64,000 nucleotides of DNA from Bacteroidaceae bacterium (lineage in GTDB: Bacteria > Bacteroidota > Bacteroidia > Bacteroidales > Bacteroidaceae): the NCBI GenBank assembly GCA_024398435.1, contig JAKSJD010000007.1:49157-113156 (forward strand). Reading direction: 5' to 3'. Made by a program: the position numbers and the translations under genes. Every line of letters starts with the position of its first letter. The stretch's first letter is position 1. The notes beneath the pieces were generated by a model, which saw nothing but the letters and a program-made list of their open reading frames with translations, was not told the DNA's origin and did not search any database. Shown piece by piece: positions 1 through 64,000 of the stretch.

Positions 1-9
1 AGCGAATCC

Positions 10-753
10 ATGTACGACCTTCTCACCATAACCGGACCAACAGCTTGTGGCAAAACTTCATTTGCTGCCAATGTTGCCTATCATCTTGGTGGAGAGATTC
101 TCAGTGCCGACAGCCGTCAGGTTTATCGTAGGATGGACATTGGAACAGGCAAGGACCTTGCCGACTACACCGTGAACGGAACTGCCATCCCCTATCATCT
201 CATCGATATTGCCGAACCTGGAACAAAATACAACGTATATCGATTTCAGCACGACTTCCACATTGCCTATGCCGACATTAAGTCAAGAGGCAAACTGCCA
301 ATCCTTTGCGGAGGCACGGGGCTTTATGTTGAGTCGATTCTGAAGAACTATGAATTCGACGGACGCCAAAGTCCTGCACTCAACAGTCTTGTCATTGGTC
401 TGTCAATCGACCGCGATACCCGAAGGGAAAAGATATCCCGCCGACTCAACCAGCGCTTGGACGAAGGTATGGTAGACGAAATAATAGGCTTGCTCGATTC
501 AGGCGTTTCAGCAGAAGCTCTTATTAGCTACGGACTCGAATACAAATATGTCACTCAATACGTTCTTGGCCAACTGACCTTCGAGGAAATGCACGACCTT
601 CTCGAGATTGCTATTCATCAGTTTGCCAAGCGGCAGATGACATGGTTCAGAGGTATGGAAGAACGAAGAGGCACTCCAATTCATTGGCTCGACGTGAATA
701 TCCCACTCGATGAACGCATCCAAATAGTTAAGGATTTATTAACGAAAGAATAA
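10..753 (+). CDS. miaA: tRNA dimethylallyltransferase, short MiaA-type
   Basis: Transfers a dimethylallyl group to N6 of adenosine 37 in tRNAs that read codons starting with U. The P-loop GPTACGKT is at residues 9-16, the SADSRQVY motif at 32-39 and GGTGLYVES near 100. The C-terminal signature FAKRQMTWFRG is present. At 247 aa it is about 50-60 residues shorter than usual MiaA (about 300-315). The shortening lies in the middle, between the GGTGLY block and the C-terminal signature, where the family carries its helical tRNA-binding insertion. Bacteroidetes often carry a second, shorter MiaA paralogue and this may be that one. The ATG at 10 is used; the gene's own promoter lies outside the window or immediately upstream. 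Confidence 0.85.
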   Translation: MYDLLTITGPTACGKTSFAANVAYHLGGEILSADSRQVYRRMDIGTGKDLADYTVNGTAIPYHLIDIAEPGTKYNVYRFQHDFHIAYADIKSRGKLPILCGGTGLYVESILKNYEFDGRQSPALNSLVIGLSIDRDTRREKISRRLNQRLDEGMVDEIIGLLDSGVSAEALISYGLEYKYVTQYVLGQLTFEEMHDLLEIAIHQFAKRQMTWFRGMEERRGTPIHWLDVNIPLDERIQIVKDLLTKE

Positions 754-836
754 CAATTAGTCGAAAGCAATTTGATATTTGTCCGATTTTTTGTTAATAA
801 ATATAAAATATGAATCACCGATAATAAATAATTCAC

Positions 837-844
837 TATATTTG
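837..844 (+). promoter_or_regulatory. -7 promoter box for the glycine-zipper lipoprotein gene
   Basis: TATATTTG matches the Bacteroidetes -7 consensus TAnnTTTG and lies 32 nt before the ATG at 877. No clear -33 TTTG is seen at the usual distance. Confidence 0.6.
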
Positions 845-876
845 CAGCGCAGTATAATAAAGAAAAGGGAACAATT

Positions 877-1665
877 ATGAAGAAAACATGGATATACCTT
901 GCTTGTGCATCATTGTTTGCAAGCAGTGTACTTACAAGTTGTGATATCACATCATCACGCAATTATCTCGGAACAATGGCAGGAGCCGAAATCGGCGGAG
1001 TCGTAGGTGAAGCTCTTGGCTGGATGTCAACCGACCGTCACGACGGACCTGGTAAAGCTATGCTTGGAAGTCTTATCGGAACAGTGGCAGGAGCTGCTAT
1101 CGGCAACTCACTTTCCCGTGACAAACAGGAGCAAAGCAACTACTACACTTATGACGAGCCACGCAACAACCGCCACTACAACGATGACAACGTAGGTTAT
1201 CAGACAGGTGGAGGATACGATTCTACCCCTAACCGCAATCAAGGCGGATACGGACAAGGTGGCTACAATCAGAACTACAATGGCCAAGGTCTCAATGGTC
1301 AGGGAAGTTATGGTCAGTTCGTTCCTTGCACTCTCCAAATCTCGGGAATCAACTATCAAGACGAGGATGGCGACGGAAAGTTCGGCCGCAACGAAACAGT
1401 CAATATCATATATGATGTAAAGAACACAGGTCGCTCTGCTTGTAATGACGTCACACTCAAGGTTGAAGCAGTAAACAACGCTAAATGCTTTGCATTTTCT
1501 CCTTCGACAACAGTCAGCATCGGTCCCGGCGAGTCTGTTCGTTACAAAGCCAAGGCATTCTGCAAGAGCCGTCCATCCGAAAGTGTGACCCAGTTTAAGG
1601 TAATCGCTTCAAGCCAAAATGCAGGTGAGACATTCGCCGAATTGCAAATTCGAATGAGCAAATAG
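877..1665 (+). CDS. Glycine-zipper lipoprotein with C-terminal beta-sandwich-like domain
   Basis: Function unknown. A lipoprotein signal peptide ends at LTSC (Cys22), so the protein should be lipid-anchored. Residues about 30-80 form a glycine-zipper segment (GAEIGGVVGEALG, GSLIGTVAGAAIGNSL) of the kind that inserts in or packs against membranes. Residues about 90-145 are low-complexity, rich in Gly, Asn, Tyr and Gln. The C-terminal 115 residues begin with PCTLQISG and a DEDGDGKFGRNE segment that resembles a Ca-binding loop, then resemble a CARDB/Ig-like fold. The gene is monocistronic: it has its own -7 box, and a hairpin follows before serC. The family assignment rests on the zipper only. 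Confidence 0.75.
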   Translation: MKKTWIYLACASLFASSVLTSCDITSSRNYLGTMAGAEIGGVVGEALGWMSTDRHDGPGKAMLGSLIGTVAGAAIGNSLSRDKQEQSNYYTYDEPRNNRHYNDDNVGYQTGGGYDSTPNRNQGGYGQGGYNQNYNGQGLNGQGSYGQFVPCTLQISGINYQDEDGDGKFGRNETVNIIYDVKNTGRSACNDVTLKVEAVNNAKCFAFSPSTTVSIGPGESVRYKAKAFCKSRPSESVTQFKVIASSQNAGETFAELQIRMSK

Positions 1666-1740
1666 AGCAATATCGACCCGTTTTATTATAATAAAACACG
1701 ATTTATCGTGAAATAGACTTGCCATTCCAATATAAATGGT

Positions 1741-1748
1741 TAACTTTG
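1741..1748 (+). promoter_or_regulatory. -7 promoter box upstream of serC
   Basis: TAACTTTG is a consensus -7 box about 100 nt before the serC start codon. The transcript would begin inside the hairpin annotated at 1747-1776. Confidence 0.5.
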
Positions 1749-1776
1749 CCGCTGAAATGTTTTAGCGGCATTTTTA
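1747..1776 (+). terminator. Hairpin with T-tract between the lipoprotein gene and serC
   Basis: TGCCGCT (1747-1753) pairs with AGCGGCA (1764-1770) around a 10-nt loop and is followed by TTTTTATTTT. It can terminate the lipoprotein transcript. It also overlaps the end of the serC -7 box, so it could attenuate transcription started there. Confidence 0.65.
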
Positions 1777-1846
1777 TTTTAACTTTTTGCGACACATATC
1801 GACATAAACAACAGAATATTAATATTCTCACAAATATCAAACTAAG

Positions 1847-2914
1847 ATGAAGAAGTACAATTTCAATGCAGGCCCATCAATTCTTCCACGCGAAGTAATC
1901 GAAGCCACAGCAGCAGCATGCTTGGATTTCAACGGTTCAGGCCTCTCACTTATGGAAATCAGCCACCGCGCAAAGGATTTCCAGCCAGTAGTTGACGAAG
2001 CAGTAGCACTTTTCAAAGAACTCCTCAACATTCCAGAAGGTTATTCAGTTTTGTTCCTCGGTGGAGGTGCAAGTCTTGAATTCTGTATGGTACCATACAA
2101 CTTCCTCGAAAAGAAGGCTGCTTATCTCAATACCGGCGTTTGGGCAAAGAAAGCCATTAAGGAAGCAAAGGGATTTGGAGAAGTTGTTGAAGTTGCATCA
2201 TCAGCTGAATCAACTTATTCTTACATACCAAAGGATTACACAATCCCAGCAGATGCAGACTATTTCCACTTCACGACAAACAACACAATCTACGGTACAG
2301 AAATCCGTAAAGACCCAGAAAGTCCAGTTCCATTGATTGCCGACATGTCATCAGATATCTTCAGTCGTCCAATCGATGTAAGCAAATATATCTGTATCTA
2401 TGGTGGAGCACAGAAGAACCTCTCAATGGCCGGTCTTACATTCGTTATCGTAAAGAACGAAGCTGTAGGCAAGGTTAGCCGTTACATCCCTACTATGCTC
2501 AACTATCAGACACATATCGACGGAGGTTCAATGTTCAACACTCCTCCTGTTGTTCCAATCTATTGCGCACTCCAAAACCTCAAGTGGATTAAGGCTCACG
2601 GTGGTGTTGAAGCAATGGATAAGCGTGCTCACGAAAGAGCTGACATGCTTTATGCAGAAATCGATCGCAACAAGTTGTTCCGTGGAACAGTTGCTGTTGA
2701 AGACCGTTCAGTCATGAATGTATGCTTCGTTATGAACGACGAATACAAGGATCTCGAAGCTGACTTCATGAAATTCGCTACAGAGCGTGGTATGGTCGGA
2801 ATCAAGGGTCACCGTTCAGTTGGTGGTTTCCGTGCAAGTCTCTACAACGCAATGGATATTGAAGGCGTTCAGGCTTTGATCGCTTGCATGCAGGAATTCG
2901 AACAACTTCATTAA
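1847..2914 (+). CDS. serC: Phosphoserine aminotransferase
   Basis: Second step of serine synthesis: converts 3-phosphohydroxypyruvate and glutamate to phosphoserine; homologues can also serve pyridoxal phosphate synthesis. A fold-type I PLP enzyme of 355 aa, the normal length. The N-terminal NFNAGPS motif and the LFLGGGAS phosphate-binding loop (about residues 69-76) are intact. The PLP-binding lysine is expected at Lys190 in YGGAQKNL. The C-terminal [18 protein letters not shown] segment is characteristic of SerC. serA follows 35 nt downstream in the same direction, so the two probably share a transcript. Confidence 0.97.
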
Positions 2915-2949
2915 TCAATTAAGAACAAGTAATTCGTACAAGAAACAAT

Positions 2950-3867
2950 ATGAAAGTACTCGTTGCAACAGAGAAGCCTTTTGCTCCAGTAGCAGTTGAA
3001 GGCATTAAGAAAGAAGTAGAAGCTGCAGGTTACGAACTCGCATTGCTCGAGAAGTACACAGAACGCCAGCAGTTGCTCGATGCCGTAGCAGATGTAGATG
3101 CTATCATCATCCGCAGCGACAAGATTCAGGAAGATGTATTCGAAGCTGCAAAGCAGCTCAAGATAGTTGTACGTGCCGGTGCTGGTTACGACAATGTCGA
3201 CCTCGATTCAGCTACACGCCATGGAGTTGTTGTTATGAACACTCCAGGTCAAAACTCAAACGCAGTTGCTGAACTTGTATTCGGTTTGCTCGTATTCGCA
3301 GTTCGTAAGTTCTACAACGGTACAGCCGGAACAGAACTCATGGGCAAGAAACTCGGTATCCTCGCATTTGGTAACGTCGGCCGCAATGTTGCTCGCATCG
3401 CCAAGGGCTTCGGCATGGAAGTAAGTGCTTATGATGCTTATTGTCCAAAAGAAGCTATCGAAGCTGCAGGAGTTCACGCTGCCGCAAGTCAGGACGAACT
3501 CTTCCAGACATGTGATATCGTCAGCCTTCACATTCCTGCTACAGCCGAAACTAAGAAAAGCATCAATGCTAAGCTCGTCGGCAGCATGAAGAAGAATGCC
3601 ATCGTTATCAATACTGCTCGCAAGGAAGTCATCGACGAAGACCAACTCATAGAACTCATGAACGAACGTACAGACATCAAGTACATCACAGACATTATGC
3701 CAGATGCTGATGCTAAGTTCCAGGAATTCGAAGGCCGCTACTTCTCTACCCCTAAGAAGATGGGTGCACAGACAGCTGAAGCTAACATCAATGCAGGTAT
3801 TGCAGCTGCTAAGCAGATTGTTGCCTTCTTCAAGGATGGCGTTACAAAGTTCCAAGTAAACAAATAA
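2950..3867 (+). CDS. serA: D-3-phosphoglycerate dehydrogenase, short type with active-site lysine
   Basis: First committed step of serine synthesis, oxidising 3-phosphoglycerate with NAD. At 305 aa it has only the substrate- and NAD-binding domains and no ACT or ASB regulatory domain (type III), so classical allosteric serine feedback is not expected. The Rossmann motif is at about 136-148 (GILAFGNVGRN). The catalytic Arg is in NTAR (Arg224). Where most relatives have PHxGxxT with the catalytic His, this protein reads PKKMGAQT (Lys269-Lys270), matching the described lysine-using IIIK subtype. It lies between serC and a DUF1015 gene, a common Bacteroidetes arrangement, and is followed by a strong terminator. 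Confidence 0.95.
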   Translation: MKVLVATEKPFAPVAVEGIKKEVEAAGYELALLEKYTERQQLLDAVADVDAIIIRSDKIQEDVFEAAKQLKIVVRAGAGYDNVDLDSATRHGVVVMNTPGQNSNAVAELVFGLLVFAVRKFYNGTAGTELMGKKLGILAFGNVGRNVARIAKGFGMEVSAYDAYCPKEAIEAAGVHAAASQDELFQTCDIVSLHIPATAETKKSINAKLVGSMKKNAIVINTARKEVIDEDQLIELMNERTDIKYITDIMPDADAKFQEFEGRYFSTPKKMGAQTAEANINAGIAAAKQIVAFFKDGVTKFQVNK

Positions 3868-3884
3868 TCATTTAATATTTTCTT

Positions 3885-3918
3885 AAGGCCCAGACCCCAA
3901 CCCGGTTTGGGCTTTATT
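3885..3918 (+). terminator. Rho-independent terminator after serA
   Basis: GCCCAGACC (3888-3896) pairs with GGTTTGGGC (3904-3912) with one G-U pair around a 7-nt loop, followed by TTTATT. It lies just before the DUF1015 start and argues against the TTG at 3907 being a start codon. Confidence 0.85.
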
Positions 3919-3936
3919 AATAAAATAGAGTGTATA

Positions 3937-5184
3937 ATGGCAATCATCAAACCATTCCGTGGCATACGTCCACCAAAGAACTTGGTAGAACAAGTAGAAA
4001 GCCGTCCTTACGATGTGCTTGATTCTGACGAAGCACGTGCAGAAGCTGCCGGCAACGAAAAGTCACTCTACCATATTATCAAACCAGAAATCAACTTCCC
4101 TGAGGGAACAAGCGAATACGACCCACGCGTATACGAAAGCGCAGCAGAGCATTTCCAAATGTTCCAGGATAAGGGTTGGCTCGTTCAAGACGATAAGGAA
4201 CAGTACTATATCTATGCTCAGACAATGAATGGCAAGACACAGTACGGCCTTGTAGTCGGAGCCTATGTAGGCGACTATCTCAACGGTGTAATCAAGAAGC
4301 ACGAACTCACTAGAGCCGACAAGGAAGAAGACCGCATGAAGCATGTTCGCGTCAACAATGCCAACATCGAACCTGTATTCTTTGCATACCCTGACAATGA
4401 GGCTCTTCTTCAACTTATTGCTCGCTATGCTCAGACAGAACCTGAGTACGACTTCATTGCTCCTATCGATGGATTCGGACATAAGTTCTGGGTTGTAAGC
4501 AATGATGCCGATATCAAGCTCATTACGGAAGAATTTGCAAAGATGCCAAGTCTTTATATCGCTGACGGTCATCATCGCAGTGCCGCTGCAGCACTCGTCG
4601 GAGCAGAGAAGGCTCGTCTCAACCCTAACCACAAGGGCGATGAGGAGTACAACTACTTCATGGCAGTTTGCTTCCCTGCAAGCCAACTCACTATTCTCGA
4701 CTACAACCGTGTTGTACGCGACCTCAACGGAATGACTCCAGAGACATTCCTTAAATCCCTTGCCGAAGATTTTGATGTTGAGCTCAAAGGCGAGGCAGAA
4801 TATCGTCCACAACAGTTGCATGAGTTCTCGCTCTATCTCGAAGGCCAGTGGTACAGTCTCAAAGCAAAGCAAGGTACATTCGACGACAGCGATCCAATCG
4901 GCGTACTTGACGTAAGCATATCATCACGTCTTATCCTCGACAAGCGACTCGGAATCACCGACCTTCGCAAGTCGAATCGCATTGACTTCGTAGGAGGTCT
5001 TCGCGGTCTGGGCGAACTGAAGCGTCGCGTAGATAATGGTGAGATGAAGATGGCACTGGCACTCTATCCTGTCAGCATGAAACAAATCATCGACATTGCC
5101 GATTCTGGCAATATCATGCCACCAAAGGCTACATGGTTTGAACCAAAACTTCGCAGCGGACTTATCATCCACAAACTCAGTTAA
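3937..5184 (+). CDS. DUF1015 family protein
   Basis: About 415 aa, close to the family's usual length. The N-terminal IKPFRGIRPP block and the central YIADGHHRSAAA motif are the family's signature. The molecular function is not established; the HHRS motif and frequent linkage to serA suggest a metabolic enzyme. The ATG at 3937 is chosen because upstream in-frame codons fall inside the serA terminator hairpin. The stop codon overlaps the ATG of yigZ (TAATG), so the two genes are probably translationally coupled. Confidence 0.9.
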   Translation: MAIIKPFRGIRPPKNLVEQVESRPYDVLDSDEARAEAAGNEKSLYHIIKPEINFPEGTSEYDPRVYESAAEHFQMFQDKGWLVQDDKEQYYIYAQTMNGKTQYGLVVGAYVGDYLNGVIKKHELTRADKEEDRMKHVRVNNANIEPVFFAYPDNEALLQLIARYAQTEPEYDFIAPIDGFGHKFWVVSNDADIKLITEEFAKMPSLYIADGHHRSAAAALVGAEKARLNPNHKGDEEYNYFMAVCFPASQLTILDYNRVVRDLNGMTPETFLKSLAEDFDVELKGEAEYRPQQLHEFSLYLEGQWYSLKAKQGTFDDSDPIGVLDVSISSRLILDKRLGITDLRKSNRIDFVGGLRGLGELKRRVDNGEMKMALALYPVSMKQIIDIADSGNIMPPKATWFEPKLRSGLIIHKLS

Positions 5185-5780
5185 TGTCAGATACATACAA
5201 AACCATAAAAGCAAAGGCAGAAGGAACTTACACCGAAAAGCGTAGTAAGTTTCTTGCCTTTGCTTTTCCTGTCAAGAATGTAGAAGAGATTAAGGCACAC
5301 ATAGCCGACATAAGCAAGCAATACTACGATGCCCGTCATGCTTGTTATGCTTACATGCTGGGGCCGGACCGAGAAGTGTTTCGTGCCAACGATAATGGCG
5401 AACCCTCTGGTACTGCCGGCAAGCCAATCCTCGGACAAATCAACAGTAACGAACTGACTGATATTCTTATTGTTGTTGTCCGCTATTTTGGAGGTATCAA
5501 GCTCGGCACGAGCGGACTTATAGTAGCCTATCGTCAGGCAGCAATTGAAGCACTTGCCAACGCCGAAATCATAGAGAAGACTGTAGATGACGACATTACC
5601 ATCCGCTATGAGTTCACCCAGATGAACGGAGTAATGAAAGTCGTGAAAGACCTTAATCCTCAAATTGTCAATCAGGAGTTTGACATGGATTGCAGCATGA
5701 CCCTTCGCATCCGCCGAAGCCTAATGTCACAGCTTAGGGAACGACTGCTAAAAGTCGATTCCGTGAGTATCGCAGAATAA
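5184..5780 (+). CDS. yigZ: YigZ/IMPACT family protein
   Basis: 198 aa, the normal length for the family. The N-terminal UPF0029 domain shows KRSKFLAFAFPV, then DARHACYAYMLG, DNGEPSGTAGKPIL and VVRYFGGIKLGTSGL, the most conserved stretch. The C-terminal part matches the DUF1949-type domain. Family members are linked to translation control in eukaryotes (IMPACT) and to ribosome or proline-peptide functions in bacteria, but the exact role is unsettled. The start codon overlaps the DUF1015 stop by one base. Confidence 0.92.
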   Translation: MSDTYKTIKAKAEGTYTEKRSKFLAFAFPVKNVEEIKAHIADISKQYYDARHACYAYMLGPDREVFRANDNGEPSGTAGKPILGQINSNELTDILIVVVRYFGGIKLGTSGLIVAYRQAAIEALANAEIIEKTVDDDITIRYEFTQMNGVMKVVKDLNPQIVNQEFDMDCSMTLRIRRSLMSQLRERLLKVDSVSIAE

Positions 5781-5868
5781 TCATCAGTTCCCTTATTGAG
5801 ATAAATATCAAAAACAGGGACTAAAAGGAAATTAATACTTATCAACATTACTAACTCAAGCTTAAATC

Positions 5869-7335
5869 ATGAAAACAAAACAAGTAATTTCAGCACTCGT
5901 TCTTGTGTACGGATGTTTTATTTCATCAAATGCACAGCAAGTTGGTCCGTTCATTTCTAACCAAAGTACAATTGCCACCACTGTATATGGCAAGGTTCAA
6001 GGTTATCTCGATGGTGACATCTACACCTTTAAAGGCATTCAATATGCTGAAGCCGATAGATTTATGCCACCTACAGATCCAAAGCCATTCGATGGTGTTC
6101 ACATGTGTAGAGTCTATGGTCCGAAAGCCCCTCAAAGCGAAACACTTCGTTTCAATGGTTATCCTCAAAGCGATTATGATTTCGGATTCCAGTTCAAACT
6201 TGAGCCAATGGACGAAGCCCGCTGTCTTGTCCTCAACGTATGGACGAAAGGCTTAAACGACGGGAAAAAGCGCCCCGTGTTCGTATGGTTTCATGGAGGA
6301 GGCTTTGCTACTGGTTCTGCAATCGACCTTCCATGCTATGAAGGACGTGCTTTAGCAGAAAAAGGCGACATCGTAGTTGTAACAGTCAATCACCGCCTCA
6401 ATGTTCTTGGCTATTTCGACATGTCTGGCCTTGGAGGCAGATTTGCAGAATCTGCAAACCTTGGAATGCAGGATTTGGTGAAGTCATTAGAATGGATACA
6501 TAAGAATATCGTGAATTTCGGAGGCGACCCTAACTGTGTCACAATAGCAGGTCAATCGGGCGGAGGCGGAAAGGTATCCACCGTCATGATGATGCCTTCA
6601 GCAAAAGGTTTGTTCCACAGAGCCATTGTACAAAGCGGTTCGTTCACTTCTTATGGAACTAATGAGAATTCCAAGCTTTATGCACAAGCCTTGCTCGACG
6701 AATTAGGATTGCGTGCAAACGATGCAGCCGGTCTCAATGCCGTACCATACGACAGATTGGTGGAGGCTATCAACAAAAGCAGTCGAATCGTCAATGCCAC
6801 ACTTCAGGCACAGGGAAAGCGTGGAGGCGGAGGCCAGGGGCCGGTTATCGACGGCAAATATGTAGTGGCTCCAGGATTCGACGTATCTGCACCTGAGGTT
6901 AGTAAGGATATTCCGATGATTATAGGTTCCAACTTCAACGAATTCGACTTCACAACAGGCCGCGAAGACAGAATGTTCCGCGACGGAGCAATACGTCAAG
7001 CTACTGTGAAGGCAGAACAGAACGGAGCTCCAGTGTATATGTATATGTTCAACTGGAAGCCTGTAGGCAACACACTTGGAGCATGCCACGGCATGGAACT
7101 CGCATTCATGTTCAACAACATTGCCTTACAGCCAGAAATGAACGGAGCTACAAAGGAAGCCTATGCTCTTGCCGATAAAATGAGTTCGGCTTGGATTAAT
7201 TTCATCAAGACAGGAAATCCTAATACAAAGGGACTGCCAGAATGGAAGCCTTTCAACTCAAACGAAAAGGCAACTATGATATTCGACAATAAGAGTTATC
7301 TCCGAACTTCGAGCATATCAGACATAAAGAAATAG
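5869..7335 (+). CDS. Secreted type-B carboxylesterase
   Basis: An alpha/beta-hydrolase of the carboxylesterase type-B family, 488 aa. A signal peptide (MKTKQVISALVLVYGCF...SNAQ) predicts export to the periplasm or surface. The oxyanion loop HGGGF is at 142-146. The nucleophile elbow reads GQSGGG with Ser230, instead of the more common GESAGG. A His in CHGMELAFMF near residue 407 is the likely third catalytic residue. The substrate is unknown; secreted Bacteroidales members often deacylate plant polysaccharides. It is transcribed alone and ends at a terminator shared with the convergent nnr gene. Confidence 0.88.
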   Translation: MKTKQVISALVLVYGCFISSNAQQVGPFISNQSTIATTVYGKVQGYLDGDIYTFKGIQYAEADRFMPPTDPKPFDGVHMCRVYGPKAPQSETLRFNGYPQSDYDFGFQFKLEPMDEARCLVLNVWTKGLNDGKKRPVFVWFHGGGFATGSAIDLPCYEGRALAEKGDIVVVTVNHRLNVLGYFDMSGLGGRFAESANLGMQDLVKSLEWIHKNIVNFGGDPNCVTIAGQSGGGGKVSTVMMMPSAKGLFHRAIVQSGSFTSYGTNENSKLYAQALLDELGLRANDAAGLNAVPYDRLVEAINKSSRIVNATLQAQGKRGGGGQGPVIDGKYVVAPGFDVSAPEVSKDIPMIIGSNFNEFDFTTGREDRMFRDGAIRQATVKAEQNGAPVYMYMFNWKPVGNTLGACHGMELAFMFNNIALQPEMNGATKEAYALADKMSSAWINFIKTGNPNTKGLPEWKPFNSNEKATMIFDNKSYLRTSSISDIKK

Positions 7336-7368
7336 GAAACTTTGTATCTATAGCTCTCAGTTTTGGGC

Positions 7369-7412
7369 AAAATAATTCCCCCTTTATGAAAAATAGAGGG
7401 GGATTATTTTAT
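7369..7412. terminator. Bidirectional terminator between esterase and NAD(P)H-hydrate repair genes
   Basis: A long stem pairs 7369-7383 with 7397-7410 (CCCCCT against AGGGGG plus an AT-rich base), with one bulged T. A-rich and T-rich flanks allow use in both directions. Confidence 0.85.
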
Positions 7413-7413
7413 T

Positions 7414-8931
7414 CTATTTATTGATTTGCTTGAAAGCTTCGGGAAGAGATTCTATTATATCCGAAGCAATCATACCCTCAAGCGAAAGGCGTTCGGCTGC
7501 GATATCGCCAGCCAATCCATGCACGTATGTTCCGAGCAATACAGTGTGGAGATGAGGATAATCCTGAGCAAGCAATGCAAGGAGGATGCCTGTGAGCACA
7601 TCACCACTACCTGCAGTCGACATGCCCGGATTGCCTGTAGGGTTGAAATATACGTTGCCCTCCGGAGTGACGATGGCCGAGTCGGCACCTTTTATTATCA
7701 CATAAAGGCGGTTGGTCATAGCATACTTTCTGGTGCGTTCCAGTTCTTCGTAGCTACCGTTTGTCAATCCAATCAGTCCTCTAAGTTCTTTCTTGTGAGG
7801 CGTGAGGATCGTCTCCTGAGGCAATTGGCCAATGCGGTTGGCATACTGCGCCACGATATTGATGGCATCGGCATCGAGCACGAGCAGTCCGCCACTGTAC
7901 TGAATCTGACTTGCAAGAGCCTTGGCTGTCTGTTCGTCGGTACCGATTCCAGGACCGATGGCTACGGCATCGTATTGAGAAGTCTCGAAAGGAGTGGCAA
8001 ACTTGTCGCTACCAATTTCAGCATCAACGATAGCCTCTGGAATGGAAATCTGCAGAGGCAACAGATTGGATTCAGGCGTGTGAACAGTCAGTTTGCCTGC
8101 CCCACTCCTCATGCAAGCCCTTGATGCGAGGATGGCAGCACCTGCCATACCTTTCTTTCCCGAAATGAGCAAGGCATGTCCAAACGTACCCTTGTGGGAA
8201 TGGCGCGGACGCTTGCGTATCATATCGTGTATGTCGGTAGGTTCGATGATGAAGTAAGGTGTGGCCGAAATCTCGTTTTGTGGATCAATAAGGCCTATAT
8301 CAAGTACTTCCACCTTGCCGAGATATTGTTCGTTCTCAGCAAACATAAAAGCCAGTTTTGTAGAATGGAAAGTGAAAGTATAGTCAGCCCTAACGATGTT
8401 GGCCATATTGTTCTCTCGATTGTCCTCTGTCATCAGTCCTGACGGAACATCTATAGCCACCACAGCCTGAGCGGTCGAAGCATTGATATATTTCACGACT
8501 GAAGCGAAGCCACCCATGAGCGGACGCGAGAGGCCCGTACCGAAGAGGCCATCAACTACGATAGTGTTGCTGCTGATAGTTGGAGGAACAAAGTCGGTAG
8601 TGATTTCGTGGTAGGAAATATTCTGAAGCCCATTCAGTCGGTTGCGATTGGCACTGCAATCAGGACTGAGCTTGTTTCCTATATTAAATAGGTAGACTGT
8701 CACCTTGAAGTCCTTTTGACTAAGTAGGCGAGCCACGGCAAGAGCATCTCCACCATTGTTGCCCGGACCTGCGAACACTAGGACAGGACTGTATTTGTCA
8801 AAGATATCTGCCATACGGGCAGCCACAAGTCGGGAGGCCCGTTCCATCAGTTCGAGCGATGATACGGGTTCGTTTTGGATGGTGTAAGCATCCACCTTGT
8901 GCAGTTGTTCCGATGTCAGTATCTTTTTCAT
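7414..8931 (-). CDS. nnr: Bifunctional NAD(P)H-hydrate epimerase / ADP-dependent hydrate dehydratase
   Basis: Repairs hydrated NADH and NADPH. The N-terminal YjeF_N epimerase domain contains GPGNNGGDALAVARLL (about residues 55-70). The C-terminal carbohydrate-kinase-like dehydratase domain contains HKGTFGHALLISG, AIGPGIG and the catalytic GSGD at 441-444. At 505 aa it has the normal length for the fused enzyme. It starts 3 nt after the stop of asnA upstream, so it is the second gene of an asnA-nnr unit. Confidence 0.95.
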   Translation of the reverse strand: MKKILTSEQLHKVDAYTIQNEPVSSLELMERASRLVAARMADIFDKYSPVLVFAGPGNNGGDALAVARLLSQKDFKVTVYLFNIGNKLSPDCSANRNRLNGLQNISYHEITTDFVPPTISSNTIVVDGLFGTGLSRPLMGGFASVVKYINASTAQAVVAIDVPSGLMTEDNRENNMANIVRADYTFTFHSTKLAFMFAENEQYLGKVEVLDIGLIDPQNEISATPYFIIEPTDIHDMIRKRPRHSHKGTFGHALLISGKKGMAGAAILASRACMRSGAGKLTVHTPESNLLPLQISIPEAIVDAEIGSDKFATPFETSQYDAVAIGPGIGTDEQTAKALASQIQYSGGLLVLDADAINIVAQYANRIGQLPQETILTPHKKELRGLIGLTNGSYEELERTRKYAMTNRLYVIIKGADSAIVTPEGNVYFNPTGNPGMSTAGSGDVLTGILLALLAQDYPHLHTVLLGTYVHGLAGDIAAERLSLEGMIASDIIESLPEAFKQINK

Positions 8932-8934
8932 ATC

Positions 8935-9972
8935 TTATATCAATGGCATTCCATATTCAGCACATTCGCGACGCATCTGCTCAGGCCAGATGCTGGCTTG
9001 AATTTCACCTATGTGAGCCTTCTGGAGCAGAATCATACACAAGCGGCTCTGGCCTATACCTCCACCAACGGAAAGTGGCAATTCGCCAGCAAGCAACTTC
9101 TTATGGAAGAAAAGGTTGCGTCGCTCGTCCTTACCGGTGATGCGGAGCTGATAGTCGAGTGCGTCCTCATCGACACGGATACCCATACTGCTGAGTTCCA
9201 CTGCCCTACCAAGCACAGGATACCAAATCATGATATCACCGTTCAGACCCTTGAAGCCTTCACTGTTAGGTGTAGTCCAGTCATCATAGTCGGGAGCACG
9301 GAGGTCGTGAGGTTCTCCGTTTGAGAGTTTGCCACCTATGCCCATGATAAATACGGCTCCATAAGTGCGGCATATTTCGTCCTCACGCTCTTTTGGCGAG
9401 AGATTTGGATAGAGTCGGAGAAGTTCCTCTGCATGGATAAAGTGGATTTTATCGGGAAGGAACGGAGTGAGTTGGGTAAAATGCTCACAAACAAGATATT
9501 CGGTGCGAAGAATGGCACTGTAGATATTGTTGACCACATCTTTCAAGAAGTCGATATTGCGGTCACCCTTGTTGATAGTGCGTTCCCAGTCCCATTGGTC
9601 AACGTAGAGCGAATGGAGATTGTCGAGTTCCTCGTCGCCTCTGACGGCGTTCATATCCGTATAGAGTCCGAAACCAGGTTTAATGTCGTATTCGCCGAGC
9701 ATCATACGTTTCCATTTTGCCAACGAATGAACTACTTCAGCCACCTGGTCGTTCATATCCTTAATTGGGAACGATACAGGGCGTTCCACGCCACTCAAGT
9801 CGTCGTTCAATCCGAGTCCCTTCAGCACGAAGAGCGGAGCCGTAACGCGTCGCAGGCGAAGCGCTGTGGAGAGGTTCGACTGGAAGAAATCCTTGATTAG
9901 CTTGATACCCTGTTCGGTTTCGAGTGGGTTAATCTGTTGTTTATAGCCTTCCGGCTTAATCAGTTTGCTCAT
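8935..9972 (-). CDS. asnA: Aspartate-ammonia ligase (asparagine synthetase A)
   Basis: Makes asparagine from aspartate, ammonia and ATP in the cytoplasm. A class-II aminoacyl-tRNA-synthetase-like fold of 345 aa, matching the family. Recognisable blocks include SFPIKDMNDQVAEVVHSLAKWKR, VDQWDWE, DYDDWTTPNSEG and SVGGGIGQSRLCM. First gene of a two-gene unit with nnr. A consensus -7 box lies 24 nt upstream of the ATG. Confidence 0.97.
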   Translation of the reverse strand: MSKLIKPEGYKQQINPLETEQGIKLIKDFFQSNLSTALRLRRVTAPLFVLKGLGLNDDLSGVERPVSFPIKDMNDQVAEVVHSLAKWKRMMLGEYDIKPGFGLYTDMNAVRGDEELDNLHSLYVDQWDWERTINKGDRNIDFLKDVVNNIYSAILRTEYLVCEHFTQLTPFLPDKIHFIHAEELLRLYPNLSPKEREDEICRTYGAVFIMGIGGKLSNGEPHDLRAPDYDDWTTPNSEGFKGLNGDIMIWYPVLGRAVELSSMGIRVDEDALDYQLRITGKDERRNLFFHKKLLAGELPLSVGGGIGQSRLCMILLQKAHIGEIQASIWPEQMRRECAEYGMPLI

Positions 9973-9996
9973 TGTCTTTATTTTGTTTTGTGGCTA

Positions 9997-10004
9997 CAAA
10001 GGTA
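9997..10004 (-). promoter_or_regulatory. -7 promoter box for asnA
   Basis: Minus-strand TACCTTTG (CAAAGGTA on the plus strand), 24 nt upstream of the asnA start codon. Confidence 0.7.
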
Positions 10005-10581
10005 ACTAAAATTTGCGAAACAGAAAACTTTTTTGCAACTTTGTTGCAGTTAACAGTTTATAGTTTGTCGTTTAACGAGATTTTCTTTAGTTTTCCATCA
10101 TTCATCTTGTAATCATTCATTCATTTTCATTTGAATCTCGAATCCATGCGTCAAAACTAAAAGTAAGTCGATTCTTTGGCTTGTAAGGCAGTTTCAAATT
10201 TCAATTTCTATTGCTCGAAAACCTAAAATTCCCTGCTTCAAACTTAAATCAGCGTCGCCGTTTAATTAAATTACGTCGCCGTTTAATTAGGTTACGTACG
10301 CTGTTTAATTAAATTACGTCGCTGTTTTAATAATACACCTATAGAAAACATAAAATATTCCTATCGAATTGTGGAAATATTTATGGCTTTCGGAGGTCGT
10401 AGTCAGCATTCGACAAACTTCTTCTACAAATACACTTTCACCACAATTGCAACGATTATCATCTTCAACATTAAAGTAATAGCCATTGTAACTACAAAGC
10501 ATTTCGCGCGAAATGCAGACAAATCTTGTATAAGAATACAAGAAAAAGGAGAAAATGAGTTTGTATGTCGAAAATCTTTAC
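10005..10581. other. Intergenic region between asnA and the HerA-like gene
   Basis: About 580 nt of AT-rich DNA between divergent genes. It holds a short hairpin (TGCAAC/GTTGCA near 10035-10050) and the tandem array at 10251-10334. Small frames on both strands at 10314-10601 lack a start signal, and one overlaps the downstream promoter, so I do not call genes here. Confidence 0.6.
10251..10334. repeat. Tandem array, four units of 21-22 bp
   Basis: Units begin with CGTCGCCG (10253, 10274), CGTACGCTG (10295) and CGTCGCTG (10317), each followed by GTTTAATTA or a variant. Spacings are 21, 21 and 22 nt. Each unit contains the self-complementary core TTAATTAA or a near match. There are no spacers between units, so this is not a CRISPR array. 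Confidence 0.85.
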
Positions 10582-10589
10582 TATCTTTG
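10582..10589 (+). promoter_or_regulatory. -7 promoter box for the HerA-like ATPase gene
   Basis: TATCTTTG, 30 nt before the ATG at 10620. Confidence 0.75.
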
Positions 10590-10619
10590 CACAAATATTA
10601 ATTATCAAAACATAGATTC

Positions 10620-12206
10620 ATGTACACACAAGACAAGCAACTATACGTTGCACACGGACCTCAAGGACCTATTTCCATCTGCGGAAAGATGGCCAACCGT
10701 CACGGACTTATAGCTGGTGCCACGGGTACGGGCAAGACTGTCACTCTGCAAGTGTTGGCAGAAAGTTTCTCACAAGCTGGTGTGCCTTGCTTCATGGCCG
10801 ACATGAAAGGCGACCTCTCTGGTATCAGTCAAACTGGTACAATGAGTGGATTCATCGAGAAGAGATGCCAGGAATTCGGCATCGAGAATCCTCAGTTCGG
10901 CAGTTGTCCTGTATGTTTCTACGATGTATTCGGAGAAAAGGGACACCCTATGCGTACCACAATCTCCAACATGGGACCTGAACTCCTTGCACGTCTGCTC
11001 GACCTCAACGAAACACAGGCCGGTGTACTGAATATCGTGTTTAAGGTAGCTGACGAACGCGGGCTCCTTCTCATCGACATGAAGGACCTTCGCTCCATGC
11101 TCAACTACGTGGCCGACCACGCTTCAGAACTTACAAAGACTTACGGAAATGTAGCTGCTCCAAGCGTAGGTGCCATCCAGCGCGCACTTCTCGCTCTCGA
11201 AAATCAAGGTGCAGAACAGTTCTTTGCCGAACCTTCATTCGATATCATGGACCTGCTCCAATGCTCTGCTGATGGAAAGGGAATGATGAACGTGTTGGCT
11301 GCCGACAAACTGATGCTCAATCCAAAGCTCTATTCTTCGTTTCTCCTCTGGTTGCTCAGCGACTTATATGTTCAGCTTCCAGAAGTGGGCGACCTCGAAC
11401 TCCCTCGCCTCATATTCTTCTTCGACGAGGCACACACTCTCTTCGACGACACTCCAAAGGCATTGGTCGACAAGATCGAACAGGTAGTACGACTCATCCG
11501 AAGCAAGGGCGTAGGTGTTTACTTCGTAACTCAAAATCCAACAGACATACCAGATTCAGTGCTTGCACAATTGGGCAACAGAGTGCAGCATGCCCTTCGC
11601 GCCTTCACTCCAAAGGAACAGAAGAACGTACGCGCTGCTGCTGAAACATTCCGTGAGAACCCAAGTTTCAAGACCGAAGATGCTATCATGGAACTCGAGA
11701 CAGGCGAAGCTCTTGTTTCGTTCCTCGACGAAAAGGGCACACCTGCAATGGTAGAACGTGCCAAGATTCTCTTCCCTCTCAGCCAAATCGGTGCAGTGAC
11801 CGACCAGCAAAGAGACCTCACAATCAAGTCGTCGCGCATATTCGGCAAGTACGACAAGACTTTCGACCGTGAAAGTGCATTTGAAGTTCTCCTCGCAGAA
11901 AGTGAAGCCCAAATGCAAGCTCAGCAAAATGCCAAAGCTGCTGCCGAGCAAGCCAAGATAGATGCAAAGGCTCAGAAAGAGCAGGAAAAGGCAGAGAAGG
12001 GTTCGAAGAAGAAAGGAATCCTCGGAAGCGTACTCGGAGCCGTGATCACAAGCGTAACAGCTGCACTCGGTACTCAGATAGCCAACAAGGTGACTGGTAC
12101 GAAGAGCCGTTCGACACAATCTATCGGCAAGCAAGTGGCAAAATCAGCCGTAAGCACAGCCACTCGCCAACTCTCACGCAGCATCCTCGGAAGCCTCATC
12201 AAATAA
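10620..12206 (+). CDS. HerA/YjgR-type ATPase (DUF853)
   Basis: A cytoplasmic P-loop ATPase of the HerA-FtsK superfamily, 528 aa. Walker A GATGTGKT is at 33-40. Walker [10 protein letters not shown] is near residue 265, and [29 protein letters not shown] matches the C-terminal motor motifs of YjgR. The tail (about 430-528) is a Lys/Ala/Glu-rich coiled coil followed by a Gly/Ala/Ser/Thr-rich stretch. The biological role of YjgR is not settled; DNA translocation is inferred from the fold. It has its own promoter. pheS follows 57 nt later and may be partly co-transcribed. Confidence 0.88.
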
Positions 12207-12263
12207 GAAAAGATTGACCATCACACTCAATAGAATATAAACATACAACAAACATAAATACAA

Positions 12264-13283
12264 ATGTTAGAGAAAATTCAAGCAATGCTTGCTGAAGTGG
12301 AAACCCTCGAGGCTCACAACGCTGACGAACTCGAAGCCCTCCGCATCAAATATCTCAGCAAGAAAGGAAGTATCACTGCCCTCATGGCCGACTTCCGCAA
12401 CGTACCCGCTGACCAAAAGAAGGAAGTAGGTATCAAGATTAACGAGTTGAAGACAAAGGCTACAGAAAAAATCAATGCCCTCAAGGCTGAATTCGAAACT
12501 GCCGACACTGACACCGACGACATCGATATCACTCGTACAGCATATCCAATCGAACTTGGCACACGTCATCCACTCACAATCGTCAAGAACGAAATCATCG
12601 ACATCTTCTCTCGTCTGGGCTTCTCATTGGCAGAAGGTCCCGAAGTAGAAGACGACTGGCACGTATTCGGTGCAATGAACTTTGCCGAAGACCACCCAGC
12701 ACGCGATATGCAGGACACATTCTTCATCGAAAGCCATCCTGACGTAATTCTTCGCACTCACACAAGTTCGGTTCAGAGCCGCGTGATGGAACGCACCCAA
12801 CCTCCTATCCGCATCATCTGCCCAGGACGCGTTTACCGCAACGAAGCTATCAGTGCACGCGCTCACTGCTTCTTCCACCAAGTAGAAGGTCTCTATGTAG
12901 ATGAAAACGTAAGCTTCACCGACCTTAAGCAAGTACTCCTTCTCTTCGCTCGCGAAATGTTTGGCGAAAACACTCAGATACGTCTCCGTCCTTCTTACTT
13001 CCCATTCACCGAACCATCAGCAGAGATGGATATCAGTTGCAACATCTGCGGCGGCGAAGGTTGTTCGTTCTGCAAACACACTGGATGGGTTGAAATCCTT
13101 GGATGTGGAATGGTAGACCCAGCAGTGCTCGAACTCAATGGTATCGACAGCAAGAAATACAAGGGCTATGCCTTTGGTATGGGTGTTGAACGCATCACCA
13201 ACCTGAAGTATCAGGTGAAGGACCTTCGTATGTTCAGCGAAAACGACACTCGTTTCCTCAAAGAATTCGAAGCTGCCAATTAA
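12264..13283 (+). CDS. pheS: Phenylalanine-tRNA ligase alpha subunit
   Basis: The catalytic subunit of the alpha2-beta2 enzyme that charges tRNA-Phe. At 339 aa it is the normal length. The N-terminal coiled coil (residues 1-90) binds tRNA. The class-II motifs are seen in HPLTIVKNEI, GPEVEDDWHVFGAMN, PARDMQDTFFIE, RVYRNEAISARAHCFFHQVEG and GFGMGVER-like AFGMGVERI. pheT is not adjacent, as is usual in Bacteroidetes. A strong terminator follows. Confidence 0.97.
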   Translation: MLEKIQAMLAEVETLEAHNADELEALRIKYLSKKGSITALMADFRNVPADQKKEVGIKINELKTKATEKINALKAEFETADTDTDDIDITRTAYPIELGTRHPLTIVKNEIIDIFSRLGFSLAEGPEVEDDWHVFGAMNFAEDHPARDMQDTFFIESHPDVILRTHTSSVQSRVMERTQPPIRIICPGRVYRNEAISARAHCFFHQVEGLYVDENVSFTDLKQVLLLFAREMFGENTQIRLRPSYFPFTEPSAEMDISCNICGGEGCSFCKHTGWVEILGCGMVDPAVLELNGIDSKKYKGYAFGMGVERITNLKYQVKDLRMFSENDTRFLKEFEAAN

Positions 13284-13310
13284 CAGAACATTTCCCCACT
13301 CTATCATATC

Positions 13311-13350
13311 ATCAGCATTGACACAACAACGTCAGTGCTGATTTTTTATT
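13311..13350 (+). terminator. Rho-independent terminator after pheS
   Basis: A 12-bp stem pairs ATCAGCATTGAC (13311-13322) with GTCAGTGCTGAT (13331-13342) with one G-U pair, followed by TTTTTATT. Confidence 0.9.
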
Positions 13351-13430
13351 CATTTTGGCTTCAAATGCCATATGATTTGTGGGTAAAACAAAGAAAACTA
13401 AAAAAAAGTTCAAAAAAAATTGGTAAAAGT

Positions 13431-13461
13431 TTTGGTAGTAACAAAAAATGTTGTACCTTTG
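13431..13461 (+). promoter_or_regulatory. Promoter of tRNA-Asp
   Basis: A -33 TTTG at 13431-13434 and a -7 TACCTTTG at 13454-13461 with a 19-nt spacer, as in Bacteroidetes sigma-A promoters. The 17-nt stretch TACCTTTGCACTCGCAA is repeated exactly at the tRNA-Cys promoter. Confidence 0.75.
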
Positions 13462-13491
13462 CACTCGCAATTCGGAAATGAGTCGCAAAAA

Positions 13492-13565
13492 GGTGTGTTA
13501 GTTCAGTAGGTTAGAATACCTGCCTGTCACGCAGGGGGTCACGAGTTCGAGTCTCGTACACACCG
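13492..13565 (+). tRNA. tRNA-Asp (anticodon GTC)
   Basis: A 74-nt cloverleaf: acceptor GGTGTGT/ACACACC, anticodon stem CCTGC/GCAGG with loop CTGTCAC (GTC), T arm ACGAG-TTCGAGT-CTCGT and discriminator G. The CCA end is not encoded. It is followed by its own terminator. Confidence 0.97.
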
Positions 13566-13575
13566 CAAAGAAGAT

Positions 13576-13608
13576 GAGGAAGCAGACGTTTCCTCTTTTC
13601 TTTTTTTA
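13576..13608 (+). terminator. Rho-independent terminator after tRNA-Asp
   Basis: GAGGAA (13576-13581) pairs with TTCCTC (13590-13595), followed by a T-rich run. Confidence 0.8.
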
Positions 13609-13639
13609 GTACCTAACCATTTTTTCAAAACACCCAAAC

Positions 13640-14071
13640 ATGAGCAATCTCGACTTTTTCAACATAGCCAAAGATAAGGATTCACAAATCCCTTATGCCG
13701 ATGGCGGAGTAAAGGCAGGATTCCCATCGCCTGCTCAAGACTATATGGACCAAACCATCGACTTCAACAAAGTACTTATCAGCCATAAGGCTACCACATT
13801 CTGTACACGCGTATCAGGCGATTCAATGATTGATGCCAACGTATTTGATGGAGATTATCTTATTGTCGACCGTTCGCTCGAACCCCACAACGGCGATATG
13901 GCTGTTTGTTTCATCGACGGAGAGTTCACACTCAAATTTATCGAACTTGCAAACAATCAGCTTTGGCTCCGCCCTGCCAACCCCAACTATCCCAAAATCA
14001 AAGTAAGCGAAGAAAGCGACTTCATCGTATGGGGAGTCGTTACATATATCATCCACAAAGCAAGAGATTAA
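13640..14071 (+). CDS. umuD: UmuD-like S24 peptidase, accessory subunit of DNA polymerase V
   Basis: A LexA/UmuD-type self-cleaving protein of 143 aa. A likely Ala26-Gly27 cleavage site lies in VKAGFPSP. The catalytic Ser62 is in VSGDSM and the general-base Lys99 in FTLKF. After RecA-stimulated cleavage the product would join UmuC in translesion synthesis. It is the first of three tightly packed genes (10 and 5 nt gaps) ending in umuC. No SOS operator is recognised in the 31 nt between the tRNA-Asp terminator and the start codon. Confidence 0.95.
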   Translation: MSNLDFFNIAKDKDSQIPYADGGVKAGFPSPAQDYMDQTIDFNKVLISHKATTFCTRVSGDSMIDANVFDGDYLIVDRSLEPHNGDMAVCFIDGEFTLKFIELANNQLWLRPANPNYPKIKVSEESDFIVWGVVTYIIHKARD

Positions 14072-14081
14072 AAGATTCTAT

Positions 14082-14699
14082 ATGAAGCAGCAAGTAAATC
14101 CAAGCGAAACAACAAGAGCAAATGCATTCAATCTTTGGATGTCATCTCCGATGCCAATGGTCACTTTGACAAAGACTTTGGACGTAACACGACTTATAAA
14201 ATACTGCAAGAAGTATGATTATAAGTTCAACATGTTACTTTGCTGGACCATAGGTCAGGCTGCCTCTAAAGTCAAGGAATTCTATATGCTCCCAGAAAAA
14301 GGCGGCATATACCGTTATGACGAACTATCAATAAACGTCATCGTACCAAACGTGAATGGAGGAATCAATTCATGCGACATCCAAATGTCAGATACATTGA
14401 ACGACTTCAATGAAGATTATCTTCGTCTCACAAATTTAGTATCGCTGAATTGCAAGAGCCAATTTCGGGAAGACACAATGGTCATTGGAACATCTGCAAT
14501 GATACAGACCGAACTCGACACAATAACCAATCAATATACGGATACCTTCCTGAATCCTATGCTTCTATGGGGCAAATACCGACGAAAATGTTTCCGATAT
14601 AAGTTGCCAGTATCATTCCAATTCCATCATGTACAGATGGACGGCATGCATGGTGCCATGTTTCTTGAGGAACTACAGAAAAGCATCGATAATATATAA
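14082..14699 (+). CDS. Chloramphenicol-acetyltransferase-like protein inside the umuDC unit
   Basis: A CAT-fold acyltransferase of 205 aa, close to the 210-220 aa of classical CAT. The catalytic HxxxD motif is present as H183-V-Q-M-D187 in FHHVQMDGMHG, and the C-terminal FLEELQK end is typical. Similarity elsewhere is weak and the substrate is unknown; the name does not imply chloramphenicol resistance. It lies 10 nt after umuD and 5 nt before umuC, so it should be expressed with the SOS polymerase. It could be a housekeeping acyltransferase that joined the operon or a partner of the damage response. Confidence 0.85.
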   Translation: MKQQVNPSETTRANAFNLWMSSPMPMVTLTKTLDVTRLIKYCKKYDYKFNMLLCWTIGQAASKVKEFYMLPEKGGIYRYDELSINVIVPNVNGGINSCDIQMSDTLNDFNEDYLRLTNLVSLNCKSQFREDTMVIGTSAMIQTELDTITNQYTDTFLNPMLLWGKYRRKCFRYKLPVSFQFHHVQMDGMHGAMFLEELQKSIDNI

Positions 14700-14704
14700 A
14701 TTAT

Positions 14705-15973
14705 ATGTTCGCCCTTTGCGATTGTGATTCGTTTTTTGCCTCTTGTGAACGTGTGTTCCGCCCCGATCTGTATGGCAAGCCAGTTGTTGTGTTGAGCAAC
14801 AACGACGGATGTATCGTGGCCTTAACGAAAGAAGCAAAGGCAGTAGGACTTAAACGCGGTATTCCCCTCTTTCAGGCGCGCGATATAATAGAAAAGAATA
14901 ATGTGTACGTTTTTTCGAGCAACTACGAACTCTATGGAGATATCTCGGCACGCGTGATGCAACTCTTGGCTGACGAACATGGAGACATTGATGTCTATTC
15001 CATTGATGAAGCTTATTTCAATATCGACGGAATAAAGCCAGAAGGACTGAGAAGCCGGCTCGAACAACTCAGAAAGAAAATATATAAGGGTATCGGTGTG
15101 CCCGTATCTATAGGTGTGGGTCAAACCCGAACACTCGCTAAAGTAGCTTCACACTTTGCTAAGAAAGTACCGGGATATCACGGGGTTTGCATTATCGACA
15201 CAGAAGAAAAGCGAGAGAAAGCCTTGCAACTCTTTCCCGTTGGCAATGTTTGGGGAATTGGTCGACGACTCAGTAAAATCACAGATTATTATGGTATCAC
15301 AACAGCTTACAGCTTTGCCGACAAACCCGAAGCATGGATTCGCAACCACTTCAAAATGCCAGGAGTTCGTACATGGAAAGAACTCAGAGGCATCCCTTGC
15401 AAGGAAATAGACGATTTGCCAGAAAAGCAAAGCATCTGCACAAGCCGTTCATTTGGCAAGATGGTAACAGATTTCGAACAACTGTCGGAAAGTATTGCCA
15501 ACTTCACTTCCAGTTGTGCCCGAAAACTACGAAAGCAAGGTTCTGTTGCTGGTAATATTACTGTGTTTGTCCTAACCAACCGCCACAGGGAAGATCTCGA
15601 GCAATATGCCAACAGCCGCACTATCCCTCTACCCGTCCCCACTGCATCCACACTCGAACTCATCCAATATGCCCTGATTGCACTCAATAGCATCTATGAA
15701 CCTGGATACCAATACAAGAAAAGTGGAGTAATTGTTTCGGATATCTCAAAAAGTGAAGGTGTGCAGCAAAACCTCTTCGACAATGTGGACCATACTAAAT
15801 ACCAACGTCTCACGAAAGCCATCGACAAGGTGAACAGCATGTATGGAACCGATGCTGTAAAAGTGGCTTTACAAGGAAACGGACATAGGGATTGGAACCT
15901 AAAGAGAGAACACAAGTCGCCTTGCTACACAACCAACATCAAGGACGTACTTATAGTCAAGGCTGATAAATGA
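14705..15973 (+). CDS. umuC: Y-family DNA polymerase V catalytic subunit
   Basis: Error-prone polymerase for copying damaged DNA, 422 aa, the normal length of UmuC. Metal ligands are in MFALCDCDSFFASCE (Asp6/Asp8) and YSIDEAYFNID (Asp101, Glu102). The palm and finger motifs VVVLSNNDGCIVA and PVSIGVGQTRTLAKVASHFAK, the helix-hairpin-helix WGIGRRLS and the little-finger domain (about 235-345) are present. It closes the umuD-CAT-umuC unit and is followed by a hairpin terminator. Confidence 0.96.
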   Translation: MFALCDCDSFFASCERVFRPDLYGKPVVVLSNNDGCIVALTKEAKAVGLKRGIPLFQARDIIEKNNVYVFSSNYELYGDISARVMQLLADEHGDIDVYSIDEAYFNIDGIKPEGLRSRLEQLRKKIYKGIGVPVSIGVGQTRTLAKVASHFAKKVPGYHGVCIIDTEEKREKALQLFPVGNVWGIGRRLSKITDYYGITTAYSFADKPEAWIRNHFKMPGVRTWKELRGIPCKEIDDLPEKQSICTSRSFGKMVTDFEQLSESIANFTSSCARKLRKQGSVAGNITVFVLTNRHREDLEQYANSRTIPLPVPTASTLELIQYALIALNSIYEPGYQYKKSGVIVSDISKSEGVQQNLFDNVDHTKYQRLTKAIDKVNSMYGTDAVKVALQGNGHRDWNLKREHKSPCYTTNIKDVLIVKADK

Positions 15974-15976
15974 AAA

Positions 15977-16012
15977 AAGGAACCCTACATATCCCATGCG
16001 TGGTTCCTTCTA
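15977..16012. terminator. Terminator between umuC and tRNA-Cys
   Basis: AAGGAACC (15977-15984) pairs with GGTTCCTT (16002-16009). A-rich and pyrimidine-rich flanks could serve umuC on the plus strand and tRNA-Cys on the minus strand. Confidence 0.7.
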
Positions 16013-16044
16013 CTATAAACAGCTTTATGAAACTTATATTGTTG

Positions 16045-16116
16045 AGGTCGGTACCCGATTCGAACGGGTGTTGACGGTTTTGCAGACCGTTGACTAAGCC
16101 TCTCATCCAACCGACC
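16045..16116 (-). tRNA. tRNA-Cys (anticodon GCA)
   Basis: Minus-strand cloverleaf: acceptor GGTCGGT/ACCGACC, anticodon stem ACGGT/ACCGT with loop CTGCAAA (GCA), T arm ACCCG-TTCGAAT-CGGGT. The discriminator is U, the identity base for tRNA-Cys. The CCA end is not encoded. Confidence 0.96.
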
Positions 16117-16135
16117 GTGCTTTGTTTTGCGAGTG

Positions 16136-16143
16136 CAAAGGTA
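16136..16143 (-). promoter_or_regulatory. -7 promoter box for tRNA-Cys
   Basis: Minus-strand TACCTTTG, 19 nt upstream of the mature tRNA 5' end. The adjoining bases are the same as at the tRNA-Asp promoter (TACCTTTGCACTCGCAA). Confidence 0.7.
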
Positions 16144-16249
16144 GGAAAAAAAGCGGAACGAACAATGCAGAAAGAAGATTTTTTTCAAAAAACCTATGTT
16201 TTTCCATAAAAAAACAGCCGTTTTAGTCATCACTGTCATAAATATAGAG

Positions 16250-16257
16250 TATCTTTG
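16250..16257 (+). promoter_or_regulatory. -7 promoter box for tilS
   Basis: TATCTTTG, 46 nt before the tilS ATG. Confidence 0.7.
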
Positions 16258-16303
16258 CAGTAGAGAAATCAACTTTAGAACTAAAAACGGATAGCATAAA
16301 ACA

Positions 16304-17614
16304 ATGAATCGTCCAACCGACATCCTCGAAATTATCAGTCAATTCATCCAAGACAAACATCTGATGAACCCAGACGACCACATCGTCGTGGCATTGAGTG
16401 GCGGTGCCGATTCTGTGTTTCTGCTTCATTCACTTATCAGCATTGGCTACCATTGCGAAGCGGCTCATTGCAATTTCCACCTTAGAGGCGAGGAAAGCAA
16501 CCGTGACGAAGAGTTTGTCAAATCCTTGTGCAAACGCCTGAACACAAAGCTCCATACCATCAGTTTCGATACCGAAACCTATGCCAAGCAAAAGGGCATC
16601 AGCATCGAAATGGCTGCAAGAGAACTTAGGTACAAATGGTTTGAGAAGATTAGGAAAGAAAGCAATAGCCAATACATTGCCGTGGCACATCATCGAGACG
16701 ACAACATCGAGACAGTTCTCCTTAATATGCTTCGTTCGACAGGATTGAAGGGCATGCGTGGAATTCAGCCAAAGAACGGCCACATCGTACGACCTTTGCT
16801 CTGTATCAGCCGTAAAGACATCCTCCACCACCTGAAATCAATGGGAGAAACGTATGTGAATGACAGCACGAACTTTGAGACAATATACAAGCGAAACAAA
16901 ATAAGGCTCGAACTGATGCCTTTGCTTCGCACAATCAATCCTGCTGCCGACCAAACACTATCTGCTACAATAGATAATCTCGACGAAGCTTTCAAGGTTT
17001 ATGACGACAACATGAAACGCCTCACGAGCTATTGCTCACACAAGGAAGGCAACACATTATATATTAATATAAAGAACGTATCAGATTGTTGTTCCCATAT
17101 TTCCGTTGCTCACGAACTTTTGTCGCCAATGGGTTTTAATCGTTGTCAGATTGACGAATTGCTTGCTGGCACAAAGGTTGGAAGCAAGTTCGAGACAAGC
17201 AGTCACACTCTGATTGTTGACCGCAACGAATGGATTGTGGCACCAAAGGATGAAGAACCATTTGAAGAAACTCTGCTTTGCGACTTCAAGGATATCCGTT
17301 GCGAAGAGAAGGAAGCCAAAGGAATTGAGTTCGACAGCAATCCAAAAGTGGCTTATATTGATATAGAAAAGATTAAGGGCAATCTAAAAGTAAGAACTGC
17401 AAGGGAAGGCGATTCGTTCCAACCTTATGGAATGAAAGGCAGAAAACTCCTAAGCGACTTCCTTACCGACAAGAAACTTTCGCGCAAGGACAAAGAAAGG
17501 CAATTGGTCGTTTGCGACGATAATGATATTGTTTGGGTGGTTGGTTTGCGTAGTAGCGATAAATACAAAGTTGACAAAAGCAGCAAACGCATCTTGATTC
17601 TATCTGTTGAATAG
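16304..17614 (+). CDS. tilS: tRNA(Ile)-lysidine synthetase
   Basis: Converts cytidine 34 of the CAU-anticodon tRNA-Ile to lysidine so that it reads AUA. An N-type ATP pyrophosphatase of 436 aa. The PP-loop SGGADS is at 32-37, followed by CNFHLRGEES and VAHHRDDNIETVLLNMLRSTGLKGM, the TilS signature. The C-terminal domain ends with RVRTAREGDSF-like KVRTAREGDSFQPYGMKGRKLLSDFLTDKKL. It is convergent with the radical SAM gene, with a 15-nt gap and no obvious terminator. Confidence 0.96.
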   Translation: MNRPTDILEIISQFIQDKHLMNPDDHIVVALSGGADSVFLLHSLISIGYHCEAAHCNFHLRGEESNRDEEFVKSLCKRLNTKLHTISFDTETYAKQKGISIEMAARELRYKWFEKIRKESNSQYIAVAHHRDDNIETVLLNMLRSTGLKGMRGIQPKNGHIVRPLLCISRKDILHHLKSMGETYVNDSTNFETIYKRNKIRLELMPLLRTINPAADQTLSATIDNLDEAFKVYDDNMKRLTSYCSHKEGNTLYINIKNVSDCCSHISVAHELLSPMGFNRCQIDELLAGTKVGSKFETSSHTLIVDRNEWIVAPKDEEPFEETLLCDFKDIRCEEKEAKGIEFDSNPKVAYIDIEKIKGNLKVRTAREGDSFQPYGMKGRKLLSDFLTDKKLSRKDKERQLVVCDDNDIVWVVGLRSSDKYKVDKSSKRILILSVE

Positions 17615-17629
17615 GATTACTTCTATTGC

Positions 17630-18700
17630 CTATTTATTCAAGTCATAATAGTTGCAGAGCAAGAGAGTGCCATTCTCGTCACGAAGGTGCATTCCATTTC
17701 CACGGCAATATCGGAACATCTTGCAATGTGTGCAAATGCCCGTATGCATCCAGTCGCGGTTGCGATAGGCAGAGAAACAAGTGTTCCAAACGTCCATAAA
17801 CTCATCTCCTTCATAGATATTTCCTTGTGAGAAGTTGTAGCGAATGCTGAGACAACCTCCTATATCTCCGTTGATACGGACACTTCCCACTGATATTCCG
17901 GCTTGGCAAGAGAAGAAATGGTCACGCACCTCCCCTTCGTATTCGCCCAAGAACCCTTCACATCCATAGCTTACATGAAGTTCGCCTTCCTTACGTTGCT
18001 GCTTTATGAACTCCATCAACTGACGAATCTGATATGGTTCGAGTTTCATTTCCGGATTGCCCTTTGCCCTTCCGGCTGGAAAGACAGTGAAGAGTCGCCA
18101 ACGGGTTACACCGAGAGAAAGAAGATAATCCTTGATTTCAGGCAGATAATCGAAGTTGCGCTGGTTGACACAAGTCACAACATCGCTCACGATTGACTTT
18201 TCCTGACTTACAAGACGAATGGCTGCGGCAGCACGGGCAAAACTCTCATTGTTGCCACGCATCCAATTATGTTCGGCTTCGAAACCGTCGAGACTTATCG
18301 TTACCGAATGAAGTCCGGCTCCAATAAGTTGTTTCAGCATCTCGGCATCGAGGGCAAATCCATTCGTAACCATTCCCCAAGGGAATCCTCGCTTATATAT
18401 CTCACGCCCACACTCCACAATGTCGGAACGCATGAGAGGTTCGCCTCCGGTGACGATTACAAACGTGTTGTGAGGGTCTTGATTGGCTGCAATATTGTCG
18501 AGAACTGGTAGGAACACACTTAGAGGCATATCCGACACGTCGGCATCTACATGGCAGTCGCTTCCACAATGCTTACAAGCGAGATTGCACCTCATTGTGC
18601 ATTCCCAAAACAATTGCGTGAGCTGATGCTCCTGTATCTGCTGATCTTGTTGGCGCTTATCGAGTTCGAGTGCCAAACGTCTGCGTAATGATATGCCCAT
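17630..18700 (-). CDS. Radical SAM protein with SPASM-like C-terminus (TIGR04133-like)
   Basis: The [4Fe-4S]-SAM motif CxxxCxxC is at Cys38, Cys42 and Cys45 (CNLACKHC). GGEPLMR is the SAM-binding GGE motif. The C-terminal cysteines in ICTHCKMFRYCRGNG and LLLCNYYD resemble a SPASM domain that holds extra clusters. The N-terminal pattern (LFWECTMRCNLACKHCGSDC) resembles the Bacteroidales rSAM/lipoprotein-system family TIGR04133, but no companion lipoprotein or small peptide gene is adjacent. The substrate is unknown; peptide modification is an inference. It starts 12 nt after the CNNM-like gene's stop, so they probably share a transcript. Confidence 0.85.
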   Translation of the reverse strand: MGISLRRRLALELDKRQQDQQIQEHQLTQLFWECTMRCNLACKHCGSDCHVDADVSDMPLSVFLPVLDNIAANQDPHNTFVIVTGGEPLMRSDIVECGREIYKRGFPWGMVTNGFALDAEMLKQLIGAGLHSVTISLDGFEAEHNWMRGNNESFARAAAAIRLVSQEKSIVSDVVTCVNQRNFDYLPEIKDYLLSLGVTRWRLFTVFPAGRAKGNPEMKLEPYQIRQLMEFIKQQRKEGELHVSYGCEGFLGEYEGEVRDHFFSCQAGISVGSVRINGDIGGCLSIRYNFSQGNIYEGDEFMDVWNTCFSAYRNRDWMHTGICTHCKMFRYCRGNGMHLRDENGTLLLCNYYDLNK

Positions 18701-18712
18701 AGCGATTGATTT

Positions 18713-19786
18713 TTATTTGTTTGTTACGACGGGTTTCTGCTTCTTCTGCATTTTCTTCCACTGAGCCTTTGCGTATTCCTGCATATCGACCACTTCGTCC
18801 TTCTCGTCGACTATCTCAAAACCGAGCATTGTTTCAATCACATCTTCCAACGTGACGATGCCTCGAAGACTTCCGTATTCGTCGATAATGATAGAGATGT
18901 GCTCTTTCTTCTCAAGAAGTTTCTCCCAAATGTTTGAAACTGATTCGGTTTCGGAGAACGAGAGAATCGGACGAGCGAGTTCTTTCAGATGGCTTCCGAA
19001 CTTATCTTCTGCAAGGCGCTCGAGAATTGTCTGGCGAAGTACATAGCCAGTGATGTAGTCGCTGTTGTCGTCGTCATATATAGGTATGCGCGAATAGTTG
19101 CGGTATTCCTCGTTCTTGTAGAATTCCTTGAGGGTCATACTGCTGTCGGCCATTGCCACAACCACACTTGGAGTCATGATTTCGTGAGCGGTCACTTCGT
19201 CGAGTTTCAAGAGGTTTTGAATCATCTTGTTCTCTTCCTTCTCGAGCACTCCCTCTTCGGCTCCAACTGTTACCATAGCCGACACTTCCTCGCGGCTGAC
19301 AGATTGTGGATTGCCTTTCTTTGAAATGAGGTGTGTGAGTCGTTCCAAAAGCCAAACGAGGGGGTATGTCAGGATGATGAGTACCTGAATGACTGACGAT
19401 GCGGGAATGGCCAACTGGCGCCAGAAGTTCGATCCGATTGTCTTTGGAATGATTTCAGAGAAGGTCAGGACGAGCAATGTGAAGACGGCCGAAACTATTC
19501 CTATCACGGTTTCGTGAGGATAGTTGAGTTCCTCAGCTACTGCTGCAGCTTGCGAACCGACAAGCGAAGCACCAACGGTGTTGGCAATTGTGTTGAGTAT
19601 GAGTATGGCCGAGATTGGGCGGTCGATGCTCGACTTGAACTTCTTCAATCGAGTCGCACCTTTCACTCCTTGCTGTTCGAGGGATGTAATATACGACATT
19701 GGAGTAGACAACAAGGTGGCTTCGAGCACTGAACACATACCTGAGAGTATGAGTGCCGCAAGCATATAAATGATTATCAACGTCAT
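18713..19786 (-). CDS. CNNM/CorB-type membrane protein with CBS pair
   Basis: An inner-membrane protein of the DUF21-CBS family (often annotated hemolysin or HlyC/CorC transporter), 357 aa. The N-terminal DUF21 domain (about 1-180) has four hydrophobic segments and the conserved SEIIPKTIG motif. The CBS pair spans about 205-330 (MTPSVVVAMADSSM..., IIIDEYGSLRGIVTLEDVIETMLG). The C-terminal CorC_HlyC domain found in many relatives is missing; the protein ends about 20 residues after the CBS pair with a Lys-rich tail. Proven family roles involve divalent cation (Mg) export or homeostasis. It precedes the radical SAM gene and follows upp by 60 nt. Confidence 0.9.
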   Translation of the reverse strand: MTLIIIYMLAALILSGMCSVLEATLLSTPMSYITSLEQQGVKGATRLKKFKSSIDRPISAILILNTIANTVGASLVGSQAAAVAEELNYPHETVIGIVSAVFTLLVLTFSEIIPKTIGSNFWRQLAIPASSVIQVLIILTYPLVWLLERLTHLISKKGNPQSVSREEVSAMVTVGAEEGVLEKEENKMIQNLLKLDEVTAHEIMTPSVVVAMADSSMTLKEFYKNEEYRNYSRIPIYDDDNSDYITGYVLRQTILERLAEDKFGSHLKELARPILSFSETESVSNIWEKLLEKKEHISIIIDEYGSLRGIVTLEDVIETMLGFEIVDEKDEVVDMQEYAKAQWKKMQKKQKPVVTNK

Positions 19787-19846
19787 CTTTCTTCCTCCTT
19801 ATCTACTTCCATTATGTTGTATGTTTCGCATTCCGAGCCGACTGTA

Positions 19847-20509
19847 TCAGAGTTTTTCTCCATAAGCTAAGTCGCCGGCATCTCCAAGTCCTGGCACAAT
19901 ATATGAATGTTCGTTGAGTTCTGGATCGATTGCTCCACACCAAAGTGTCACGTTCTTATAGTGGCGGAAAGCTTTCTTGATATAATCCACGCCTTTTTTC
20001 GAAGCGATTACGCAACAAAGATGAACGGTTGCAGGAACGCCTTTCGTGCAGAAAGCCTCATAGCTCAGTTCCATACTTCCACCGGTTGCAAGCATTGGGT
20101 CGGCAATGATAAGGGTCTTTCCTGTGAGGTTTGGCGAAGCAATGTATTCGATTTGTATGCCCACATCCTTGCATTCCTTGTCCTTGTAGTAGCGATAAGC
20201 CGATACAAAGGCATTGTCGGCACGGTCGAAGGTGTCGAGGAATCCTTGATGGAATGGAAGGCCGGCACGGAAAATCGTACCGAGAATGATATCGTTGTCG
20301 CATGTGTTGACGTCGATATTGCCAAGAGGTGTATGGATTTCCTTTGGCGAATAGCTGAGAGTGCGACTCACTTCGTATGCCATCAGTTGACCGATTCGGC
20401 GGAGATTGTTTCTGAACTTAGCGCGATCCTTTTGGATGTTTTCGTCGCGCAACTCCTGAAAATATTGGTTAAGAACCGAGTTCTTGTCCGTTAAGTTGAT
20501 TACTTTCAT
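19847..20509 (-). CDS. upp: Uracil phosphoribosyltransferase
   Basis: Pyrimidine salvage: makes UMP from uracil and PRPP. At 220 aa it matches the family. The PRPP loop is at about 137-145 (DPMLATGGS), and GTIFRAGLPFHQGFLDTF and the C-terminal YIVPGLGDAGDLAYG uracil-binding segment are conserved. It has its own -7 box 34 nt upstream. udk and pyrDK elsewhere in the window also serve pyrimidine nucleotide supply. Confidence 0.96.
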   Translation of the reverse strand: MKVINLTDKNSVLNQYFQELRDENIQKDRAKFRNNLRRIGQLMAYEVSRTLSYSPKEIHTPLGNIDVNTCDNDIILGTIFRAGLPFHQGFLDTFDRADNAFVSAYRYYKDKECKDVGIQIEYIASPNLTGKTLIIADPMLATGGSMELSYEAFCTKGVPATVHLCCVIASKKGVDYIKKAFRHYKNVTLWCGAIDPELNEHSYIVPGLGDAGDLAYGEKL

Positions 20510-20543
20510 AGCGTTATATTGTAAAATTTAATTCTTCGTTTGG

Positions 20544-20551
20544 CAAAGATA
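20544..20551 (-). promoter_or_regulatory. -7 promoter box for upp
   Basis: Minus-strand TATCTTTG, 34 nt upstream of the upp ATG. Confidence 0.72.
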
Positions 20552-20591
20552 CAAAAAAATTTTGAATCCATTGCTGTTAACACATATTTTT

Positions 20592-21002
20592 TTATTGTAA
20601 GGCATCATATTGCATTTCAGTATCCATATTGTAGCACTCGGCAGTCATAACTGCAATGAGTTCGCCCTTTTGGTTCACAACACGGGCCTCCATCAGCGGC
20701 AATCGCCTGCCTCCCAACTGGTTACACTCTGATGTAAGATGGTCGCCGAGCACTGCCGAACGCACATAATGTATCTGACAATTGATGCCGATGCAAGTTT
20801 TGCGATGCGAATTTGCCGTTCCTGCCACACTGAGGTCGGCAAGGGTAAAGATAGCTCCTCCCTGACAAACCCCCACTCCATTCAGATGGCGCTCCTCCAC
20901 TGTCAGTTCGGCACGTGCAAAACCTTCGCGAATCTCGGTCAGTTGGATGCCGGCTTCGGATGCAAAACGGTCGTTCTGGTTGAGATATTCTTTAAGTGTC
21001 AT
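20592..21002 (-). CDS. PaaI-type hotdog-fold thioesterase
   Basis: 136 aa, the normal length for a single hotdog domain of the PaaI/4HBT family, which hydrolyses acyl-CoA thioesters. The HLNGVGVCQGGAIFTLADLSVAG segment contains the family's conserved HxN-G-GG-DxA-like active-site helix. The C-terminal strand EARVVNQKGELIAVMTAECY is typical. The substrate cannot be told from sequence. It has a -7 box 27 nt upstream and ends 82 nt before upp. Confidence 0.88.
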   Translation of the reverse strand: MTLKEYLNQNDRFASEAGIQLTEIREGFARAELTVEERHLNGVGVCQGGAIFTLADLSVAGTANSHRKTCIGINCQIHYVRSAVLGDHLTSECNQLGGRRLPLMEARVVNQKGELIAVMTAECYNMDTEMQYDALQ

Positions 21003-21029
21003 TTTCCAATTTGATTATAGTTTATGTTG

Positions 21030-21037
21030 CAAATATA
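21030..21037 (-). promoter_or_regulatory. -7 promoter box for the thioesterase gene
   Basis: Minus-strand TATATTTG, 27 nt upstream of the start codon at 21002. Confidence 0.65.
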
Positions 21038-21557
21038 GTGAATAATCGACAATAAACCAACACCATTCGGCAAATATCTTCATAAATTTGGCCCTAAAAC
21101 CACAATTTTCCCATATTTGCCTTTCGGCAAAGCCTAAATCGAGCATTATTTCAAAAACCTAAAACCTACAAAAACAAAACCTCAAACCCATGGCTTAAAA
21201 AGTCGAAACACGAGGAAAACAAAATCGTACTTCGGGTTTGGTACAATCGTACTTAGCGTTTAGTACAATTGTACTCAACGTTTGGTACAATCGTACTTAG
21301 GGTTTGGTACGATTAATTCTCCCACAAAAATCATAAAATATCCCATGCTGTTTCATATTTCTTTCCTTGCTCCGAAAACTTTCTTTACTTTGTAACAACT
21401 CCGACAACCAATAAATATCACACTCCAATCTGCCCCACATTATATAAATAATTGTATGTAAAACACGTTTATACCCACCGTTTGCGAAGATTGAAGCCAC
21501 AGAAATCGGGCTTTCATGCCAAAATAAACAAAATTTCACGAAAACGCTTTGCCCTTT
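21038..21557. other. Intergenic region between the thioesterase and the 214-aa gene
   Basis: About 520 nt between divergent genes. It contains the 22-bp tandem array at 21225-21312. The frames crossing it lack a credible start and contain no recognisable protein. The rest is AT-rich with no other structure I can support. Confidence 0.6.
21225..21312. repeat. Tandem array, exactly four units of 22 bp
   Basis: Units start at 21225, 21247, 21269 and 21291. Each begins TCGTACTT or a variant (TTGTACTC in the third) and ends GGTACAA, AGTACAA or GGTACGA. In each unit the ends TYGTAC and GTACRA form an inverted repeat around a 10-nt centre, so the array is a series of dyads with no spacers. Confidence 0.93.
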
Positions 21558-21578
21558 ACGAATTAATTCGTATCTTTG
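21558..21578 (+). promoter_or_regulatory. -7 promoter box overlapped by a 14-nt perfect palindrome
   Basis: TATCTTTG at 21571-21578 lies 31 nt before the ATG at 21610. The perfect palindrome ACGAATTAATTCGT (21558-21571) shares its last base with the box and could be an operator. Confidence 0.65.
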
Positions 21579-21609
21579 CACGAAATATGGTTTAACAATT
21601 AAAGATTCT

Positions 21610-22254
21610 ATGGGTTTACTTAATATTTTCAAGAAGAAAGAACAAGAAAATATCGGAGGAATGGAAGATTTCATGACTCTCATCCGAGTCTACTTCCAAA
21701 GCGTCTTAGCCTCGAATCTGGGCATCTCCAACCTAGGAGCACTGCCCGAACTGGCCACATTCAAGCGCACCCTCCACGTCGCCACAGTCAACAACAAGCT
21801 TGGCGTCGGCGAAAAGAAAGCATGCAAAAAAATGTTGCAAGACCTCTACGGCATAAGCGACAACTTCTTTAAAGAAATCGACCAAAGCGTCAAGAAGGGA
21901 TGCCGCACACAAAACGACGTGCGCAACTATCTCTTCCTCTTTTCTGGCTACACACAAGACCTCATGATGCTCGTCGGAAACCTCATGAAATGGAAATTCC
22001 GCATACCAAACTTCATGAAGAAGATGCTCAAAGTAATGGTAGAGAAAACCGTAAACGACATCTTCACACAAAACGATTGGAAAGACGACGGAGTCAGAAA
22101 AACAGTGTTCACAGTACGCAAATACCAGCAAATGCTCGGATTCTCAGAAGCGTGGACAACTGAATACGTATACAACTTCATAACTCTCGCAAAGAAAGAG
22201 CCAAAGCCATCACAGGCCGACCTCGACAAAGCTGAGGGCAAATTGAAGAAATAA
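21610..22254 (+). CDS. Conserved-looking protein of unknown function (214 aa)
   Basis: I do not recognise the family. The protein has no signal peptide or membrane segment. It begins MGLLNIFKKK, is rich in Lys, Phe and Met, and appears mostly helical, with a Lys-rich C-terminus (KKEPKPSQADLDKAEGKLKK). The gene uses many C- and A-ending codons, like the rest of the cluster. It starts a same-strand run (27, 18 and about 155 nt gaps) with a ZapB-like coiled coil, zapA and rny. A role near cell division or RNA turnover is possible from context only. Confidence 0.8.
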   Translation: MGLLNIFKKKEQENIGGMEDFMTLIRVYFQSVLASNLGISNLGALPELATFKRTLHVATVNNKLGVGEKKACKKMLQDLYGISDNFFKEIDQSVKKGCRTQNDVRNYLFLFSGYTQDLMMLVGNLMKWKFRIPNFMKKMLKVMVEKTVNDIFTQNDWKDDGVRKTVFTVRKYQQMLGFSEAWTTEYVYNFITLAKKEPKPSQADLDKAEGKLKK

Positions 22255-22281
22255 TCATACCCACCAACCGCTCTCCAAAGC

Positions 22282-22599
22282 ATGACCGACGAAGAGAAAA
22301 AGAAAATACAGCAATTCGAAGCCAGAGTGCGACAACTCATCCTGCAATACAAAAACCTGCAGAGCGAGAACGAAGCACTCAACGAAACCATTCGACAGAA
22401 AGACGGAGAAATTGCCAACCTCAACCGAGAAGTCAAGCAAATCAAGAGCGACTACAACAATCTGAAAATAGCCAAAATGATGGAAATCAGCGACGGCGAC
22501 ATCACAGAAGCCAAGCAACACATCACTAGGCTTGTGCGCGAAATCAACAAGTGCATCGGACTTCTGACATCAGGATCAGATTCAACTGAACAAGAATAA
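22282..22599 (+). CDS. Small coiled-coil protein, ZapB-like by context
   Basis: 105 aa. Residues about 5-65 form a continuous heptad-type coiled coil (KKKIQQFEARVRQLILQYK, then LQSENEALNETIRQKDGEIA). The tail has a short helix and an acidic end. It directly precedes zapA by 18 nt. In other bacteria ZapB is a coiled-coil partner of ZapA at the division ring, so a ZapB-like role is reasonable. Sequence alone cannot prove it, because coiled coils look alike. Confidence 0.8.
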   Translation: MTDEEKKKIQQFEARVRQLILQYKNLQSENEALNETIRQKDGEIANLNREVKQIKSDYNNLKIAKMMEISDGDITEAKQHITRLVREINKCIGLLTSGSDSTEQE

Positions 22600-22617
22600 C
22601 AGAAAAGTACGGTGAAG

Positions 22618-22917
22618 ATGGAAGGAAAAGACGAACAAATCACAGTCAACGTGTTCATCGGAGACATGCGACTACCAATGAAAGTAGCCAACACCGAGCA
22701 AGAAAAAGTTGCCCGCGATGCCGCTGCAATCATCAACAAGCGACTCCAGACAATACGCACACGCTACTCAAACGTCTCATCCGACTACCACTATGCAATG
22801 GCCCTACTCAATGCCCAAATGGAAGCAATCAATGCAGCCAACAAGACAAGCACCGGACCAATCATCAACATCATCGACGACCTGACAAGCGAAATCGATG
22901 AAGTCATAAAGAAATAG
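22618..22917 (+). CDS. zapA: Cell division protein ZapA
   Basis: 99 aa from the ATG at 22618; a GTG at 22612 is also in frame but the ATG fits the family start better. The N-terminal strand pair (ITVNVFIGDMRLPMKV) and EQEKVARDAAAIINKRL are the ZapA globular domain; the C-terminal half is a helix for coiled-coil dimerisation. ZapA cross-links FtsZ filaments at midcell. It lies between the coiled-coil gene and rny; a hairpin-rich 155-nt gap precedes rny. Confidence 0.88.
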   Translation: MEGKDEQITVNVFIGDMRLPMKVANTEQEKVARDAAAIINKRLQTIRTRYSNVSSDYHYAMALLNAQMEAINAANKTSTGPIINIIDDLTSEIDEVIKK

Positions 22918-22990
22918 CATAGACACTTCGCGAACTTGTGGAGAGGAAACGTGACAGAGATGAGTCAAAAGAAGAAAGAGAAAACAAACG

Positions 22991-23040
22991 CGCACAATTT
23001 CGGATTGCACATTGAAGTGCAAGCTGACGTTGTGCGTATT
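22991..23040 (+). ncRNA. Structured hairpin between zapA and rny (possible terminator or small RNA)
   Basis: CGCACAA (22991-22997) pairs with TTGTGCG (23030-23036). TTGCAC (23005-23010) pairs with GTGCAA (23017-23022) around loop ATTGAA, with a few extra pairs possible in the internal loop. A TATTTATTAAT tract follows. It can be read as an imperfect terminator, an element of the rny leader or part of a small RNA. Confidence 0.5.
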
Positions 23041-23072
23041 TATTAATAACCAACTAAAAACAAACCAACAAC

Positions 23073-24608
23073 ATGGGAACAGTAATAATCGCAGCAGCCG
23101 CAGGAATTATCATAGGAGCCATTCTCGGCTACATCCTGTTCAGATACGTCGTAAAGCAAACATACGACAAGGCTATCAAGGATGCTGAAAAAGAAGCAGA
23201 GACAATCAAAAGCAAGAAACTTCTCGAAGTGAAGGAAAAGTTCCTCAACAAGAAAGCAGAACTCGAAAAGGAAGTTGCTCAACGCAACTCAAAATTCCAA
23301 CAAATCGAGAACAAACTCAAGCAAAGAGAAATCTCACTCAATCAGCGCCACGAAGAATTGCAGAAGAAAAAGGCCGAAACCGACAGCCTTCAGCAAAGTC
23401 TCGAAACCAAGATTGCAAACAACGAAAAGAAACATGCAGAACTCGTAGAACTCCAATCACAGGAACGCACAAAACTCGAGGCAATCAGTGGCCTTTCAGC
23501 TGAAGAAGCAAAGGACCGACTCGTTGAAAGCATGAAAGACGAAGCCCGCACTCAGGCTCAGCAATACATCAACGAAATCGTCGACGATGCAAAGATGACA
23601 GCCAACAAGGAAGCAAAGCGAATCGTCATCCAAAGCATCCAACGAGTTGCAACAGAAACTGCAATCGAGAATTCAGTAACCGTCTTCCACCTCGAAAACG
23701 ATGAAATCAAGGGACGCGTAATCGGACGTGAAGGCCGAAACATCCGTGCCCTCGAAGCAGCAACCGGCACAGAACTCGTCGTAGACGACACTCCTGAAGC
23801 AATCGTAATCAGTGCCTTCGACCCAGTTCGCCGCGAAATTTGCCGCCTCGCACTCCATCAACTCGTTGCCGACGGACGAATCCATCCAGCTCGCATCGAG
23901 GAAGTTGTTGCTAAGGTTACAAAGCAAATCGAGGAAGAAATCATCGAAACTGGTAAGCGTACAGCAATCGATATGGGTATTCATGGCTTGCATCCAGACC
24001 TTATCCGCATCATCGGTAAGATGAAATATCGTTCTTCTTATGGTCAGAACCTCCTTCAGCATGCCCGCGAAACTGCAAACCTCTGTGCAGTAATGGCAGC
24101 AGAATTAGGCCTCAACCCTAAGAAAGCCCGTCGTGCAGGTTTGCTTCATGATATTGGTAAAGTGCCAGATGAAGACCCAGAAACTCCTCACGCACTCTAT
24201 GGAGCAAAGCTTGCTGAGCAATGCATGGAAAAGCCTGATATCTGCAATGCTATCGGTGCACACCACGACGAAATGGAAATGACTACACTTCTCGCACCAA
24301 TCGTACAGGTTTGTGACGCAATCTCAGGCGCACGTCCAGGTGCTCGTCGAGAAATTGTCGAAGCTTACATCAAGCGTCTCCACGACCTCGAAGAACTTGC
24401 AATGAGTTATCCTGGAGTCACCAAGACTTATGCAATCCAGGCTGGACGTGAACTCCGCGTCATCGTAGGTGCTGACAAGATTACCGATGCAGAGACAGAA
24501 GTACTCAGCACAGATATTGCAAAAAAGATCCAAGACGAAATGACTTATCCAGGACAGGTTAAGATTACCGTCATCAGAGAAACCCGTGCTATTAGTTTTG
24601 CTAAGTAG
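23073..24608 (+). CDS. rny: Ribonuclease Y
   Basis: A membrane-anchored endoribonuclease that starts mRNA decay. At 511 aa it is the normal length. One N-terminal membrane segment (about 3-23) is followed by a long coiled coil (about 30-170). A KH domain lies near 205-270 ([21 protein letters not shown]). An HD domain follows with the metal-binding [11 protein letters not shown] near residues 357-366 and HHDEMEM. It is the last gene of the division/RNA cluster and is followed by a strong terminator. Confidence 0.97.
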
Positions 24609-24623
24609 CACAGACACACGAAA

Positions 24624-24656
24624 CGCACCTCACACCAACAAGTGAGGTGCGCTTTC
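24624..24656 (+). terminator. Rho-independent terminator after rny
   Basis: CGCACCTCAC (24624-24633) pairs perfectly with GTGAGGTGCG (24642-24651), followed by CTTTC. The T-tract is short. Confidence 0.8.
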
Positions 24657-24718
24657 ACCCCACTCCAAAGGCAAACAAACGCCTCCATAAAAGATTAATA
24701 CCAAGCAAAAAGAATAGA

Positions 24719-26230
24719 ATGAAACGGCTGATTGGCACGATAGCTACCACTATCCTCACATCCTTTGCCCCCATGCACATGGCTGCCCAGGTCGAACGAC
24801 TTGGACAAGGCATCGAGTATATGGGTGAAGTAAGTTCTACAATCAGCGACCGCAGCATTTCTCCTCTTTGGCTCAACAGCAACCGAAACGGTCTCTCAAG
24901 CACGGAAGGTTGTTCAGGTTACCTTCGTGGTAGCATCGAGCGCAATATCAACCTTGATGCCGACAGGATGTGGAAAGTAGGTTACGGAGCTGATATTGTC
25001 GTACCCGTCAACCACACAGCCAATTTCTTTGTTCACCAACTTTATGGTCAACTGCAATACGACAAGTATCGTCTGACCATTGGTTCAAAGGTGTTTGACG
25101 AAGAATTCACCAATTCAGAACTCAGCAGTGGCGACCTCACAAGCAGCAACAATGCACGCCCTATCCCTCAGGTTCGCATCGAACTGCCCGACTATTGGAC
25201 TGTTCCCGGTACCGACGGATGGCTCGGAATAAAGCTACAACTATCTTATGGATGGTTTACCGACAATAATTGGCAGGAAGATTTCACACAAAAGAAGACA
25301 TTATATTCCGCCAATTCACTCTTCCATCAAAAAGCATTATTCATAAAAGTTGGAGATGAAGAGAGATTTCCTCTTACATTCAATGGTGGATTAGAGTTTG
25401 CAAGTCAGTTCGGAGGAGAAGCCTGGAACGTATCGAAACGTCTTGACGATACCAGTGACTTTACGGGCGAACACATAAAGATGAACAGTGGACTGAAAGG
25501 TTATATGAATATTCTCTTCATGGGAGGAAGCGATGCCAACGATGGCGATTACAAGAATGCCGAAGGCAACCATGTAGGCAGTTGGCACGGAAGCCTCAAA
25601 TATCATGGAAAGGGATGGTCCGTTCGAGGATATTTTGAGCATTTCTTTGAAGACCATTCACAACTGTTCTTCCAATATGGTTGGAAAGACATGATGTGGG
25701 GCATAGAAGCCCAACTTCCAAAGAATCCTTTAGCCAGCAATGTCGTTGTTGAATATCTTAACACAACCGACCAAACTGGTGGTCTCTATCATGATGCCAC
25801 AGATAATCTACCAGTACAAATAAGCGGAATGGACTGCTACTACAACCACCACATATATGGCAGTTGGCAACACTGGGGACAGGCAATTGGAAATCCTTTG
25901 CTCGTTTCTCCTATATACAACAATAACGGGATCCTGGAATTTTTCCACAACCGTATAAAAGCATTCCATTTGGGAGTAAGCGGAGGCCCAACGGAAGACA
26001 TCCACTATCGCCTACTCTATTCACACGTAAAATCATGGGGCACATATTACCATCCTCTGACAAATCCACAACGTGACCGTTTCCTTCTTGCCGAACTTAC
26101 ATACAAGTCGCCTCGATATAAGGGATGGTCTATCACTGGTTCACTTGGAGTCAATAGCGGAGACATTATAAAGAATAGCATCGGAACAATGTTCACCCTT
26201 CGCAAAACTGGAATACTCAACTTAAAATAG
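24719..26230 (+). CDS. Wzi-family capsule-assembly-like outer membrane protein
   Basis: About 503 aa from the ATG at 24719, chosen because it gives an N-terminal signal peptide (MKRLIGTIATTILTSFAPMHMAAQ); the upstream in-frame codons are inside the terminator region. The rest is a predicted beta-barrel with alternating aromatic strands, matching the Wzi/OmpL-like family (RIELPDYWTVPG, LQLSYGWFTDNNW, SLFHQKALFIKVG). Wzi helps attach capsule to the cell surface. No capsule polymerisation or export genes are near, so the role here may be general. A lipoprotein gene follows 10 nt later. Confidence 0.85.
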   Translation: MKRLIGTIATTILTSFAPMHMAAQVERLGQGIEYMGEVSSTISDRSISPLWLNSNRNGLSSTEGCSGYLRGSIERNINLDADRMWKVGYGADIVVPVNHTANFFVHQLYGQLQYDKYRLTIGSKVFDEEFTNSELSSGDLTSSNNARPIPQVRIELPDYWTVPGTDGWLGIKLQLSYGWFTDNNWQEDFTQKKTLYSANSLFHQKALFIKVGDEERFPLTFNGGLEFASQFGGEAWNVSKRLDDTSDFTGEHIKMNSGLKGYMNILFMGGSDANDGDYKNAEGNHVGSWHGSLKYHGKGWSVRGYFEHFFEDHSQLFFQYGWKDMMWGIEAQLPKNPLASNVVVEYLNTTDQTGGLYHDATDNLPVQISGMDCYYNHHIYGSWQHWGQAIGNPLLVSPIYNNNGILEFFHNRIKAFHLGVSGGPTEDIHYRLLYSHVKSWGTYYHPLTNPQRDRFLLAELTYKSPRYKGWSITGSLGVNSGDIIKNSIGTMFTLRKTGILNLK

Positions 26231-26240
26231 CCATACAACA

Positions 26241-26693
26241 ATGTCATTCAAACAAATATTCAAAAACAATAACATAAAGATTGCCGGCATAATGATTATG
26301 TTGGCCTTGATTATTGTTTCATGCGACAAGATGGACGAGAACGGCAAGTTGGATGGATTTTGGCAGTTGACAGAATGGAAAGACAACGCAAGCGGAGAAA
26401 TCATCCACACCAACTACGATTCAAAGATATTCTATACAATAAAGTTGGAACTCATAAAAATGCAGGATGCAAGAGATGTACACAATCCTTTGTTCCTATC
26501 ATATTTCCACTACACAAGCGACTCCCTCTATCTCGACCGCTCGTTCCTTCGTCCATTCGACGATGAAGTGCCGTTCGATTCTCTTGAATGCTTTGGTTGC
26601 AGTCCTTCTGGGAAATATGCTATAGAACTTCTGACTTCCAATCATCTAACACTAAGCAACGAACTGTTTACTTTGAAGTTCAGGAAATATTAA
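26241..26693 (+). CDS. Small lipocalin-like lipoprotein
   Basis: 150 aa. The lipoprotein signal peptide ends in IIVSC (Cys28). The mature part (LDGFWQLTEWKD...) begins like the lipocalin-type beta-barrel domain common in Bacteroidales lipoproteins. The function is unknown. It starts 10 nt after the Wzi-like gene, so the two are likely co-expressed at the outer membrane. It ends at a hairpin shared with the convergent alkaline phosphatase gene. Confidence 0.75.
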   Translation: MSFKQIFKNNNIKIAGIMIMLALIIVSCDKMDENGKLDGFWQLTEWKDNASGEIIHTNYDSKIFYTIKLELIKMQDARDVHNPLFLSYFHYTSDSLYLDRSFLRPFDDEVPFDSLECFGCSPSGKYAIELLTSNHLTLSNELFTLKFRKY

Positions 26694-26705
26694 TCATGAA
26701 AACAA

Positions 26706-26738
26706 AAAACGGGACTCAATCGAGCCCCGTTTTATTTT
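26706..26738. terminator. Bidirectional terminator between lipoprotein and alkaline phosphatase genes
   Basis: AAAACGGG and CTC (26706-26717) pair with GAG and CCCGTTTT (26722-26733) with one A/C mismatch. A and T tracts lie on both sides. Confidence 0.8.
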
Positions 26739-26744
26739 TATGGT

Positions 26745-28460
26745 CTATTTGATATCCTTCAAACTGCGAGGGATATAGAATGTTTTGTTTCTATCAACGT
26801 AAACCGTAACTGAAGGTATGGTAATACTTTCTTCCTTCTGTACCTTTCCGTTTGTCACACGCTTAACAACCTGATTAGTATTTGGAGCAATCACAAGTTC
26901 TGAATCCTTCAACTTAACGACGAGTTGCTGTTGTGTCTTGCCTTCTGCTATTTGCTTATCAACTATCTCATACTTCATTCCTTTGAGCACTTCATGATGA
27001 GGTGCAAAGTTTGCACTTGTCAGGCTGTCAAGAGTTTCGTGTGTCATTCCATAAAGCGAGCAAAGATAATGATTAAGTTCTACATTCGTCAACATACCAT
27101 AAGGACGACAATCGCGTGTTGGATGATATGCTGCGAGGAAAACCTCCTCACCTGTATGTCCGTTTGTAGTGAATGCGAGACCTGTACGATCGGTCATAAA
27201 CTGAGCAATCATACGTGCCAAACCACTATTGTATGATGTTCCTTCCACTCTTTTGCGTTCATTTCTTGGTATTGGACTGTTACGATACTCACGATTGTTC
27301 TTGAGTGCTTCCATTTCTATGTCTCTGAGTTCGAAGCCACACCACTGGCGGAATATACTCTGAACACTGTCAAATGGTGCAGAATTTACCTTTCGTGCCA
27401 TTTCCTCGCATGATGCATGCATACGTGTGATAGCATCGAATGTAGACTTCTTCGATGTAGTAGAATAGCCTCCCCAGTCACGACGACCAATACTAAGACC
27501 GCTATTGCCGTGGTCAGGAGCTACAACGACTGCTGTGTTTCCGTCTTTTTCTGCAAACTCAAATGCTACTCTACAAGCCTCATCAAAAGCAAGGAATTCA
27601 GTAATCATTGCTGCTGGGTCGTTGTTGTGAGCCGCAAAGTCGACCTCACTACCTTCTACCATAAGGAAGAAACCATTCTTCGACTTGCTCAATTTATTAA
27701 GCGCAACAGAAGTCATCTCTGCAAGAGAAGGAGTCTGCATCTTATCACGATCCATATCGTATGGCATCGAACCTCCGTGGAAAAGTGCCCACATACGGTT
27801 GCCATCATAATTGCGCATACCTGCTATATCGTTCTTTATCACTCCCCAACCATTTGAAGTGAGGTAGTTCTCACATTCTTTTGAAAGGTGGTTCACGCCT
27901 CCTCCCAAGAGGACATCTATGTTATTGTGAACTTGTTGCGATGAAATCCATTCAAATTTGTTTCGGTCATAGCTATGAGAAGAACAATCAGCAGGAGTAG
28001 CGTGAGGGAATTCACAAGTACTTACAAGTCCCGTTGCCTTACCTCCAACCAACTTAGCAGCCTCAAGGACTGTTGTAAGTGGTTGATATTCCTTGCTCTT
28101 ATCCAAAGGATAGATATCGTTCTCTGGGTCAACTGTAGGATAAGTACTTACCCATCCTGCGCGCGACATATAGCCTGTCATATAACAAGATGTTGTCGGT
28201 GCAGAATCACCGATAGGAGCATTCGAACATGAAGTACGGACCGTACCACAAAGATACTTATCCAATGCGAGATGTTCCTTCGTTGGATTTGTATACCACT
28301 GATACCAACGAGCTGTACTTACAGTAGCAATTGAACATCCGTCAGGAATGAGGACAATAACATTCTTAACTGGCTTTACATTTTGTACATCTTCTGCAAA
28401 GCATGAAACCATTGGCGCGAAAGCCAAGGCAATAAGGATTGATTTTCTTAAGTTGATCAT
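26745..28460 (-). CDS. Secreted alkaline phosphatase
   Basis: A PhoA-superfamily phosphomonoesterase of 571 aa with a signal peptide (MINLRKSILIALAFAPMVSCFA). Metal ligand Asp40 is in VLIPDG. The nucleophile is expected at Ser86 in PIGDSAPTTSCYMTG. EGSEVDFAAHNND, VVAPDHGNSG and NGHTGEEV carry the remaining metal ligands. It releases phosphate from organic phosphates in the periplasm. It is the last gene of a nine-gene minus-strand run, 28 nt after the acyltransferase gene. No Pho-type operator is recognised. Confidence 0.92.
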   Translation of the reverse strand: MINLRKSILIALAFAPMVSCFAEDVQNVKPVKNVIVLIPDGCSIATVSTARWYQWYTNPTKEHLALDKYLCGTVRTSCSNAPIGDSAPTTSCYMTGYMSRAGWVSTYPTVDPENDIYPLDKSKEYQPLTTVLEAAKLVGGKATGLVSTCEFPHATPADCSSHSYDRNKFEWISSQQVHNNIDVLLGGGVNHLSKECENYLTSNGWGVIKNDIAGMRNYDGNRMWALFHGGSMPYDMDRDKMQTPSLAEMTSVALNKLSKSKNGFFLMVEGSEVDFAAHNNDPAAMITEFLAFDEACRVAFEFAEKDGNTAVVVAPDHGNSGLSIGRRDWGGYSTTSKKSTFDAITRMHASCEEMARKVNSAPFDSVQSIFRQWCGFELRDIEMEALKNNREYRNSPIPRNERKRVEGTSYNSGLARMIAQFMTDRTGLAFTTNGHTGEEVFLAAYHPTRDCRPYGMLTNVELNHYLCSLYGMTHETLDSLTSANFAPHHEVLKGMKYEIVDKQIAEGKTQQQLVVKLKDSELVIAPNTNQVVKRVTNGKVQKEESITIPSVTVYVDRNKTFYIPRSLKDIK

Positions 28461-28488
28461 ATTATTTACATTTTATGTTACTTACATT

Positions 28489-29481
28489 TTATCTATTTCC
28501 GATAAGGAAAGGCACGTATCTCTTTATTATATATATAATAGGTATAAACACTATAGTTGTTGCAAGAGCCAAAAGGAATGTACATTCAGCATTGGCTACC
28601 CAATCAAGTTGAAGTTTATCAATCATCTTGAGGAACGGATGCAATATATCCCGATGGAAGGCAAGAATCACAACCGAACCAATCGATAAGTAATACACCA
28701 TTCCATGCAATGTGAACCTATCCAACAAAGCTGATACCACTATAACCCAATAGCATCCAAACATGGCAGCAATGAGAGCTAATATCAAGAAGTTGCCATA
28801 TTCGCCTCGATATAAATATGCCGGACCATTCACATAGGCAATTATTGATATGAAAGCGATTGGGATGATAATCCTCAATGAGTTTTTGAAGGCATTATCG
28901 TGCTTGATTTTACTCACAAGCAGCATAACACTATTTCCCTTCCATGTTCGGGCATTACAGCCTATGATATAGTATGGCATGCAAGCAAATACCGAAGTGA
29001 CTGCCCAAGGCACATGTTCACACAGCCTATTATAGGCGTACAGGCAAATAATCGACACGAGAAATGCTATCCACAGACTTTTCTCACTTCGGAGGAAATA
29101 TTGATGGATTATCTTTATGAGAATCAGGGAATACAAGAACCATAGATTTCCACATCCAGGAAGGTCATGGATTGAATTGAATCCCAAAAGAACTCCTATC
29201 TGTGGCCATATCCATTGTCCGTCGGATATATGCTGGAATATCGGTCCTATCACCTTTATCTCAGCAAAGATAAGATAAGGTATAATGAGAGAGGTGGTCA
29301 GTTTCTGCCAAAAGACTTTATCCGTAGGTTTTATCTTCGACAAATAACCTGATACAGCCAAGAACACAGGCACATCAAAGGCATAGAGTATAGGGGAAAT
29401 CTTTTCAGGAAAACAATGCCCCCACACAATCAGCAACATTCCTATTGCCTTCATCCAGTCTATCCAATTCTGACGCACCAT
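28489..29481 (-). CDS. Acyltransferase-3 family membrane protein
   Basis: 330 aa with about ten predicted membrane segments. The N-terminal WIDWMKAIGMLLIVWGHC carries the family's conserved His, and FDVPVFLAVSGYLSK is the matching second motif. Members O-acylate sugars or glycans at the membrane. No glycosyltransferases are adjacent, so the substrate is unknown. It lies between udk and the alkaline phosphatase gene in the same direction, with gaps of 45 and 28 nt. Confidence 0.88.
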   Translation of the reverse strand: MVRQNWIDWMKAIGMLLIVWGHCFPEKISPILYAFDVPVFLAVSGYLSKIKPTDKVFWQKLTTSLIIPYLIFAEIKVIGPIFQHISDGQWIWPQIGVLLGFNSIHDLPGCGNLWFLYSLILIKIIHQYFLRSEKSLWIAFLVSIICLYAYNRLCEHVPWAVTSVFACMPYYIIGCNARTWKGNSVMLLVSKIKHDNAFKNSLRIIIPIAFISIIAYVNGPAYLYRGEYGNFLILALIAAMFGCYWVIVVSALLDRFTLHGMVYYLSIGSVVILAFHRDILHPFLKMIDKLQLDWVANAECTFLLALATTIVFIPIIYIIKRYVPFLIGNR

Positions 29482-29526
29482 CTATTTATGCACAATTATT
29501 AACTTATAGCCCGTATCTGATAACCA

Positions 29527-30162
29527 CTATCTATTTTTCTTCATATCTTGCTGTTCCTTGAGTTGGGCAAGAATATATTGACGCATCATACGAATAGCCT
29601 GGTCATTGTTTCCAACATTAGGAATGATGATGTCGGCATATTGTTTCGTAGGTTCAATAAACTCATCGTGCATTGGTTTGAGTACATTGCGATACTTAGT
29701 GATAAGCATCTCCAATGGGTGTCCTCTTTCGGCTATATCTCTCACGATAACTCGAAGCAAACGTTCGTCAGCACCTGCATCGACAAATATCTTTAAGTCC
29801 ATCTGGTCGCGAAGGCTCTTGTCGTAAAGGCTCATGATACCCTCGATGATGATGACTTCCTTTGGTTCTACGTGAACGGTTTCTGAAAGGCGTGTACAAG
29901 TAATATACGAATATGTTGGTTGTTCTATTGCCCTACCCGCCTTGAGTTCTGCAATCTGATGCGAGAACAACTGCCAATCAAAAGCGTTTGGATGGTCGAA
30001 ATTGGTTTGCTTTCTCACCTCCAAAGGAAGATGACTTTGATCGTTATAGTATGAGTCTTGTGGGATAACTGCCACACTGCCTTCTGGCAGTGCTTCCAAT
30101 ATCTTGTTTACCACTGTGGTCTTACCACTACCTGTACCTCCGGCTATTCCAATAATTATCAT
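29527..30162 (-). CDS. udk: Uridine kinase
   Basis: Phosphorylates uridine and cytidine in pyrimidine salvage. At 211 aa it is the normal length. The P-loop GGTGSGKT is at 8-15. YYNDQSHL, NFDHPNAFDW and IIIEGIMSLYD are the substrate and Walker B regions, and FVDAGADERLLRVIVRDIAERG is the LID region. It follows the YqiA-like gene by 42 nt. Confidence 0.96.
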   Translation of the reverse strand: MIIIGIAGGTGSGKTTVVNKILEALPEGSVAVIPQDSYYNDQSHLPLEVRKQTNFDHPNAFDWQLFSHQIAELKAGRAIEQPTYSYITCTRLSETVHVEPKEVIIIEGIMSLYDKSLRDQMDLKIFVDAGADERLLRVIVRDIAERGHPLEMLITKYRNVLKPMHDEFIEPTKQYADIIIPNVGNNDQAIRMMRQYILAQLKEQQDMKKNR

Positions 30163-30204
30163 AGGTCTAATCGATTTGTTAGTAATTATTTTGTTTTCTT
30201 TATG

Positions 30205-30783
30205 TTATATTCCCAATATCTGTTTTATTAAAGGCATAACAGCTGTTCGCATTGCCTTATCGTTGAGATGGTGCTCCCCGTCAAATCGTTGGGCATTCTT
30301 ATAGTGTTTCTTGAAAAGGTCATACGTATTGACGGTCTTGTCGTTTATACCAAACAAACCATACGTATTTTCCTTGTCGAACTCGGTAATACCCTTAAAC
30401 TGCTGACGCTCCATCTGATTGAAGTGTTGAATTATATCCTTCGTTATCTTGAATGTCTTCTGACTGTCCTTTCTTCCGTTCAGGAACTTATGTTCGCCCG
30501 TCTTCAACACATGCGACATTGTCGACATGTTGAATGCTGGATTCACGCATATTTTCTTATAGCCATACATCTGCTGGGCATACATTGCTCCCATTGACGT
30601 TCCGATGATGAGGTCGGGATTCTCGTCGGCCACCAATTGTTTCAGATATGGAAGGGCCTCAACGGGGTCGACTGGGATGTCTGGTGCCACAACTTCTATT
30701 TCGGGCAATGCCTTGCGAAGCAATTCTACTGTTCCGCTTGCACCAGAAGAAGCGAAACCATGGAAATATATTATCTTCATCAT
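30205..30783 (-). CDS. YqiA/YcfP-type alpha/beta-hydrolase (esterase)
   Basis: 192 aa, the usual length of the compact YqiA family. The oxyanion segment YFHGFASS is at about 6-13. The nucleophile elbow is GTSMG, and a C-terminal His in FDGEHHLNDK completes a plausible triad. The substrate is unknown; E. coli YqiA shows esterase activity. It lies 8 nt after the double ABC ATPase gene. Confidence 0.85.
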   Translation of the reverse strand: MMKIIYFHGFASSGASGTVELLRKALPEIEVVAPDIPVDPVEALPYLKQLVADENPDLIIGTSMGAMYAQQMYGYKKICVNPAFNMSTMSHVLKTGEHKFLNGRKDSQKTFKITKDIIQHFNQMERQQFKGITEFDKENTYGLFGINDKTVNTYDLFKKHYKNAQRFDGEHHLNDKAMRTAVMPLIKQILGI

Positions 30784-30791
30784 ATTATTTA

Positions 30792-32177
30792 TTATTTCTG
30801 TCGTTTGAGGAAGATACTATGGTCGATACATTCAGGGAATTCCTCTTGATAGTGAGTGACCATGATCAGTGTCTTTCCCTTGCGCTGACAGAATGTTTCT
30901 ATTATATCCTTTACGATGCGACGGTTCTTCATATCGAGTCCGTGAAGCGGTTCGTCGAGAATGATAAGCGATGGGTCTTTCACGAATGCCCGCGCCAACA
31001 AGACAAGTCGCTGTTCTCCGCTCGACAGCTTCAGGAAAGAAGTATCCTTATATTGAAGAACGCCGAATATGTTCATCCAAAACTCACACACACCCATTTG
31101 CTCTGGCTTTGGTTTCTTGTAGAGTCCTACAGAGTCGTGCAGGCCACTCGCCACAATTTCTATTGCCGGATAGTCGCGAAGGAATGCCCTGTGCATCTCA
31201 GGAGATATGTAGCCTATATTGCGTTTAATGTCCCAAATCGATTCGCCCGAACCTCTCTTATGACCAAACAACACGATATCATTAGCATAGGCTTGTGGGT
31301 TGTCGGCACATACAAGACTCAGCAGCGTACTCTTTCCTGCTCCGTTTTCTCCAGTGAGTGCCCAATGTTCACCTTGCCTTACTTTGAGATTCAAGTCTTT
31401 CAATATGGTTCGTTCGCCATAACGGATACATACGTTATTGAATTCGATGACGGTGTCGGAATCGTTCATAAAGTCAGATTCCTCTGCCTCCAACTCCAAT
31501 ATAGCCTTCTCTTTCTCCTTTGGCAACAATCGCGAAGGAACGGGTTGCTGATTTGCCTTAAACTCTTCTATCGTAATCTTCCGACCGACTTTCTTCCGAC
31601 TTACTTCCACCACATGCGTTACAAATCCTGGAATGTCATCAGTTTTCGACAACACAAGCACCACCTGCATATCTGTTTCCTTGATAAGTTGGGTAAGTGT
31701 TTCGTCGAGCATCTTCCTTGCATTCACATCGAGTCCAATGAAAGGATTGTCAAGAATGAGCACACGAGGATTTCCCTGCAGGGCATTCTTCAACTGATAA
31801 CGTCTCAGTTCCCCACTCGAAAGAAGGTACAGATGCTGCTTGTCATCAAATTCAGTCTGATTGAATCGGATTTGATAATAATAGTTGCCTTCAGTCCCGC
31901 CATAGGCATCTTGGAATGTGATATACTTCACGTTGTCACATACCATATTCGACTCGCTGGGAGAGAAATCGTACCTTATATACGAAGCGGCATCTCCCTT
32001 GTCGAGTATAGGATGGGCCCCTGTAATCATGTCCACAAGCAACGATTTGCCTGCCCCATTATCGCCGACAATGGCCACTTGTTCGCCTTCGCAGACCTCA
32101 AAATCCACAGCACCGTCCAATCTATACATCGGATGGCGTGCCACTGCTTGCTTTATCTCGATTATCTTTTTCTGCAT
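30792..32177 (-). CDS. Double-domain ABC ATPase, ModF-like
   Basis: 461 aa with two complete nucleotide-binding domains and no membrane domain. Domain 1 has GDNGAGKSLL and LSSGELRRYQL. Domain 2 has GENGAGKSTLL, LSSGEQRLVLLARAF and IILDEPLHGLD. This layout matches ModF/PhrA-type proteins. No molybdate transport genes are nearby, so the process is unknown. It starts 4 nt after mnmA ends and 8 nt before the esterase gene, so it is tightly co-transcribed. Confidence 0.88.
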   Translation of the reverse strand: MQKKIIEIKQAVARHPMYRLDGAVDFEVCEGEQVAIVGDNGAGKSLLVDMITGAHPILDKGDAASYIRYDFSPSESNMVCDNVKYITFQDAYGGTEGNYYYQIRFNQTEFDDKQHLYLLSSGELRRYQLKNALQGNPRVLILDNPFIGLDVNARKMLDETLTQLIKETDMQVVLVLSKTDDIPGFVTHVVEVSRKKVGRKITIEEFKANQQPVPSRLLPKEKEKAILELEAEESDFMNDSDTVIEFNNVCIRYGERTILKDLNLKVRQGEHWALTGENGAGKSTLLSLVCADNPQAYANDIVLFGHKRGSGESIWDIKRNIGYISPEMHRAFLRDYPAIEIVASGLHDSVGLYKKPKPEQMGVCEFWMNIFGVLQYKDTSFLKLSSGEQRLVLLARAFVKDPSLIILDEPLHGLDMKNRRIVKDIIETFCQRKGKTLIMVTHYQEEFPECIDHSIFLKRQK

Positions 32178-32181
32178 CTTT

Positions 32182-33312
32182 TCAATCTATCTCTCCACTA
32201 CCTATACAGAGATGGTGGTTCTCATCATATACCACACAGAATTGTCCTGGAGCCACTCCATGAATCTTCTCATCGGCCTGAAGGTGCCATCGTCCGTCTT
32301 CGTTCCGACTGATTGTGCCCCCTAGATATTCAGGTGTATGCCTTATCTTGAATGTAACTCTCTGAGGCGAATCATCCCAAGGATTCTCTGTTATGAAGTG
32401 GAAATCGTTCATATCCACATGGTCCTTATACACCTTTTCGGGGTCGTAGCCGTGACTTACGAAGAGTATGTTGCGCTTGATATTCTTTTTCACGACAAAC
32501 CAAGGACCGCCACCAAATCCAAGACCTTTCCTCTGACCAATCGTATAGAACCACAATCCTCTGTGTTCTCCTATCTTATGCCCTGTCTCAAGTTCGCGTA
32601 CATCGCCAGGATTCTCTCCGAGATTTGCCTTTATGTAGTCTCTGAAATCTATGTTGCCGAGGAAACAGATTCCCTGACTGTCTTTTCGTTGGGCATTAAG
32701 GAGTTTTTCCCGTTCTGCAATGGCACGAACCTCATGCTTCCACATGTGACCGATTGGGAACATGAGTTTGCTCACTTGCAAGTTGCTTATCTGGCAAAGG
32801 AAGTCGGTTTGGTCCTTCACGGGGTCAGGACTTGTAGAAAGCCATGTCTTGCCGTCTATCAAGGTAGTTGTGGCATAATGTCCTGTGGCAGTGATATCAA
32901 AGTCCTTTCCAGCTACATCTTCAAAGCATCCGAACTTTATGAGTTTGTTGCACATCACATCGGGATTTGGAGTGAGTCCTTTTCTGGCTTTATCCATCGT
33001 GTAGCCCACTACCTTGTCCCAATATTCCTTGTGAAGGTCTATCACGTCGAGTTTCAGTCCGTACCTCTTTGCAAGCCACCTACATATCTCCACATCTTCC
33101 TCTGAGGTACAGTTCCATTCCGTATCTCTGTCTGGTCCAATCTTGATATAAAACAGATGTGGTTCATATCCCTGTTCTTTCAGAACATGAACGCTAACGG
33201 CTGAATCAACGCCTCCGGAAACCAATGCAGCTACAGATGCAGACCCTCCACCTGCCCTCCCTAAAGGGCGGGAGCTGTTATCGTCAATCTGTTTTGTTTT
33301 ATCTATTTCCAT
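32182..33312 (-). CDS. mnmA: tRNA-specific 2-thiouridylase MnmA, with repeat-derived N-terminal insert
   Basis: Thiolates the wobble uridine of Lys, Glu and Gln tRNAs. 376 aa. The PP-loop SGGVDS is at 32-37, about 20 residues later than usual. The catalytic cysteines are in NPDVMCN and [14 protein letters not shown]-like ATGHYA and [10 protein letters not shown] are conserved. The extra N-terminal stretch [12 protein letters not shown] (about residues 13-24) is encoded by a copy of the GC-rich palindromic repeat at 33254-33275. The first 12 residues before it keep a normal start codon. The DUF559 gene ends 1 nt upstream. Confidence 0.95.
33254..33275. repeat. GC-rich palindromic repeat inside mnmA
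   Basis: GCCCTCCCTAAAGGGCGGG and its flanks form an imperfect palindrome on a CCCT-AA-AGGG core. Related copies lie at 33696-33729 and 40724-40758. This copy is in frame in mnmA. Confidence 0.75.
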
Positions 33313-33313
33313 A

Positions 33314-33685
33314 TCATTTAGCCAAATGCTCTTTTATTGTTTTTAAGACTATATCTATATCAAACAGAACCTCCTCATTCGAAAAGCGAATAATATCAAA
33401 CCCCATTCTTGCCAAAACGCTAGTTCTCTGTTCATCATTGTTCATCTGATTGAGTTCAGAATGATAGCCTCCATCAACCTCAATTATCAAACCCTCTTCA
33501 ACACATACGAAATCAACTATGTAATCTCCAATGATATGCTGACGCAGAAAACGGCAACCTATATTCTTCGCCCAAAGATTATTCCACAATTTCACCTCTG
33601 ACGGGGTCATATTGTTTCTATTCTCTTTGGCAAATGCTTTCAGCAATTCATACCTGTCAGGCGAGGCAGTTTGATAATTCCACAT
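33314..33685 (-). CDS. DUF559 (Vsr-like fold) putative endonuclease
   Basis: 123 aa, typical of DUF559/YcjD-type proteins with a restriction-endonuclease-like fold. The pattern [47 protein letters not shown] holds the family's acidic and ExD-type residues. The role is unknown; nuclease activity is inferred from fold. It fits exactly between nadA (6 nt) and mnmA (1 nt), so it looks like a late insertion into the run. Confidence 0.85.
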
Positions 33686-33691
33686 ATTATT

Positions 33692-34660
33692 TTACTTCTG
33701 CCCCTTTAGGGGAAGCGGAGAAGGGGTCCTTAACATTTTTTGTATTGGTCTCAACGCATTTTCAGCTAACGACGCGGAAACAAACACCTCTGGCTTTTCG
33801 TCACGAAGTGCTGCATGAAGTTTCTCGAGCGTGTTCATACGCATATACTGACACACATTCTCAAGCGGACATTTCTCCCCTTCTCCACACATTGGAGGGG
33901 CTGGATAGAATGTCTTGTCCTTGCATGCCTCTTGCATCTTATGGAGGATACCACTCTCTGTGGCCACGATAAATTCCTGAGCTTCATCATTGATGGCAAA
34001 CTTCAGTAATCCTGCCGTACTTCCGATTTCATCTGCCACTTTCTGAATTTCCACAGGGCATTCTGGATGTACCAACACCTTTGCCTCTGGATGTTCCTTC
34101 TTCAGTTGGTTGATTCCTTCAAGAGAAAATCTGCCGTGTACGTGGCAACCTCCGTCCCAAAGCAACATCTCGCGGCCTGTCATACGGTTGATATATGAAC
34201 CGAGATTCCTGTCGGGACCGAAAATCAATTTCGCATCCTTTGGATATGTCTCGACCACCTTCATGGCGTTCGAACTGGTTACTACCACATCGCTCAAAGC
34301 CTTCACGGCAGCCGTGGTGTTCACATAACTGACCACCTTATATCCAGGATGCTCGTCGATGAAAGCTTTCAAGTCCTCTGCCTTGCAGCTGTCGGCAAGC
34401 GAACAACCTGCATCCTCATCGGGCACGATGACTTTCTTGTCGGGACACAGAATCTTGCATGTCTCGCCCATAAATCCAACGCCACACATCACGATGATGT
34501 CGGCCTCTGTCTTTGCTGCTGATTGAGCCAATGCGAGTGAATCGCCTACAAAGTCGGCAATATCCTGCACCTCGCCATCGGTATAGTAATGAGCCAGAAT
34601 CACTGCATTCTTATCCTTGCACATCTGGCGTATTTCACGCTTCAACTGTTCTTTTTTCAT
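33692..34660 (-). CDS. nadA: Quinolinate synthase
   Basis: Makes quinolinate from iminoaspartate and dihydroxyacetone phosphate in NAD synthesis. A [4Fe-4S] enzyme of 322 aa. HYYTDGEVQDIADFVGDS, MCGVGFMGETCKILCPDK, DAGCSLADSC and HPECP include cluster and substrate residues, and GEGEKCPLENVCQYMRMNTLEKL is the C-terminal signature. The last residues (TPSPLPLKGQK) are encoded by a GC-rich palindromic repeat, not by the native gene end. The start overlaps the GH95 gene's 3' end by 26 bp. nadB and nadC are not nearby. Confidence 0.95.
   Translation of the reverse strand: MKKEQLKREIRQMCKDKNAVILAHYYTDGEVQDIADFVGDSLALAQSAAKTEADIIVMCGVGFMGETCKILCPDKKVIVPDEDAGCSLADSCKAEDLKAFIDEHPGYKVVSYVNTTAAVKALSDVVVTSSNAMKVVETYPKDAKLIFGPDRNLGSYINRMTGREMLLWDGGCHVHGRFSLEGINQLKKEHPEAKVLVHPECPVEIQKVADEIGSTAGLLKFAINDEAQEFIVATESGILHKMQEACKDKTFYPAPPMCGEGEKCPLENVCQYMRMNTLEKLHAALRDEKPEVFVSASLAENALRPIQKMLRTPSPLPLKGQK
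33696..33729. repeat. GC-rich palindromic repeat at the 3' end of nadA
   Basis: CCCCTTTAGGGG core (33701-33712) with AGCGGAGAAGGGGTCC flank. Same family as the copies in mnmA and before pnp's stop. It supplies the final codons of nadA. Confidence 0.75.
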
Positions 34661-37049
34661 TCCGTTTCAGATTGATTGTTTTCTTTGTTCCGTTATAATA
34701 TACAGTGGTTTGGCCACCCTTCTCGGTCGAGATTGTGAATCGTACCACCTTTCCGTTCTTCCATTCCATGCCTACTTCAAAGCCACCTCTTGCCCTGAGT
34801 CCGCTCACGCGTCCTTCGTTCCATTCCTCAGGTGTAGCTGGCAAAAGCATGATAGCATCGTCTGACGATTGTATCAACATCTCCACCACTCCGGCACATC
34901 CTCCGAAGTTGCCGTCGATTTGGAACGGACTGTGCGAGTCGAAGAGGTTGGGATATGTACCTCCACCCGAAACATAGTTCTCGCCTTGATATCCGTCGGG
35001 ACTTACATACCTCAACAACTTGCGGTATATGTGGTAGGCATTCTTTGCGTCAAGCAATCGGGCAAACAGGTTCACACGCCAACCAGTGCTCCAGCCAGTG
35101 GAATTGTCGCCCTTTATCTCGAGTGTCTTCGCACATGCGGTTCTCAGTTGTTCGAGTGAATAGTCCTGATAAGGCAGTTCCTTGCCATCGAACCATTCGA
35201 GCTGATGACCTGGATAGAGTCCGAACAGATGCGACTGATGTCGGTGTTGTGGGTCGGGGTCTTCCCAATCGTAGTACCATTCCTGCAGGTTGCCTTTCTT
35301 TCCGATTCGGTATGGCAGGAGTCGGGCAATGGCTGCCTCTATCTCAGTTTGCAAGTCGGCATCCTGATTCAGTGTCTTCGCAGCCTTCAATGTAGCCGAA
35401 AGACATTCACGGATCATTGCAATATCGGCACTTCCGCCATACATGGTCTGACCTCTGTAGCCTTCGCCTGTGCGATACACATTCTCAGGCGAAGTGGAAG
35501 GAGATGTGAGCAAATGTCCTTCCTTTTCGATGAGCCACCCCAAGCAGAATTGGGCCGCACCTTTCAGTACTGGATAATATTCCTCCAGGAACTTGAGGTC
35601 CTGACTGAAGGCGAAGTGTTCCCAGATATGGGTGGAAGTCCAAGCTCCGCCCATATTCCAGTTGGCCCACATTGGGTCGCCGCCATGTTCGCCCACAGGG
35701 CACGACATAGCCCAGATGTCGGTGTTGTGAGCCAGGCACCAACCTTTGTTCACTCCATAGTATTCCTTTGCGGAGGTCTGCCCCGTTGTCGATACATTTC
35801 GAAGGAACGAGAGCATCGAACGGTGCATCTCTCCGAGGTTGGCGGTCTCTGCTGCCCAATAGTTTTCCTCGAGATTTATGTTTGAAGTGTAGTTGCACGA
35901 CCAAGGCGGAAGCAACGATTCGTTCCAAAGCCCTTGAAGATTGGCTGGCACACCCATAGTTCTCGAACATGAAATCAGCAGATATCTGCCAAACTGGAAA
36001 TACAAGGCTTCCAATTCGGGATTGCGTTGGTTCTTGGCTGTATAGTCATAGAGTTGCTTATCTGTAGGCATCGAAGCAATCGAGGCATCTGTCTTGCCCA
36101 AGTCGAGACTTACACGGCCAAAATACTTTTGGAAGTCGTTGACATGAGCCGCCATGAGTTTGCCGACCGATTTCTTTGCAGCCGCATCGATTCTCTTTCT
36201 CACAAGCGTCTTATAGTCTCTGCCCTCTTTCACTGGGTCCTTGTCGAAACCATTGAAACTCGTTACGTTTGCAATCAGAATCGTCACTTCGCGGTTTCCG
36301 TCGATGGCCAAACCGCCGTCCGTCGCCTTCAGGTTCTTTCCGCCTACCACCTTCACGATGGTACGATAATGGATACCTCGGTTTTCGTCGTAGCTGAATT
36401 GGTTGCCTACATAGTTTGGTATGGAATGATAGGCTGCATAGCCATCCGAAACGATTTCGTCTGCCGCGATTTTGTTAGTGTGAGGCAACTGTGAATCGAG
36501 TTTCAGCAATGCCCCGAAAGGTTTGTCGGCCTTGATATGCACTACAATCACACTGTCGGGAGCCGAAGCGAAAAACTCGGAAGTCATGCGTCGGCCACCA
36601 ATCCCGTATTCGGTTGTAGCCACAGCCTTCGAGATATCGAGTTGGCGCGAATAGTCCGTTGGTGTGCCCTCGGCATCATCGAAGTCGATGGTCAATGTAC
36701 CGAGTGGTTGGTAGTTCTCGCTGTAATGGCCTTGAATCAGTCTCTGCGCACGGTCGGCAGCCCTGTAGTTCTCCTTATCGAGCAAGCCACGGATACTATC
36801 GAGATAAAAGTATGCACCGGGCGAGAACACTTTCCTGTCGGGTTCGCCCGTCCAGAGAGTAATGTCGTTGAGCGAAATTTTCAGTTGTTTCGTTCCACCA
36901 TACACCATTGCACCCATTCCTCCATTACCGATAGGCAGAGCCTCCTCGAAGTACTGGGCAGGACGGTCGTAATGCAGACAAAGCCCCTGTCCGTTTGCCA
37001 TCAAAGCTACGAACACAGCCACTATGGATGTTATGATTTTCCTTTTCAT
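34635..37049 (-). CDS. GH95 family alpha-L-fucosidase-like glycoside hydrolase, secreted
   Basis: About 804 aa from the ATG at 37049; ATG 37055 is an alternative, and the longer TTG start at 37088 overlaps the promoter box. The signal peptide is MKRKIITSIVAVFVALMANGQ. N-terminal blocks YFEEALPIGNGGMGAMVYGG and LNDITLWTGEP, and central NLQGLWNESLLPPWSCNY, NINLEENYW, HRHQSHLFGLYPG and QIDGNFG, identify GH95. The usual NINxQMNYW reads NINLEENYW here. Family members release fucose (some galactose) from plant or host glycans. It is the first gene of the minus-strand run; its 3' end overlaps nadA. Confidence 0.9.
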   Translation of the reverse strand: MKRKIITSIVAVFVALMANGQGLCLHYDRPAQYFEEALPIGNGGMGAMVYGGTKQLKISLNDITLWTGEPDRKVFSPGAYFYLDSIRGLLDKENYRAADRAQRLIQGHYSENYQPLGTLTIDFDDAEGTPTDYSRQLDISKAVATTEYGIGGRRMTSEFFASAPDSVIVVHIKADKPFGALLKLDSQLPHTNKIAADEIVSDGYAAYHSIPNYVGNQFSYDENRGIHYRTIVKVVGGKNLKATDGGLAIDGNREVTILIANVTSFNGFDKDPVKEGRDYKTLVRKRIDAAAKKSVGKLMAAHVNDFQKYFGRVSLDLGKTDASIASMPTDKQLYDYTAKNQRNPELEALYFQFGRYLLISCSRTMGVPANLQGLWNESLLPPWSCNYTSNINLEENYWAAETANLGEMHRSMLSFLRNVSTTGQTSAKEYYGVNKGWCLAHNTDIWAMSCPVGEHGGDPMWANWNMGGAWTSTHIWEHFAFSQDLKFLEEYYPVLKGAAQFCLGWLIEKEGHLLTSPSTSPENVYRTGEGYRGQTMYGGSADIAMIRECLSATLKAAKTLNQDADLQTEIEAAIARLLPYRIGKKGNLQEWYYDWEDPDPQHRHQSHLFGLYPGHQLEWFDGKELPYQDYSLEQLRTACAKTLEIKGDNSTGWSTGWRVNLFARLLDAKNAYHIYRKLLRYVSPDGYQGENYVSGGGTYPNLFDSHSPFQIDGNFGGCAGVVEMLIQSSDDAIMLLPATPEEWNEGRVSGLRARGGFEVGMEWKNGKVVRFTISTEKGGQTTVYYNGTKKTINLKRNEKRTVEA

Positions 37050-37085
37050 TGTCATACGAATCTGATTCAATTTCCTTTTGCTTTG

Positions 37086-37093
37086 CAAAAATA
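37086..37093 (-). promoter_or_regulatory. -7 promoter box for the GH95 gene and the run after it
   Basis: Minus-strand TATTTTTG, 36 nt upstream of the ATG at 37049. It supports the downstream start over the TTG at 37088. Confidence 0.55.
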
Positions 37094-37150
37094 CAAATAA
37101 AAAACGAAAACGAATACGATTTTATCAATAATTTGCATTATTAATAAAAA

Positions 37151-37185
37151 GTTTAGAGTATAGAGTGTAGAGTGTAAAGTGTAGA
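37151..37185. repeat. Heptanucleotide tandem repeat, five units
   Basis: Five consecutive 7-nt units: GTTTAGA, GTATAGA, GTGTAGA, GTGTAAA, GTGTAGA. It lies between the divergent GH95 and SGNH genes. Confidence 0.85.
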
Positions 37186-37266
37186 GAGTTGTGTGCAGGA
37201 CAATAAAATTGCAAGATATCCGTTATAACAGTGTAACAATTAATCAACAATTAAACAACCAAAATT

Positions 37267-37929
37267 ATGAAAAGAATTTTTACTCTCATTTTCGCTGTCA
37301 CAATGATTGCAGTGGCAGCAAATGCCCAGACAAAGAAAGTCTCAGTCCTCGGCGACTCCTACTCTACATTCAAGGGCTCAAATCCTGATGGCTATGCACC
37401 ATTCTATCCCGATGCAAACAACGACGTTAAGGAAGTGGCTCAGACATGGTGGAGCCTTTACACCAAGGCAAAGGGCTATACACTCGAAGTGAACGATTCA
37501 TGGGGCGGAACAACCATCTGCAACACAGGTTATTTCAGAAGCAATTCAGCCAACTCATCATTCAATTCACGTCTGTGGAAACTCGGCAACCCCGACATCA
37601 TCTTTGTGTTCGGAGGAACGAACGACGCATGGGCAAACGCACCAGTCGGTGAATACAAGTATGCCGACATCAGCAAGGCCGATTGCAACTCTCTTCGCCC
37701 AGCATTGGCATATATGCTCGATGCCCTTGCAAGGATTTATCCAAATGCAACGGTTTACACCATCCTCAATTCTGAGTTGAAGGAAGATGTGAACGAGTCG
37801 TTCCGTGTAGTATGCAAACACTATGGTGTGCAGCTCATCGAACTCCACGACATCGAGAAGCAAAACGGTCACCCATCAATCAAGGGCATGCAAGCCATCT
37901 GCGACCAACTTCTCGAAGCCATAAAATAA
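37267..37929 (+). CDS. Secreted SGNH/GDSL hydrolase
   Basis: 220 aa with signal peptide MKRIFTLIFAVTMIAVAANA. Block I GDSYS gives Ser31, block III is GGTNDAW, and the catalytic His lies in NGHPSIKGM near the C-terminus. This is an SGNH esterase fold, often acting as a carbohydrate deacetylase in Bacteroidales. It lies divergent to GH95, so a joint role in glycan breakdown is possible. No -7 box is obvious in front of it. It ends at a strong terminator. Confidence 0.88.
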   Translation: MKRIFTLIFAVTMIAVAANAQTKKVSVLGDSYSTFKGSNPDGYAPFYPDANNDVKEVAQTWWSLYTKAKGYTLEVNDSWGGTTICNTGYFRSNSANSSFNSRLWKLGNPDIIFVFGGTNDAWANAPVGEYKYADISKADCNSLRPALAYMLDALARIYPNATVYTILNSELKEDVNESFRVVCKHYGVQLIELHDIEKQNGHPSIKGMQAICDQLLEAIK

Positions 37930-37954
37930 CAGCTACAATAAGCATACAACAAAC

Positions 37955-37997
37955 AAGAGTCTCTCCGTCATCATTGACCAAGAGGCTCTTTTTTTAG
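37955..37997 (+). terminator. Rho-independent terminator after the SGNH gene
   Basis: AAGAGTCTCT (37955-37964) pairs with AGAGGCTCTT (37981-37990) with one G-U pair. A small inner stem GTCA/TGAC is present, and a run of T follows. Confidence 0.9.
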
Positions 37998-38060
37998 GAA
38001 CTGACTTACATATTGACACCACAGGCTTTTTTCAGTTTGGCTCCGCCGAATTAAAATTTC

Positions 38061-38126
38061 TTGCTAAACTTCGGGGCATGTCTCGCTAAACTTTGGGGCA
38101 TGTCTTGCTAAACTTTGCATGACCTC
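38061..38126. repeat. Tandem array, three units of 22 bp
   Basis: Units start at 38061, 38083 and 38105. Each begins TTGCTAAACTT or TCGCTAAACTT, and the first two end GGGGCATGTC. The third diverges after GCTAAACTTTG. It resembles the reverse complement of the array at 58291-58372. Confidence 0.88.
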
Positions 38127-38141
38127 GATTGCGTAAAAAAC

Positions 38142-38361
38142 GTCAATTTGTCAATTTGTCAATTAACTAATTTGTGGGTTTTTCATTGGTGCGCAAAAAA
38201 TTTGTTCCTCAATATTACTTATTTAATGATTAAATTATTATTAAAAAACACTTCTTATTATATATATAATATATATATTATATATAATAAGGGCAAGTAT
38301 CCCTCAGGCCTCCACACACTAAAAACAGCTAATTGACAAATTGACAAATTGACAAATTGAC
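38142..38361. mobile_element. 220-bp inverted-repeat (MITE-like) element
   Basis: The left end is three 8-nt units (GTCAATTT twice, GTCAATTA; 38142-38165). The right end is four complementary units (TAATTGAC, then AAATTGAC three times; 38330-38361). The 24 nt at 38142-38165 are the exact reverse complement of 38330-38353. The middle carries a near-palindromic run of alternating A and T (38255-38290). There is no coding frame and no clear target duplication, so mobility is only a possibility. Confidence 0.6.
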
Positions 38362-38485
38362 TTTTCTCTATGATGATAGATATATAATTAAATATGTGTT
38401 AAAAAAAATTGTGGGATGGATGTTGTTTGTTTCATATCATCATCGCGATGCAGAATTTGCATTACGCACCATTTTTGAAGAAAGA

Positions 38486-38512
38486 TTTATAAATATTAAA
38501 AATATTTATAAA
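38486..38512. promoter_or_regulatory. Perfect 12-bp palindrome upstream of the glycerate kinase promoter
   Basis: TTTATAAATATT (38486-38497) and AATATTTATAAA (38501-38512) are perfect inverted repeats with a 3-nt centre. They end 5 nt before the -33 TTTG, a position suited to a regulator site. Confidence 0.5.
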
Positions 38513-38516
38513 AAAA

Positions 38517-38548
38517 TTTGGTCATATCAAATATTTATTGTATCTTTG
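38517..38548 (+). promoter_or_regulatory. Promoter of the glycerate kinase transcript
   Basis: -33 TTTG at 38517-38520 and -7 TATCTTTG at 38541-38548 with a 20-nt spacer. The transcript would have a leader of about 215 nt. Confidence 0.78.
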
Positions 38549-38554
38549 CAGTGT

Positions 38555-38769
38555 GTTTAAGAAACAGAGCGCAGGGAGTTAGCCCAAAGTTTCGCGAAGT
38601 TGATGGGCTGGCAACGCGAACTATCGACTCTCAAAGCGCATTCTCTTTCCGAGACACAAAAGGGTAAAATGAAGGGATAGAACTTTCGGAGAAGCAAAAC
38701 CATCTCTGCGTGAGGCCAAGAACTCACTGTCGATGAGTTGGTGTGGACAAATAAATCATCCGCAAATTT
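38555..38769 (+). ncRNA. Long structured leader of glycerate kinase with predicted pseudoknot
   Basis: Outer stems: GCGC (38569-38572) with GCGC (38636-38639), and GGGAGT (38574-38579) with ACTCTC (38627-38632). Inside, AGCCCA (38581-38586) pairs with TGGGCT (38604-38609). The hairpin loop TTCGCG (38591-38596) pairs with CGCGAA (38615-38620), making an H-type pseudoknot. Further hairpins follow, including AACTCA/TGAGTT (38721-38738). I recognise no known riboswitch. It is a candidate cis-regulatory RNA or an independent small RNA. Confidence 0.55.
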
Positions 38770-39834
38770 ATGGACAGAAAGAAAATCATAATTGCTTCGG
38801 ATTCGTGGAAAGGATCGCTCGACTCGTTCGAGGTGGCTGACGCGATGGCTCGCGGTTTCGGGGATGCCTGCAACGACTTCGACATCACGAAACTCTATAT
38901 CTCTGACGGTGGAGAGGGATTCACTCGCTGCATCAATGCCACAATCGGGGGCAACTTGATAGAACTGTCTGTTACGGGGGCTCTTGGGGAAACGGCATGT
39001 CCAATGGTGTGTGCCATCGACGGGGAAACAGCGGTGATGGATGTGGCATCAATCGTCGGCATCAATCTTATCGCTCCCGAAGAACGGAACCCTTGGAATG
39101 CAAGTTCGAGGGGTGTCGGAATGGCAATCAACCAACTCTGTTCACTGGGTTTCAAACATATCATCATCGGGCTTGGTGGCTCGGTCACAAACGATTGCGG
39201 ATTGGGCATGATTGAGGAAATCACTTGCGACTTATCTCACATCCGCTTCACAATTGCTTCGGATGTTACGAGTCCGCTGCTCGGCCCTAACGGTGCCACA
39301 TATATGTTTGCCCGCCAGAAAGGGGCTACGGAGAAGATGCTCGAACCGCTGGAACGGAGAAACAGGCAGAGGGGCGAATGGCTGGAGAAGATGTGCGGAA
39401 GGAAGATTATGGACTTGCCAGGTGCTGGCAGTGCGGGTGGGATTGGCTGTGCGTTATTGGCTTTGCCAAACACGAGGATGGTGAGTGGTATCGAACTCTT
39501 GCTCAGTCTCTACGACTTCGACTCCCTACTCTCTCAGGCGGCTCTCGTCGTTACGGGCGAAGGACGGCTCGACTTCCAGTCGCTGATGGGCAAGGCTCCT
39601 TATGGCATTGCGATGCGGGCGCAGGCTAAGGGCATTCATTGCATTGCCTTGTGTGGACAGGTGGACGAGCGGGGAAAGGATGAATTTGACAGGATATTTA
39701 CAAAAACAATTCAGGCTTCACCTTCCCATCTTTCTATCGATGAAATGATGAAGCCCGAAATAGCTAAACAGAATATTTACTTGGCTATCAAAGCCTTGAC
39801 ATCGTCGGCTAAATACTTCTCCAACTCTTTGTAA
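38770..39834 (+). CDS. glxK: Glycerate kinase, GlxK/GarK type
   Basis: Phosphorylates D-glycerate, feeding it into glycolysis or serine synthesis. 354 aa, slightly shorter than the usual 370-380. The conserved N-terminal DSWKGSLDSFEVADAM, SDGGEGFT, GLGGSVTNDCGLGM and LPGAGSAGGIGCAL segments are intact, as is VVTGEGRLDFQSLMGKAP. The 3' end runs 58 bp into the convergent DUF3298 gene. The gene has a strong promoter and a 215-nt structured leader. No glyoxylate or tartronate genes are nearby. Confidence 0.92.
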   Translation: MDRKKIIIASDSWKGSLDSFEVADAMARGFGDACNDFDITKLYISDGGEGFTRCINATIGGNLIELSVTGALGETACPMVCAIDGETAVMDVASIVGINLIAPEERNPWNASSRGVGMAINQLCSLGFKHIIIGLGGSVTNDCGLGMIEEITCDLSHIRFTIASDVTSPLLGPNGATYMFARQKGATEKMLEPLERRNRQRGEWLEKMCGRKIMDLPGAGSAGGIGCALLALPNTRMVSGIELLLSLYDFDSLLSQAALVVTGEGRLDFQSLMGKAPYGIAMRAQAKGIHCIALCGQVDERGKDEFDRIFTKTIQASPSHLSIDEMMKPEIAKQNIYLAIKALTSSAKYFSNSL

Positions 39835-40682
39835 GGAACGGTCACCTTTGGCATTCCGGCTGCATAGCACGCAATCTCATAGGCCCCATAAGTGAAGACT
39901 ACTCCGTCCTTCGTGAGATAAGGTGGGAACTGTGGCAATGGGAAGTCCTTCACAGCATCTTCGAAGATGGCTTCTTCGACTGGTGATTCCTCTCCGAAGA
40001 ACTCGTCGAGATGGCTGTAGATAAGTTTCTTCAGACGACCCGAAACCAATGTATCACGTTCGATTGACCATGTATCCGTAGTGTCGCGCTTGAATATATT
40101 GTAGTCGAAGAACTTTCCGTCGGCCTTTGCGAATGTACATCCCTGATCGAATGGCATTCCGTGGGCTCCTCCCCAGAAATCATAACCAGAGTAGTGGTAG
40201 GTCACGTATTTGTCGGTTTCTTCCAACAACTTATACTTGGCTTCGCTGCTCCAACCGATTTTCGAGCTGGAATATTCATCTATCTCTGCCCCATCGAAGA
40301 ATGCCTTCGAATAGAACTGCAACCATGTCTGCACGAATTCAGGTTTCTGCACATCGAACGTGTCGGCACGGAAATCTTCGTTGAAATCGCCATAGGTACC
40401 ATTCAACTTCGAATCAATCCAACGGATGATGTTGCGACAAAGGGCCTTTGGACCTTTAGGAACATCTATATCCACGTCGAAACTGCAAATGGCACCTTCT
40501 ACGTCGGCACTATCGGTAAAGTGGAGTGCGTTGACACTGAACTCTGGTTCATCCATGAAAAGCGAGGAATCTACCATTAACGAGTCGGAATCATTTGCAC
40601 TGGCTTCGCCGGCTTGATCACATGAAGTGGCTACAAATGCCGGAAGCAGGATAATCAAAGCTAAATAAAATATCTTCTTCAT
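39777..40682 (-). CDS. DUF3298 (RsiV-like) lipoprotein
   Basis: 301 aa. The lipoprotein signal ends in VATSC (Cys21), followed by an acidic Ser/Asp-rich linker. The C-terminal half matches DUF3298, including VVFTYGAYEIACYAAGMPKVTVPYKELEKYL. DUF3298 domains occur in the anti-sigma factor RsiV and in many Bacteroidetes lipoproteins of unknown role. It follows pnp by 80 nt, with a palindromic repeat between them. Its 3' end overlaps that of glxK by 58 bp on the opposite strand. Confidence 0.85.
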   Translation of the reverse strand: MKKIFYLALIILLPAFVATSCDQAGEASANDSDSLMVDSSLFMDEPEFSVNALHFTDSADVEGAICSFDVDIDVPKGPKALCRNIIRWIDSKLNGTYGDFNEDFRADTFDVQKPEFVQTWLQFYSKAFFDGAEIDEYSSSKIGWSSEAKYKLLEETDKYVTYHYSGYDFWGGAHGMPFDQGCTFAKADGKFFDYNIFKRDTTDTWSIERDTLVSGRLKKLIYSHLDEFFGEESPVEEAIFEDAVKDFPLPQFPPYLTKDGVVFTYGAYEIACYAAGMPKVTVPYKELEKYLADDVKALIAK

Positions 40683-40723
40683 CTGTAAGAGGGTTGGAGT
40701 TGGTATGTTCCACCTACCAAAAG

Positions 40724-40758
40724 CCTCCCCTAAATGGGGAGGTATGGAGGGGTTGGTC
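40724..40758. repeat. GC-rich palindromic repeat between pnp and the DUF3298 gene
   Basis: CCTCCCCTAAATGGGGAGG (40724-40742) is a near-perfect palindrome, followed by TATGGAGGGGTTGG. It is the intergenic form of the repeats found in mnmA and nadA. Confidence 0.8.
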
Positions 40759-40762
40759 TATA

Positions 40763-43129
40763 TTACTTCAAGAAGTCGTCGAGCGCACTGCGAACATCTC
40801 CTGCTGGAGCATCATCCTGTGGCTGAACTTCTTCGCCTTCATTGTCCTTCTTTGCGAAGTCGCTGTGGCGGAATTCCTGACGCTGTGGACGGTCGCCACG
40901 CTGACGGTCTGGACGTCCTTCTCGACGGTCGCCACGTGGACGGTCGCCACGCTCTGGACGTGGACGCTGTGGACGTTCTGGACGCTCTACATATCCTTCT
41001 GGCTTTTCGAGCAATACTCGGTGTGAGAGCTTGAACTTACCAGTCTTCTGGTCAACATCAGCGAGCTTCACTTCAATCTTATCGCCTTCCTTCAGACCTG
41101 TTTCTTCCATTGTTTCGAAACGCTTCCAATCGATTTCGGAGATGTGGAGAAGTCCTTCCTTACCTGGGAGGAACTCTACGAAACATCCGTAAGGCATGAT
41201 TGACTTAACTGTACTTTCATATACTTCGCCTACCTCTGGAACTGCTACGATGCCCTTGATCTTGGCCATTGCCGCCTGGATGGCATCGCGGTTAGGTGCT
41301 GAAACCTGAACCTTACCTACGCCGTCAACTTCTTCGATAGTGATAACTGTACCTGTCTCTTCCTGCATCTGCTGGATTACCTTGCCACCAGGACCGATAA
41401 CGGCACCAATCATATCCTTAGGGATTGTGATCTGCTCGATACGTGGAACATGAGGCTTGAAGTCTTCGCGTGGTTCGCTGATTGTCTTCATCATTTCGCC
41501 CATGATATGCTCACGACCTGCCTTTGCCTGCATGAGAGCCTTTTCGAGGATTTCGTATGAAAGTCCGTCGCACTTGATATCCATCTGAGTTGCTGTGATA
41601 CCATTGACTGTACCTGTAGTCTTGAAGTCCATATCGCCGAGGTGGTCTTCATCGCCAAGGATATCTGAAAGGATGGCATACTTGTCTTCTCCTGGGTTCT
41701 TGATAAGACCCATTGCAATACCTGCTACTGGATTCTTGATAGGAACACCGGCATCCATAAGTGCAAGTGTACCAGCACAAGTTGTAGCCATTGAAGAAGA
41801 ACCGTTTGATTCGAGGATATCACTTACTACACGGAGAGTGTAAGGGAAATCTTCAGGAATCTGCCCCTTGATACCACGCCATGCAAGATGACCGTGACCA
41901 ATCTCACGACGACCAGTGCTGCGCTGAGCCTTAGCCTCGCCTGTAGAGAATGGAGGGAAGTTGTAGTGGAGAAGGAAACGCTGGTTGTAGCGCTCGAGAG
42001 CACCGTCGACGAGCTTTTCATCGAGCTTGGTTCCGAGTGTAGCTGTAGCGAGTGCCTGAGTTTCACCACGAGTGAAGATAGCAGAACCGTGAGGTCCTGG
42101 AAGTGGACTTACCTCGCACCAGATTGGACGGATGTCAGTAGTCTGACGACCATCAAGACGGATGCCTTCGTCGAGAATGCAACGACGCATAGCATCGCGC
42201 TCAACATCTGCGTAATATCTGTCGACGAGAGTGTTCTTCTCTTCGAGTTCTTCTTCTGTCATGTCTGCATGGGCAGCTGCATAAGCTTCCTTGAAGTTTT
42301 CGCGGATTGCCTCGAAAGCATCAGCACGTTCGTGCTTTTCGAGTCCCTGCTTTGTAACATCGTAAGCCTTCTGGTAGCATTCTGCCTTAACAGCCTCACG
42401 AAGTTCTTCATCGTTTACTTCATGACAATATTCACGCTTAACATCTGTTCCGAGTTCCTTCATGAGTTCCTTCTGGAGCTGGCACTGAGGCTTGATAGCA
42501 TCGTGAGCTGCCTTGAGGGCACCGAGAAGATCCTGTTCGCTGACTTCCTTCATTTCGCCTTCGACCATCATGATGTTTTCTTCAGTGGCACCAACCATGA
42601 GATCCATATCAGCTTCCTTGAGCTGCTCGAATGTTGGGTTGATAACGAACTCACCATTAATGCGAGCTACGCGAACTTCAGAAATTGGTCCTTCGAAAGG
42701 AATGTCAGAGCATGCAAGAGCTGCAGAAGCTGCAAAACCTGCAAGAGCATCAGGCATATCAACTCCGTCGGCAGAGAAAAGAATTACGTTTACGTAAACC
42801 TCTGCGTGATAGTTTGATGGGAACAATGGACGGAGTGCGCGGTCGACCAATCGGCATGTAAGGATTTCTTCATCCGATGGCTTGCCTTCACGCTTTGTAA
42901 AACCTCCAGGGAATCGGCCGTTTGCCGAATACTTCTCACGATACTCTACCTGGAGAGGCATAAAATCTGTTCCTGGTACTGCATCTTTTGCGGCACAAAC
43001 AGTGGCCAAGAGCATGGTGTTGCCCATTCTGAGCATAACGGCTCCATCGGCTTGTTTTGCCAAACGTCCTGTTTCAATGCTGATTTCTCTTCCGTCAGGC
43101 AATGAAACTTTTTTTGTAATTACATTCAT
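40763..43129 (-). CDS. pnp: Polynucleotide phosphorylase with basic C-terminal tail
   Basis: A 3'-5' phosphorolytic exoribonuclease of 788 aa. It contains two RNase PH domains (about 1-230 and 310-545), an alpha-helical linker, a KH domain ([20 protein letters not shown], about 570-630) and an S1 domain (about 635-705). The tail has RP-, RGD- and RQ-rich repeats (for example [12 protein letters not shown]) and then an acidic end. Tails of this kind often add RNA-binding strength. The promoter box is about 89 nt upstream, so the leader is long. Confidence 0.96.
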
Positions 43130-43217
43130 CTTTTTACGTTCTTTGGTGATAGAACCTCATAAAATATTTTCACATTCGGCCTAACACCTTATTTATAATT
43201 AAATACTAAAAATCGTG

Positions 43218-43225
43218 CAAAGTTA
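43218..43225 (-). promoter_or_regulatory. -7 promoter box for pnp
   Basis: Minus-strand TAACTTTG, 88 nt upstream of the pnp ATG. Confidence 0.68.
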
Positions 43226-43332
43226 AGCATTTTTCACGAATCACGGACAACGAATCACGAATTATTTGTGTATTTACATTCATTTTTGTGGGAATAATTC
43301 GCGTTTGCGCTTGGTGTTTGCTCAAAATTGAT

Positions 43333-43340
43333 TACCTTTG
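43333..43340 (+). promoter_or_regulatory. -7 promoter box for the DUF4369 lipoprotein gene
   Basis: TACCTTTG, 22 nt before the ATG at 43363. It lies downstream of an earlier in-frame start at 43288 and so fixes the start at 43363. Confidence 0.72.
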
Positions 43341-43362
43341 CAGCCAAATAAAAACATCACTA

Positions 43363-44520
43363 ATGAAAAAGATATTAAATTCGATTGCCATCATCCTGTT
43401 GATGGCTACAGCAATTGCGTGTGACAACAAACCTCACTTCACAGTTGAGGGAACAGTAGAGAATGCAAAGGACTCAATGCTATATCTCGAATGGGTTTCG
43501 CTTGAAGGTGTGCAACGACTCGACTCTGCGAAACTGAAGGAAAACGGAGAATTCTGCCTTAAAGGCAACGTACCTCCATGCCCAGAATTCTATGCCCTCC
43601 GCATAGGCAACCGACATATCAACTTCTCAATCGACTCAACAGAAACTGTAACCATAACCACTTCACTGCCAAAATTTGAAAACGACTACACCGTCGAAGG
43701 AAACGAAAGCAGCAAGAAAATACAGGAAATCTGTAAGCTTCAGAGCGAATTCCAGGCACAGATAGTTGCCGTGGAGAAGAATTCATCACTGTATCCAGGC
43801 GAAATTGTCGACAGCGTAAACGCAATGGTAGATGCATACAAGCAAAAGATGAAGAACGACTATATCTTCGTGGCTCCAATGAGTGCCTATGCATATTATG
43901 CTGTTTGTCAATCAGTTTCTGACGTCAGCGGACTCTACCAGTTGTTCAACCCTCTCAATAATCGTGATGACGTGAAATGTTATGCAGCTGTGGCAACGGC
44001 GTGGGATGGATATTATCCTGACGCTCCTCGTACCGAACAAATCTGCAACATGGCAATTCAGGGTATGGAACGCACTGCCCCACCTACAGAAAAAGTGCTT
44101 GAACTCAACGATTCACTGGTTTCCGAAACTGGTATTATCGACTTGAAGTTGCCTGACATCAACGGTAAGGTTCGTACACTTTCAGAACTCAAGGGAAAGG
44201 TCGTATTGCTCGACTTCACTATTTATAATGCTAAGGAGTCGCCAGAACGCAATCGTATCATGCGCGAACTCTACGACAAGTACCATGATAAAGGACTCGA
44301 AATCTATCAGGTTTCGGTAGATCAGGACACTCATTTCTGGAAGTATTCATGCGAAAACCTTCCTTGGATTTGTGTTCACGACGCTAACGCTCAGGCTGCA
44401 AACACTTATCGTGTCGCTGACCTTCCTACATCGTTCATCATCAACCGCGACAACGACCTCGAACTCCGCAGCGATATGATAAAGACTTCGCTGGAATCCG
44501 AGATTCAGAAGCTGTTGTAA
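43363..44520 (+). CDS. DUF4369 lipoprotein with thioredoxin-fold domain lacking CxxC
   Basis: 385 aa from ATG 43363; the lipobox is TAIAC (Cys20). The N-terminal DUF4369 domain (about 24-120) begins HFTVEGTVENAKDSMLYLE. The C-terminal AhpC/TSA-thioredoxin-like domain (about 255-385) shows LPDINGKVRTLSELKGKVVLLDFT, then YNAKESPERN where the family usually has the CxxC redox site. The VADLPTSFIINRDND strand with the cis-Pro is kept. Without CxxC, disulfide exchange is unlikely; a binding or structural role is more probable. It is monocistronic. Confidence 0.88.
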   Translation: MKKILNSIAIILLMATAIACDNKPHFTVEGTVENAKDSMLYLEWVSLEGVQRLDSAKLKENGEFCLKGNVPPCPEFYALRIGNRHINFSIDSTETVTITTSLPKFENDYTVEGNESSKKIQEICKLQSEFQAQIVAVEKNSSLYPGEIVDSVNAMVDAYKQKMKNDYIFVAPMSAYAYYAVCQSVSDVSGLYQLFNPLNNRDDVKCYAAVATAWDGYYPDAPRTEQICNMAIQGMERTAPPTEKVLELNDSLVSETGIIDLKLPDINGKVRTLSELKGKVVLLDFTIYNAKESPERNRIMRELYDKYHDKGLEIYQVSVDQDTHFWKYSCENLPWICVHDANAQAANTYRVADLPTSFIINRDNDLELRSDMIKTSLESEIQKLL

Positions 44521-44540
44521 GACAAACAGAAAACAAAAAT

Positions 44541-44580
44541 AAACGGGTTGCGGAAATCATCTTCCATAACCCGTTTTCTT
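44541..44580. terminator. Bidirectional terminator between DUF4369 and Mpv17-like genes
   Basis: AAACGGGTT (44541-44549) pairs with AACCCGTTT (44568-44576). An inner GGAA/TTCC stem is present, and a T-rich run follows. Confidence 0.87.
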
Positions 44581-44603
44581 TTATTCTAATTCAAAGGAAC
44601 CGC

Positions 44604-45290
44604 CTATTTCTTTGCTGCAATTGCAAGCAAAACACCAAGAACCACTCCGAGGAGAGCTGCGAACAATACGCGGAACTCCGATGGGAGCAGGAATGTGATT
44701 GTGTGGGCTGGATACCAGAAGAGAGGAATTGTCTTCTTGAACACGAATCCCCATTGAGCACTCCAGTTGAGATTGGAAATGATTTCACGCATCTTGATTG
44801 GATGTACAAGAGATGAAAGACTGCCACCGTACTGACCAATATGAGTGTCGGTAATCTTGTGGAATGTCATGAAAACAGGTGCAAAGAATGAATTCATCGC
44901 AACTGACACTGCAAGTGCCACAGCAACCTTTCCCCAACTGAGGTCAGGATTTTCAAGCAATGTAGAAGCACCATTCATTCCCATATATTCCATAAATTGA
45001 GGAATTCCATGAGAGAACACGAACATTGCGCCACTGATGAACACACCAAGAATACCCCAAACAAGCATACGAGGAATCAAACCGAAGTTCTTGTTGTAGT
45101 ACTCGCCTTTACTGATTCGCAAGCCAATCATTTCGCCGAGAGTTGAAAGGATTGCAAACTTGAAGAAACTCATAATCATACCATGCTCGGCATTGAATTG
45201 CTTGTACCATTCGTAAACACTTGGGCAAACGAAGAAAGGTAGGAATATCGCTACTACGATAACCCAGAAAATGATGTCGGCTTTTTTCAT
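44604..45290 (-). CDS. Mpv17/PMP22-like integral membrane protein
   Basis: 228 aa with four or more predicted membrane segments and no signal peptide. The C-terminal FWYPAHTITFLLPSEFRVLFAALLG resembles the Mpv17 signature (a WP motif followed by a VPxxxR-like block). Eukaryotic Mpv17 family members sit in mitochondrial or peroxisomal membranes and may form channels. The bacterial role is unknown. The assignment rests mostly on this motif and topology. It has its own promoter. Confidence 0.6.
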   Translation of the reverse strand: MKKADIIFWVIVVAIFLPFFVCPSVYEWYKQFNAEHGMIMSFFKFAILSTLGEMIGLRISKGEYYNKNFGLIPRMLVWGILGVFISGAMFVFSHGIPQFMEYMGMNGASTLLENPDLSWGKVAVALAVSVAMNSFFAPVFMTFHKITDTHIGQYGGSLSSLVHPIKMREIISNLNWSAQWGFVFKKTIPLFWYPAHTITFLLPSEFRVLFAALLGVVLGVLLAIAAKK

Positions 45291-45333
45291 TTTTGTCTAT
45301 AGTTTTATTGGTTTGTAAATTGACTTTCTGCCG

Positions 45334-45341
45334 CAAAGATA
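45334..45341 (-). promoter_or_regulatory. -7 promoter box for the Mpv17-like gene
   Basis: Minus-strand TATCTTTG, 43 nt upstream of the ATG at 45290. Confidence 0.7.
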
Positions 45342-45426
45342 CAAAAATATGTGAAAACCCAACAAAGAAATATGTAAAATATAGAGAAAAATATGCGTTC
45401 ACCTTTCATCTTTATGCAATATTTTG

Positions 45427-45434
45427 TATCTTTG
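45427..45434 (+). promoter_or_regulatory. -7 promoter box for the zinc-ribbon gene, next to the start codon
   Basis: TATCTTTG ends 10 nt before the ATG at 45445. The expected transcript start is about 5 nt before the ATG, giving a nearly leaderless mRNA. It excludes the in-frame start at 45424. Confidence 0.72.
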
Positions 45435-45444
45435 CACCCGAAAT

Positions 45445-45924
45445 ATGGAAGTAAGATGCAAAATATGCAGGTTTAAGTTCGACGTTCCTTTTGATGAAAG
45501 TCAGAAGGAGGTTGTAGCCAATTGTCCTCGTTGCGGAACTCCTCAATTAGTGGAAATGATTGAAGATTCGATGAGCGAGGAAGATACCACCGCATCAGAC
45601 AACAACACAGAAACTGCTACTCAATCAGCTTCAAAAAGCGAACCAGTTGCAGCAACAACTGATACCAAAGATACGAAAGCTACAACTCCAAAACCTCAAA
45701 GGAAGAAAATCGACTTCAACCACCCCACTCCTTCAGCTTCGCTAAAATTGGATTCGGCAACCGGCTCGGATGATAACGGCAAAAAAATAGGATACAAAGT
45801 GATTCGTACCCTATTGATTCTTATCGCTTTAGGCATTGCAACCTACTACGGTTATCATTTTTTGAAAGACCAGAAGGTCAAGCTCGACGCCGACCAAAAC
45901 AACGTGGAATTGTTTGACGAATAG
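45445..45924 (+). CDS. Zinc-ribbon membrane protein
   Basis: About 159 aa. An N-terminal zinc ribbon of the MJ0042 type has Cys5, Cys8, Cys27 and Cys30 (CKIC, CPRC). A Ser/Thr/Lys/Pro-rich linker spans about 40-110. One C-terminal membrane segment (IRTLLILIALGIATYYGYHFL) precedes a short charged tail. The ribbon is probably cytoplasmic. The function is unknown. The stop codon is 2 nt from the convergent MORN gene's stop, so there is no room for a terminator. Confidence 0.82.
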   Translation: MEVRCKICRFKFDVPFDESQKEVVANCPRCGTPQLVEMIEDSMSEEDTTASDNNTETATQSASKSEPVAATTDTKDTKATTPKPQRKKIDFNHPTPSASLKLDSATGSDDNGKKIGYKVIRTLLILIALGIATYYGYHFLKDQKVKLDADQNNVELFDE

Positions 45925-45926
45925 GT

Positions 45927-46706
45927 TTATTCTACAAACTCATCATTCCACCAATCTCCCTCATACACTTCTCCATCGACTGTGGTAAGCTTTCCCTTAC
46001 CATGACGCATGTCGTTTTTCCAGTGGCCTTCATAGACATTTCCGTTTTCCCATGTGTAGGTTCCGTATCCGTCGGCACTGCCATGATGGAAATCTCCTGT
46101 ATATCGGCTGCCACTGGCATAGAAATAGGTACCATGGCCTTCGCTCTTTCCACGTTTCCATTCGCCAACATATTTGTCGCCTCCAGGATAATACATTGTT
46201 CCTTCGCCATGAGGGAGGCCCTTATGGAACTCACCTTCATACTTTTCGCTGAATTCATTGATAGCCACGCCCTTACCTTCGAGTCGGCCGTCGACGAATT
46301 TGCCTTCCTTCATCGAGCCATCAGGAGCAAGCCACTTTCCTTCGCCATTTGGATGGCCATTCTTGTAAGCTCCTACATAGTAAGCTCCGTCTTTCCAAGT
46401 ATATCTGCCTTCACCATTTGGAAGACTGTCGCGGAATTCGCCTTCAAAACTATTGCCATCGGCCCATACCATCTTGCCCTGGCCGTTTGGTTTATCGTTT
46501 TTCCATTCACCTTCGTATGAACTGCCATCTGCCCATACCATCTTTCCTTGGCCCGAACGCTTGGCATTCTTCCAATTACCCTCATACACACTGCTGTCGG
46601 GGAAGACGTAGGTGTTTTCTCCACTCTCAGGTCGGTCTGACTCACCACCTATACATGACACGAAAAGTAAAGCTGCCAATGCAGCCAAAAATACTGCCTT
46701 TTTCAT
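45927..46706 (-). CDS. MORN-repeat lipoprotein
   Basis: 259 aa. The lipobox is FVSC (Cys18). From about residue 40 there are nine MORN repeats of 23 residues plus a partial tenth, each of the form YEGxWKNxxxxGxGxxxxxDG. MORN repeats form beta-hairpin rods that bind proteins or lipids. The protein is likely displayed from the outer membrane. It has its own promoter and abuts the zinc-ribbon gene tail-to-tail. Confidence 0.9.
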   Translation of the reverse strand: MKKAVFLAALAALLFVSCIGGESDRPESGENTYVFPDSSVYEGNWKNAKRSGQGKMVWADGSSYEGEWKNDKPNGQGKMVWADGNSFEGEFRDSLPNGEGRYTWKDGAYYVGAYKNGHPNGEGKWLAPDGSMKEGKFVDGRLEGKGVAINEFSEKYEGEFHKGLPHGEGTMYYPGGDKYVGEWKRGKSEGHGTYFYASGSRYTGDFHHGSADGYGTYTWENGNVYEGHWKNDMRHGKGKLTTVDGEVYEGDWWNDEFVE

Positions 46707-46728
46707 TTTGTATGCATTAAATCGGCTG

Positions 46729-46736
46729 CAAAGTTA
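46729..46736 (-). promoter_or_regulatory. -7 promoter box for the MORN lipoprotein gene
   Basis: Minus-strand TAACTTTG, 22 nt upstream of the ATG at 46706. Confidence 0.72.
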
Positions 46737-46821
46737 CAAAATATTGCAGAACACTGAATATATATCGTATGTTTTTTTATAAGTTTTTCTTATTTCCGAC
46801 TTCTATCTTCACATATTTTTG

Positions 46822-46829
46822 TAACTTTG
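46822..46829 (+). promoter_or_regulatory. -7 promoter box for the DUF5715 gene
   Basis: TAACTTTG. It lies inside the longest reading frame (ATG at 46769), so the real start must be downstream of about 46836. Confidence 0.68.
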
Positions 46830-46846
46830 CATCAAATATCAAGAAA

Positions 46847-47689
46847 TTGGGAAAGAAGATTTCAGATAAGATTAAATTTATTGTTACATTCTCAATCACT
46901 GTAGCTTTGCTTGCTGCCGTGAGCCACTTGTTCATCCCAAAGAACGAGAATAAGACCACATTGGCTGACAAGGAACAAGTGGAGACGGACAACAACAAAT
47001 CTGATTCCACCTTATTGGCAGAAGCCAACCATCAAGAAACAGATAATATCGATAGCGACTCACTTTTGGCAGATGCTGCCATTCTCGACACGAGCCTAAT
47101 GGAGCAACAGACCAATCAAGCTGAATTGTTTACCAACAGCAAGGTGTGGAGCTATCCCGAATGTTTCCCTGACAGCAATTCCCTTCAATTGGCTGTAGCC
47201 GAAAGAAATGGTGTGAAACCTATGGCAACGCGTGAACAAGCCTACAAGAAGGTGGAAGAACACTTGCTTGGAAGTATCATGAGTTCGCCATATTATGCAG
47301 TCGACGAACTGACCCATTCGATGCCTTATCTCGTGCCAAGGGCCCAACAATTATTGAATGCCATCAGCATCAATTTCTTGGATTCGCTCATTTCGAAAGG
47401 ACTTGAGCCACATCTTCCTATCGTCACCTCGGCCCTACGAACCACGAGCGACATACAAAACCTCAGAAGAGGCAACCGCAACAGTGTGAAGAATTCGTGC
47501 CATTGCTATGGTACCACAATAGATATCACTTACAATCGTTTCATGCCGCTCAACAGCAACGAACCTACCAGATACGATGAACGACTGAAGAAAGTAATGG
47601 CTGAAGTTCTGTTCGACCTTCGAGAACAAGGCAAATGCTATGTAAAGTATGAACGACGACAAGCTTGTTTCCACCTAACCGTGATATAA
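46847..47689 (+). CDS. DUF5715 family, M15-peptidase-like protein
   Basis: About 280 aa if translation begins at the TTG at 46847; no ATG fits between the promoter and the membrane segment, so the exact start is uncertain. A signal anchor (IKFIVTFSITVALLAAVSHLF) is followed by a Ser/Asp/Glu-rich linker. The C-terminal domain shows SALRTTSDIQNLRRGNRNSV, SCHCYGTTIDITY and CFHLTV, the Hx(6)D and final-His pattern of zinc D,D-carboxypeptidases of the M15 type. A cell-wall role is inferred. truA follows 72 nt later. Confidence 0.8.
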   Translation: MGKKISDKIKFIVTFSITVALLAAVSHLFIPKNENKTTLADKEQVETDNNKSDSTLLAEANHQETDNIDSDSLLADAAILDTSLMEQQTNQAELFTNSKVWSYPECFPDSNSLQLAVAERNGVKPMATREQAYKKVEEHLLGSIMSSPYYAVDELTHSMPYLVPRAQQLLNAISINFLDSLISKGLEPHLPIVTSALRTTSDIQNLRRGNRNSVKNSCHCYGTTIDITYNRFMPLNSNEPTRYDERLKKVMAEVLFDLREQGKCYVKYERRQACFHLTVI

Positions 47690-47761
47690 CAATCGGTTTC
47701 AGGTTACGAGTTTCGCACTTTATCACAACAGGAATTCAAAAAACCGAAAAGGGCAAAAAAT

Positions 47762-48544
47762 ATGCGTTACTTCATTTATTTGGCTTACGACGGAAAGAAC
47801 TATCATGGTTGGCAGATACAACCAAATGGCAACAGCATTCAGGCAGAACTGTCTGAAGCCGTTTCGTTGTTTGTCAAGAAAGAGACGGAAGTAATCGGAG
47901 CTGGTAGAACCGATGCAGAAGTGAACGCAAGCCTCATGGTGGCCCATTTCGATATCGAGTCCCCTATCCTTCCAGATAATGGTCAGGATTTCGAGACTTG
48001 GCTTGCCCACAAACTGAACAGGAAGTTGCCTGCCGACATTTCTGTCTATCGTGTGGTAAGGGTAAACGACGAGGCACATGCACGTTTCAGTGCCACTGCC
48101 CGTACCTACCAATATCATATTACGACGGTTAAGTCGCCTTTCAATCGCTACTACACCTATCGCTTTCCACAGCCACTCGACTTCGCCCTCATGAATCAAG
48201 CAGCCAAACATCTGTTCGACTATACGGATTTTACCAGTTTCTCGAAACTTCATACCGATGCAAAGACCAACGATTGCACTATTATGAAGGCCGAATGGAA
48301 GCAATCTGGAACCGACTCCAACGAATGGATTTTCACCATCACGGCCAATCGTTTCCTACGCAATATGGTAAGAGCTGTAGTCGGAACACTTCTCGAAGTG
48401 GGCCGTGGAGCAATGACAATCGAACAGTTCTGCCAAACCATTGAAAAGAAAGACCGTTGTGCCGCAGGTACGAGTGTTCCAGGCAATGCCCTATTCCTTA
48501 CAGACATTCAATACCCCGACGAATGTTTCGTGGTAAACGAATAA
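47762..48544 (+). CDS. truA: tRNA pseudouridine synthase A
   Basis: Makes pseudouridine at positions 38-40 of tRNA anticodon stems. 260 aa. The catalytic Asp51 is in [29 protein letters not shown]-like and [17 protein letters not shown] are conserved TruA blocks. It ends at a bidirectional terminator opposite pyrD. Confidence 0.96.
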
Positions 48545-48578
48545 ATTCCTAAAAAAGCTATTATAACAACAAAAAGAC

Positions 48579-48622
48579 AATCGGCCGCTATGTTCTTGAA
48601 AACACAACGGCCGATTCTTACA
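48579..48622. terminator. Bidirectional terminator between truA and pyrD
   Basis: AATCGGCCG (48579-48587) pairs perfectly with CGGCCGATT (48608-48616). AT-rich sequence lies on both sides. Confidence 0.82.
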
Positions 48623-48641
48623 CATTATATATTATATATTA

Positions 48642-49547
48642 TTATATAACACCACGAATATCTGCCAACGAACTGCAACCATGACGGTCGAGCCACTGAT
48701 TAATTCCATCTGCAACCTTAACACTTATGGCTGGGTCGATAAAGTTGGCTGTACCAATCTCTATCGCTGACGCTCCCGCCATAATGAATTCGATGGCATC
48801 TTCGGCAGTCATTATCCCTCCAAGACCTATTACAGGAATGCCAACAGCCTTGGCCACTTGCCACACGCAACGTACTGCCACCGGCTTTACAGCTGGACCA
48901 CTCAAGCCACCGGTTCCAATGGAAAGACGTGATTTCCTTCGTTCTATATCTATCGACATTCCCATCAATGTGTTGATAAGACTAACTGCATCGGCTCCGG
49001 AATCCTCAACTGCACGGGCAATATCCGCAATAGAAGTCACATTTGGTGATAGTTTTACTATCAAAGTCTTCTTATAAACCTCACGAACAGCACGAACAAC
49101 TTGACTTGCTCCTTCACATGTTACGCCGAAAGCCATTCCTCCTTGCTTCACGTTAGGGCAAGAGATATTGAGTTCGATAGCTGGAATCGCATCCAATTCA
49201 TTGATTCTTGCTGCACACTCGGCATAAGTTTCTGGCGAATTGCCTGATACGTTGACAATCATATTTGTCTTGATATCCTTTACCTGAGGATAAATATGTG
49301 AGCAAAAGTAATCAACGCCTTTGTTTTGAAGACCAACGCAATTGAGCATTCCACTTGCAGTTTCTGCCATTCGTGGATAATCATTTCCTTCGCGTGGCTG
49401 CAAGGTTGTGCCTTTCATGATTATCCCCCCTATCTTGGAGAGGTCAACCAAATCGGCAAATTCAATACCATAACCAAACGTACCAGATGCAGTCATCACT
49501 GGATTCTGCATCTGTAAACCTGCTATATTTACTTTTATATCTGCCAT
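48642..49547 (-). CDS. pyrD: Dihydroorotate dehydrogenase B, catalytic subunit
   Basis: Oxidises dihydroorotate to orotate in pyrimidine synthesis with FMN. 301 aa, class 1[54 protein letters not shown] and PVIGLGGI are the expected motifs. It overlaps pyrK, its electron-transfer partner, by 13 bp and lies downstream of it. Confidence 0.97.
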
Positions 49548-50323
49548 GTCAGTTCGTTTATATTGAATACTGGACCTTCCTTACATACACACACATTGCC
49601 TTTGACCGTCTTTTCCACGCAACAAAGACAAGCTCCGAGTCCGCATGCCATCATGTTCTCAAGTGATACTTCGCAAGGGATTTCATTCTGCTTCGCATAC
49701 TTTGCCACTGCCATCATCATTGGCTTAGGACCACAACAAGAGATGCGGAAGTCTTTGTTCTTTACATATTGAGAAGATTCTCCGAGCAACGATGAATTTG
49801 TGACGAAACCCTTATCACCCATAGAACCATCCTCTGTAGTGACAAACACTTCGCCATACTTTTTGAATTCATCGAGTTGGAGAAGATTGCGACTTGATCG
49901 GCCTCCCAACAAGAAAGTAGGACAAGCGCCACACTCTTTCAACTGGCGGCCATAATCAAGCAGCGGAGCTATTCCAACTCCTCCACCAACCAGCAAGACT
50001 TTCTCTCCTTCCGTTCCCTTTGTAAAGCCATTACCGAGGGGAAAAAGAACATTGAGGGAATCACCCTCGTGGAGCTGAGCCAACTTACGAGTGCCCTCTC
50101 CAACCAATTGAATGAGAAGCCACATTTGATTGTTTTCGACATCAACGAAATGAATAGAAATAGGTCGGCGAAGGAAAGTTGATGGACTTCCTTCAACCTT
50201 TATTTCAACAAATTGGCCAGCATTGATGGCTGGAAGCTGTTCTTTGTCGGTAAGTTTCAGCAAAACATAACCATCGGAAGGATATTCCACTCCAACAATC
50301 TTTAAGTCTTTGCAATATTTCAT
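49535..50323 (-). CDS. pyrK: Dihydroorotate dehydrogenase B, electron-transfer subunit
   Basis: Passes electrons from PyrD to NAD through FAD and a [2Fe-2S] cluster. 262 aa. [12 protein letters not shown] is the FAD-binding segment, [11 protein letters not shown] the NAD-binding loop, and [10 protein letters not shown] with the later CVCKEGPVF holds the cluster cysteines. It is translated just before pyrD, with overlapping ends. Confidence 0.97.
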
Positions 50324-50361
50324 ATGTCAAATATTATATTTACACACAACATAAAGAGCTA

Positions 50362-51114
50362 TTAGATTCCCCATGCAGAAGGTTTGCAAACAGCCTCAAC
50401 TTGGTTTTCTATCTTATCTTCAAGTAATGGGAAGAAATCAATCTTTGCGGCTTTCTCCACTGCATCAACACTTACAGCATAATCTCGCATCTCACCCTGA
50501 GCATTGCCATTAGGATAAATAAAACCGATAGCCTTTGTAGAGTTCTTGCCTACCATCAACACGACTTTGAAAAAACGGTCAGGAACAGCAATGCGGAAGC
50601 CTCTGCGTCTTCCAATCTTTCTTTGTCCGCCATTGTCAAAGATTGGACCAGCCACGATATATATCTTCTTATAGTTGCGAGCCCATGAACGGCATTGTAT
50701 CTCAAGATCATTCCATGCACCAGTGTTCAATCCATGATTCTGAGGACACATATTTGTCATATAGAAACATTCGGTCATTGCCTTATATGATTGCCTGTTG
50801 TCGGCAGCTGGGCACATGTGACCACGGTCGAAACGTGAACTGCTGTAATCTCCATGAATAACTCGATACTTCTGCTCTATCATTGGATCACCATCGAAAA
50901 AGTCAGTACGCTTTGTCTTGCCATTCACTCTATCAGGAGTAAGACACCATGCAACATAATTTGGTGTCAACGTACTCGTATTGAAAGAAACTGTATAAGC
51001 CTCATGCTTGATTATCTTCTCTGGCTTATTAGTCAGTTTTGCAGGCATTTCATATTGCTGCGCATTAACAGCAACGCTCAGTAAAAGACTAATCGATATA
51101 ACAAACCATCTCAT
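50362..51114 (-). CDS. Secreted DNA/RNA non-specific endonuclease
   Basis: 250 aa with a signal peptide (MRWFVISISLLLSVAVNA). The catalytic DRGH motif is at 96-99, followed by MTECFYMTNMCPQNHGLNTGAWNDLE, with the Asn that binds Mg. This is the NucA/Serratia-type beta-beta-alpha-metal fold. It probably degrades extracellular nucleic acids for nutrients. It lies 38 nt upstream of pyrK in the same direction. Confidence 0.93.
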   Translation of the reverse strand: MRWFVISISLLLSVAVNAQQYEMPAKLTNKPEKIIKHEAYTVSFNTSTLTPNYVAWCLTPDRVNGKTKRTDFFDGDPMIEQKYRVIHGDYSSSRFDRGHMCPAADNRQSYKAMTECFYMTNMCPQNHGLNTGAWNDLEIQCRSWARNYKKIYIVAGPIFDNGGQRKIGRRRGFRIAVPDRFFKVVLMVGKNSTKAIGFIYPNGNAQGEMRDYAVSVDAVEKAAKIDFFPLLEDKIENQVEAVCKPSAWGI

Positions 51115-51183
51115 ATTAAAACCTTTTTATGTCCTTTTTCTAAAAAAACGTGTATAATGAATTCTTAATTACAAATTATTTAC

Positions 51184-51191
51184 TACCTTTG
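51184..51191 (+). promoter_or_regulatory. -7 promoter box for tRNA-Thr
   Basis: TACCTTTG, ending 10 nt before the mature tRNA; the precursor would have only a few extra 5' bases. Confidence 0.72.
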
Positions 51192-51201
51192 CAGCCGCAA
51201 T

Positions 51202-51274
<73 letters not shown>

Positions 51275-51287
51275 CTTATTCTTGAGG

Positions 51288-51328
51288 AAGTCCTTAGTCA
51301 GTCAATGATTGAGGACTTGTTTTTTTTC
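51288..51328 (+). terminator. Rho-independent terminator after tRNA-Thr
   Basis: AAGTCCT (51288-51294) pairs with AGGACTT (51312-51318), followed by an eight-base T run. Confidence 0.9.
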
Positions 51329-51341
51329 TATCCAATTACAA

Positions 51342-54203
51342 TCAATACCACCTTACAGAACTAGAGTAACTACTCTTCTTATCATACTTCAACGCATCCG
51401 TCAAAGTACTTGCGTTGGCTCGCATTGTTATGTGGTATGAAGTAAACGTACCAAACACGAATCCACAACTTATATTGAAGCAGTGCATATCACGTGAAAG
51501 GTTGACCGTTGTCATTGATATTCCCTTGTTCGTAAAATCGTAACCTGAAGAGAAGTTTGCATTCCAATTGCTCGACAGACGGATACTTCCAGAGAAGTTC
51601 AAGTTTTGTGTAAACTTATAAGGATAGCGCATATTACGGACATTTATCTTTGCCGAACGGTCTTCTGCCATTGTTATACCATAAGATATTGAGAATGACC
51701 ATGGAATTGAGAACTTCATGTAACCATCGTCGTCAAGGTCGGAACTACTACTTTTATTCTTGTTTGCAGTTTCCTCCAATTCCTCGTCCTCCCCTTCTAT
51801 ATCTTCTTCATCTTCCGTTTCGTCTTCAACATCCTTTCCTCTCAATTTAGCGATCTTCTCCTTCAAATTCTTCAGAGTCTGATTATTGAATGTATATGAC
51901 AGGTTCTTACTCATTCCCTGGAATCGACCGAAACGGCCATACGACCATTCTGTTCTGTCACCTACGACTACATTTCCACGGTCGTCGAACTGATAAGCAT
52001 ACGTATTGAATACAGCATTCATATTGAATGTAAACTTACCATATTTGAGTCGAATACGGGTAGATAGATTACTCCATGGCTGGGTTCTTGCCGACATATT
52101 ATATGAAAGGCTTGCACCAAGTTCATCAATAATACTAACCTTACGTACACCAGTGGTGTCCCTATCCGACTTTACCTTCATTTCGACATTGTTGGAAACA
52201 TCAAAAGATACTGAACCCGTCTTGCCTCTTGATACAGTTCCAAACATCTGCGATGAATATGGAGAATACTGCACCAGCGAAACATTTCCGTCGAGATCGG
52301 TCTTCGTATAAGTTTTCCAGAAACCATATCTTTCTGCACCAAAGTCAGGGGCATATGTAAACGAAATAGATGGAGTGATCACATGACGAATCATCTGGAT
52401 CTTATCGCCGAACACCTTTGGATTAGGTTTGAAGAAACCATAAAGTTTTGTATTGGCAGAAAGACTCAAATTATAGTTAAACACTCTGTTGAATCCATAG
52501 ATTGTATCATTCTGGACTTTCTGCTTAGCAACATCCCAACTTTGTTCCACCCTGTTTGTGTACCAACGTTCTGTATAGTTGAAAGAAGGAGAAACATTTA
52601 TGTATTTGAGGATGTTAAACGAAGCAGAGATAGGAATTGAATGGCGCATACCATTCTTCCAATCCTTAATAAGATTTGAATGAAGAATCTTGTCTTCCTT
52701 CGTAGAGATACTGTTGGACAGATTACCCGTATAGTTCATGGAAATCTTTTCATACCAACGTTCTTTTCCTACTACATGCTTGCGCTTAAACGGGTAGAAG
52801 CGATTAAGACTTATACTGAGATTTGGCAATGTAAGTGCAAGAGTAGAGTCACGCATATTCTGTGAAACATTCACACTTGTAGCAATCGAAAGACCGATTC
52901 GTGGGAATGTACGAGAATAACTTACACTTGAAGTTCGTGTACTTTGTGAGTAAGACGTTGGATTGTACAAACTCGTCAAGTTGTTCTTTTCATAACTTTG
53001 AGTGGCAAAATTAACGCTAGCCGAGAACGAACTGTTTGGACTTGCCTTTGAATCCTGAGAATGCGACCATTGCAGTTTAAAGTTCTTGACAACACTATAA
53101 TCAGGAAGATTCTTCTCACCCGTCTTTGTCACCTGATAGTTAAAATAGAAATTGCCCTGATACTTATATCGAGTACGATAAGTTGTCTGCACGCCAATAC
53201 CCCAAGAACCTTTAGTAAAGATTTCGCCAGTAAGTTTCAAATCCATTCGGTCACTTATTGCAAAGTAGTAACCACCATCTCTAAGATAGAAACCTCTTGT
53301 TGACTCATCGCCATAACTTGGCATAATGAATCCGGAAGAATAACTGCTTGTGATTGGAAAATAGCCGAATGGCAATGCAAATGGCAAAGGAACATCTTCT
53401 ATGACTACCCAGAACGGACCTGTAAATACATTTTTCCCAGGTCGAACCTTTGCACGTGACATTGCTATGTAGAAGTGAGGATGTTCTTCGTCACAAGTAG
53501 TATATGTACCATGACGAAGGAATATCTCGTTTTCAGAATTTCGCTTTGCTTCTTCTCCACGAAGGAATCCTTCTTGTTGTTCCGTGTAAACGTTAGTGAT
53601 AAATCCCTTTTGTGTTTCGAAGTTGTAATCAATCTTTTCTATCTCATATTCATCCTTGCCCTGACGGAATATTGGTTTGCCTCGCAAAACTCCCAATGTA
53701 TCAAGTTCTCCCTTCGCATGAACAATCGAGCTATCCATATTCATGGAAATCTCTGCAGCTTTGAGGTCAACATTTTGATAGGTTACGTGTCCGTCGCCAT
53801 ACAAAAAAGCATCCTTTGTTCCCATGAAGAACACAATTGAATCCTTTGCTTCGTATGCTACAGGATCTTCAAGGTCACTCTTCTTCTTTGTCTTTCGAAT
53901 AGAATCTTCAACCGCTGCAATAGAGTCGTTCCATTGAGTGGCACGAGGATTACCCTGAATACCATGTTGAGCATCAAATTGTTGCTTCAGCGAATCAAGA
54001 TTAATAAGAGTTGCATTGACCGTTGAGTCGAGTATCTCAACAGAATCATTCTTTTGTGGCAAAGAATCAGGGATAATGGTATCGTTAACAGAAAATGCCA
54101 AACCTCCGCTCATCATAGGACGGCGGGCAGCATATCCATTTTCTTGCGACATTGTAATGACCGCAAGGATTACCAATATGATTATATACAATCTTTGTCT
54201 CAC
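51342..54203 (-). CDS. lptD: Putative LPS assembly protein LptD
   Basis: The outer-membrane translocon that places LPS in the outer leaflet. 953 aa, typical of the Bacteroidetes form. After a signal peptide and a Ser/Asp-rich linker, the OstA/LptA-like beta-jellyroll (about 105-215) shows SIVFFMGTKDAFLYGDGHVTY and GFLRGEEAKRN. The C-terminal two thirds is a large beta-barrel (ALPFGYFPITSSYSSGFIMPSYG). An acidic stretch (EDETEDEEDIEGEDEEL) sits in an extracellular loop region near 800. It has its own promoter. Confidence 0.92.
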   Translation of the reverse strand: MRQRLYIIILVILAVITMSQENGYAARRPMMSGGLAFSVNDTIIPDSLPQKNDSVEILDSTVNATLINLDSLKQQFDAQHGIQGNPRATQWNDSIAAVEDSIRKTKKKSDLEDPVAYEAKDSIVFFMGTKDAFLYGDGHVTYQNVDLKAAEISMNMDSSIVHAKGELDTLGVLRGKPIFRQGKDEYEIEKIDYNFETQKGFITNVYTEQQEGFLRGEEAKRNSENEIFLRHGTYTTCDEEHPHFYIAMSRAKVRPGKNVFTGPFWVVIEDVPLPFALPFGYFPITSSYSSGFIMPSYGDESTRGFYLRDGGYYFAISDRMDLKLTGEIFTKGSWGIGVQTTYRTRYKYQGNFYFNYQVTKTGEKNLPDYSVVKNFKLQWSHSQDSKASPNSSFSASVNFATQSYEKNNLTSLYNPTSYSQSTRTSSVSYSRTFPRIGLSIATSVNVSQNMRDSTLALTLPNLSISLNRFYPFKRKHVVGKERWYEKISMNYTGNLSNSISTKEDKILHSNLIKDWKNGMRHSIPISASFNILKYINVSPSFNYTERWYTNRVEQSWDVAKQKVQNDTIYGFNRVFNYNLSLSANTKLYGFFKPNPKVFGDKIQMIRHVITPSISFTYAPDFGAERYGFWKTYTKTDLDGNVSLVQYSPYSSQMFGTVSRGKTGSVSFDVSNNVEMKVKSDRDTTGVRKVSIIDELGASLSYNMSARTQPWSNLSTRIRLKYGKFTFNMNAVFNTYAYQFDDRGNVVVGDRTEWSYGRFGRFQGMSKNLSYTFNNQTLKNLKEKIAKLRGKDVEDETEDEEDIEGEDEELEETANKNKSSSSDLDDDGYMKFSIPWSFSISYGITMAEDRSAKINVRNMRYPYKFTQNLNFSGSIRLSSNWNANFSSGYDFTNKGISMTTVNLSRDMHCFNISCGFVFGTFTSYHITMRANASTLTDALKYDKKSSYSSSVRWY

Positions 54204-54231
54204 AAACTCGAATTCGTTCTATTCCAATTTG

Positions 54232-54239
54232 CAAAGGTA
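54232..54239 (-). promoter_or_regulatory. -7 promoter box for lptD
   Basis: Minus-strand TACCTTTG, 28 nt upstream of the ATG at 54203. Confidence 0.7.
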
Positions 54240-54306
54240 ATAAAAATTCCTGTAATAAGCAGCAATAGGTTTACAAAACCTATTCATAATGACAAAAAAA
54301 AGCGAT

Positions 54307-54846
54307 TTATAAGAACAAATGTGTCCAAGCGATGAACTTTTCAGCACAATCTTCGCCAAATTTGGCCACACTTTTTAAAGCGCCGTCCACTGTCTTTTCT
54401 TTCTCCAAACGAGTCTTAGAAAAGAACTTATCAGCAAAGCAAACAAGTTGTTCTTCTATCGAAATCGGTGTGAGTTCACGATGTGGAAGAGGAAGATTGT
54501 TGTCAATAATATATTTAAGCGTCAAACCAGTTCCTGTATGGCGCTCACACACTAAAGCATGGCGAGGCAATCCCTCTTCCAGCATCAGTTCTGCTCCTAT
54601 AACTCCATGGCAAATATATGGTTCTGTGCCAAAGCATTGAATGGAAGGTGCATTGCAACGAAATACTCCAATATCATGAAGCATTGAGGCCTCATACACG
54701 AATTGGCGGTCGATGTTGAGTTCGGGATGAAGGTCAGCAATCTGAAGAGCCTTTTCTGCCACACGCCTACAATGTTCTATATATATGTGACGAAGTTCGT
54801 TTTCGTCTGGATAATATTTATTGATTATACTTTCAACATCAACCAT
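54307..54846 (-). CDS. HD-domain phosphohydrolase
   Basis: 179 aa. The HD motif is at His57-Asp58 in MLHDIGVF; an upstream HCRRVAEKALQ gives the first His, and the downstream HGVIGAELML and CERHTGTG give others. The layout matches small HD-domain hydrolases annotated as phosphohydrolases. The substrate is unknown. It lies 28 nt after the MscS gene in the same direction. Confidence 0.88.
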   Translation of the reverse strand: MVDVESIINKYYPDENELRHIYIEHCRRVAEKALQIADLHPELNIDRQFVYEASMLHDIGVFRCNAPSIQCFGTEPYICHGVIGAELMLEEGLPRHALVCERHTGTGLTLKYIIDNNLPLPHRELTPISIEEQLVCFADKFFSKTRLEKEKTVDGALKSVAKFGEDCAEKFIAWTHLFL

Positions 54847-54874
54847 TTTTCACCTTCTGATTTCGTTGGAACTA

Positions 54875-55747
54875 CTAATTGCTTTGTATGTTCATGTATG
54901 GATAAGGAATCTCAATGCCAACTTCCTCGAAACGTTCTTTAATTGCTTTGAGCATATCGCATTTGAGAGTGAATGCATCGTTAGGAGAATTTGTCCATGC
55001 ATAAGCGCGAAGCTTAACTGCTGATTGGCCAAGTTCTACAACTCGGATAACAATTTTCTCAACTCCGTCGGCCAAATTCTTCTTTGTTCGAGTGTCGATT
55101 ACTCTTGGATCGTTCTCTACCAAAGCACGAATCTCTTGAAAGCACCTATCGATATTCTCTTTGTAAGCAACATCCACTTCGATGAAAGCGCATGTTTTGG
55201 AATCCTGAATTGTAGCATTTGTAAGGATGCAGCTATTCATCTTGGCATTAGGGATTATCACCATTTTGTTCTCGGCTGTACGAATGACAGTATGGCGAAG
55301 CGTAATTTCGTGTATTGTACCCTTTTCACCTGATTCGATTTCTACGAAATCACCTATTCTAAAAGGTTTTGCAAAGATGATAAACACGCCTCCTACCAGG
55401 TTGGACAAAGCTTCTTGTGAAGCCAAGCCTATTGCTGCAGCCAAGATTCCGGCACTGGCAAGGATGGAAGTTCCGATTGTTGCCAACGCTGGAATAAGAG
55501 ATAAAATATATGCAACTCCAAGAATATAGGCAAGAGAGATTAGGAATCTTCGGAAGAACATCGTTGTGGTAAGTTCCATTCTGTGCTTACCCTTTCGCTT
55601 AGGATTAAACACAAACTTTATCAGCATCACCACAAGTTGGACAAGAAGGAAAATGACTAATGCCTTGATACAAAAGGCAATAGGATCCTTCAATGCCATT
55701 CCGAACACTTTATAGTTTAATATTTCCTCAATCGTTTTCATACCCAA
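54875..55747 (-). CDS. Small mechanosensitive channel (MscS family)
   Basis: 290 aa, the core MscS length. Three membrane segments lie in the first 130 residues; the pore-lining helix is GTSILASAGILAAAIGLAS, followed by QEALSNLVGGVFIIFAKPFRIGDFVEI, the family signature. The cytoplasmic beta and alpha/beta domains follow. It relieves osmotic shock at the inner membrane. It starts 25 nt after the PL11 gene's stop. Confidence 0.94.
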   Translation of the reverse strand: MGMKTIEEILNYKVFGMALKDPIAFCIKALVIFLLVQLVVMLIKFVFNPKRKGKHRMELTTTMFFRRFLISLAYILGVAYILSLIPALATIGTSILASAGILAAAIGLASQEALSNLVGGVFIIFAKPFRIGDFVEIESGEKGTIHEITLRHTVIRTAENKMVIIPNAKMNSCILTNATIQDSKTCAFIEVDVAYKENIDRCFQEIRALVENDPRVIDTRTKKNLADGVEKIVIRVVELGQSAVKLRAYAWTNSPNDAFTLKCDMLKAIKERFEEVGIEIPYPYMNIQSN

Positions 55748-55772
55748 AAGGCGGTTCTTTTCGTATTATTAC

Positions 55773-57626
55773 CTAAAACTTCCAACCTCTGAATGTTTGG
55801 CCTTTCTGAAAGTCGGAACCAAAGTAAAAACCAGGTTCGGATGGTTGGTTGTAGGCAACATTCTGTGTTGCCACACTTATTCTGTAAGGTACATCCTGCA
55901 TGAATGTATGGAATCTGTATTCAGTAGGATATTCTGTTATATAAATTCTAAGTTCATCACTCTGGCGAGTGCGTACGATCAGCTCTTCACGCCAATCTCC
56001 TATAATATCGGCTTCGAGGCAAGGATTGCTTTTACTTCCATTGTTGAAAGAGCATTCTTGGCTGTAATCAGCAATCACTTCAGCCATTTGGCTTTGAGGA
56101 TTGTATTTGCTGATTCTGGCTCCATCGAGCAGTTCTCGGTTCAAATCGCCATCCCACCATATTGCGAAATTTGTGGAAACACGACCATTTGACACGAATT
56201 CTCCTTTCACGTTTCTTATTCCGTTTGAAGCAGCCGACCACATTTCAAGGCCCCAGTTAGTTGGGTCAATATCGGCAGCCATTCCGCGTCCAACGTCTAT
56301 GTTCGATTTGATTTGGAAAATCACCTCGCCCGTTGCTGCATCTCGGAATGTAGAACCATCGCGTCTGTTCTCATGAACATCCCAAACTTGCAATTTGTTG
56401 CTATCTGGGAAAAATCCCATCAAATGCATTGCGTCTCCGTGACCCATTCGAGTGTTGTAAAGGCCCTTTCCGTTATCGTCAACACACATTGAGCCATAAA
56501 CCACTTCGTCCTTTCCGTCACCGTCAACATCTGCAACTCTCAGATTGTGGTTTCCTTGTCCCGACCATGCACGAAGGTCGTTCTGCATTGAGTCGAATAC
56601 CCAACGATTTGTCAGTTTCTTTCCATCCCAATCCCATGCAGCCAATACTGTTCGACTATAATATCCTCGACACATTACCACGCTTGGATGCTTTCCGTCG
56701 AGATAAGCCACATAGGCAAGATAGCGTTCCGAACGGTTTCCGTAGTTGTCGCCCCAATCTCCAGAATTGAGTCGAGGAACATAATCCACGGTGGACATGT
56801 TGGCTCCTGTCTGTCCGTTAAATACTGTAAGGTATTCATTGCCGGAAAGTATTCGCCCTACTTTTCCGCTTGTGGTCACATAATTGGCATTTGCATCGCC
56901 AATCACCTTTCCCTGTCCGTCGATTGTTCCGTCGGAAGTCTTCATCACAACCTCTGCCTTTCCATCGCCGTCAAGGTCGAACACCATGAACTGGGTATAG
57001 TGTGCTCCTGCTCGGATATTGCGTCCAAGGTCGATTCGCCAAAGTTGGGTGCCATCGAGTTTGTAGCAATCAAACAACACATTGCCAGTATAGCCATCGT
57101 GGGCATTGTCGTGCGAATTGGATGGGTCCCACTTCAAGATGATTTCGTATTCTCCGTCTCCGTCAACATCACCTAAAGAGCAGTCGTTTGCCGAATATCC
57201 GTAGCGTCGACCATCTGGTGTAGTTCCGCCTTCGGGACGATTTAGTGGAATGCCGATATACGAATGAGGAGCATTGGATTTAAGAGTGAAACTGCCATCC
57301 TTTTGATGGGTTTCCTTTTTTCCTTCAACTGTTCTGACTTCAAACTTTGTTTCCTTGCTGTTGTCGTTGGCAACTTTGAGGAATGTGGCTCCTGTGATTG
57401 GTTTCTGATTCAGTAGTTGTCCATCTCTATAGACATTGAATCCTGTAGTCATTGGATCTTCTTCGAGGTATCTCCAACTGATGACGGCACTGTCGCCTTG
57501 CACTGTTGGGATGGCCACAACGCCTCGGTTGAGATTCTCTCGTTGCATGTTCTTGTAATCGTAGTTTGGCTGTGCGTTAGCTGCCAAAGCCACTATACAT
57601 GCGATGATTACACTGTTTCTTCTCAT
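55773..57626 (-). CDS. Rhamnogalacturonan lyase, PL11 family, secreted
   Basis: 617 aa with signal peptide MRRNSVIIACIVALAANA. It cleaves the rhamnogalacturonan-I backbone of pectin by beta-elimination. The propeller shows repeated DGDGxxE/D calcium-type motifs (DVDGDGEYEIILKWDPSN, DLDGDGKAEVVMKTSDG, DVDGDGKDEVVYGSM) and the C-terminal CLEADIIGDWREELIVR, all typical of PL11. No SusC/SusD pair is adjacent. It lies 31 nt after a small lipoprotein gene. Confidence 0.93.
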   Translation of the reverse strand: MRRNSVIIACIVALAANAQPNYDYKNMQRENLNRGVVAIPTVQGDSAVISWRYLEEDPMTTGFNVYRDGQLLNQKPITGATFLKVANDNSKETKFEVRTVEGKKETHQKDGSFTLKSNAPHSYIGIPLNRPEGGTTPDGRRYGYSANDCSLGDVDGDGEYEIILKWDPSNSHDNAHDGYTGNVLFDCYKLDGTQLWRIDLGRNIRAGAHYTQFMVFDLDGDGKAEVVMKTSDGTIDGQGKVIGDANANYVTTSGKVGRILSGNEYLTVFNGQTGANMSTVDYVPRLNSGDWGDNYGNRSERYLAYVAYLDGKHPSVVMCRGYYSRTVLAAWDWDGKKLTNRWVFDSMQNDLRAWSGQGNHNLRVADVDGDGKDEVVYGSMCVDDNGKGLYNTRMGHGDAMHLMGFFPDSNKLQVWDVHENRRDGSTFRDAATGEVIFQIKSNIDVGRGMAADIDPTNWGLEMWSAASNGIRNVKGEFVSNGRVSTNFAIWWDGDLNRELLDGARISKYNPQSQMAEVIADYSQECSFNNGSKSNPCLEADIIGDWREELIVRTRQSDELRIYITEYPTEYRFHTFMQDVPYRISVATQNVAYNQPSEPGFYFGSDFQKGQTFRGWKF

Positions 57627-57657
57627 GGGAATAGATTAGTTTAATGTTTGCTCTTTA

Positions 57658-58125
57658 TCAATAATATCTTCTGAATTCTGCCACCTTATATATATTATTA
57701 GTTACATCGATGCCGTAAAGTCCGAATACGACATCAAAGTTGTCAAGCCCTGAGAAGTCGATTGAATCGCCATAAGTATTGACCAATGCCTTGCGGACAT
57801 CGTTTGGGGTCAATGTCTTCAAAAGGTTTTCGTATGTAACCTTTGCCTGTCCGTCGCAAACTGCCTGTGCATAATAAACAGAACTTACATTTGTCTTTGC
57901 TTCCTCATAGAAGAGAGATTGGATTCCAGTGAATGCGATTCCCTTTGTTGCAAACACGTCATTAATGTATTGTTCGAACACTACATCGGCCGAATCAGAG
58001 AAGAAGATGCTGTCGCACTTTCCCTGATATGGAACTCGAGCTTCTGACTCGTCATCTTTATTGCACGAAACGAAAGCGAAAGATGCTGCTAACATAAGAG
58101 CAGCCATAAACAATAATTTCTTCAT
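57658..58125 (-). CDS. Small lipoprotein of unknown function
   Basis: 155 aa from the ATG at 58125; the earlier in-frame start at 58200 lies upstream of the promoter. The lipobox is FVSC (Cys21). The mature part has no family I recognise; it includes KCDSIFFSDSADVVFEQYIND and ends in KVAEFRRYY. It is the first gene of a probable unit with PL11 and MscS. Confidence 0.75.
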   Translation of the reverse strand: MKKLLFMAALMLAASFAFVSCNKDDESEARVPYQGKCDSIFFSDSADVVFEQYINDVFATKGIAFTGIQSLFYEEAKTNVSSVYYAQAVCDGQAKVTYENLLKTLTPNDVRKALVNTYGDSIDFSGLDNFDVVFGLYGIDVTNNIYKVAEFRRYY

Positions 58126-58156
58126 ATTCAATAGTAATTTAATATTTTTTGCTTTG

Positions 58157-58164
58157 CAAAGATA
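58157..58164 (-). promoter_or_regulatory. -7 promoter box for the lipoprotein-PL11-MscS unit
   Basis: Minus-strand TATCTTTG, 31 nt upstream of the ATG at 58125. Confidence 0.72.
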
Positions 58165-58485
58165 GGAAAAATATTTTATTCTGCAATACACTAATCTCAT
58201 AAAATTCGTCTTATTCGGTTGCTTCGTTTGAATGTTTCCCTATATGCAAAATAAAGTTGTCAAAACACGCAATATAATGGTGTGAAAATTTCTTGCTAGA
58301 AATGGCTCCGAGTTTAGCGAGAAATGACCTCATGTTTAGCGAGAAATGACCTCGAGTTTAGCAAGAAATTTTTCAATGCCTTGCTAATGGCTTTCAAAGG
58401 TGCATATTTTATGGTTTCAAGGACGAAAAAAGTATTGTTTTTCATTTATGAAAGGCTCGTGGTACTTCCTTTGATAAAAAATCGC
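58165..58485. other. Intergenic region between divergent units
   Basis: About 320 nt of AT-rich DNA. The only structure I see is the 22-bp tandem array at 58291-58372. A 63-codon frame that crosses the array is not credible as a gene. Confidence 0.6.
58291..58372. repeat. Tandem array, about four units of 22 bp
   Basis: TTTAGC recurs at 58313, 58335 and 58357, exactly 22 nt apart, each time followed by GAGAAATG or AAGAAATT. A degenerate first unit begins near 58291. In reverse complement it shares TCGCTAAAC and GGTCAT-type blocks with the array at 38061-38126. Confidence 0.88.
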
Positions 58486-58493
58486 TATATTTG
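58486..58493 (+). promoter_or_regulatory. -7 promoter box for the secreted OB-fold gene
   Basis: TATATTTG, 27 nt before the ATG at 58521. Confidence 0.65.
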
Positions 58494-58520
58494 CAAAAAT
58501 ATTCATAAAAAGTAATGATG

Positions 58521-60542
58521 ATGAAGAAAATTGCATTGATGATTGCCTTGTTTCTTGCAGGGATTAACATGTGGGCAGTATCAACTACCTACACATTCAC
58601 TTCGCTCAATTGGAGCAGTAAAGTAGGAACTATCAAGACAGACGGAAAGACGGATGGATGGATTTCAGATAAGGATGCAACCGACTACAACGAAGGTCGA
58701 ACCGATGCCGAAGGAAGACTTTATTCGAGAGGCGTTGGCGTGAAAACCGGAACTTCCGGAGCCGGAGCCACTTCGGTTTTGGAATTCAGCAATGTAAGAA
58801 GAGTTGAAATCGACTTTTGTCAAAATTCGTCAAAGGGAAAAGGTACAATCTATGTACAGGTTGGAGAAGGCGAAATAGCAGCAATCACAGTAAATCGTCC
58901 AGAAACAAGCGGCCAAGGAGTGTACAATCGTCAGGAAACAATGACATTCTCGGAATGCTCTGGTCACATCAAGTTTTGGGTGGAATGCCAGGAAAACGGC
59001 ATTTACATCAACACAATAACTGTCAAAGCCGACAATGGAAGCCCTAACAATCCGGGCGTTTCCACTGATGTTTTCAAGCTTGTAACCAGCAAAGATGCCC
59101 TCAACGAAGGCGACCAAGTGATTTTTGGAGTTGCAAAGGAAGGCATAAACTATATGATGGGCTTTTATGACGAAGCCAACAGCCGAAACAACATCTTCGC
59201 TGTCAAGGCCACTTATGATGCTGACCGTCAGACAATAAACCGCCAAGACGAATGTATTTATACTGTTGGAATCGAGGAAAACGGCTTTACATTTGCCGAC
59301 CAATGGGGTTGGTATTTGGTTGCAAGCGGTGGAAATCCTAACAAGGGCAACAACAACTATCTGACTGTTTGGGACAGTTTCACAAGCCGAAATTATGGTG
59401 ATTATGGTATTTGGAATGTTACGATTTCGGCAGATGGAAGTGCTTCTGTAAAGAGCCAAGGCGTTTCCCGAAGCTGTTATCTCCAATACAATCCAAGCGG
59501 AGCAAACAATCATCCAATCTTCGCTTGCTATGGAGACGAACAATATGCAAAGGTGGCAATCTACAAACTTCAGGAAACAGCCGATGTTACCGAACCAGTG
59601 ATTATTGCAAACTTTGTAAACTTCGGAACTCAAATAATTGACGCAGAGGCTGTTTCGGGAGAAAAACAAATTGAAATAACCGCATACAATCTCTCTGATG
59701 AAATCGATGTAAGCCTCAAGAATGACAATCCTGTCTTTGAAATTGGCAGTGTTCAACTCGACAGAGACGGAGAACCTCTCATCATCAAATACAATGCCAC
59801 CGAACCCGGATTGTACATTGACACTCTTCTTTTGCAAAGCGGAACCACAAAGACGGAAGTCAGCATTATGCTGAATGTAGAGAAGCAAAAGACGATTGCT
59901 GAAGCAAAGCAGCAGCCAGATTTGACAACTTGCTACTTGAATCCTGTGGTAGTAACAAAGAAATATGACAGATACATTTTCGTAGAAGACGCAACCGGAG
60001 GAATGCTTCTCTATGATGCCGGAAACCAATACGGACAAGGTTTGACCAACGGAAACATCCTCACAGGTGTTTGTGGCTACAAGAAGGATTATTACGGCAA
60101 TCCGGAAATCACTCTTCAAGAGCAATTCTCTGTTGCCCAAGGCGAGGAAAAAGCTCCTGCAATTGCCACTGAAACACTTACAGAAAATGATGTTTGCAGC
60201 TATGTTCGCCTCGAAAATGTGGAAATGGGCGAAGGTGGAAGAAGCGTAATCTTCAATGGCAGCGAACTCTCTTTCTATGATATTTTCAATTATGTAGGCG
60301 ACTATCACTACCCTACTTCAATGACTTACTCGGTCGAAGGAATTGTCTATTTCTACGACAAACTCGTTTTCTGCCCTTCAAAGATTGAGGCATGGGAAGA
60401 CACGGGAATTGAACATATTCAAGCAGAAGATAACATTTCAAGCAAAAACATATTCGACCTAACAGGTAGAAAACTCAACAAAGCCAACCTCAACAACGGC
60501 ATTTATATTGTCGGAGGAAAGAAAATCATAATCAAGAACTAA
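58521..60542 (+). CDS. Large secreted multi-domain protein with OB-fold and C-terminal sorting-like tail
   Basis: About 673 aa; three ATGs in a row (58515, 58518, 58521) make the start uncertain by two codons. The signal peptide ends near MWAVSTTYT. The N-terminal 150 residues are a beta-sandwich (SLNWSSKVGT...ITVKADNG). Two middle domains follow. Residues about 465-640 look like an OB-fold (PVVVTKKYDRYIFVEDATGGMLLYD). The end, FDLTGRKLNKANLNNGIYIVGGKK, resembles a type IX secretion C-terminal signal. Function unknown; surface binding is likely. Its stop overlaps the next start (TAATG). Confidence 0.85.
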   Translation: MKKIALMIALFLAGINMWAVSTTYTFTSLNWSSKVGTIKTDGKTDGWISDKDATDYNEGRTDAEGRLYSRGVGVKTGTSGAGATSVLEFSNVRRVEIDFCQNSSKGKGTIYVQVGEGEIAAITVNRPETSGQGVYNRQETMTFSECSGHIKFWVECQENGIYINTITVKADNGSPNNPGVSTDVFKLVTSKDALNEGDQVIFGVAKEGINYMMGFYDEANSRNNIFAVKATYDADRQTINRQDECIYTVGIEENGFTFADQWGWYLVASGGNPNKGNNNYLTVWDSFTSRNYGDYGIWNVTISADGSASVKSQGVSRSCYLQYNPSGANNHPIFACYGDEQYAKVAIYKLQETADVTEPVIIANFVNFGTQIIDAEAVSGEKQIEITAYNLSDEIDVSLKNDNPVFEIGSVQLDRDGEPLIIKYNATEPGLYIDTLLLQSGTTKTEVSIMLNVEKQKTIAEAKQQPDLTTCYLNPVVVTKKYDRYIFVEDATGGMLLYDAGNQYGQGLTNGNILTGVCGYKKDYYGNPEITLQEQFSVAQGEEKAPAIATETLTENDVCSYVRLENVEMGEGGRSVIFNGSELSFYDIFNYVGDYHYPTSMTYSVEGIVYFYDKLVFCPSKIEAWEDTGIEHIQAEDNISSKNIFDLTGRKLNKANLNNGIYIVGGKKIIIKN

Positions 60543-62185
60543 TGACTCAGGAATTTCAACTGCGGATTCTGCCCGAACAGGCAGCAAGCAAAGAAGCGAT
60601 TATTCGCTTTCTTCAGGAAGACAAAGGCATTGACAGGCAAAGCATCACTGACGTTAGAGTGCTGAAAAGAAGTATTGATGCACGCCAGCGAACAATCTTT
60701 GTCAACCTAAAAGTTCGTGTGTATATTAATGAAGAACCCGCAGATGATGAGTTCGAACGCCATGAATACCGAAGCGTCGAAGGCAAGAAAGAGGCAATAG
60801 TCGTTGGAGCCGGACCTGGTGGATTATTTGCTGCATTGCGACTTATCGAATTGGGAGTTCGTCCAATCGTATTGGAAAGAGGCAAGAATGTTCACGAACG
60901 AAGGAAAGATATTGCCAAGATTTCGCGCGAGCACAAGGTGAATTCAGAATCCAACTACTCTTTTGGAGAAGGTGGAGCCGGTGCTTTTTCGGATGGAAAA
61001 CTCTATACAAGAAGCAAGAAACGAGGCAATACCGACCGTATTCTTCATATTTTCTGCCAACACGGGGCATCAACAAATATTCTCACTGATGCACATCCTC
61101 ACATCGGAACTGATAAGTTGCCAAAGGTGATTGAGAACATGCGAAACACCATTCTCGCATGTGGTGGAGAGGTGCATTTCATGACTAAAGTTGTGGGATT
61201 GAAGCTCAACGGGGATGAAGTTGTGGGAGTTGATGCTATTGAACAAGCAGAAAACGGAGAAAAGGAATGTACGTTCAATGGTCCGGTAATATTGGCAACA
61301 GGTCATTCTGCAAGAGACGTTTACCGTTGGTTGTTTGCAAATAAGATTGAGATTGAGGCAAAAGACCTTGCAGTTGGTGTTCGTTTGGAACATCCGGCTC
61401 ATCTTATCGACCAGATTCAATATCATAATCGCCAAGGCAAGGGCAAATATTTGCCAACAGCCGAATATTCTTTTGTCACTCAGGTTGAGGGGCGAGGCGT
61501 TTATTCTTTCTGTATGTGCCCAGGCGGAACGGTTGTTCCTGCTGCAAGTGGAGACGAACAAATCGTCGTGAACGGAATGTCTGCAAGTCTTCGCAATTCA
61601 CCTTGGAGCAACAGCGGAATGGTTGTGGAACTCCATGCAGAAGATTTAGAGGCAATCAATCAACAAGCAAACTGGTCAACTGATCAACAAGATAAGACTT
61701 CAATAGCTGGTTCTTGTTCTCCGATAGACAATCCTCTGTGTATGATGGAATTTCAGGAGAGGTTGGAAAAACTCTGTTGGCTTCAGGGCAATCGCATGCA
61801 AACAGCTCCTGCTCAACGTATGGCCGACTTCGTTAACAATCGGCTTTCGGGTTCGCTTCCACAAACTTCCTACCAACCAGGAGTGATTTCTTCCCCACTC
61901 CATTTCTGGATGCCGAAGTTCATCACAAAGCGTCTGCAAGGAGGATTCCAACAATTCGGGCGTTCAAGTCGAGGTTTCCTGACGAACGAAGCCTTGATGA
62001 TTGGTGTGGAAACTCGTACATCTGCACCTGTGAGAATCGTAAGAAATGCAGAAACTCTTCAACACATTCGCATCGAAGGATTGTTCCCTTGCGGCGAAGG
62101 AGCCGGTTATGCGGGTGGAATTGTTTCGGCCGGAATAGACGGAGAACGCTGTGCCGAAATGTTGGCAGAATGGATAAAGAGATAA
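60542..62185 (+). CDS. FAD-dependent oxidoreductase, COG2509-like
   Basis: 547 aa, no signal peptide, so cytoplasmic. An N-terminal 80-residue alpha/beta domain is followed by the FAD motif GAGPGGLFAALRLIELG (about 88-104), NSESNYSFGEGGAGAFSDGKLYTRSKK, VILATGHSARDVY and the C-terminal GEGAGYAGGIVSAGIDGERCAE. The substrate is unknown. It is coupled to the upstream secreted protein by a one-base start/stop overlap, which is odd for two proteins in different compartments. The gene's last codons are part of a 22-nt tandem duplication. Confidence 0.92.
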   Translation: MTQEFQLRILPEQAASKEAIIRFLQEDKGIDRQSITDVRVLKRSIDARQRTIFVNLKVRVYINEEPADDEFERHEYRSVEGKKEAIVVGAGPGGLFAALRLIELGVRPIVLERGKNVHERRKDIAKISREHKVNSESNYSFGEGGAGAFSDGKLYTRSKKRGNTDRILHIFCQHGASTNILTDAHPHIGTDKLPKVIENMRNTILACGGEVHFMTKVVGLKLNGDEVVGVDAIEQAENGEKECTFNGPVILATGHSARDVYRWLFANKIEIEAKDLAVGVRLEHPAHLIDQIQYHNRQGKGKYLPTAEYSFVTQVEGRGVYSFCMCPGGTVVPAASGDEQIVVNGMSASLRNSPWSNSGMVVELHAEDLEAINQQANWSTDQQDKTSIAGSCSPIDNPLCMMEFQERLEKLCWLQGNRMQTAPAQRMADFVNNRLSGSLPQTSYQPGVISSPLHFWMPKFITKRLQGGFQQFGRSSRGFLTNEALMIGVETRTSAPVRIVRNAETLQHIRIEGLFPCGEGAGYAGGIVSAGIDGERCAEMLAEWIKR

Positions 62186-62211
62186 AAGAGCATGGATAAA
62201 GAGATAAAAGA
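62170..62211. repeat. 22-nt tandem duplication at the oxidoreductase stop codon
   Basis: ATGGATAAAGAGATAAAAGA at 62170-62189 recurs at 62192-62211, an offset of exactly 22 nt. The first copy contains the natural stop codon (62183-62185); the second copy is non-coding. Confidence 0.9.
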
Positions 62212-62244
62212 AATAAGGTGACCGCTTGGCCACCTTATTTTATT
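62211..62244. terminator. Bidirectional terminator between the oxidoreductase gene and lemA
   Basis: AAATAAGGTG (62211-62220) pairs perfectly with CACCTTATTT (62231-62240), followed by TATTT. It overlaps the end of the 22-nt duplication. Confidence 0.85.
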
Positions 62245-62825
62245 TAGAATTGAACTTCAGGAGCTTTCTCGCTTCCTTCATCAGCCTTGAAGTTTGCTTT
62301 CTTATCGAAACCTCCGATTCCTGCAACAATGTTAGCTGGGAAACGACGAACTGCAACATTGTATTCCTGCACTACTTCATTGAATTCTGCACGACTCTTC
62401 TGAATGCGGTTTTCTGTTCCTTCAAGTTGGGTTTGCAATTCCTGGAAGCTTTCGTTTGCCTTCAGTTCTGGATAGTTCTCTGCAACTGCAATGAGTTTGC
62501 CGAGAGCTGAAGTGATTTCTCCCTGTGCTGCCTGGAATCTTTGCAATTCCTCTTCAGTAAGGTTTGTAGGGTCGATTTGGATACTTGAAACCTTTGCACG
62601 AGCTTCAGTGATTTCCTTGAAAGTGTTTTCTTCGTGCTGAGCATAGCCTTTGACTGTGTTCACGAGGTTTGGAATCAAGTCGGCACGACGTTGGTATTGT
62701 GTTTCAACGTTTGCCCAAGCCTTTGAAACGCCTTCATCCTTTGATACAAGTCCGTTATAGACGCTGATTCCCCAAACTATAGCTATTACAGCTACAATGA
62801 TTAAAGCGATTGTACTTTTTTTCAT
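62244..62825 (-). CDS. lemA: LemA family protein
   Basis: 193 aa. One N-terminal membrane segment (TIALIIVAVIAIVWGISVYNGLV) is followed by the long helical LemA domain, with NVETQYQRRADLIPNLVNTVKGYAQHEE and QGEISSALGKL-like residues, and RFPANIVAGIGGF near the end. The function of LemA is unsettled; it is often paired with TPM-domain proteins, as here (the TPM gene is 62 nt upstream). Confidence 0.95.
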   Translation of the reverse strand: MKKSTIALIIVAVIAIVWGISVYNGLVSKDEGVSKAWANVETQYQRRADLIPNLVNTVKGYAQHEENTFKEITEARAKVSSIQIDPTNLTEEELQRFQAAQGEITSALGKLIAVAENYPELKANESFQELQTQLEGTENRIQKSRAEFNEVVQEYNVAVRRFPANIVAGIGGFDKKANFKADEGSEKAPEVQF

Positions 62826-62887
62826 ACTTTGAAGTTTTTGAATTGTTATTTATTGTTTTCTTCTGTTTTCGAGCCAATGATTATCGT

Positions 62888-63784
62888 TTAGAATCGGCCG
62901 GTACTTCCGCCTCCTCCAAAGTGTCCACCACCGAAATGTCCACCGATTGGGCCTCCGCCTCCTCTGCCGAAGCCTCCCATTCCTCCGCCTATGATGGTGC
63001 CGCCACCTATTCCTCCGGAGTTGTTGTCAGGATTGTCCACTATCTTGGTCATTTCGTATTTGCAATTGCTGCAACGGTAAGTGACGCGAATCTTGTTTCT
63101 TCCAGCCGTTTCCGTCTTGACTGCAACCATTTTCCGTTTGCCGCATTTTGGGCATTTCTTCACGTTTGCGAAGTAGATGAGCATTACGAGCATCACGAAG
63201 AAAAGGCCGCAGAAGAGCATTCCTACCCAGAATTCCTCAGGACGGATTTCGTCTTCCTCATAGCCTTCCTTAAAGTTTTCGTCGCCTCGAATATAGCCGT
63301 CGATTGCGGTCATTGTGGCCAACATAGCTCCATCCCAATCGCCTTGGCGGAGGAAAGGAATCATATGATAGTTCTGAATTCTTCGACAAATGGCGTCGGA
63401 CAATGCTCCTTCGAGGCCTTCGCCCGTCAGAATCGTGTAGCTTCTGTCGCCTACACAAAGCATCACGAAGAGGCCGTCGTCCTTGCCTTCATGGCCGATT
63501 CCGTATTTGTCGGACACTTCCTGTCCAAAGGCATAAGGGTCGTCGCCTTCGATATGATTGACTACTGCCACAACACTCTGAACTCCGGTTTCGTGTTCCA
63601 TTGCGAGCAGCATCTGGTTGAGGCTGTCGACAGTGGCTTCACTGAGGATTCCTTCTGGGTTTATCACGTATTTCGTACGGTCTTGAAGGTACACCATCGG
63701 AAGGTTGTCGGGTGTCCAATAGGTCTGTGCGAAAACGGTCGAAACCATCAGCAGCATCATTATGTTGAGCATCAATCTTTTCAT
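62888..63784 (-). CDS. TPM-domain (YgcG-type) membrane protein
   Basis: 298 aa. The signal peptide MKRLMLNIMMLLMVSTVFAQ is followed by the TPM domain (about 35-165: VINPEGILSEATVDSLNQML...ILTGEGLEGALSDA). A single membrane segment (WVGMLFCGLFFVMLVMLIYF) follows, then a zinc-ribbon-like CPKCGKRK...CSNCKYE and a Gly/His-rich tail (repeated GGG and FGGGHFGG blocks). The role is unknown; pairing with LemA is conserved. Promoter at 63804-63811. Confidence 0.93.
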   Translation of the reverse strand: MKRLMLNIMMLLMVSTVFAQTYWTPDNLPMVYLQDRTKYVINPEGILSEATVDSLNQMLLAMEHETGVQSVVAVVNHIEGDDPYAFGQEVSDKYGIGHEGKDDGLFVMLCVGDRSYTILTGEGLEGALSDAICRRIQNYHMIPFLRQGDWDGAMLATMTAIDGYIRGDENFKEGYEEDEIRPEEFWVGMLFCGLFFVMLVMLIYFANVKKCPKCGKRKMVAVKTETAGRNKIRVTYRCSNCKYEMTKIVDNPDNNSGGIGGGTIIGGGMGGFGRGGGGPIGGHFGGGHFGGGGSTGRF

Positions 63785-63803
63785 ATTTCAGCATTGTATA
63801 GGG

Positions 63804-63811
63804 CAAAGGTA
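63804..63811 (-). promoter_or_regulatory. -7 promoter box for the TPM-lemA unit
   Basis: Minus-strand TACCTTTG, 19 nt upstream of the ATG at 63784. Confidence 0.72.
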
Positions 63812-63885
63812 AGAAAATTCTGCGAAACTATCGATATTTTATTAAGATTTTTTAATTTTTTCATCCATACCTCGAATTTATTTAG

Positions 63886-63893
63886 TATATTTG
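63886..63893 (+). promoter_or_regulatory. -7 promoter box reading out of the window
   Basis: TATATTTG on the plus strand. A transcript from here would begin near 63899 and would run through the 22-bp array that follows. The gene it serves is beyond the window. Confidence 0.6.
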
Positions 63894-63921
63894 CAGTAGA
63901 ATATTCTTATAGGAGTTATTC

Positions 63922-64000
63922 CGATACGAACATGATCGTACGTCAATACGAACATGATCGTACGTCAATACGAACATGATCGTAACGCGATACGAACATG
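63922..64000. repeat. Tandem array of 22-bp units running off the window
   Basis: ATACGAACATG recurs at 63924, 63946, 63968 and 63990, exactly 22 nt apart. The first three units continue ATCGTACGTCA (third: ATCGTAACGCG). The window ends inside the fourth copy, so the array may be longer. Confidence 0.92.

Follow-up and report, generated by a model that had tools for sequence, protein, structure and literature searches.

Tandem arrays with a 22-bp pitch in a Bacteroidaceae genome may be dispersed intergenic elements kept in register by a bound protein

Each of the five intergenic tandem arrays in the 64,000-nucleotide stretch of Bacteroidaceae DNA analysed here (the window) has many counterparts like it in its own genome (G000), where a repeat length of 22 bp predominates across families of unrelated sequence. 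With a probability that we put at about one half, the arrays are non-autonomous dispersed elements of the BrickBuilt type, their 22-bp pitch being kept by a protein bound side by side along them. Such elements, of ~60–250 bp and of the minisatellite-MITE sort, would be copied around the genome into intergenic DNA; in each, motifs that are often dyad-symmetric would follow one another at a pitch of 22 bp, and a putative dimeric DNA-binding protein would occupy successive motifs from more or less the same side of the double helix, much as on iterons. The sequence would turn over fast, with the specificity of the protein, or as selfish new families replace old ones. Dispersal in families, the fixed unit number of two families (F2 and F4), the 22-bp lattice around the arrays, and presence, absence and replacement at individual sites all argue for dispersed elements. 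We infer that side-by-side binding of a dimeric protein is the best account of the pitch and probably holds it at 22 bp; that two turns of 10.5 bp do not add up exactly to 22 bp counts against this explanation.

All five arrays of the preliminary description were recovered by TRF, within ~10 bp of the positions given there, and the period of 22 nt claimed for four of them was borne out (A2–A5). The families (F1–F6), like the dyad centres of the lattice analysis below, are our own definitions. A1 (10244..10327; F1), in the intergenic space of the divergent asnA / herA pair, has four units of the TTAAACRGCG[TA]CGTAATTTAA type at spacings of 22, 21 and 22 (TRF period 21). The left end motif of its element, TTTCTATTG (10205..10213, plus strand), is separated by 44.5 bp from the centre of the first core dyad (L027), and at the right stands a 22-bp end unit, TTTTATGTTTTCTATAGGTGTA (10334..10355, read on the minus strand), identical to a copy at an F5 element (L168); the dyad of this unit, CTA/TAG, is 22.5 bp away from the centre of the closest core dyad. 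A2 (21223..21310; F2) lies between divergent genes and repeats GTACCAAACNNNNAGTACRATY (22 × 4.0), whilst A3 (38059..38117; F3) repeats TCTTGCTAAACTTTGGGGCATG (22 × 2.7) in the interval that separates the genes for a GDSL lipase and a glycerate kinase. A4 (58298..58369; AGAAATGACCTCGAGTTTAGCG, 22 × 3.3), again between divergent genes, is F3 reversed; A3 and A4 match at 82% in opposite orientation and are thus the one related pair that had been described. A5 (63924..64000; F4) is built of an 18-bp dyad plus 4 bp (ATACGATCATGATCGTAT, 22 × 3.5) and is truncated at the end of the contig, so that 3.5 is the minimum number of copies. When the window was simulated twenty times as a first-order Markov sequence (1.28 Mb in total), no TRF array scored ≥60; one simulation of a 1.255-Mb sample of the genome yielded one, and chance was rejected as the origin.

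F1 occupies 17 places in the genome, F2 13 and F4 about 11; F3, which covers both A3 and A4, occupies 25 at E≤1e-5 (22 in the repeat search). The excess at 22 bp that had been supposed from the window appears as a sharp peak in the sampled 1.255 Mb, roughly half of the genome: the period is 22 in 54 of 103 arrays with ≥2.5 copies, and 21 in a further 13. The refuting outcome named in the preliminary description, no excess at 21–22 bp, thus did not arise in this half. Nineteen of the 103 lie inside ORFs of ≥150 aa and were removed from the non-coding counts, and coding repeats were rejected as the source. The assembly of G000 is 77.6% complete, and the genomes compared are mostly fragmented MAGs.

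The F2 and F4 arrays of this genome resemble entire elements that were copied at one set length, with four units in 13 of 13 F2 loci (plus one extra scan match in L006) and three units in 9 of 10 F4 loci. Order extends beyond the units themselves. The distance from end motif to first dyad is 23, 45 or 67 bp (± half a base) in 40 of 51 cases (F1 14/16, F4 14/16, F5 11/17, F2 1/2), such that an end motif at 23+22k bp from the core is common to three core families of unrelated sequence and, weakly, to a fourth. In the flanks outside the arrays, self-match is.352 at lag 22 but.296 and.289 at lags 21 and 23, respectively, and 600 control segments have no lag-22 excess; the 22-bp periodicity is thus continued into degenerate flanking sequence.

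Arrays of 22 bp, with other sequences, recur in several related genomes, but the excess is patchy. In the congener G007 arrays of 16 and 8 bp dominate and 22 bp accounts for 3 of 32; G011, G017 and G024 have no lag-22 excess. Among contigs of 80 relatives, sampled at 46–400 kb each, eleven 22-bp arrays with ≥2.5 copies were found, confined to 7 of the 80, and the samples thus support a 22-bp pitch in several related genomes only, rather than in the whole order. Searches with the window's own families gave no match for F3 in 40 relatives at E≤1e-5, none for F4 in 16, and one weak match for F1 in 16. An outside control, E. coli K-12, has no lag-22 excess, though the 150 kb sampled supplied only ~9.8 kb of non-coding sequence.

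Site replacement is seen upstream of herA, where two congeners, G015 and G016, carry 22-bp arrays of unrelated sequence at one orthologous site with flanks 83–89% identical. Each of these sequences is dispersed in its own genome. A shared spacing with differing letters across species and families hints at a shared geometric constraint. Fixed spacing with free sequence hints at an unseen machine that binds or moves DNA in some gut Bacteroidales, and congener-specific families at the same locus provide a means of following how a non-coding site is replaced and of tracing the protein or transposase concerned.

By its description, BrickBuilt is the nearest known system. According to PMC4596501, it is a minisatellite MITE of Porphyromonas gingivalis, known from that species and P. 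gulae (order Bacteroidales), comprising a single sequence family with a 23-nt unit in 1 to 22.8 copies per element, with 19 intergenic copies in ATCC 33277, a leader and a tail that can reach about 300 nt, and TIRs that match IS5-family elements. Both systems consist of dispersed intergenic elements with tandem units near 22 nt and no spacers, the unit being part conserved and part variable; the present arrays differ in their 22-bp unit, in the several unrelated families per genome, in their short ends, in a mostly fixed unit number in two families, and in the lack of a conserved flank in G016. The same paper mentions 22-nt repeats in P. gingivalis W83, which on its account had neither been mapped nor compared across species, and MITE464/PgRS, in which tandem repeats lie inside small dispersed elements; the W83 repeats share the tandem arrangement and some the 22-nt length, whilst the PgRS unit has 41 nt. 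The preliminary statement that no named family fits is therefore partly wrong, since BrickBuilt comes close. BrickBuilt was the only close precedent in the literature searched, which was mainly open-access.

A possible account, though on the doubtful side, is that the arrays are selfish DNA and nothing else: MITE-like elements that a transposase acting in trans would move by recognising the end motif, with a functionless pitch inherited from one ancestor. The match of BrickBuilt TIRs to IS5-family elements (PMC4596501) favours this, as do the ends. The unit TTTTATGTTTTCTATAGGTGTA is common to F1 and F5, and TTTCTATTG/TTTCTATAG is found on F4; inverted ends are present in F1, F4 and F5. Arrays are also missing at alignable sites in relatives (L227/L225, a 245-bp block; L189/L194, a 165-bp block; less clearly L190/L186), all of these sites concerning the relatives' families rather than the window's own. 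By our home-made ORF heuristic, 56 of 70 arrays (period 21–22, ≥2.3 copies, G000 sample) have called genes on both sides; 53 of the 56 lie outside called genes, about half of them (26/53) between divergent genes, and co-directional spaces hold 18 of 53 vs.63 expected, as if operons excluded insertions. However, the core sequences of F1, F2, F4 and F5 are mutually unrelated and the unrelated sequences of other species keep the 22 bp, whereas a pitch inherited without constraint should drift in length. In G016, where 17 arrays were analysed out of 40 or more places (18 loci were extracted and L372, having no unit chain, was left out; L355 and L357 belong to G015), sequence is not conserved ahead of the first motif (similarity.28–.29) or beyond about three bases after the last, the inter-motif part falling there from.88 to about chance. 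In F4 loci no target-site duplication of constant length was seen by eye. An autonomous parent with the same ends was rejected, the end sequences of F1, F4 and F5 occurring only beside arrays in the 1.255-Mb sample; of the 9 loose matches to the F2 ends, 2 were not next to an array. Mobilisation by a RAYT was likewise rejected, as the incomplete G000 assembly has no match to the Y1_Tnp/RAYT transposase, which is present in 14 of 25 genomes searched.

An unlikely explanation is tandem duplication acting locally on a lattice that was inherited, in which degenerate 22-bp repeats mispair at 22-bp steps and the period stays whilst the sequence drifts. The degenerate lattice around the arrays speaks for it, and at the herA site the amplified 22-mers of G015 are not those of G016, although G015 retains one unit of the G016 kind. 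G016 units, moreover, are more alike within than between loci (.860 vs.789), which suggests that such a mechanism may act there, and this homogenisation means that copying of whole elements alone is insufficient. In G000, by contrast, the fixed unit number of F2 and F4 is joined by a weak shared signal of unit order and by almost no excess of identity within loci: within-locus identity vs identity of same-index units between loci is.835 vs.851 for F2 and.820 vs.810 for F4 (11 of 13 F2 loci and 9 of 11 F4 places covered). A common mechanism making 22-nt duplications, proposed in the preliminary description, is thus not needed for these two families. The herA-site units, furthermore, belong to dispersed families, and therefore came from elsewhere or spread out rather than merely drifting in place.

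A more speculative extension, which we hold to be decidedly unlikely, is that related Bacteroidales carry phased operator arrays whose 22-bp geometry is kept whilst each lineage exchanges the sequence throughout its genome, in step with a dimeric DNA-binding protein, or several paralogues, evolving fast, and with new families able to re-occupy the same sites. Were this so, operator arrays would give bacteria their own counterpart of the turnover seen in satellites or with PRDM9.

An improbable alternative is that the arrays are REP/REPIN-like and act, as hairpins or cruciforms, through RNA or single-stranded DNA structure. REPINs are described as inverted doublets that could form hairpins and that go together with RAYTs (PMC3116915), and the likeness lies in short, palindromic, extragenic, non-autonomous elements with several families per genome; here, however, the units form direct-repeat rows at a fixed pitch. 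Dyad symmetry is significant in 9 of 43 families of period 21–23 vs 0 of 40 at other periods, and is thus not universal. F1 and F4 elements are inverted repeats over their whole length, and the single-strand DNA folding z-scores of all eight elements are negative (−5.45 to −1.44, four below −4), so a hairpin role retains some weight. Set against this, arm covariation is absent in four families, and in F1 and F4 the arms pair less than they do after column shuffling, a comparison in which certainty is overstated because family members are not independent and in which F1 units are partly out of register owing to one-base deletions. With loci oriented and all in-register motifs of up to three mismatches counted, the 93 G016 motifs comprise 38 without a deviation, 53 with one half altered and 2 with both halves altered, against 8.3 of the last class under independence; paired change occurs in 0 of 90 motifs that fit the fixed pattern. 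Arms without covariation make the dyads protein-like rather than hairpin-like, and selection for hairpins was rejected on these negative tests despite the low folding energies. Rfam covariance models at gathering thresholds matched only three tRNAs in the window and none of the arrays.

Plasmid iterons are direct repeats about two turns apart, in few copies, with a geometry that suggests side-by-side binding. That the arrays are decoy or resident iterons, chromosomal copies that titrate plasmid initiators, is very improbable: 22-bp tandem units without spacers in 3–6 copies have iteron geometry, but they stand at many chromosomal intergenic loci, F1–F4 have no match in 72,556 plasmids (rumen plasmids are probably poorly sampled), F1 has none in phages and four exact family patterns have none in viral contigs, and for the families so searched a plasmid, phage or viral origin was rejected. 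A CRISPR array was rejected as well, there being no unique spacers and the inter-motif part repeating within each locus.

Arrays of this kind can interrupt assembly, for example at the end of the window's contig: the window stops at the end of contig C30, and its last 55 bases, within A5, are the first 55 of contig C28.

All five of the 22-bp-type arrays that the preliminary description claimed for the window were recovered (A1 at 10244–10327, A2 at 21223–21310, A3 at 38059–38117, A4 at 58298–58369 and A5 at 63924–64000), and a first-order Markov control with the window's make-up yielded no comparable array in 1.28 Mb of simulated sequence. A5 reaches the end of its contig (C30); because the last 55 bases of the window (63946–64000) are identical to the first 55 of another contig of the same genome (G000:C28:1-55; L109), the assembly break probably falls inside this array, and the two contigs are probably adjacent on the chromosome. 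Beside A3, at 38142–38361, two 8-bp arrays in inverted orientation (GTCAATTT, 2.9 copies, and AATTGACA, 3.9 copies) enclose an AT-rich palindromic stretch.

Every array of the window belongs to a dispersed family. Searches of the window's own genome (G000; 2.32 Mb in 32 contigs, 77.6% complete) located family F1 (query A1, 10244) at 17 places, F2 (query A2, 21223) at 13, F3 (query A4, 58298) at 25 at E<=1e-5 (22 on repeating the search), with A3 (38059) as a further F3 member, and F4 (query A5, 63924) at 11, two of which are probably a single array divided between contigs. The sampled sequence of this genome also holds 13 occurrences of a fifth family, F5 (TAATTATGTACAATATT...). The most frequent 12-mer of that sample, ATGCAGGATGCA (35 occurrences in 1.255 Mb), hints at another dispersed short repeat.

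The period distribution of this genome has a sharp peak at 22 bp. TRF analysis of 60 stretches together with the window (1.255 Mb) gave 103 non-overlapping arrays of at least 2.5 copies, with period 22 in 54, 21 in 13 and 23 in one; after exclusion of ORFs of at least 150 aa, periods 22 and 21 accounted for 51 and 11 of 84 arrays, respectively. Part of the period-21 arrays are F1, the spacing of which alternates between 22 and 21 bp, one base being missing from the CGTACG centre. The excess at 22 bp, for which the repeat-length distribution had been proposed as the refuting test, survived that test over about half of the genome.

The periodicity is not confined to the arrays. The end unit TTTTATGTTTTCTATAGGTGTA, 22 bp long, is common to F1 and F5, and F4 bears a shorter form of it. 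The distance from the end dyad (CTA|TAG) to the first core dyad was 23+22k bp in 40 of 51 cases (F1 14/16, F4 14/16, F5 11/17, F2 1/2), sides lacking a recognisable end motif, such as 24 of the 26 F2 sides, giving no distance. In 53 flanking segments of F1, F2, F4 and F5, located 12–140 bp outside the arrays, self-match was.352 at lag 22, which is an excess of.068 (bootstrap.053–.083), and the neighbouring lags 21 and 23 gave.296 and.289; control intergenic segments (n=600) displayed no lag-22 excess (-.0004; -.013 to.013). Lag 22 was the top lag in F1, F2, F4, F5 and F3/other, each taken alone. The flank excess and the end-dyad spacing therefore reveal a single 22-bp grid, shared by unlike sequences and extending past the arrays.

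The arrays look like whole copied elements, a reading which fits F2 and F4 best, since the copy number of F3 is more variable (about 2.5 to 5.9 units). F2 has four units at 22-bp spacing at 13/13 loci (with one extra scan hit in locus L006), and F4 has three units at 9 of 10. Neither has a clear within-locus excess of likeness, and similarity is slightly higher between units that share an index: identity was.851 for the same index,.831 for other indices and.835 within loci in F2, and.810,.790 and.820, respectively, in F4, with the index difference matched by 1/300 and 0/300 permutations. In F5, an identical one-base-shortened unit directly follows the TTGCGG end in 8 of 13 elements. By contrast, units of a relative, G016, are more alike within a locus (.860) than between loci (.789).

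From its sequence, the motif resembles a dimeric protein site with one half anchored. When 17 loci of G016 were oriented by unit, similarity to the unit was.28–.29 before the first 12-bp dyad (GAGGATATCCTC) and.88,.65 and.53 over the three bases after the last, then about chance, although these chains begin and end at the motif by construction. Among 93 in-register motifs, 38 were perfect, 53 deviated in one half and two in both, whereas 8.3 of the last kind are expected under independence, motifs of the same locus not being independent. Paired change was found in none of the 90 G016 motifs of the fixed pattern that permits it, and F1, F2, F4 and F5 have no excess of compensating changes; at the variable pair of F4, the canonical base is kept in at least one half in 28 of 29 distinct units. 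A dyad at p<0.05 is present in 9 of 43 families of period 21–23 and in 0/40 at other periods. Against a dimeric site stand the other 34 of the 43, which lack a significant dyad, and the finding that all eight elements tested fold, as single strands, better than shuffles on average.

The window organism belongs to the Bacteroidales and is related to rumen/gut MAGs labelled Bacteroidaceae, Prevotellaceae or Bacteroidales. F3 had no match at E<=1e-5 among 40 relatives and F4 none at E<=0.001 among 16 congeners; F1 had a single weak match in a search of 16 congeners (69%; L349:1380-1714, G015). That segment, surrounded by other roughly 22-bp repeats, is possibly a diverged or nested F1-like element. 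Arrays of 22 bp with other sequences recur in relatives; they are widespread among those sampled, yet patchy. In 80 relatives' contigs (1.47 Mb) the top autocorrelation lag is 22, and 22 and 7 bp are the joint commonest periods (9 each of 44 non-coding arrays); eleven 22-bp arrays, coding ones included, are confined to seven of these contigs. Ten small genome samples gave 22 bp in 13 of 26 non-coding arrays. Exceptions are G006, G010 and G023, in which the strongest lag is 21; G011, G017 and G024, which lack a lag-22 excess; and the congener G007, where 16- and 8-bp arrays dominate and 22 bp accounts for 3/32. The G007 loci L274–L293 carry many dispersed 8/16-bp-unit arrays of AGTCTACAAGTCAACG type and few of 22 bp. 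A small sample of E. coli K-12 has no excess.

Across the window and 92 loci around herA (93 sequences), 43 arrays of period 20–24 were considered, and for five of period 22 the flanks could be aligned with another genome. A replaced pair makes up two of the five: upstream of herA, flanks aligning at 83–89% enclose six copies of the unit GAGGATATCCTCGCGGTGTGTT in G016 and five of GTCTTTCGGCCTTGCATCATCG in G015, and one G016-like unit is left at the left edge of the G015 array. The G016 unit occurs at at least 40 places in G016 (40 scored of 171 first-look candidates) and at a single place in G015. The G015 unit, in turn, matches its own genome 15 times and G016 not at all, and neither unit matches G000 or G008. 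G008, too, bears a 22-bp array upstream of herA, with a third sequence. A1 likewise lies upstream of herA, the likeness of position being established for the herA side; its flanks did not align with those of the G015/G016 site in this comparison. The other three arrays are absent from the compared relative, gain and loss being indistinguishable in such pairs. L225 (Prevotella sp. MA2016) lacks a 245-bp block of L227 (878–1122), the flank identities being 92% and 89%; L194 lacks a 165-bp block of L189 (flank identities 74% and 84%); and L186, with less well covered flanks, lacks the L190 array at 12418. The L227 block contains two adjoining 22-bp arrays that differ in sequence. The HerA encoded on contig L193, which is catalogued as Candidatus Crickella caballi (Bacillota), shares 75% identity with the Bacteroidales HerA studied here, and the contig is probably mis-binned.

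We put at roughly one half the probability that the arrays, which are dispersed, differ between species, hold their pitch and are present, absent or replaced at alignable sites, are short non-autonomous elements in which a dimeric protein, occupying the motifs side by side, would maintain the 22-bp pitch. The nearest relative in kind found in the literature searched is BrickBuilt, a minisatellite MITE of Porphyromonas gingivalis and P. gulae. Its unit is 23 nt long, combines conserved with variable sites and repeats without spacers; the element has IS5-like TIRs and 19 intergenic copies in one strain, and 22-nt repeats are also mentioned for P. gingivalis W83 (PMC4596501). REPINs differ from the 22-bp arrays in geometry and in their RAYTs (PMC3116915). 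The literature searched contained no description of a constant 22 bp across several unrelated families within one genome and related genomes, of a common 22-bp lattice, or of one family replacing another at an orthologous site.

The G000 sample contains 70 arrays of period 21–22, 56 with called genes on both sides; 53 of the 56 lie outside genes, between divergent (26), co-directional (18) or convergent (9) pairs, the length-weighted expectations being.22,.63 and.15. Operon exclusion explains much of this bias, and a regulatory role is possible. In G016 a called ORF is overlapped at 5 of 17 loci, some of these ORFs probably being spurious.
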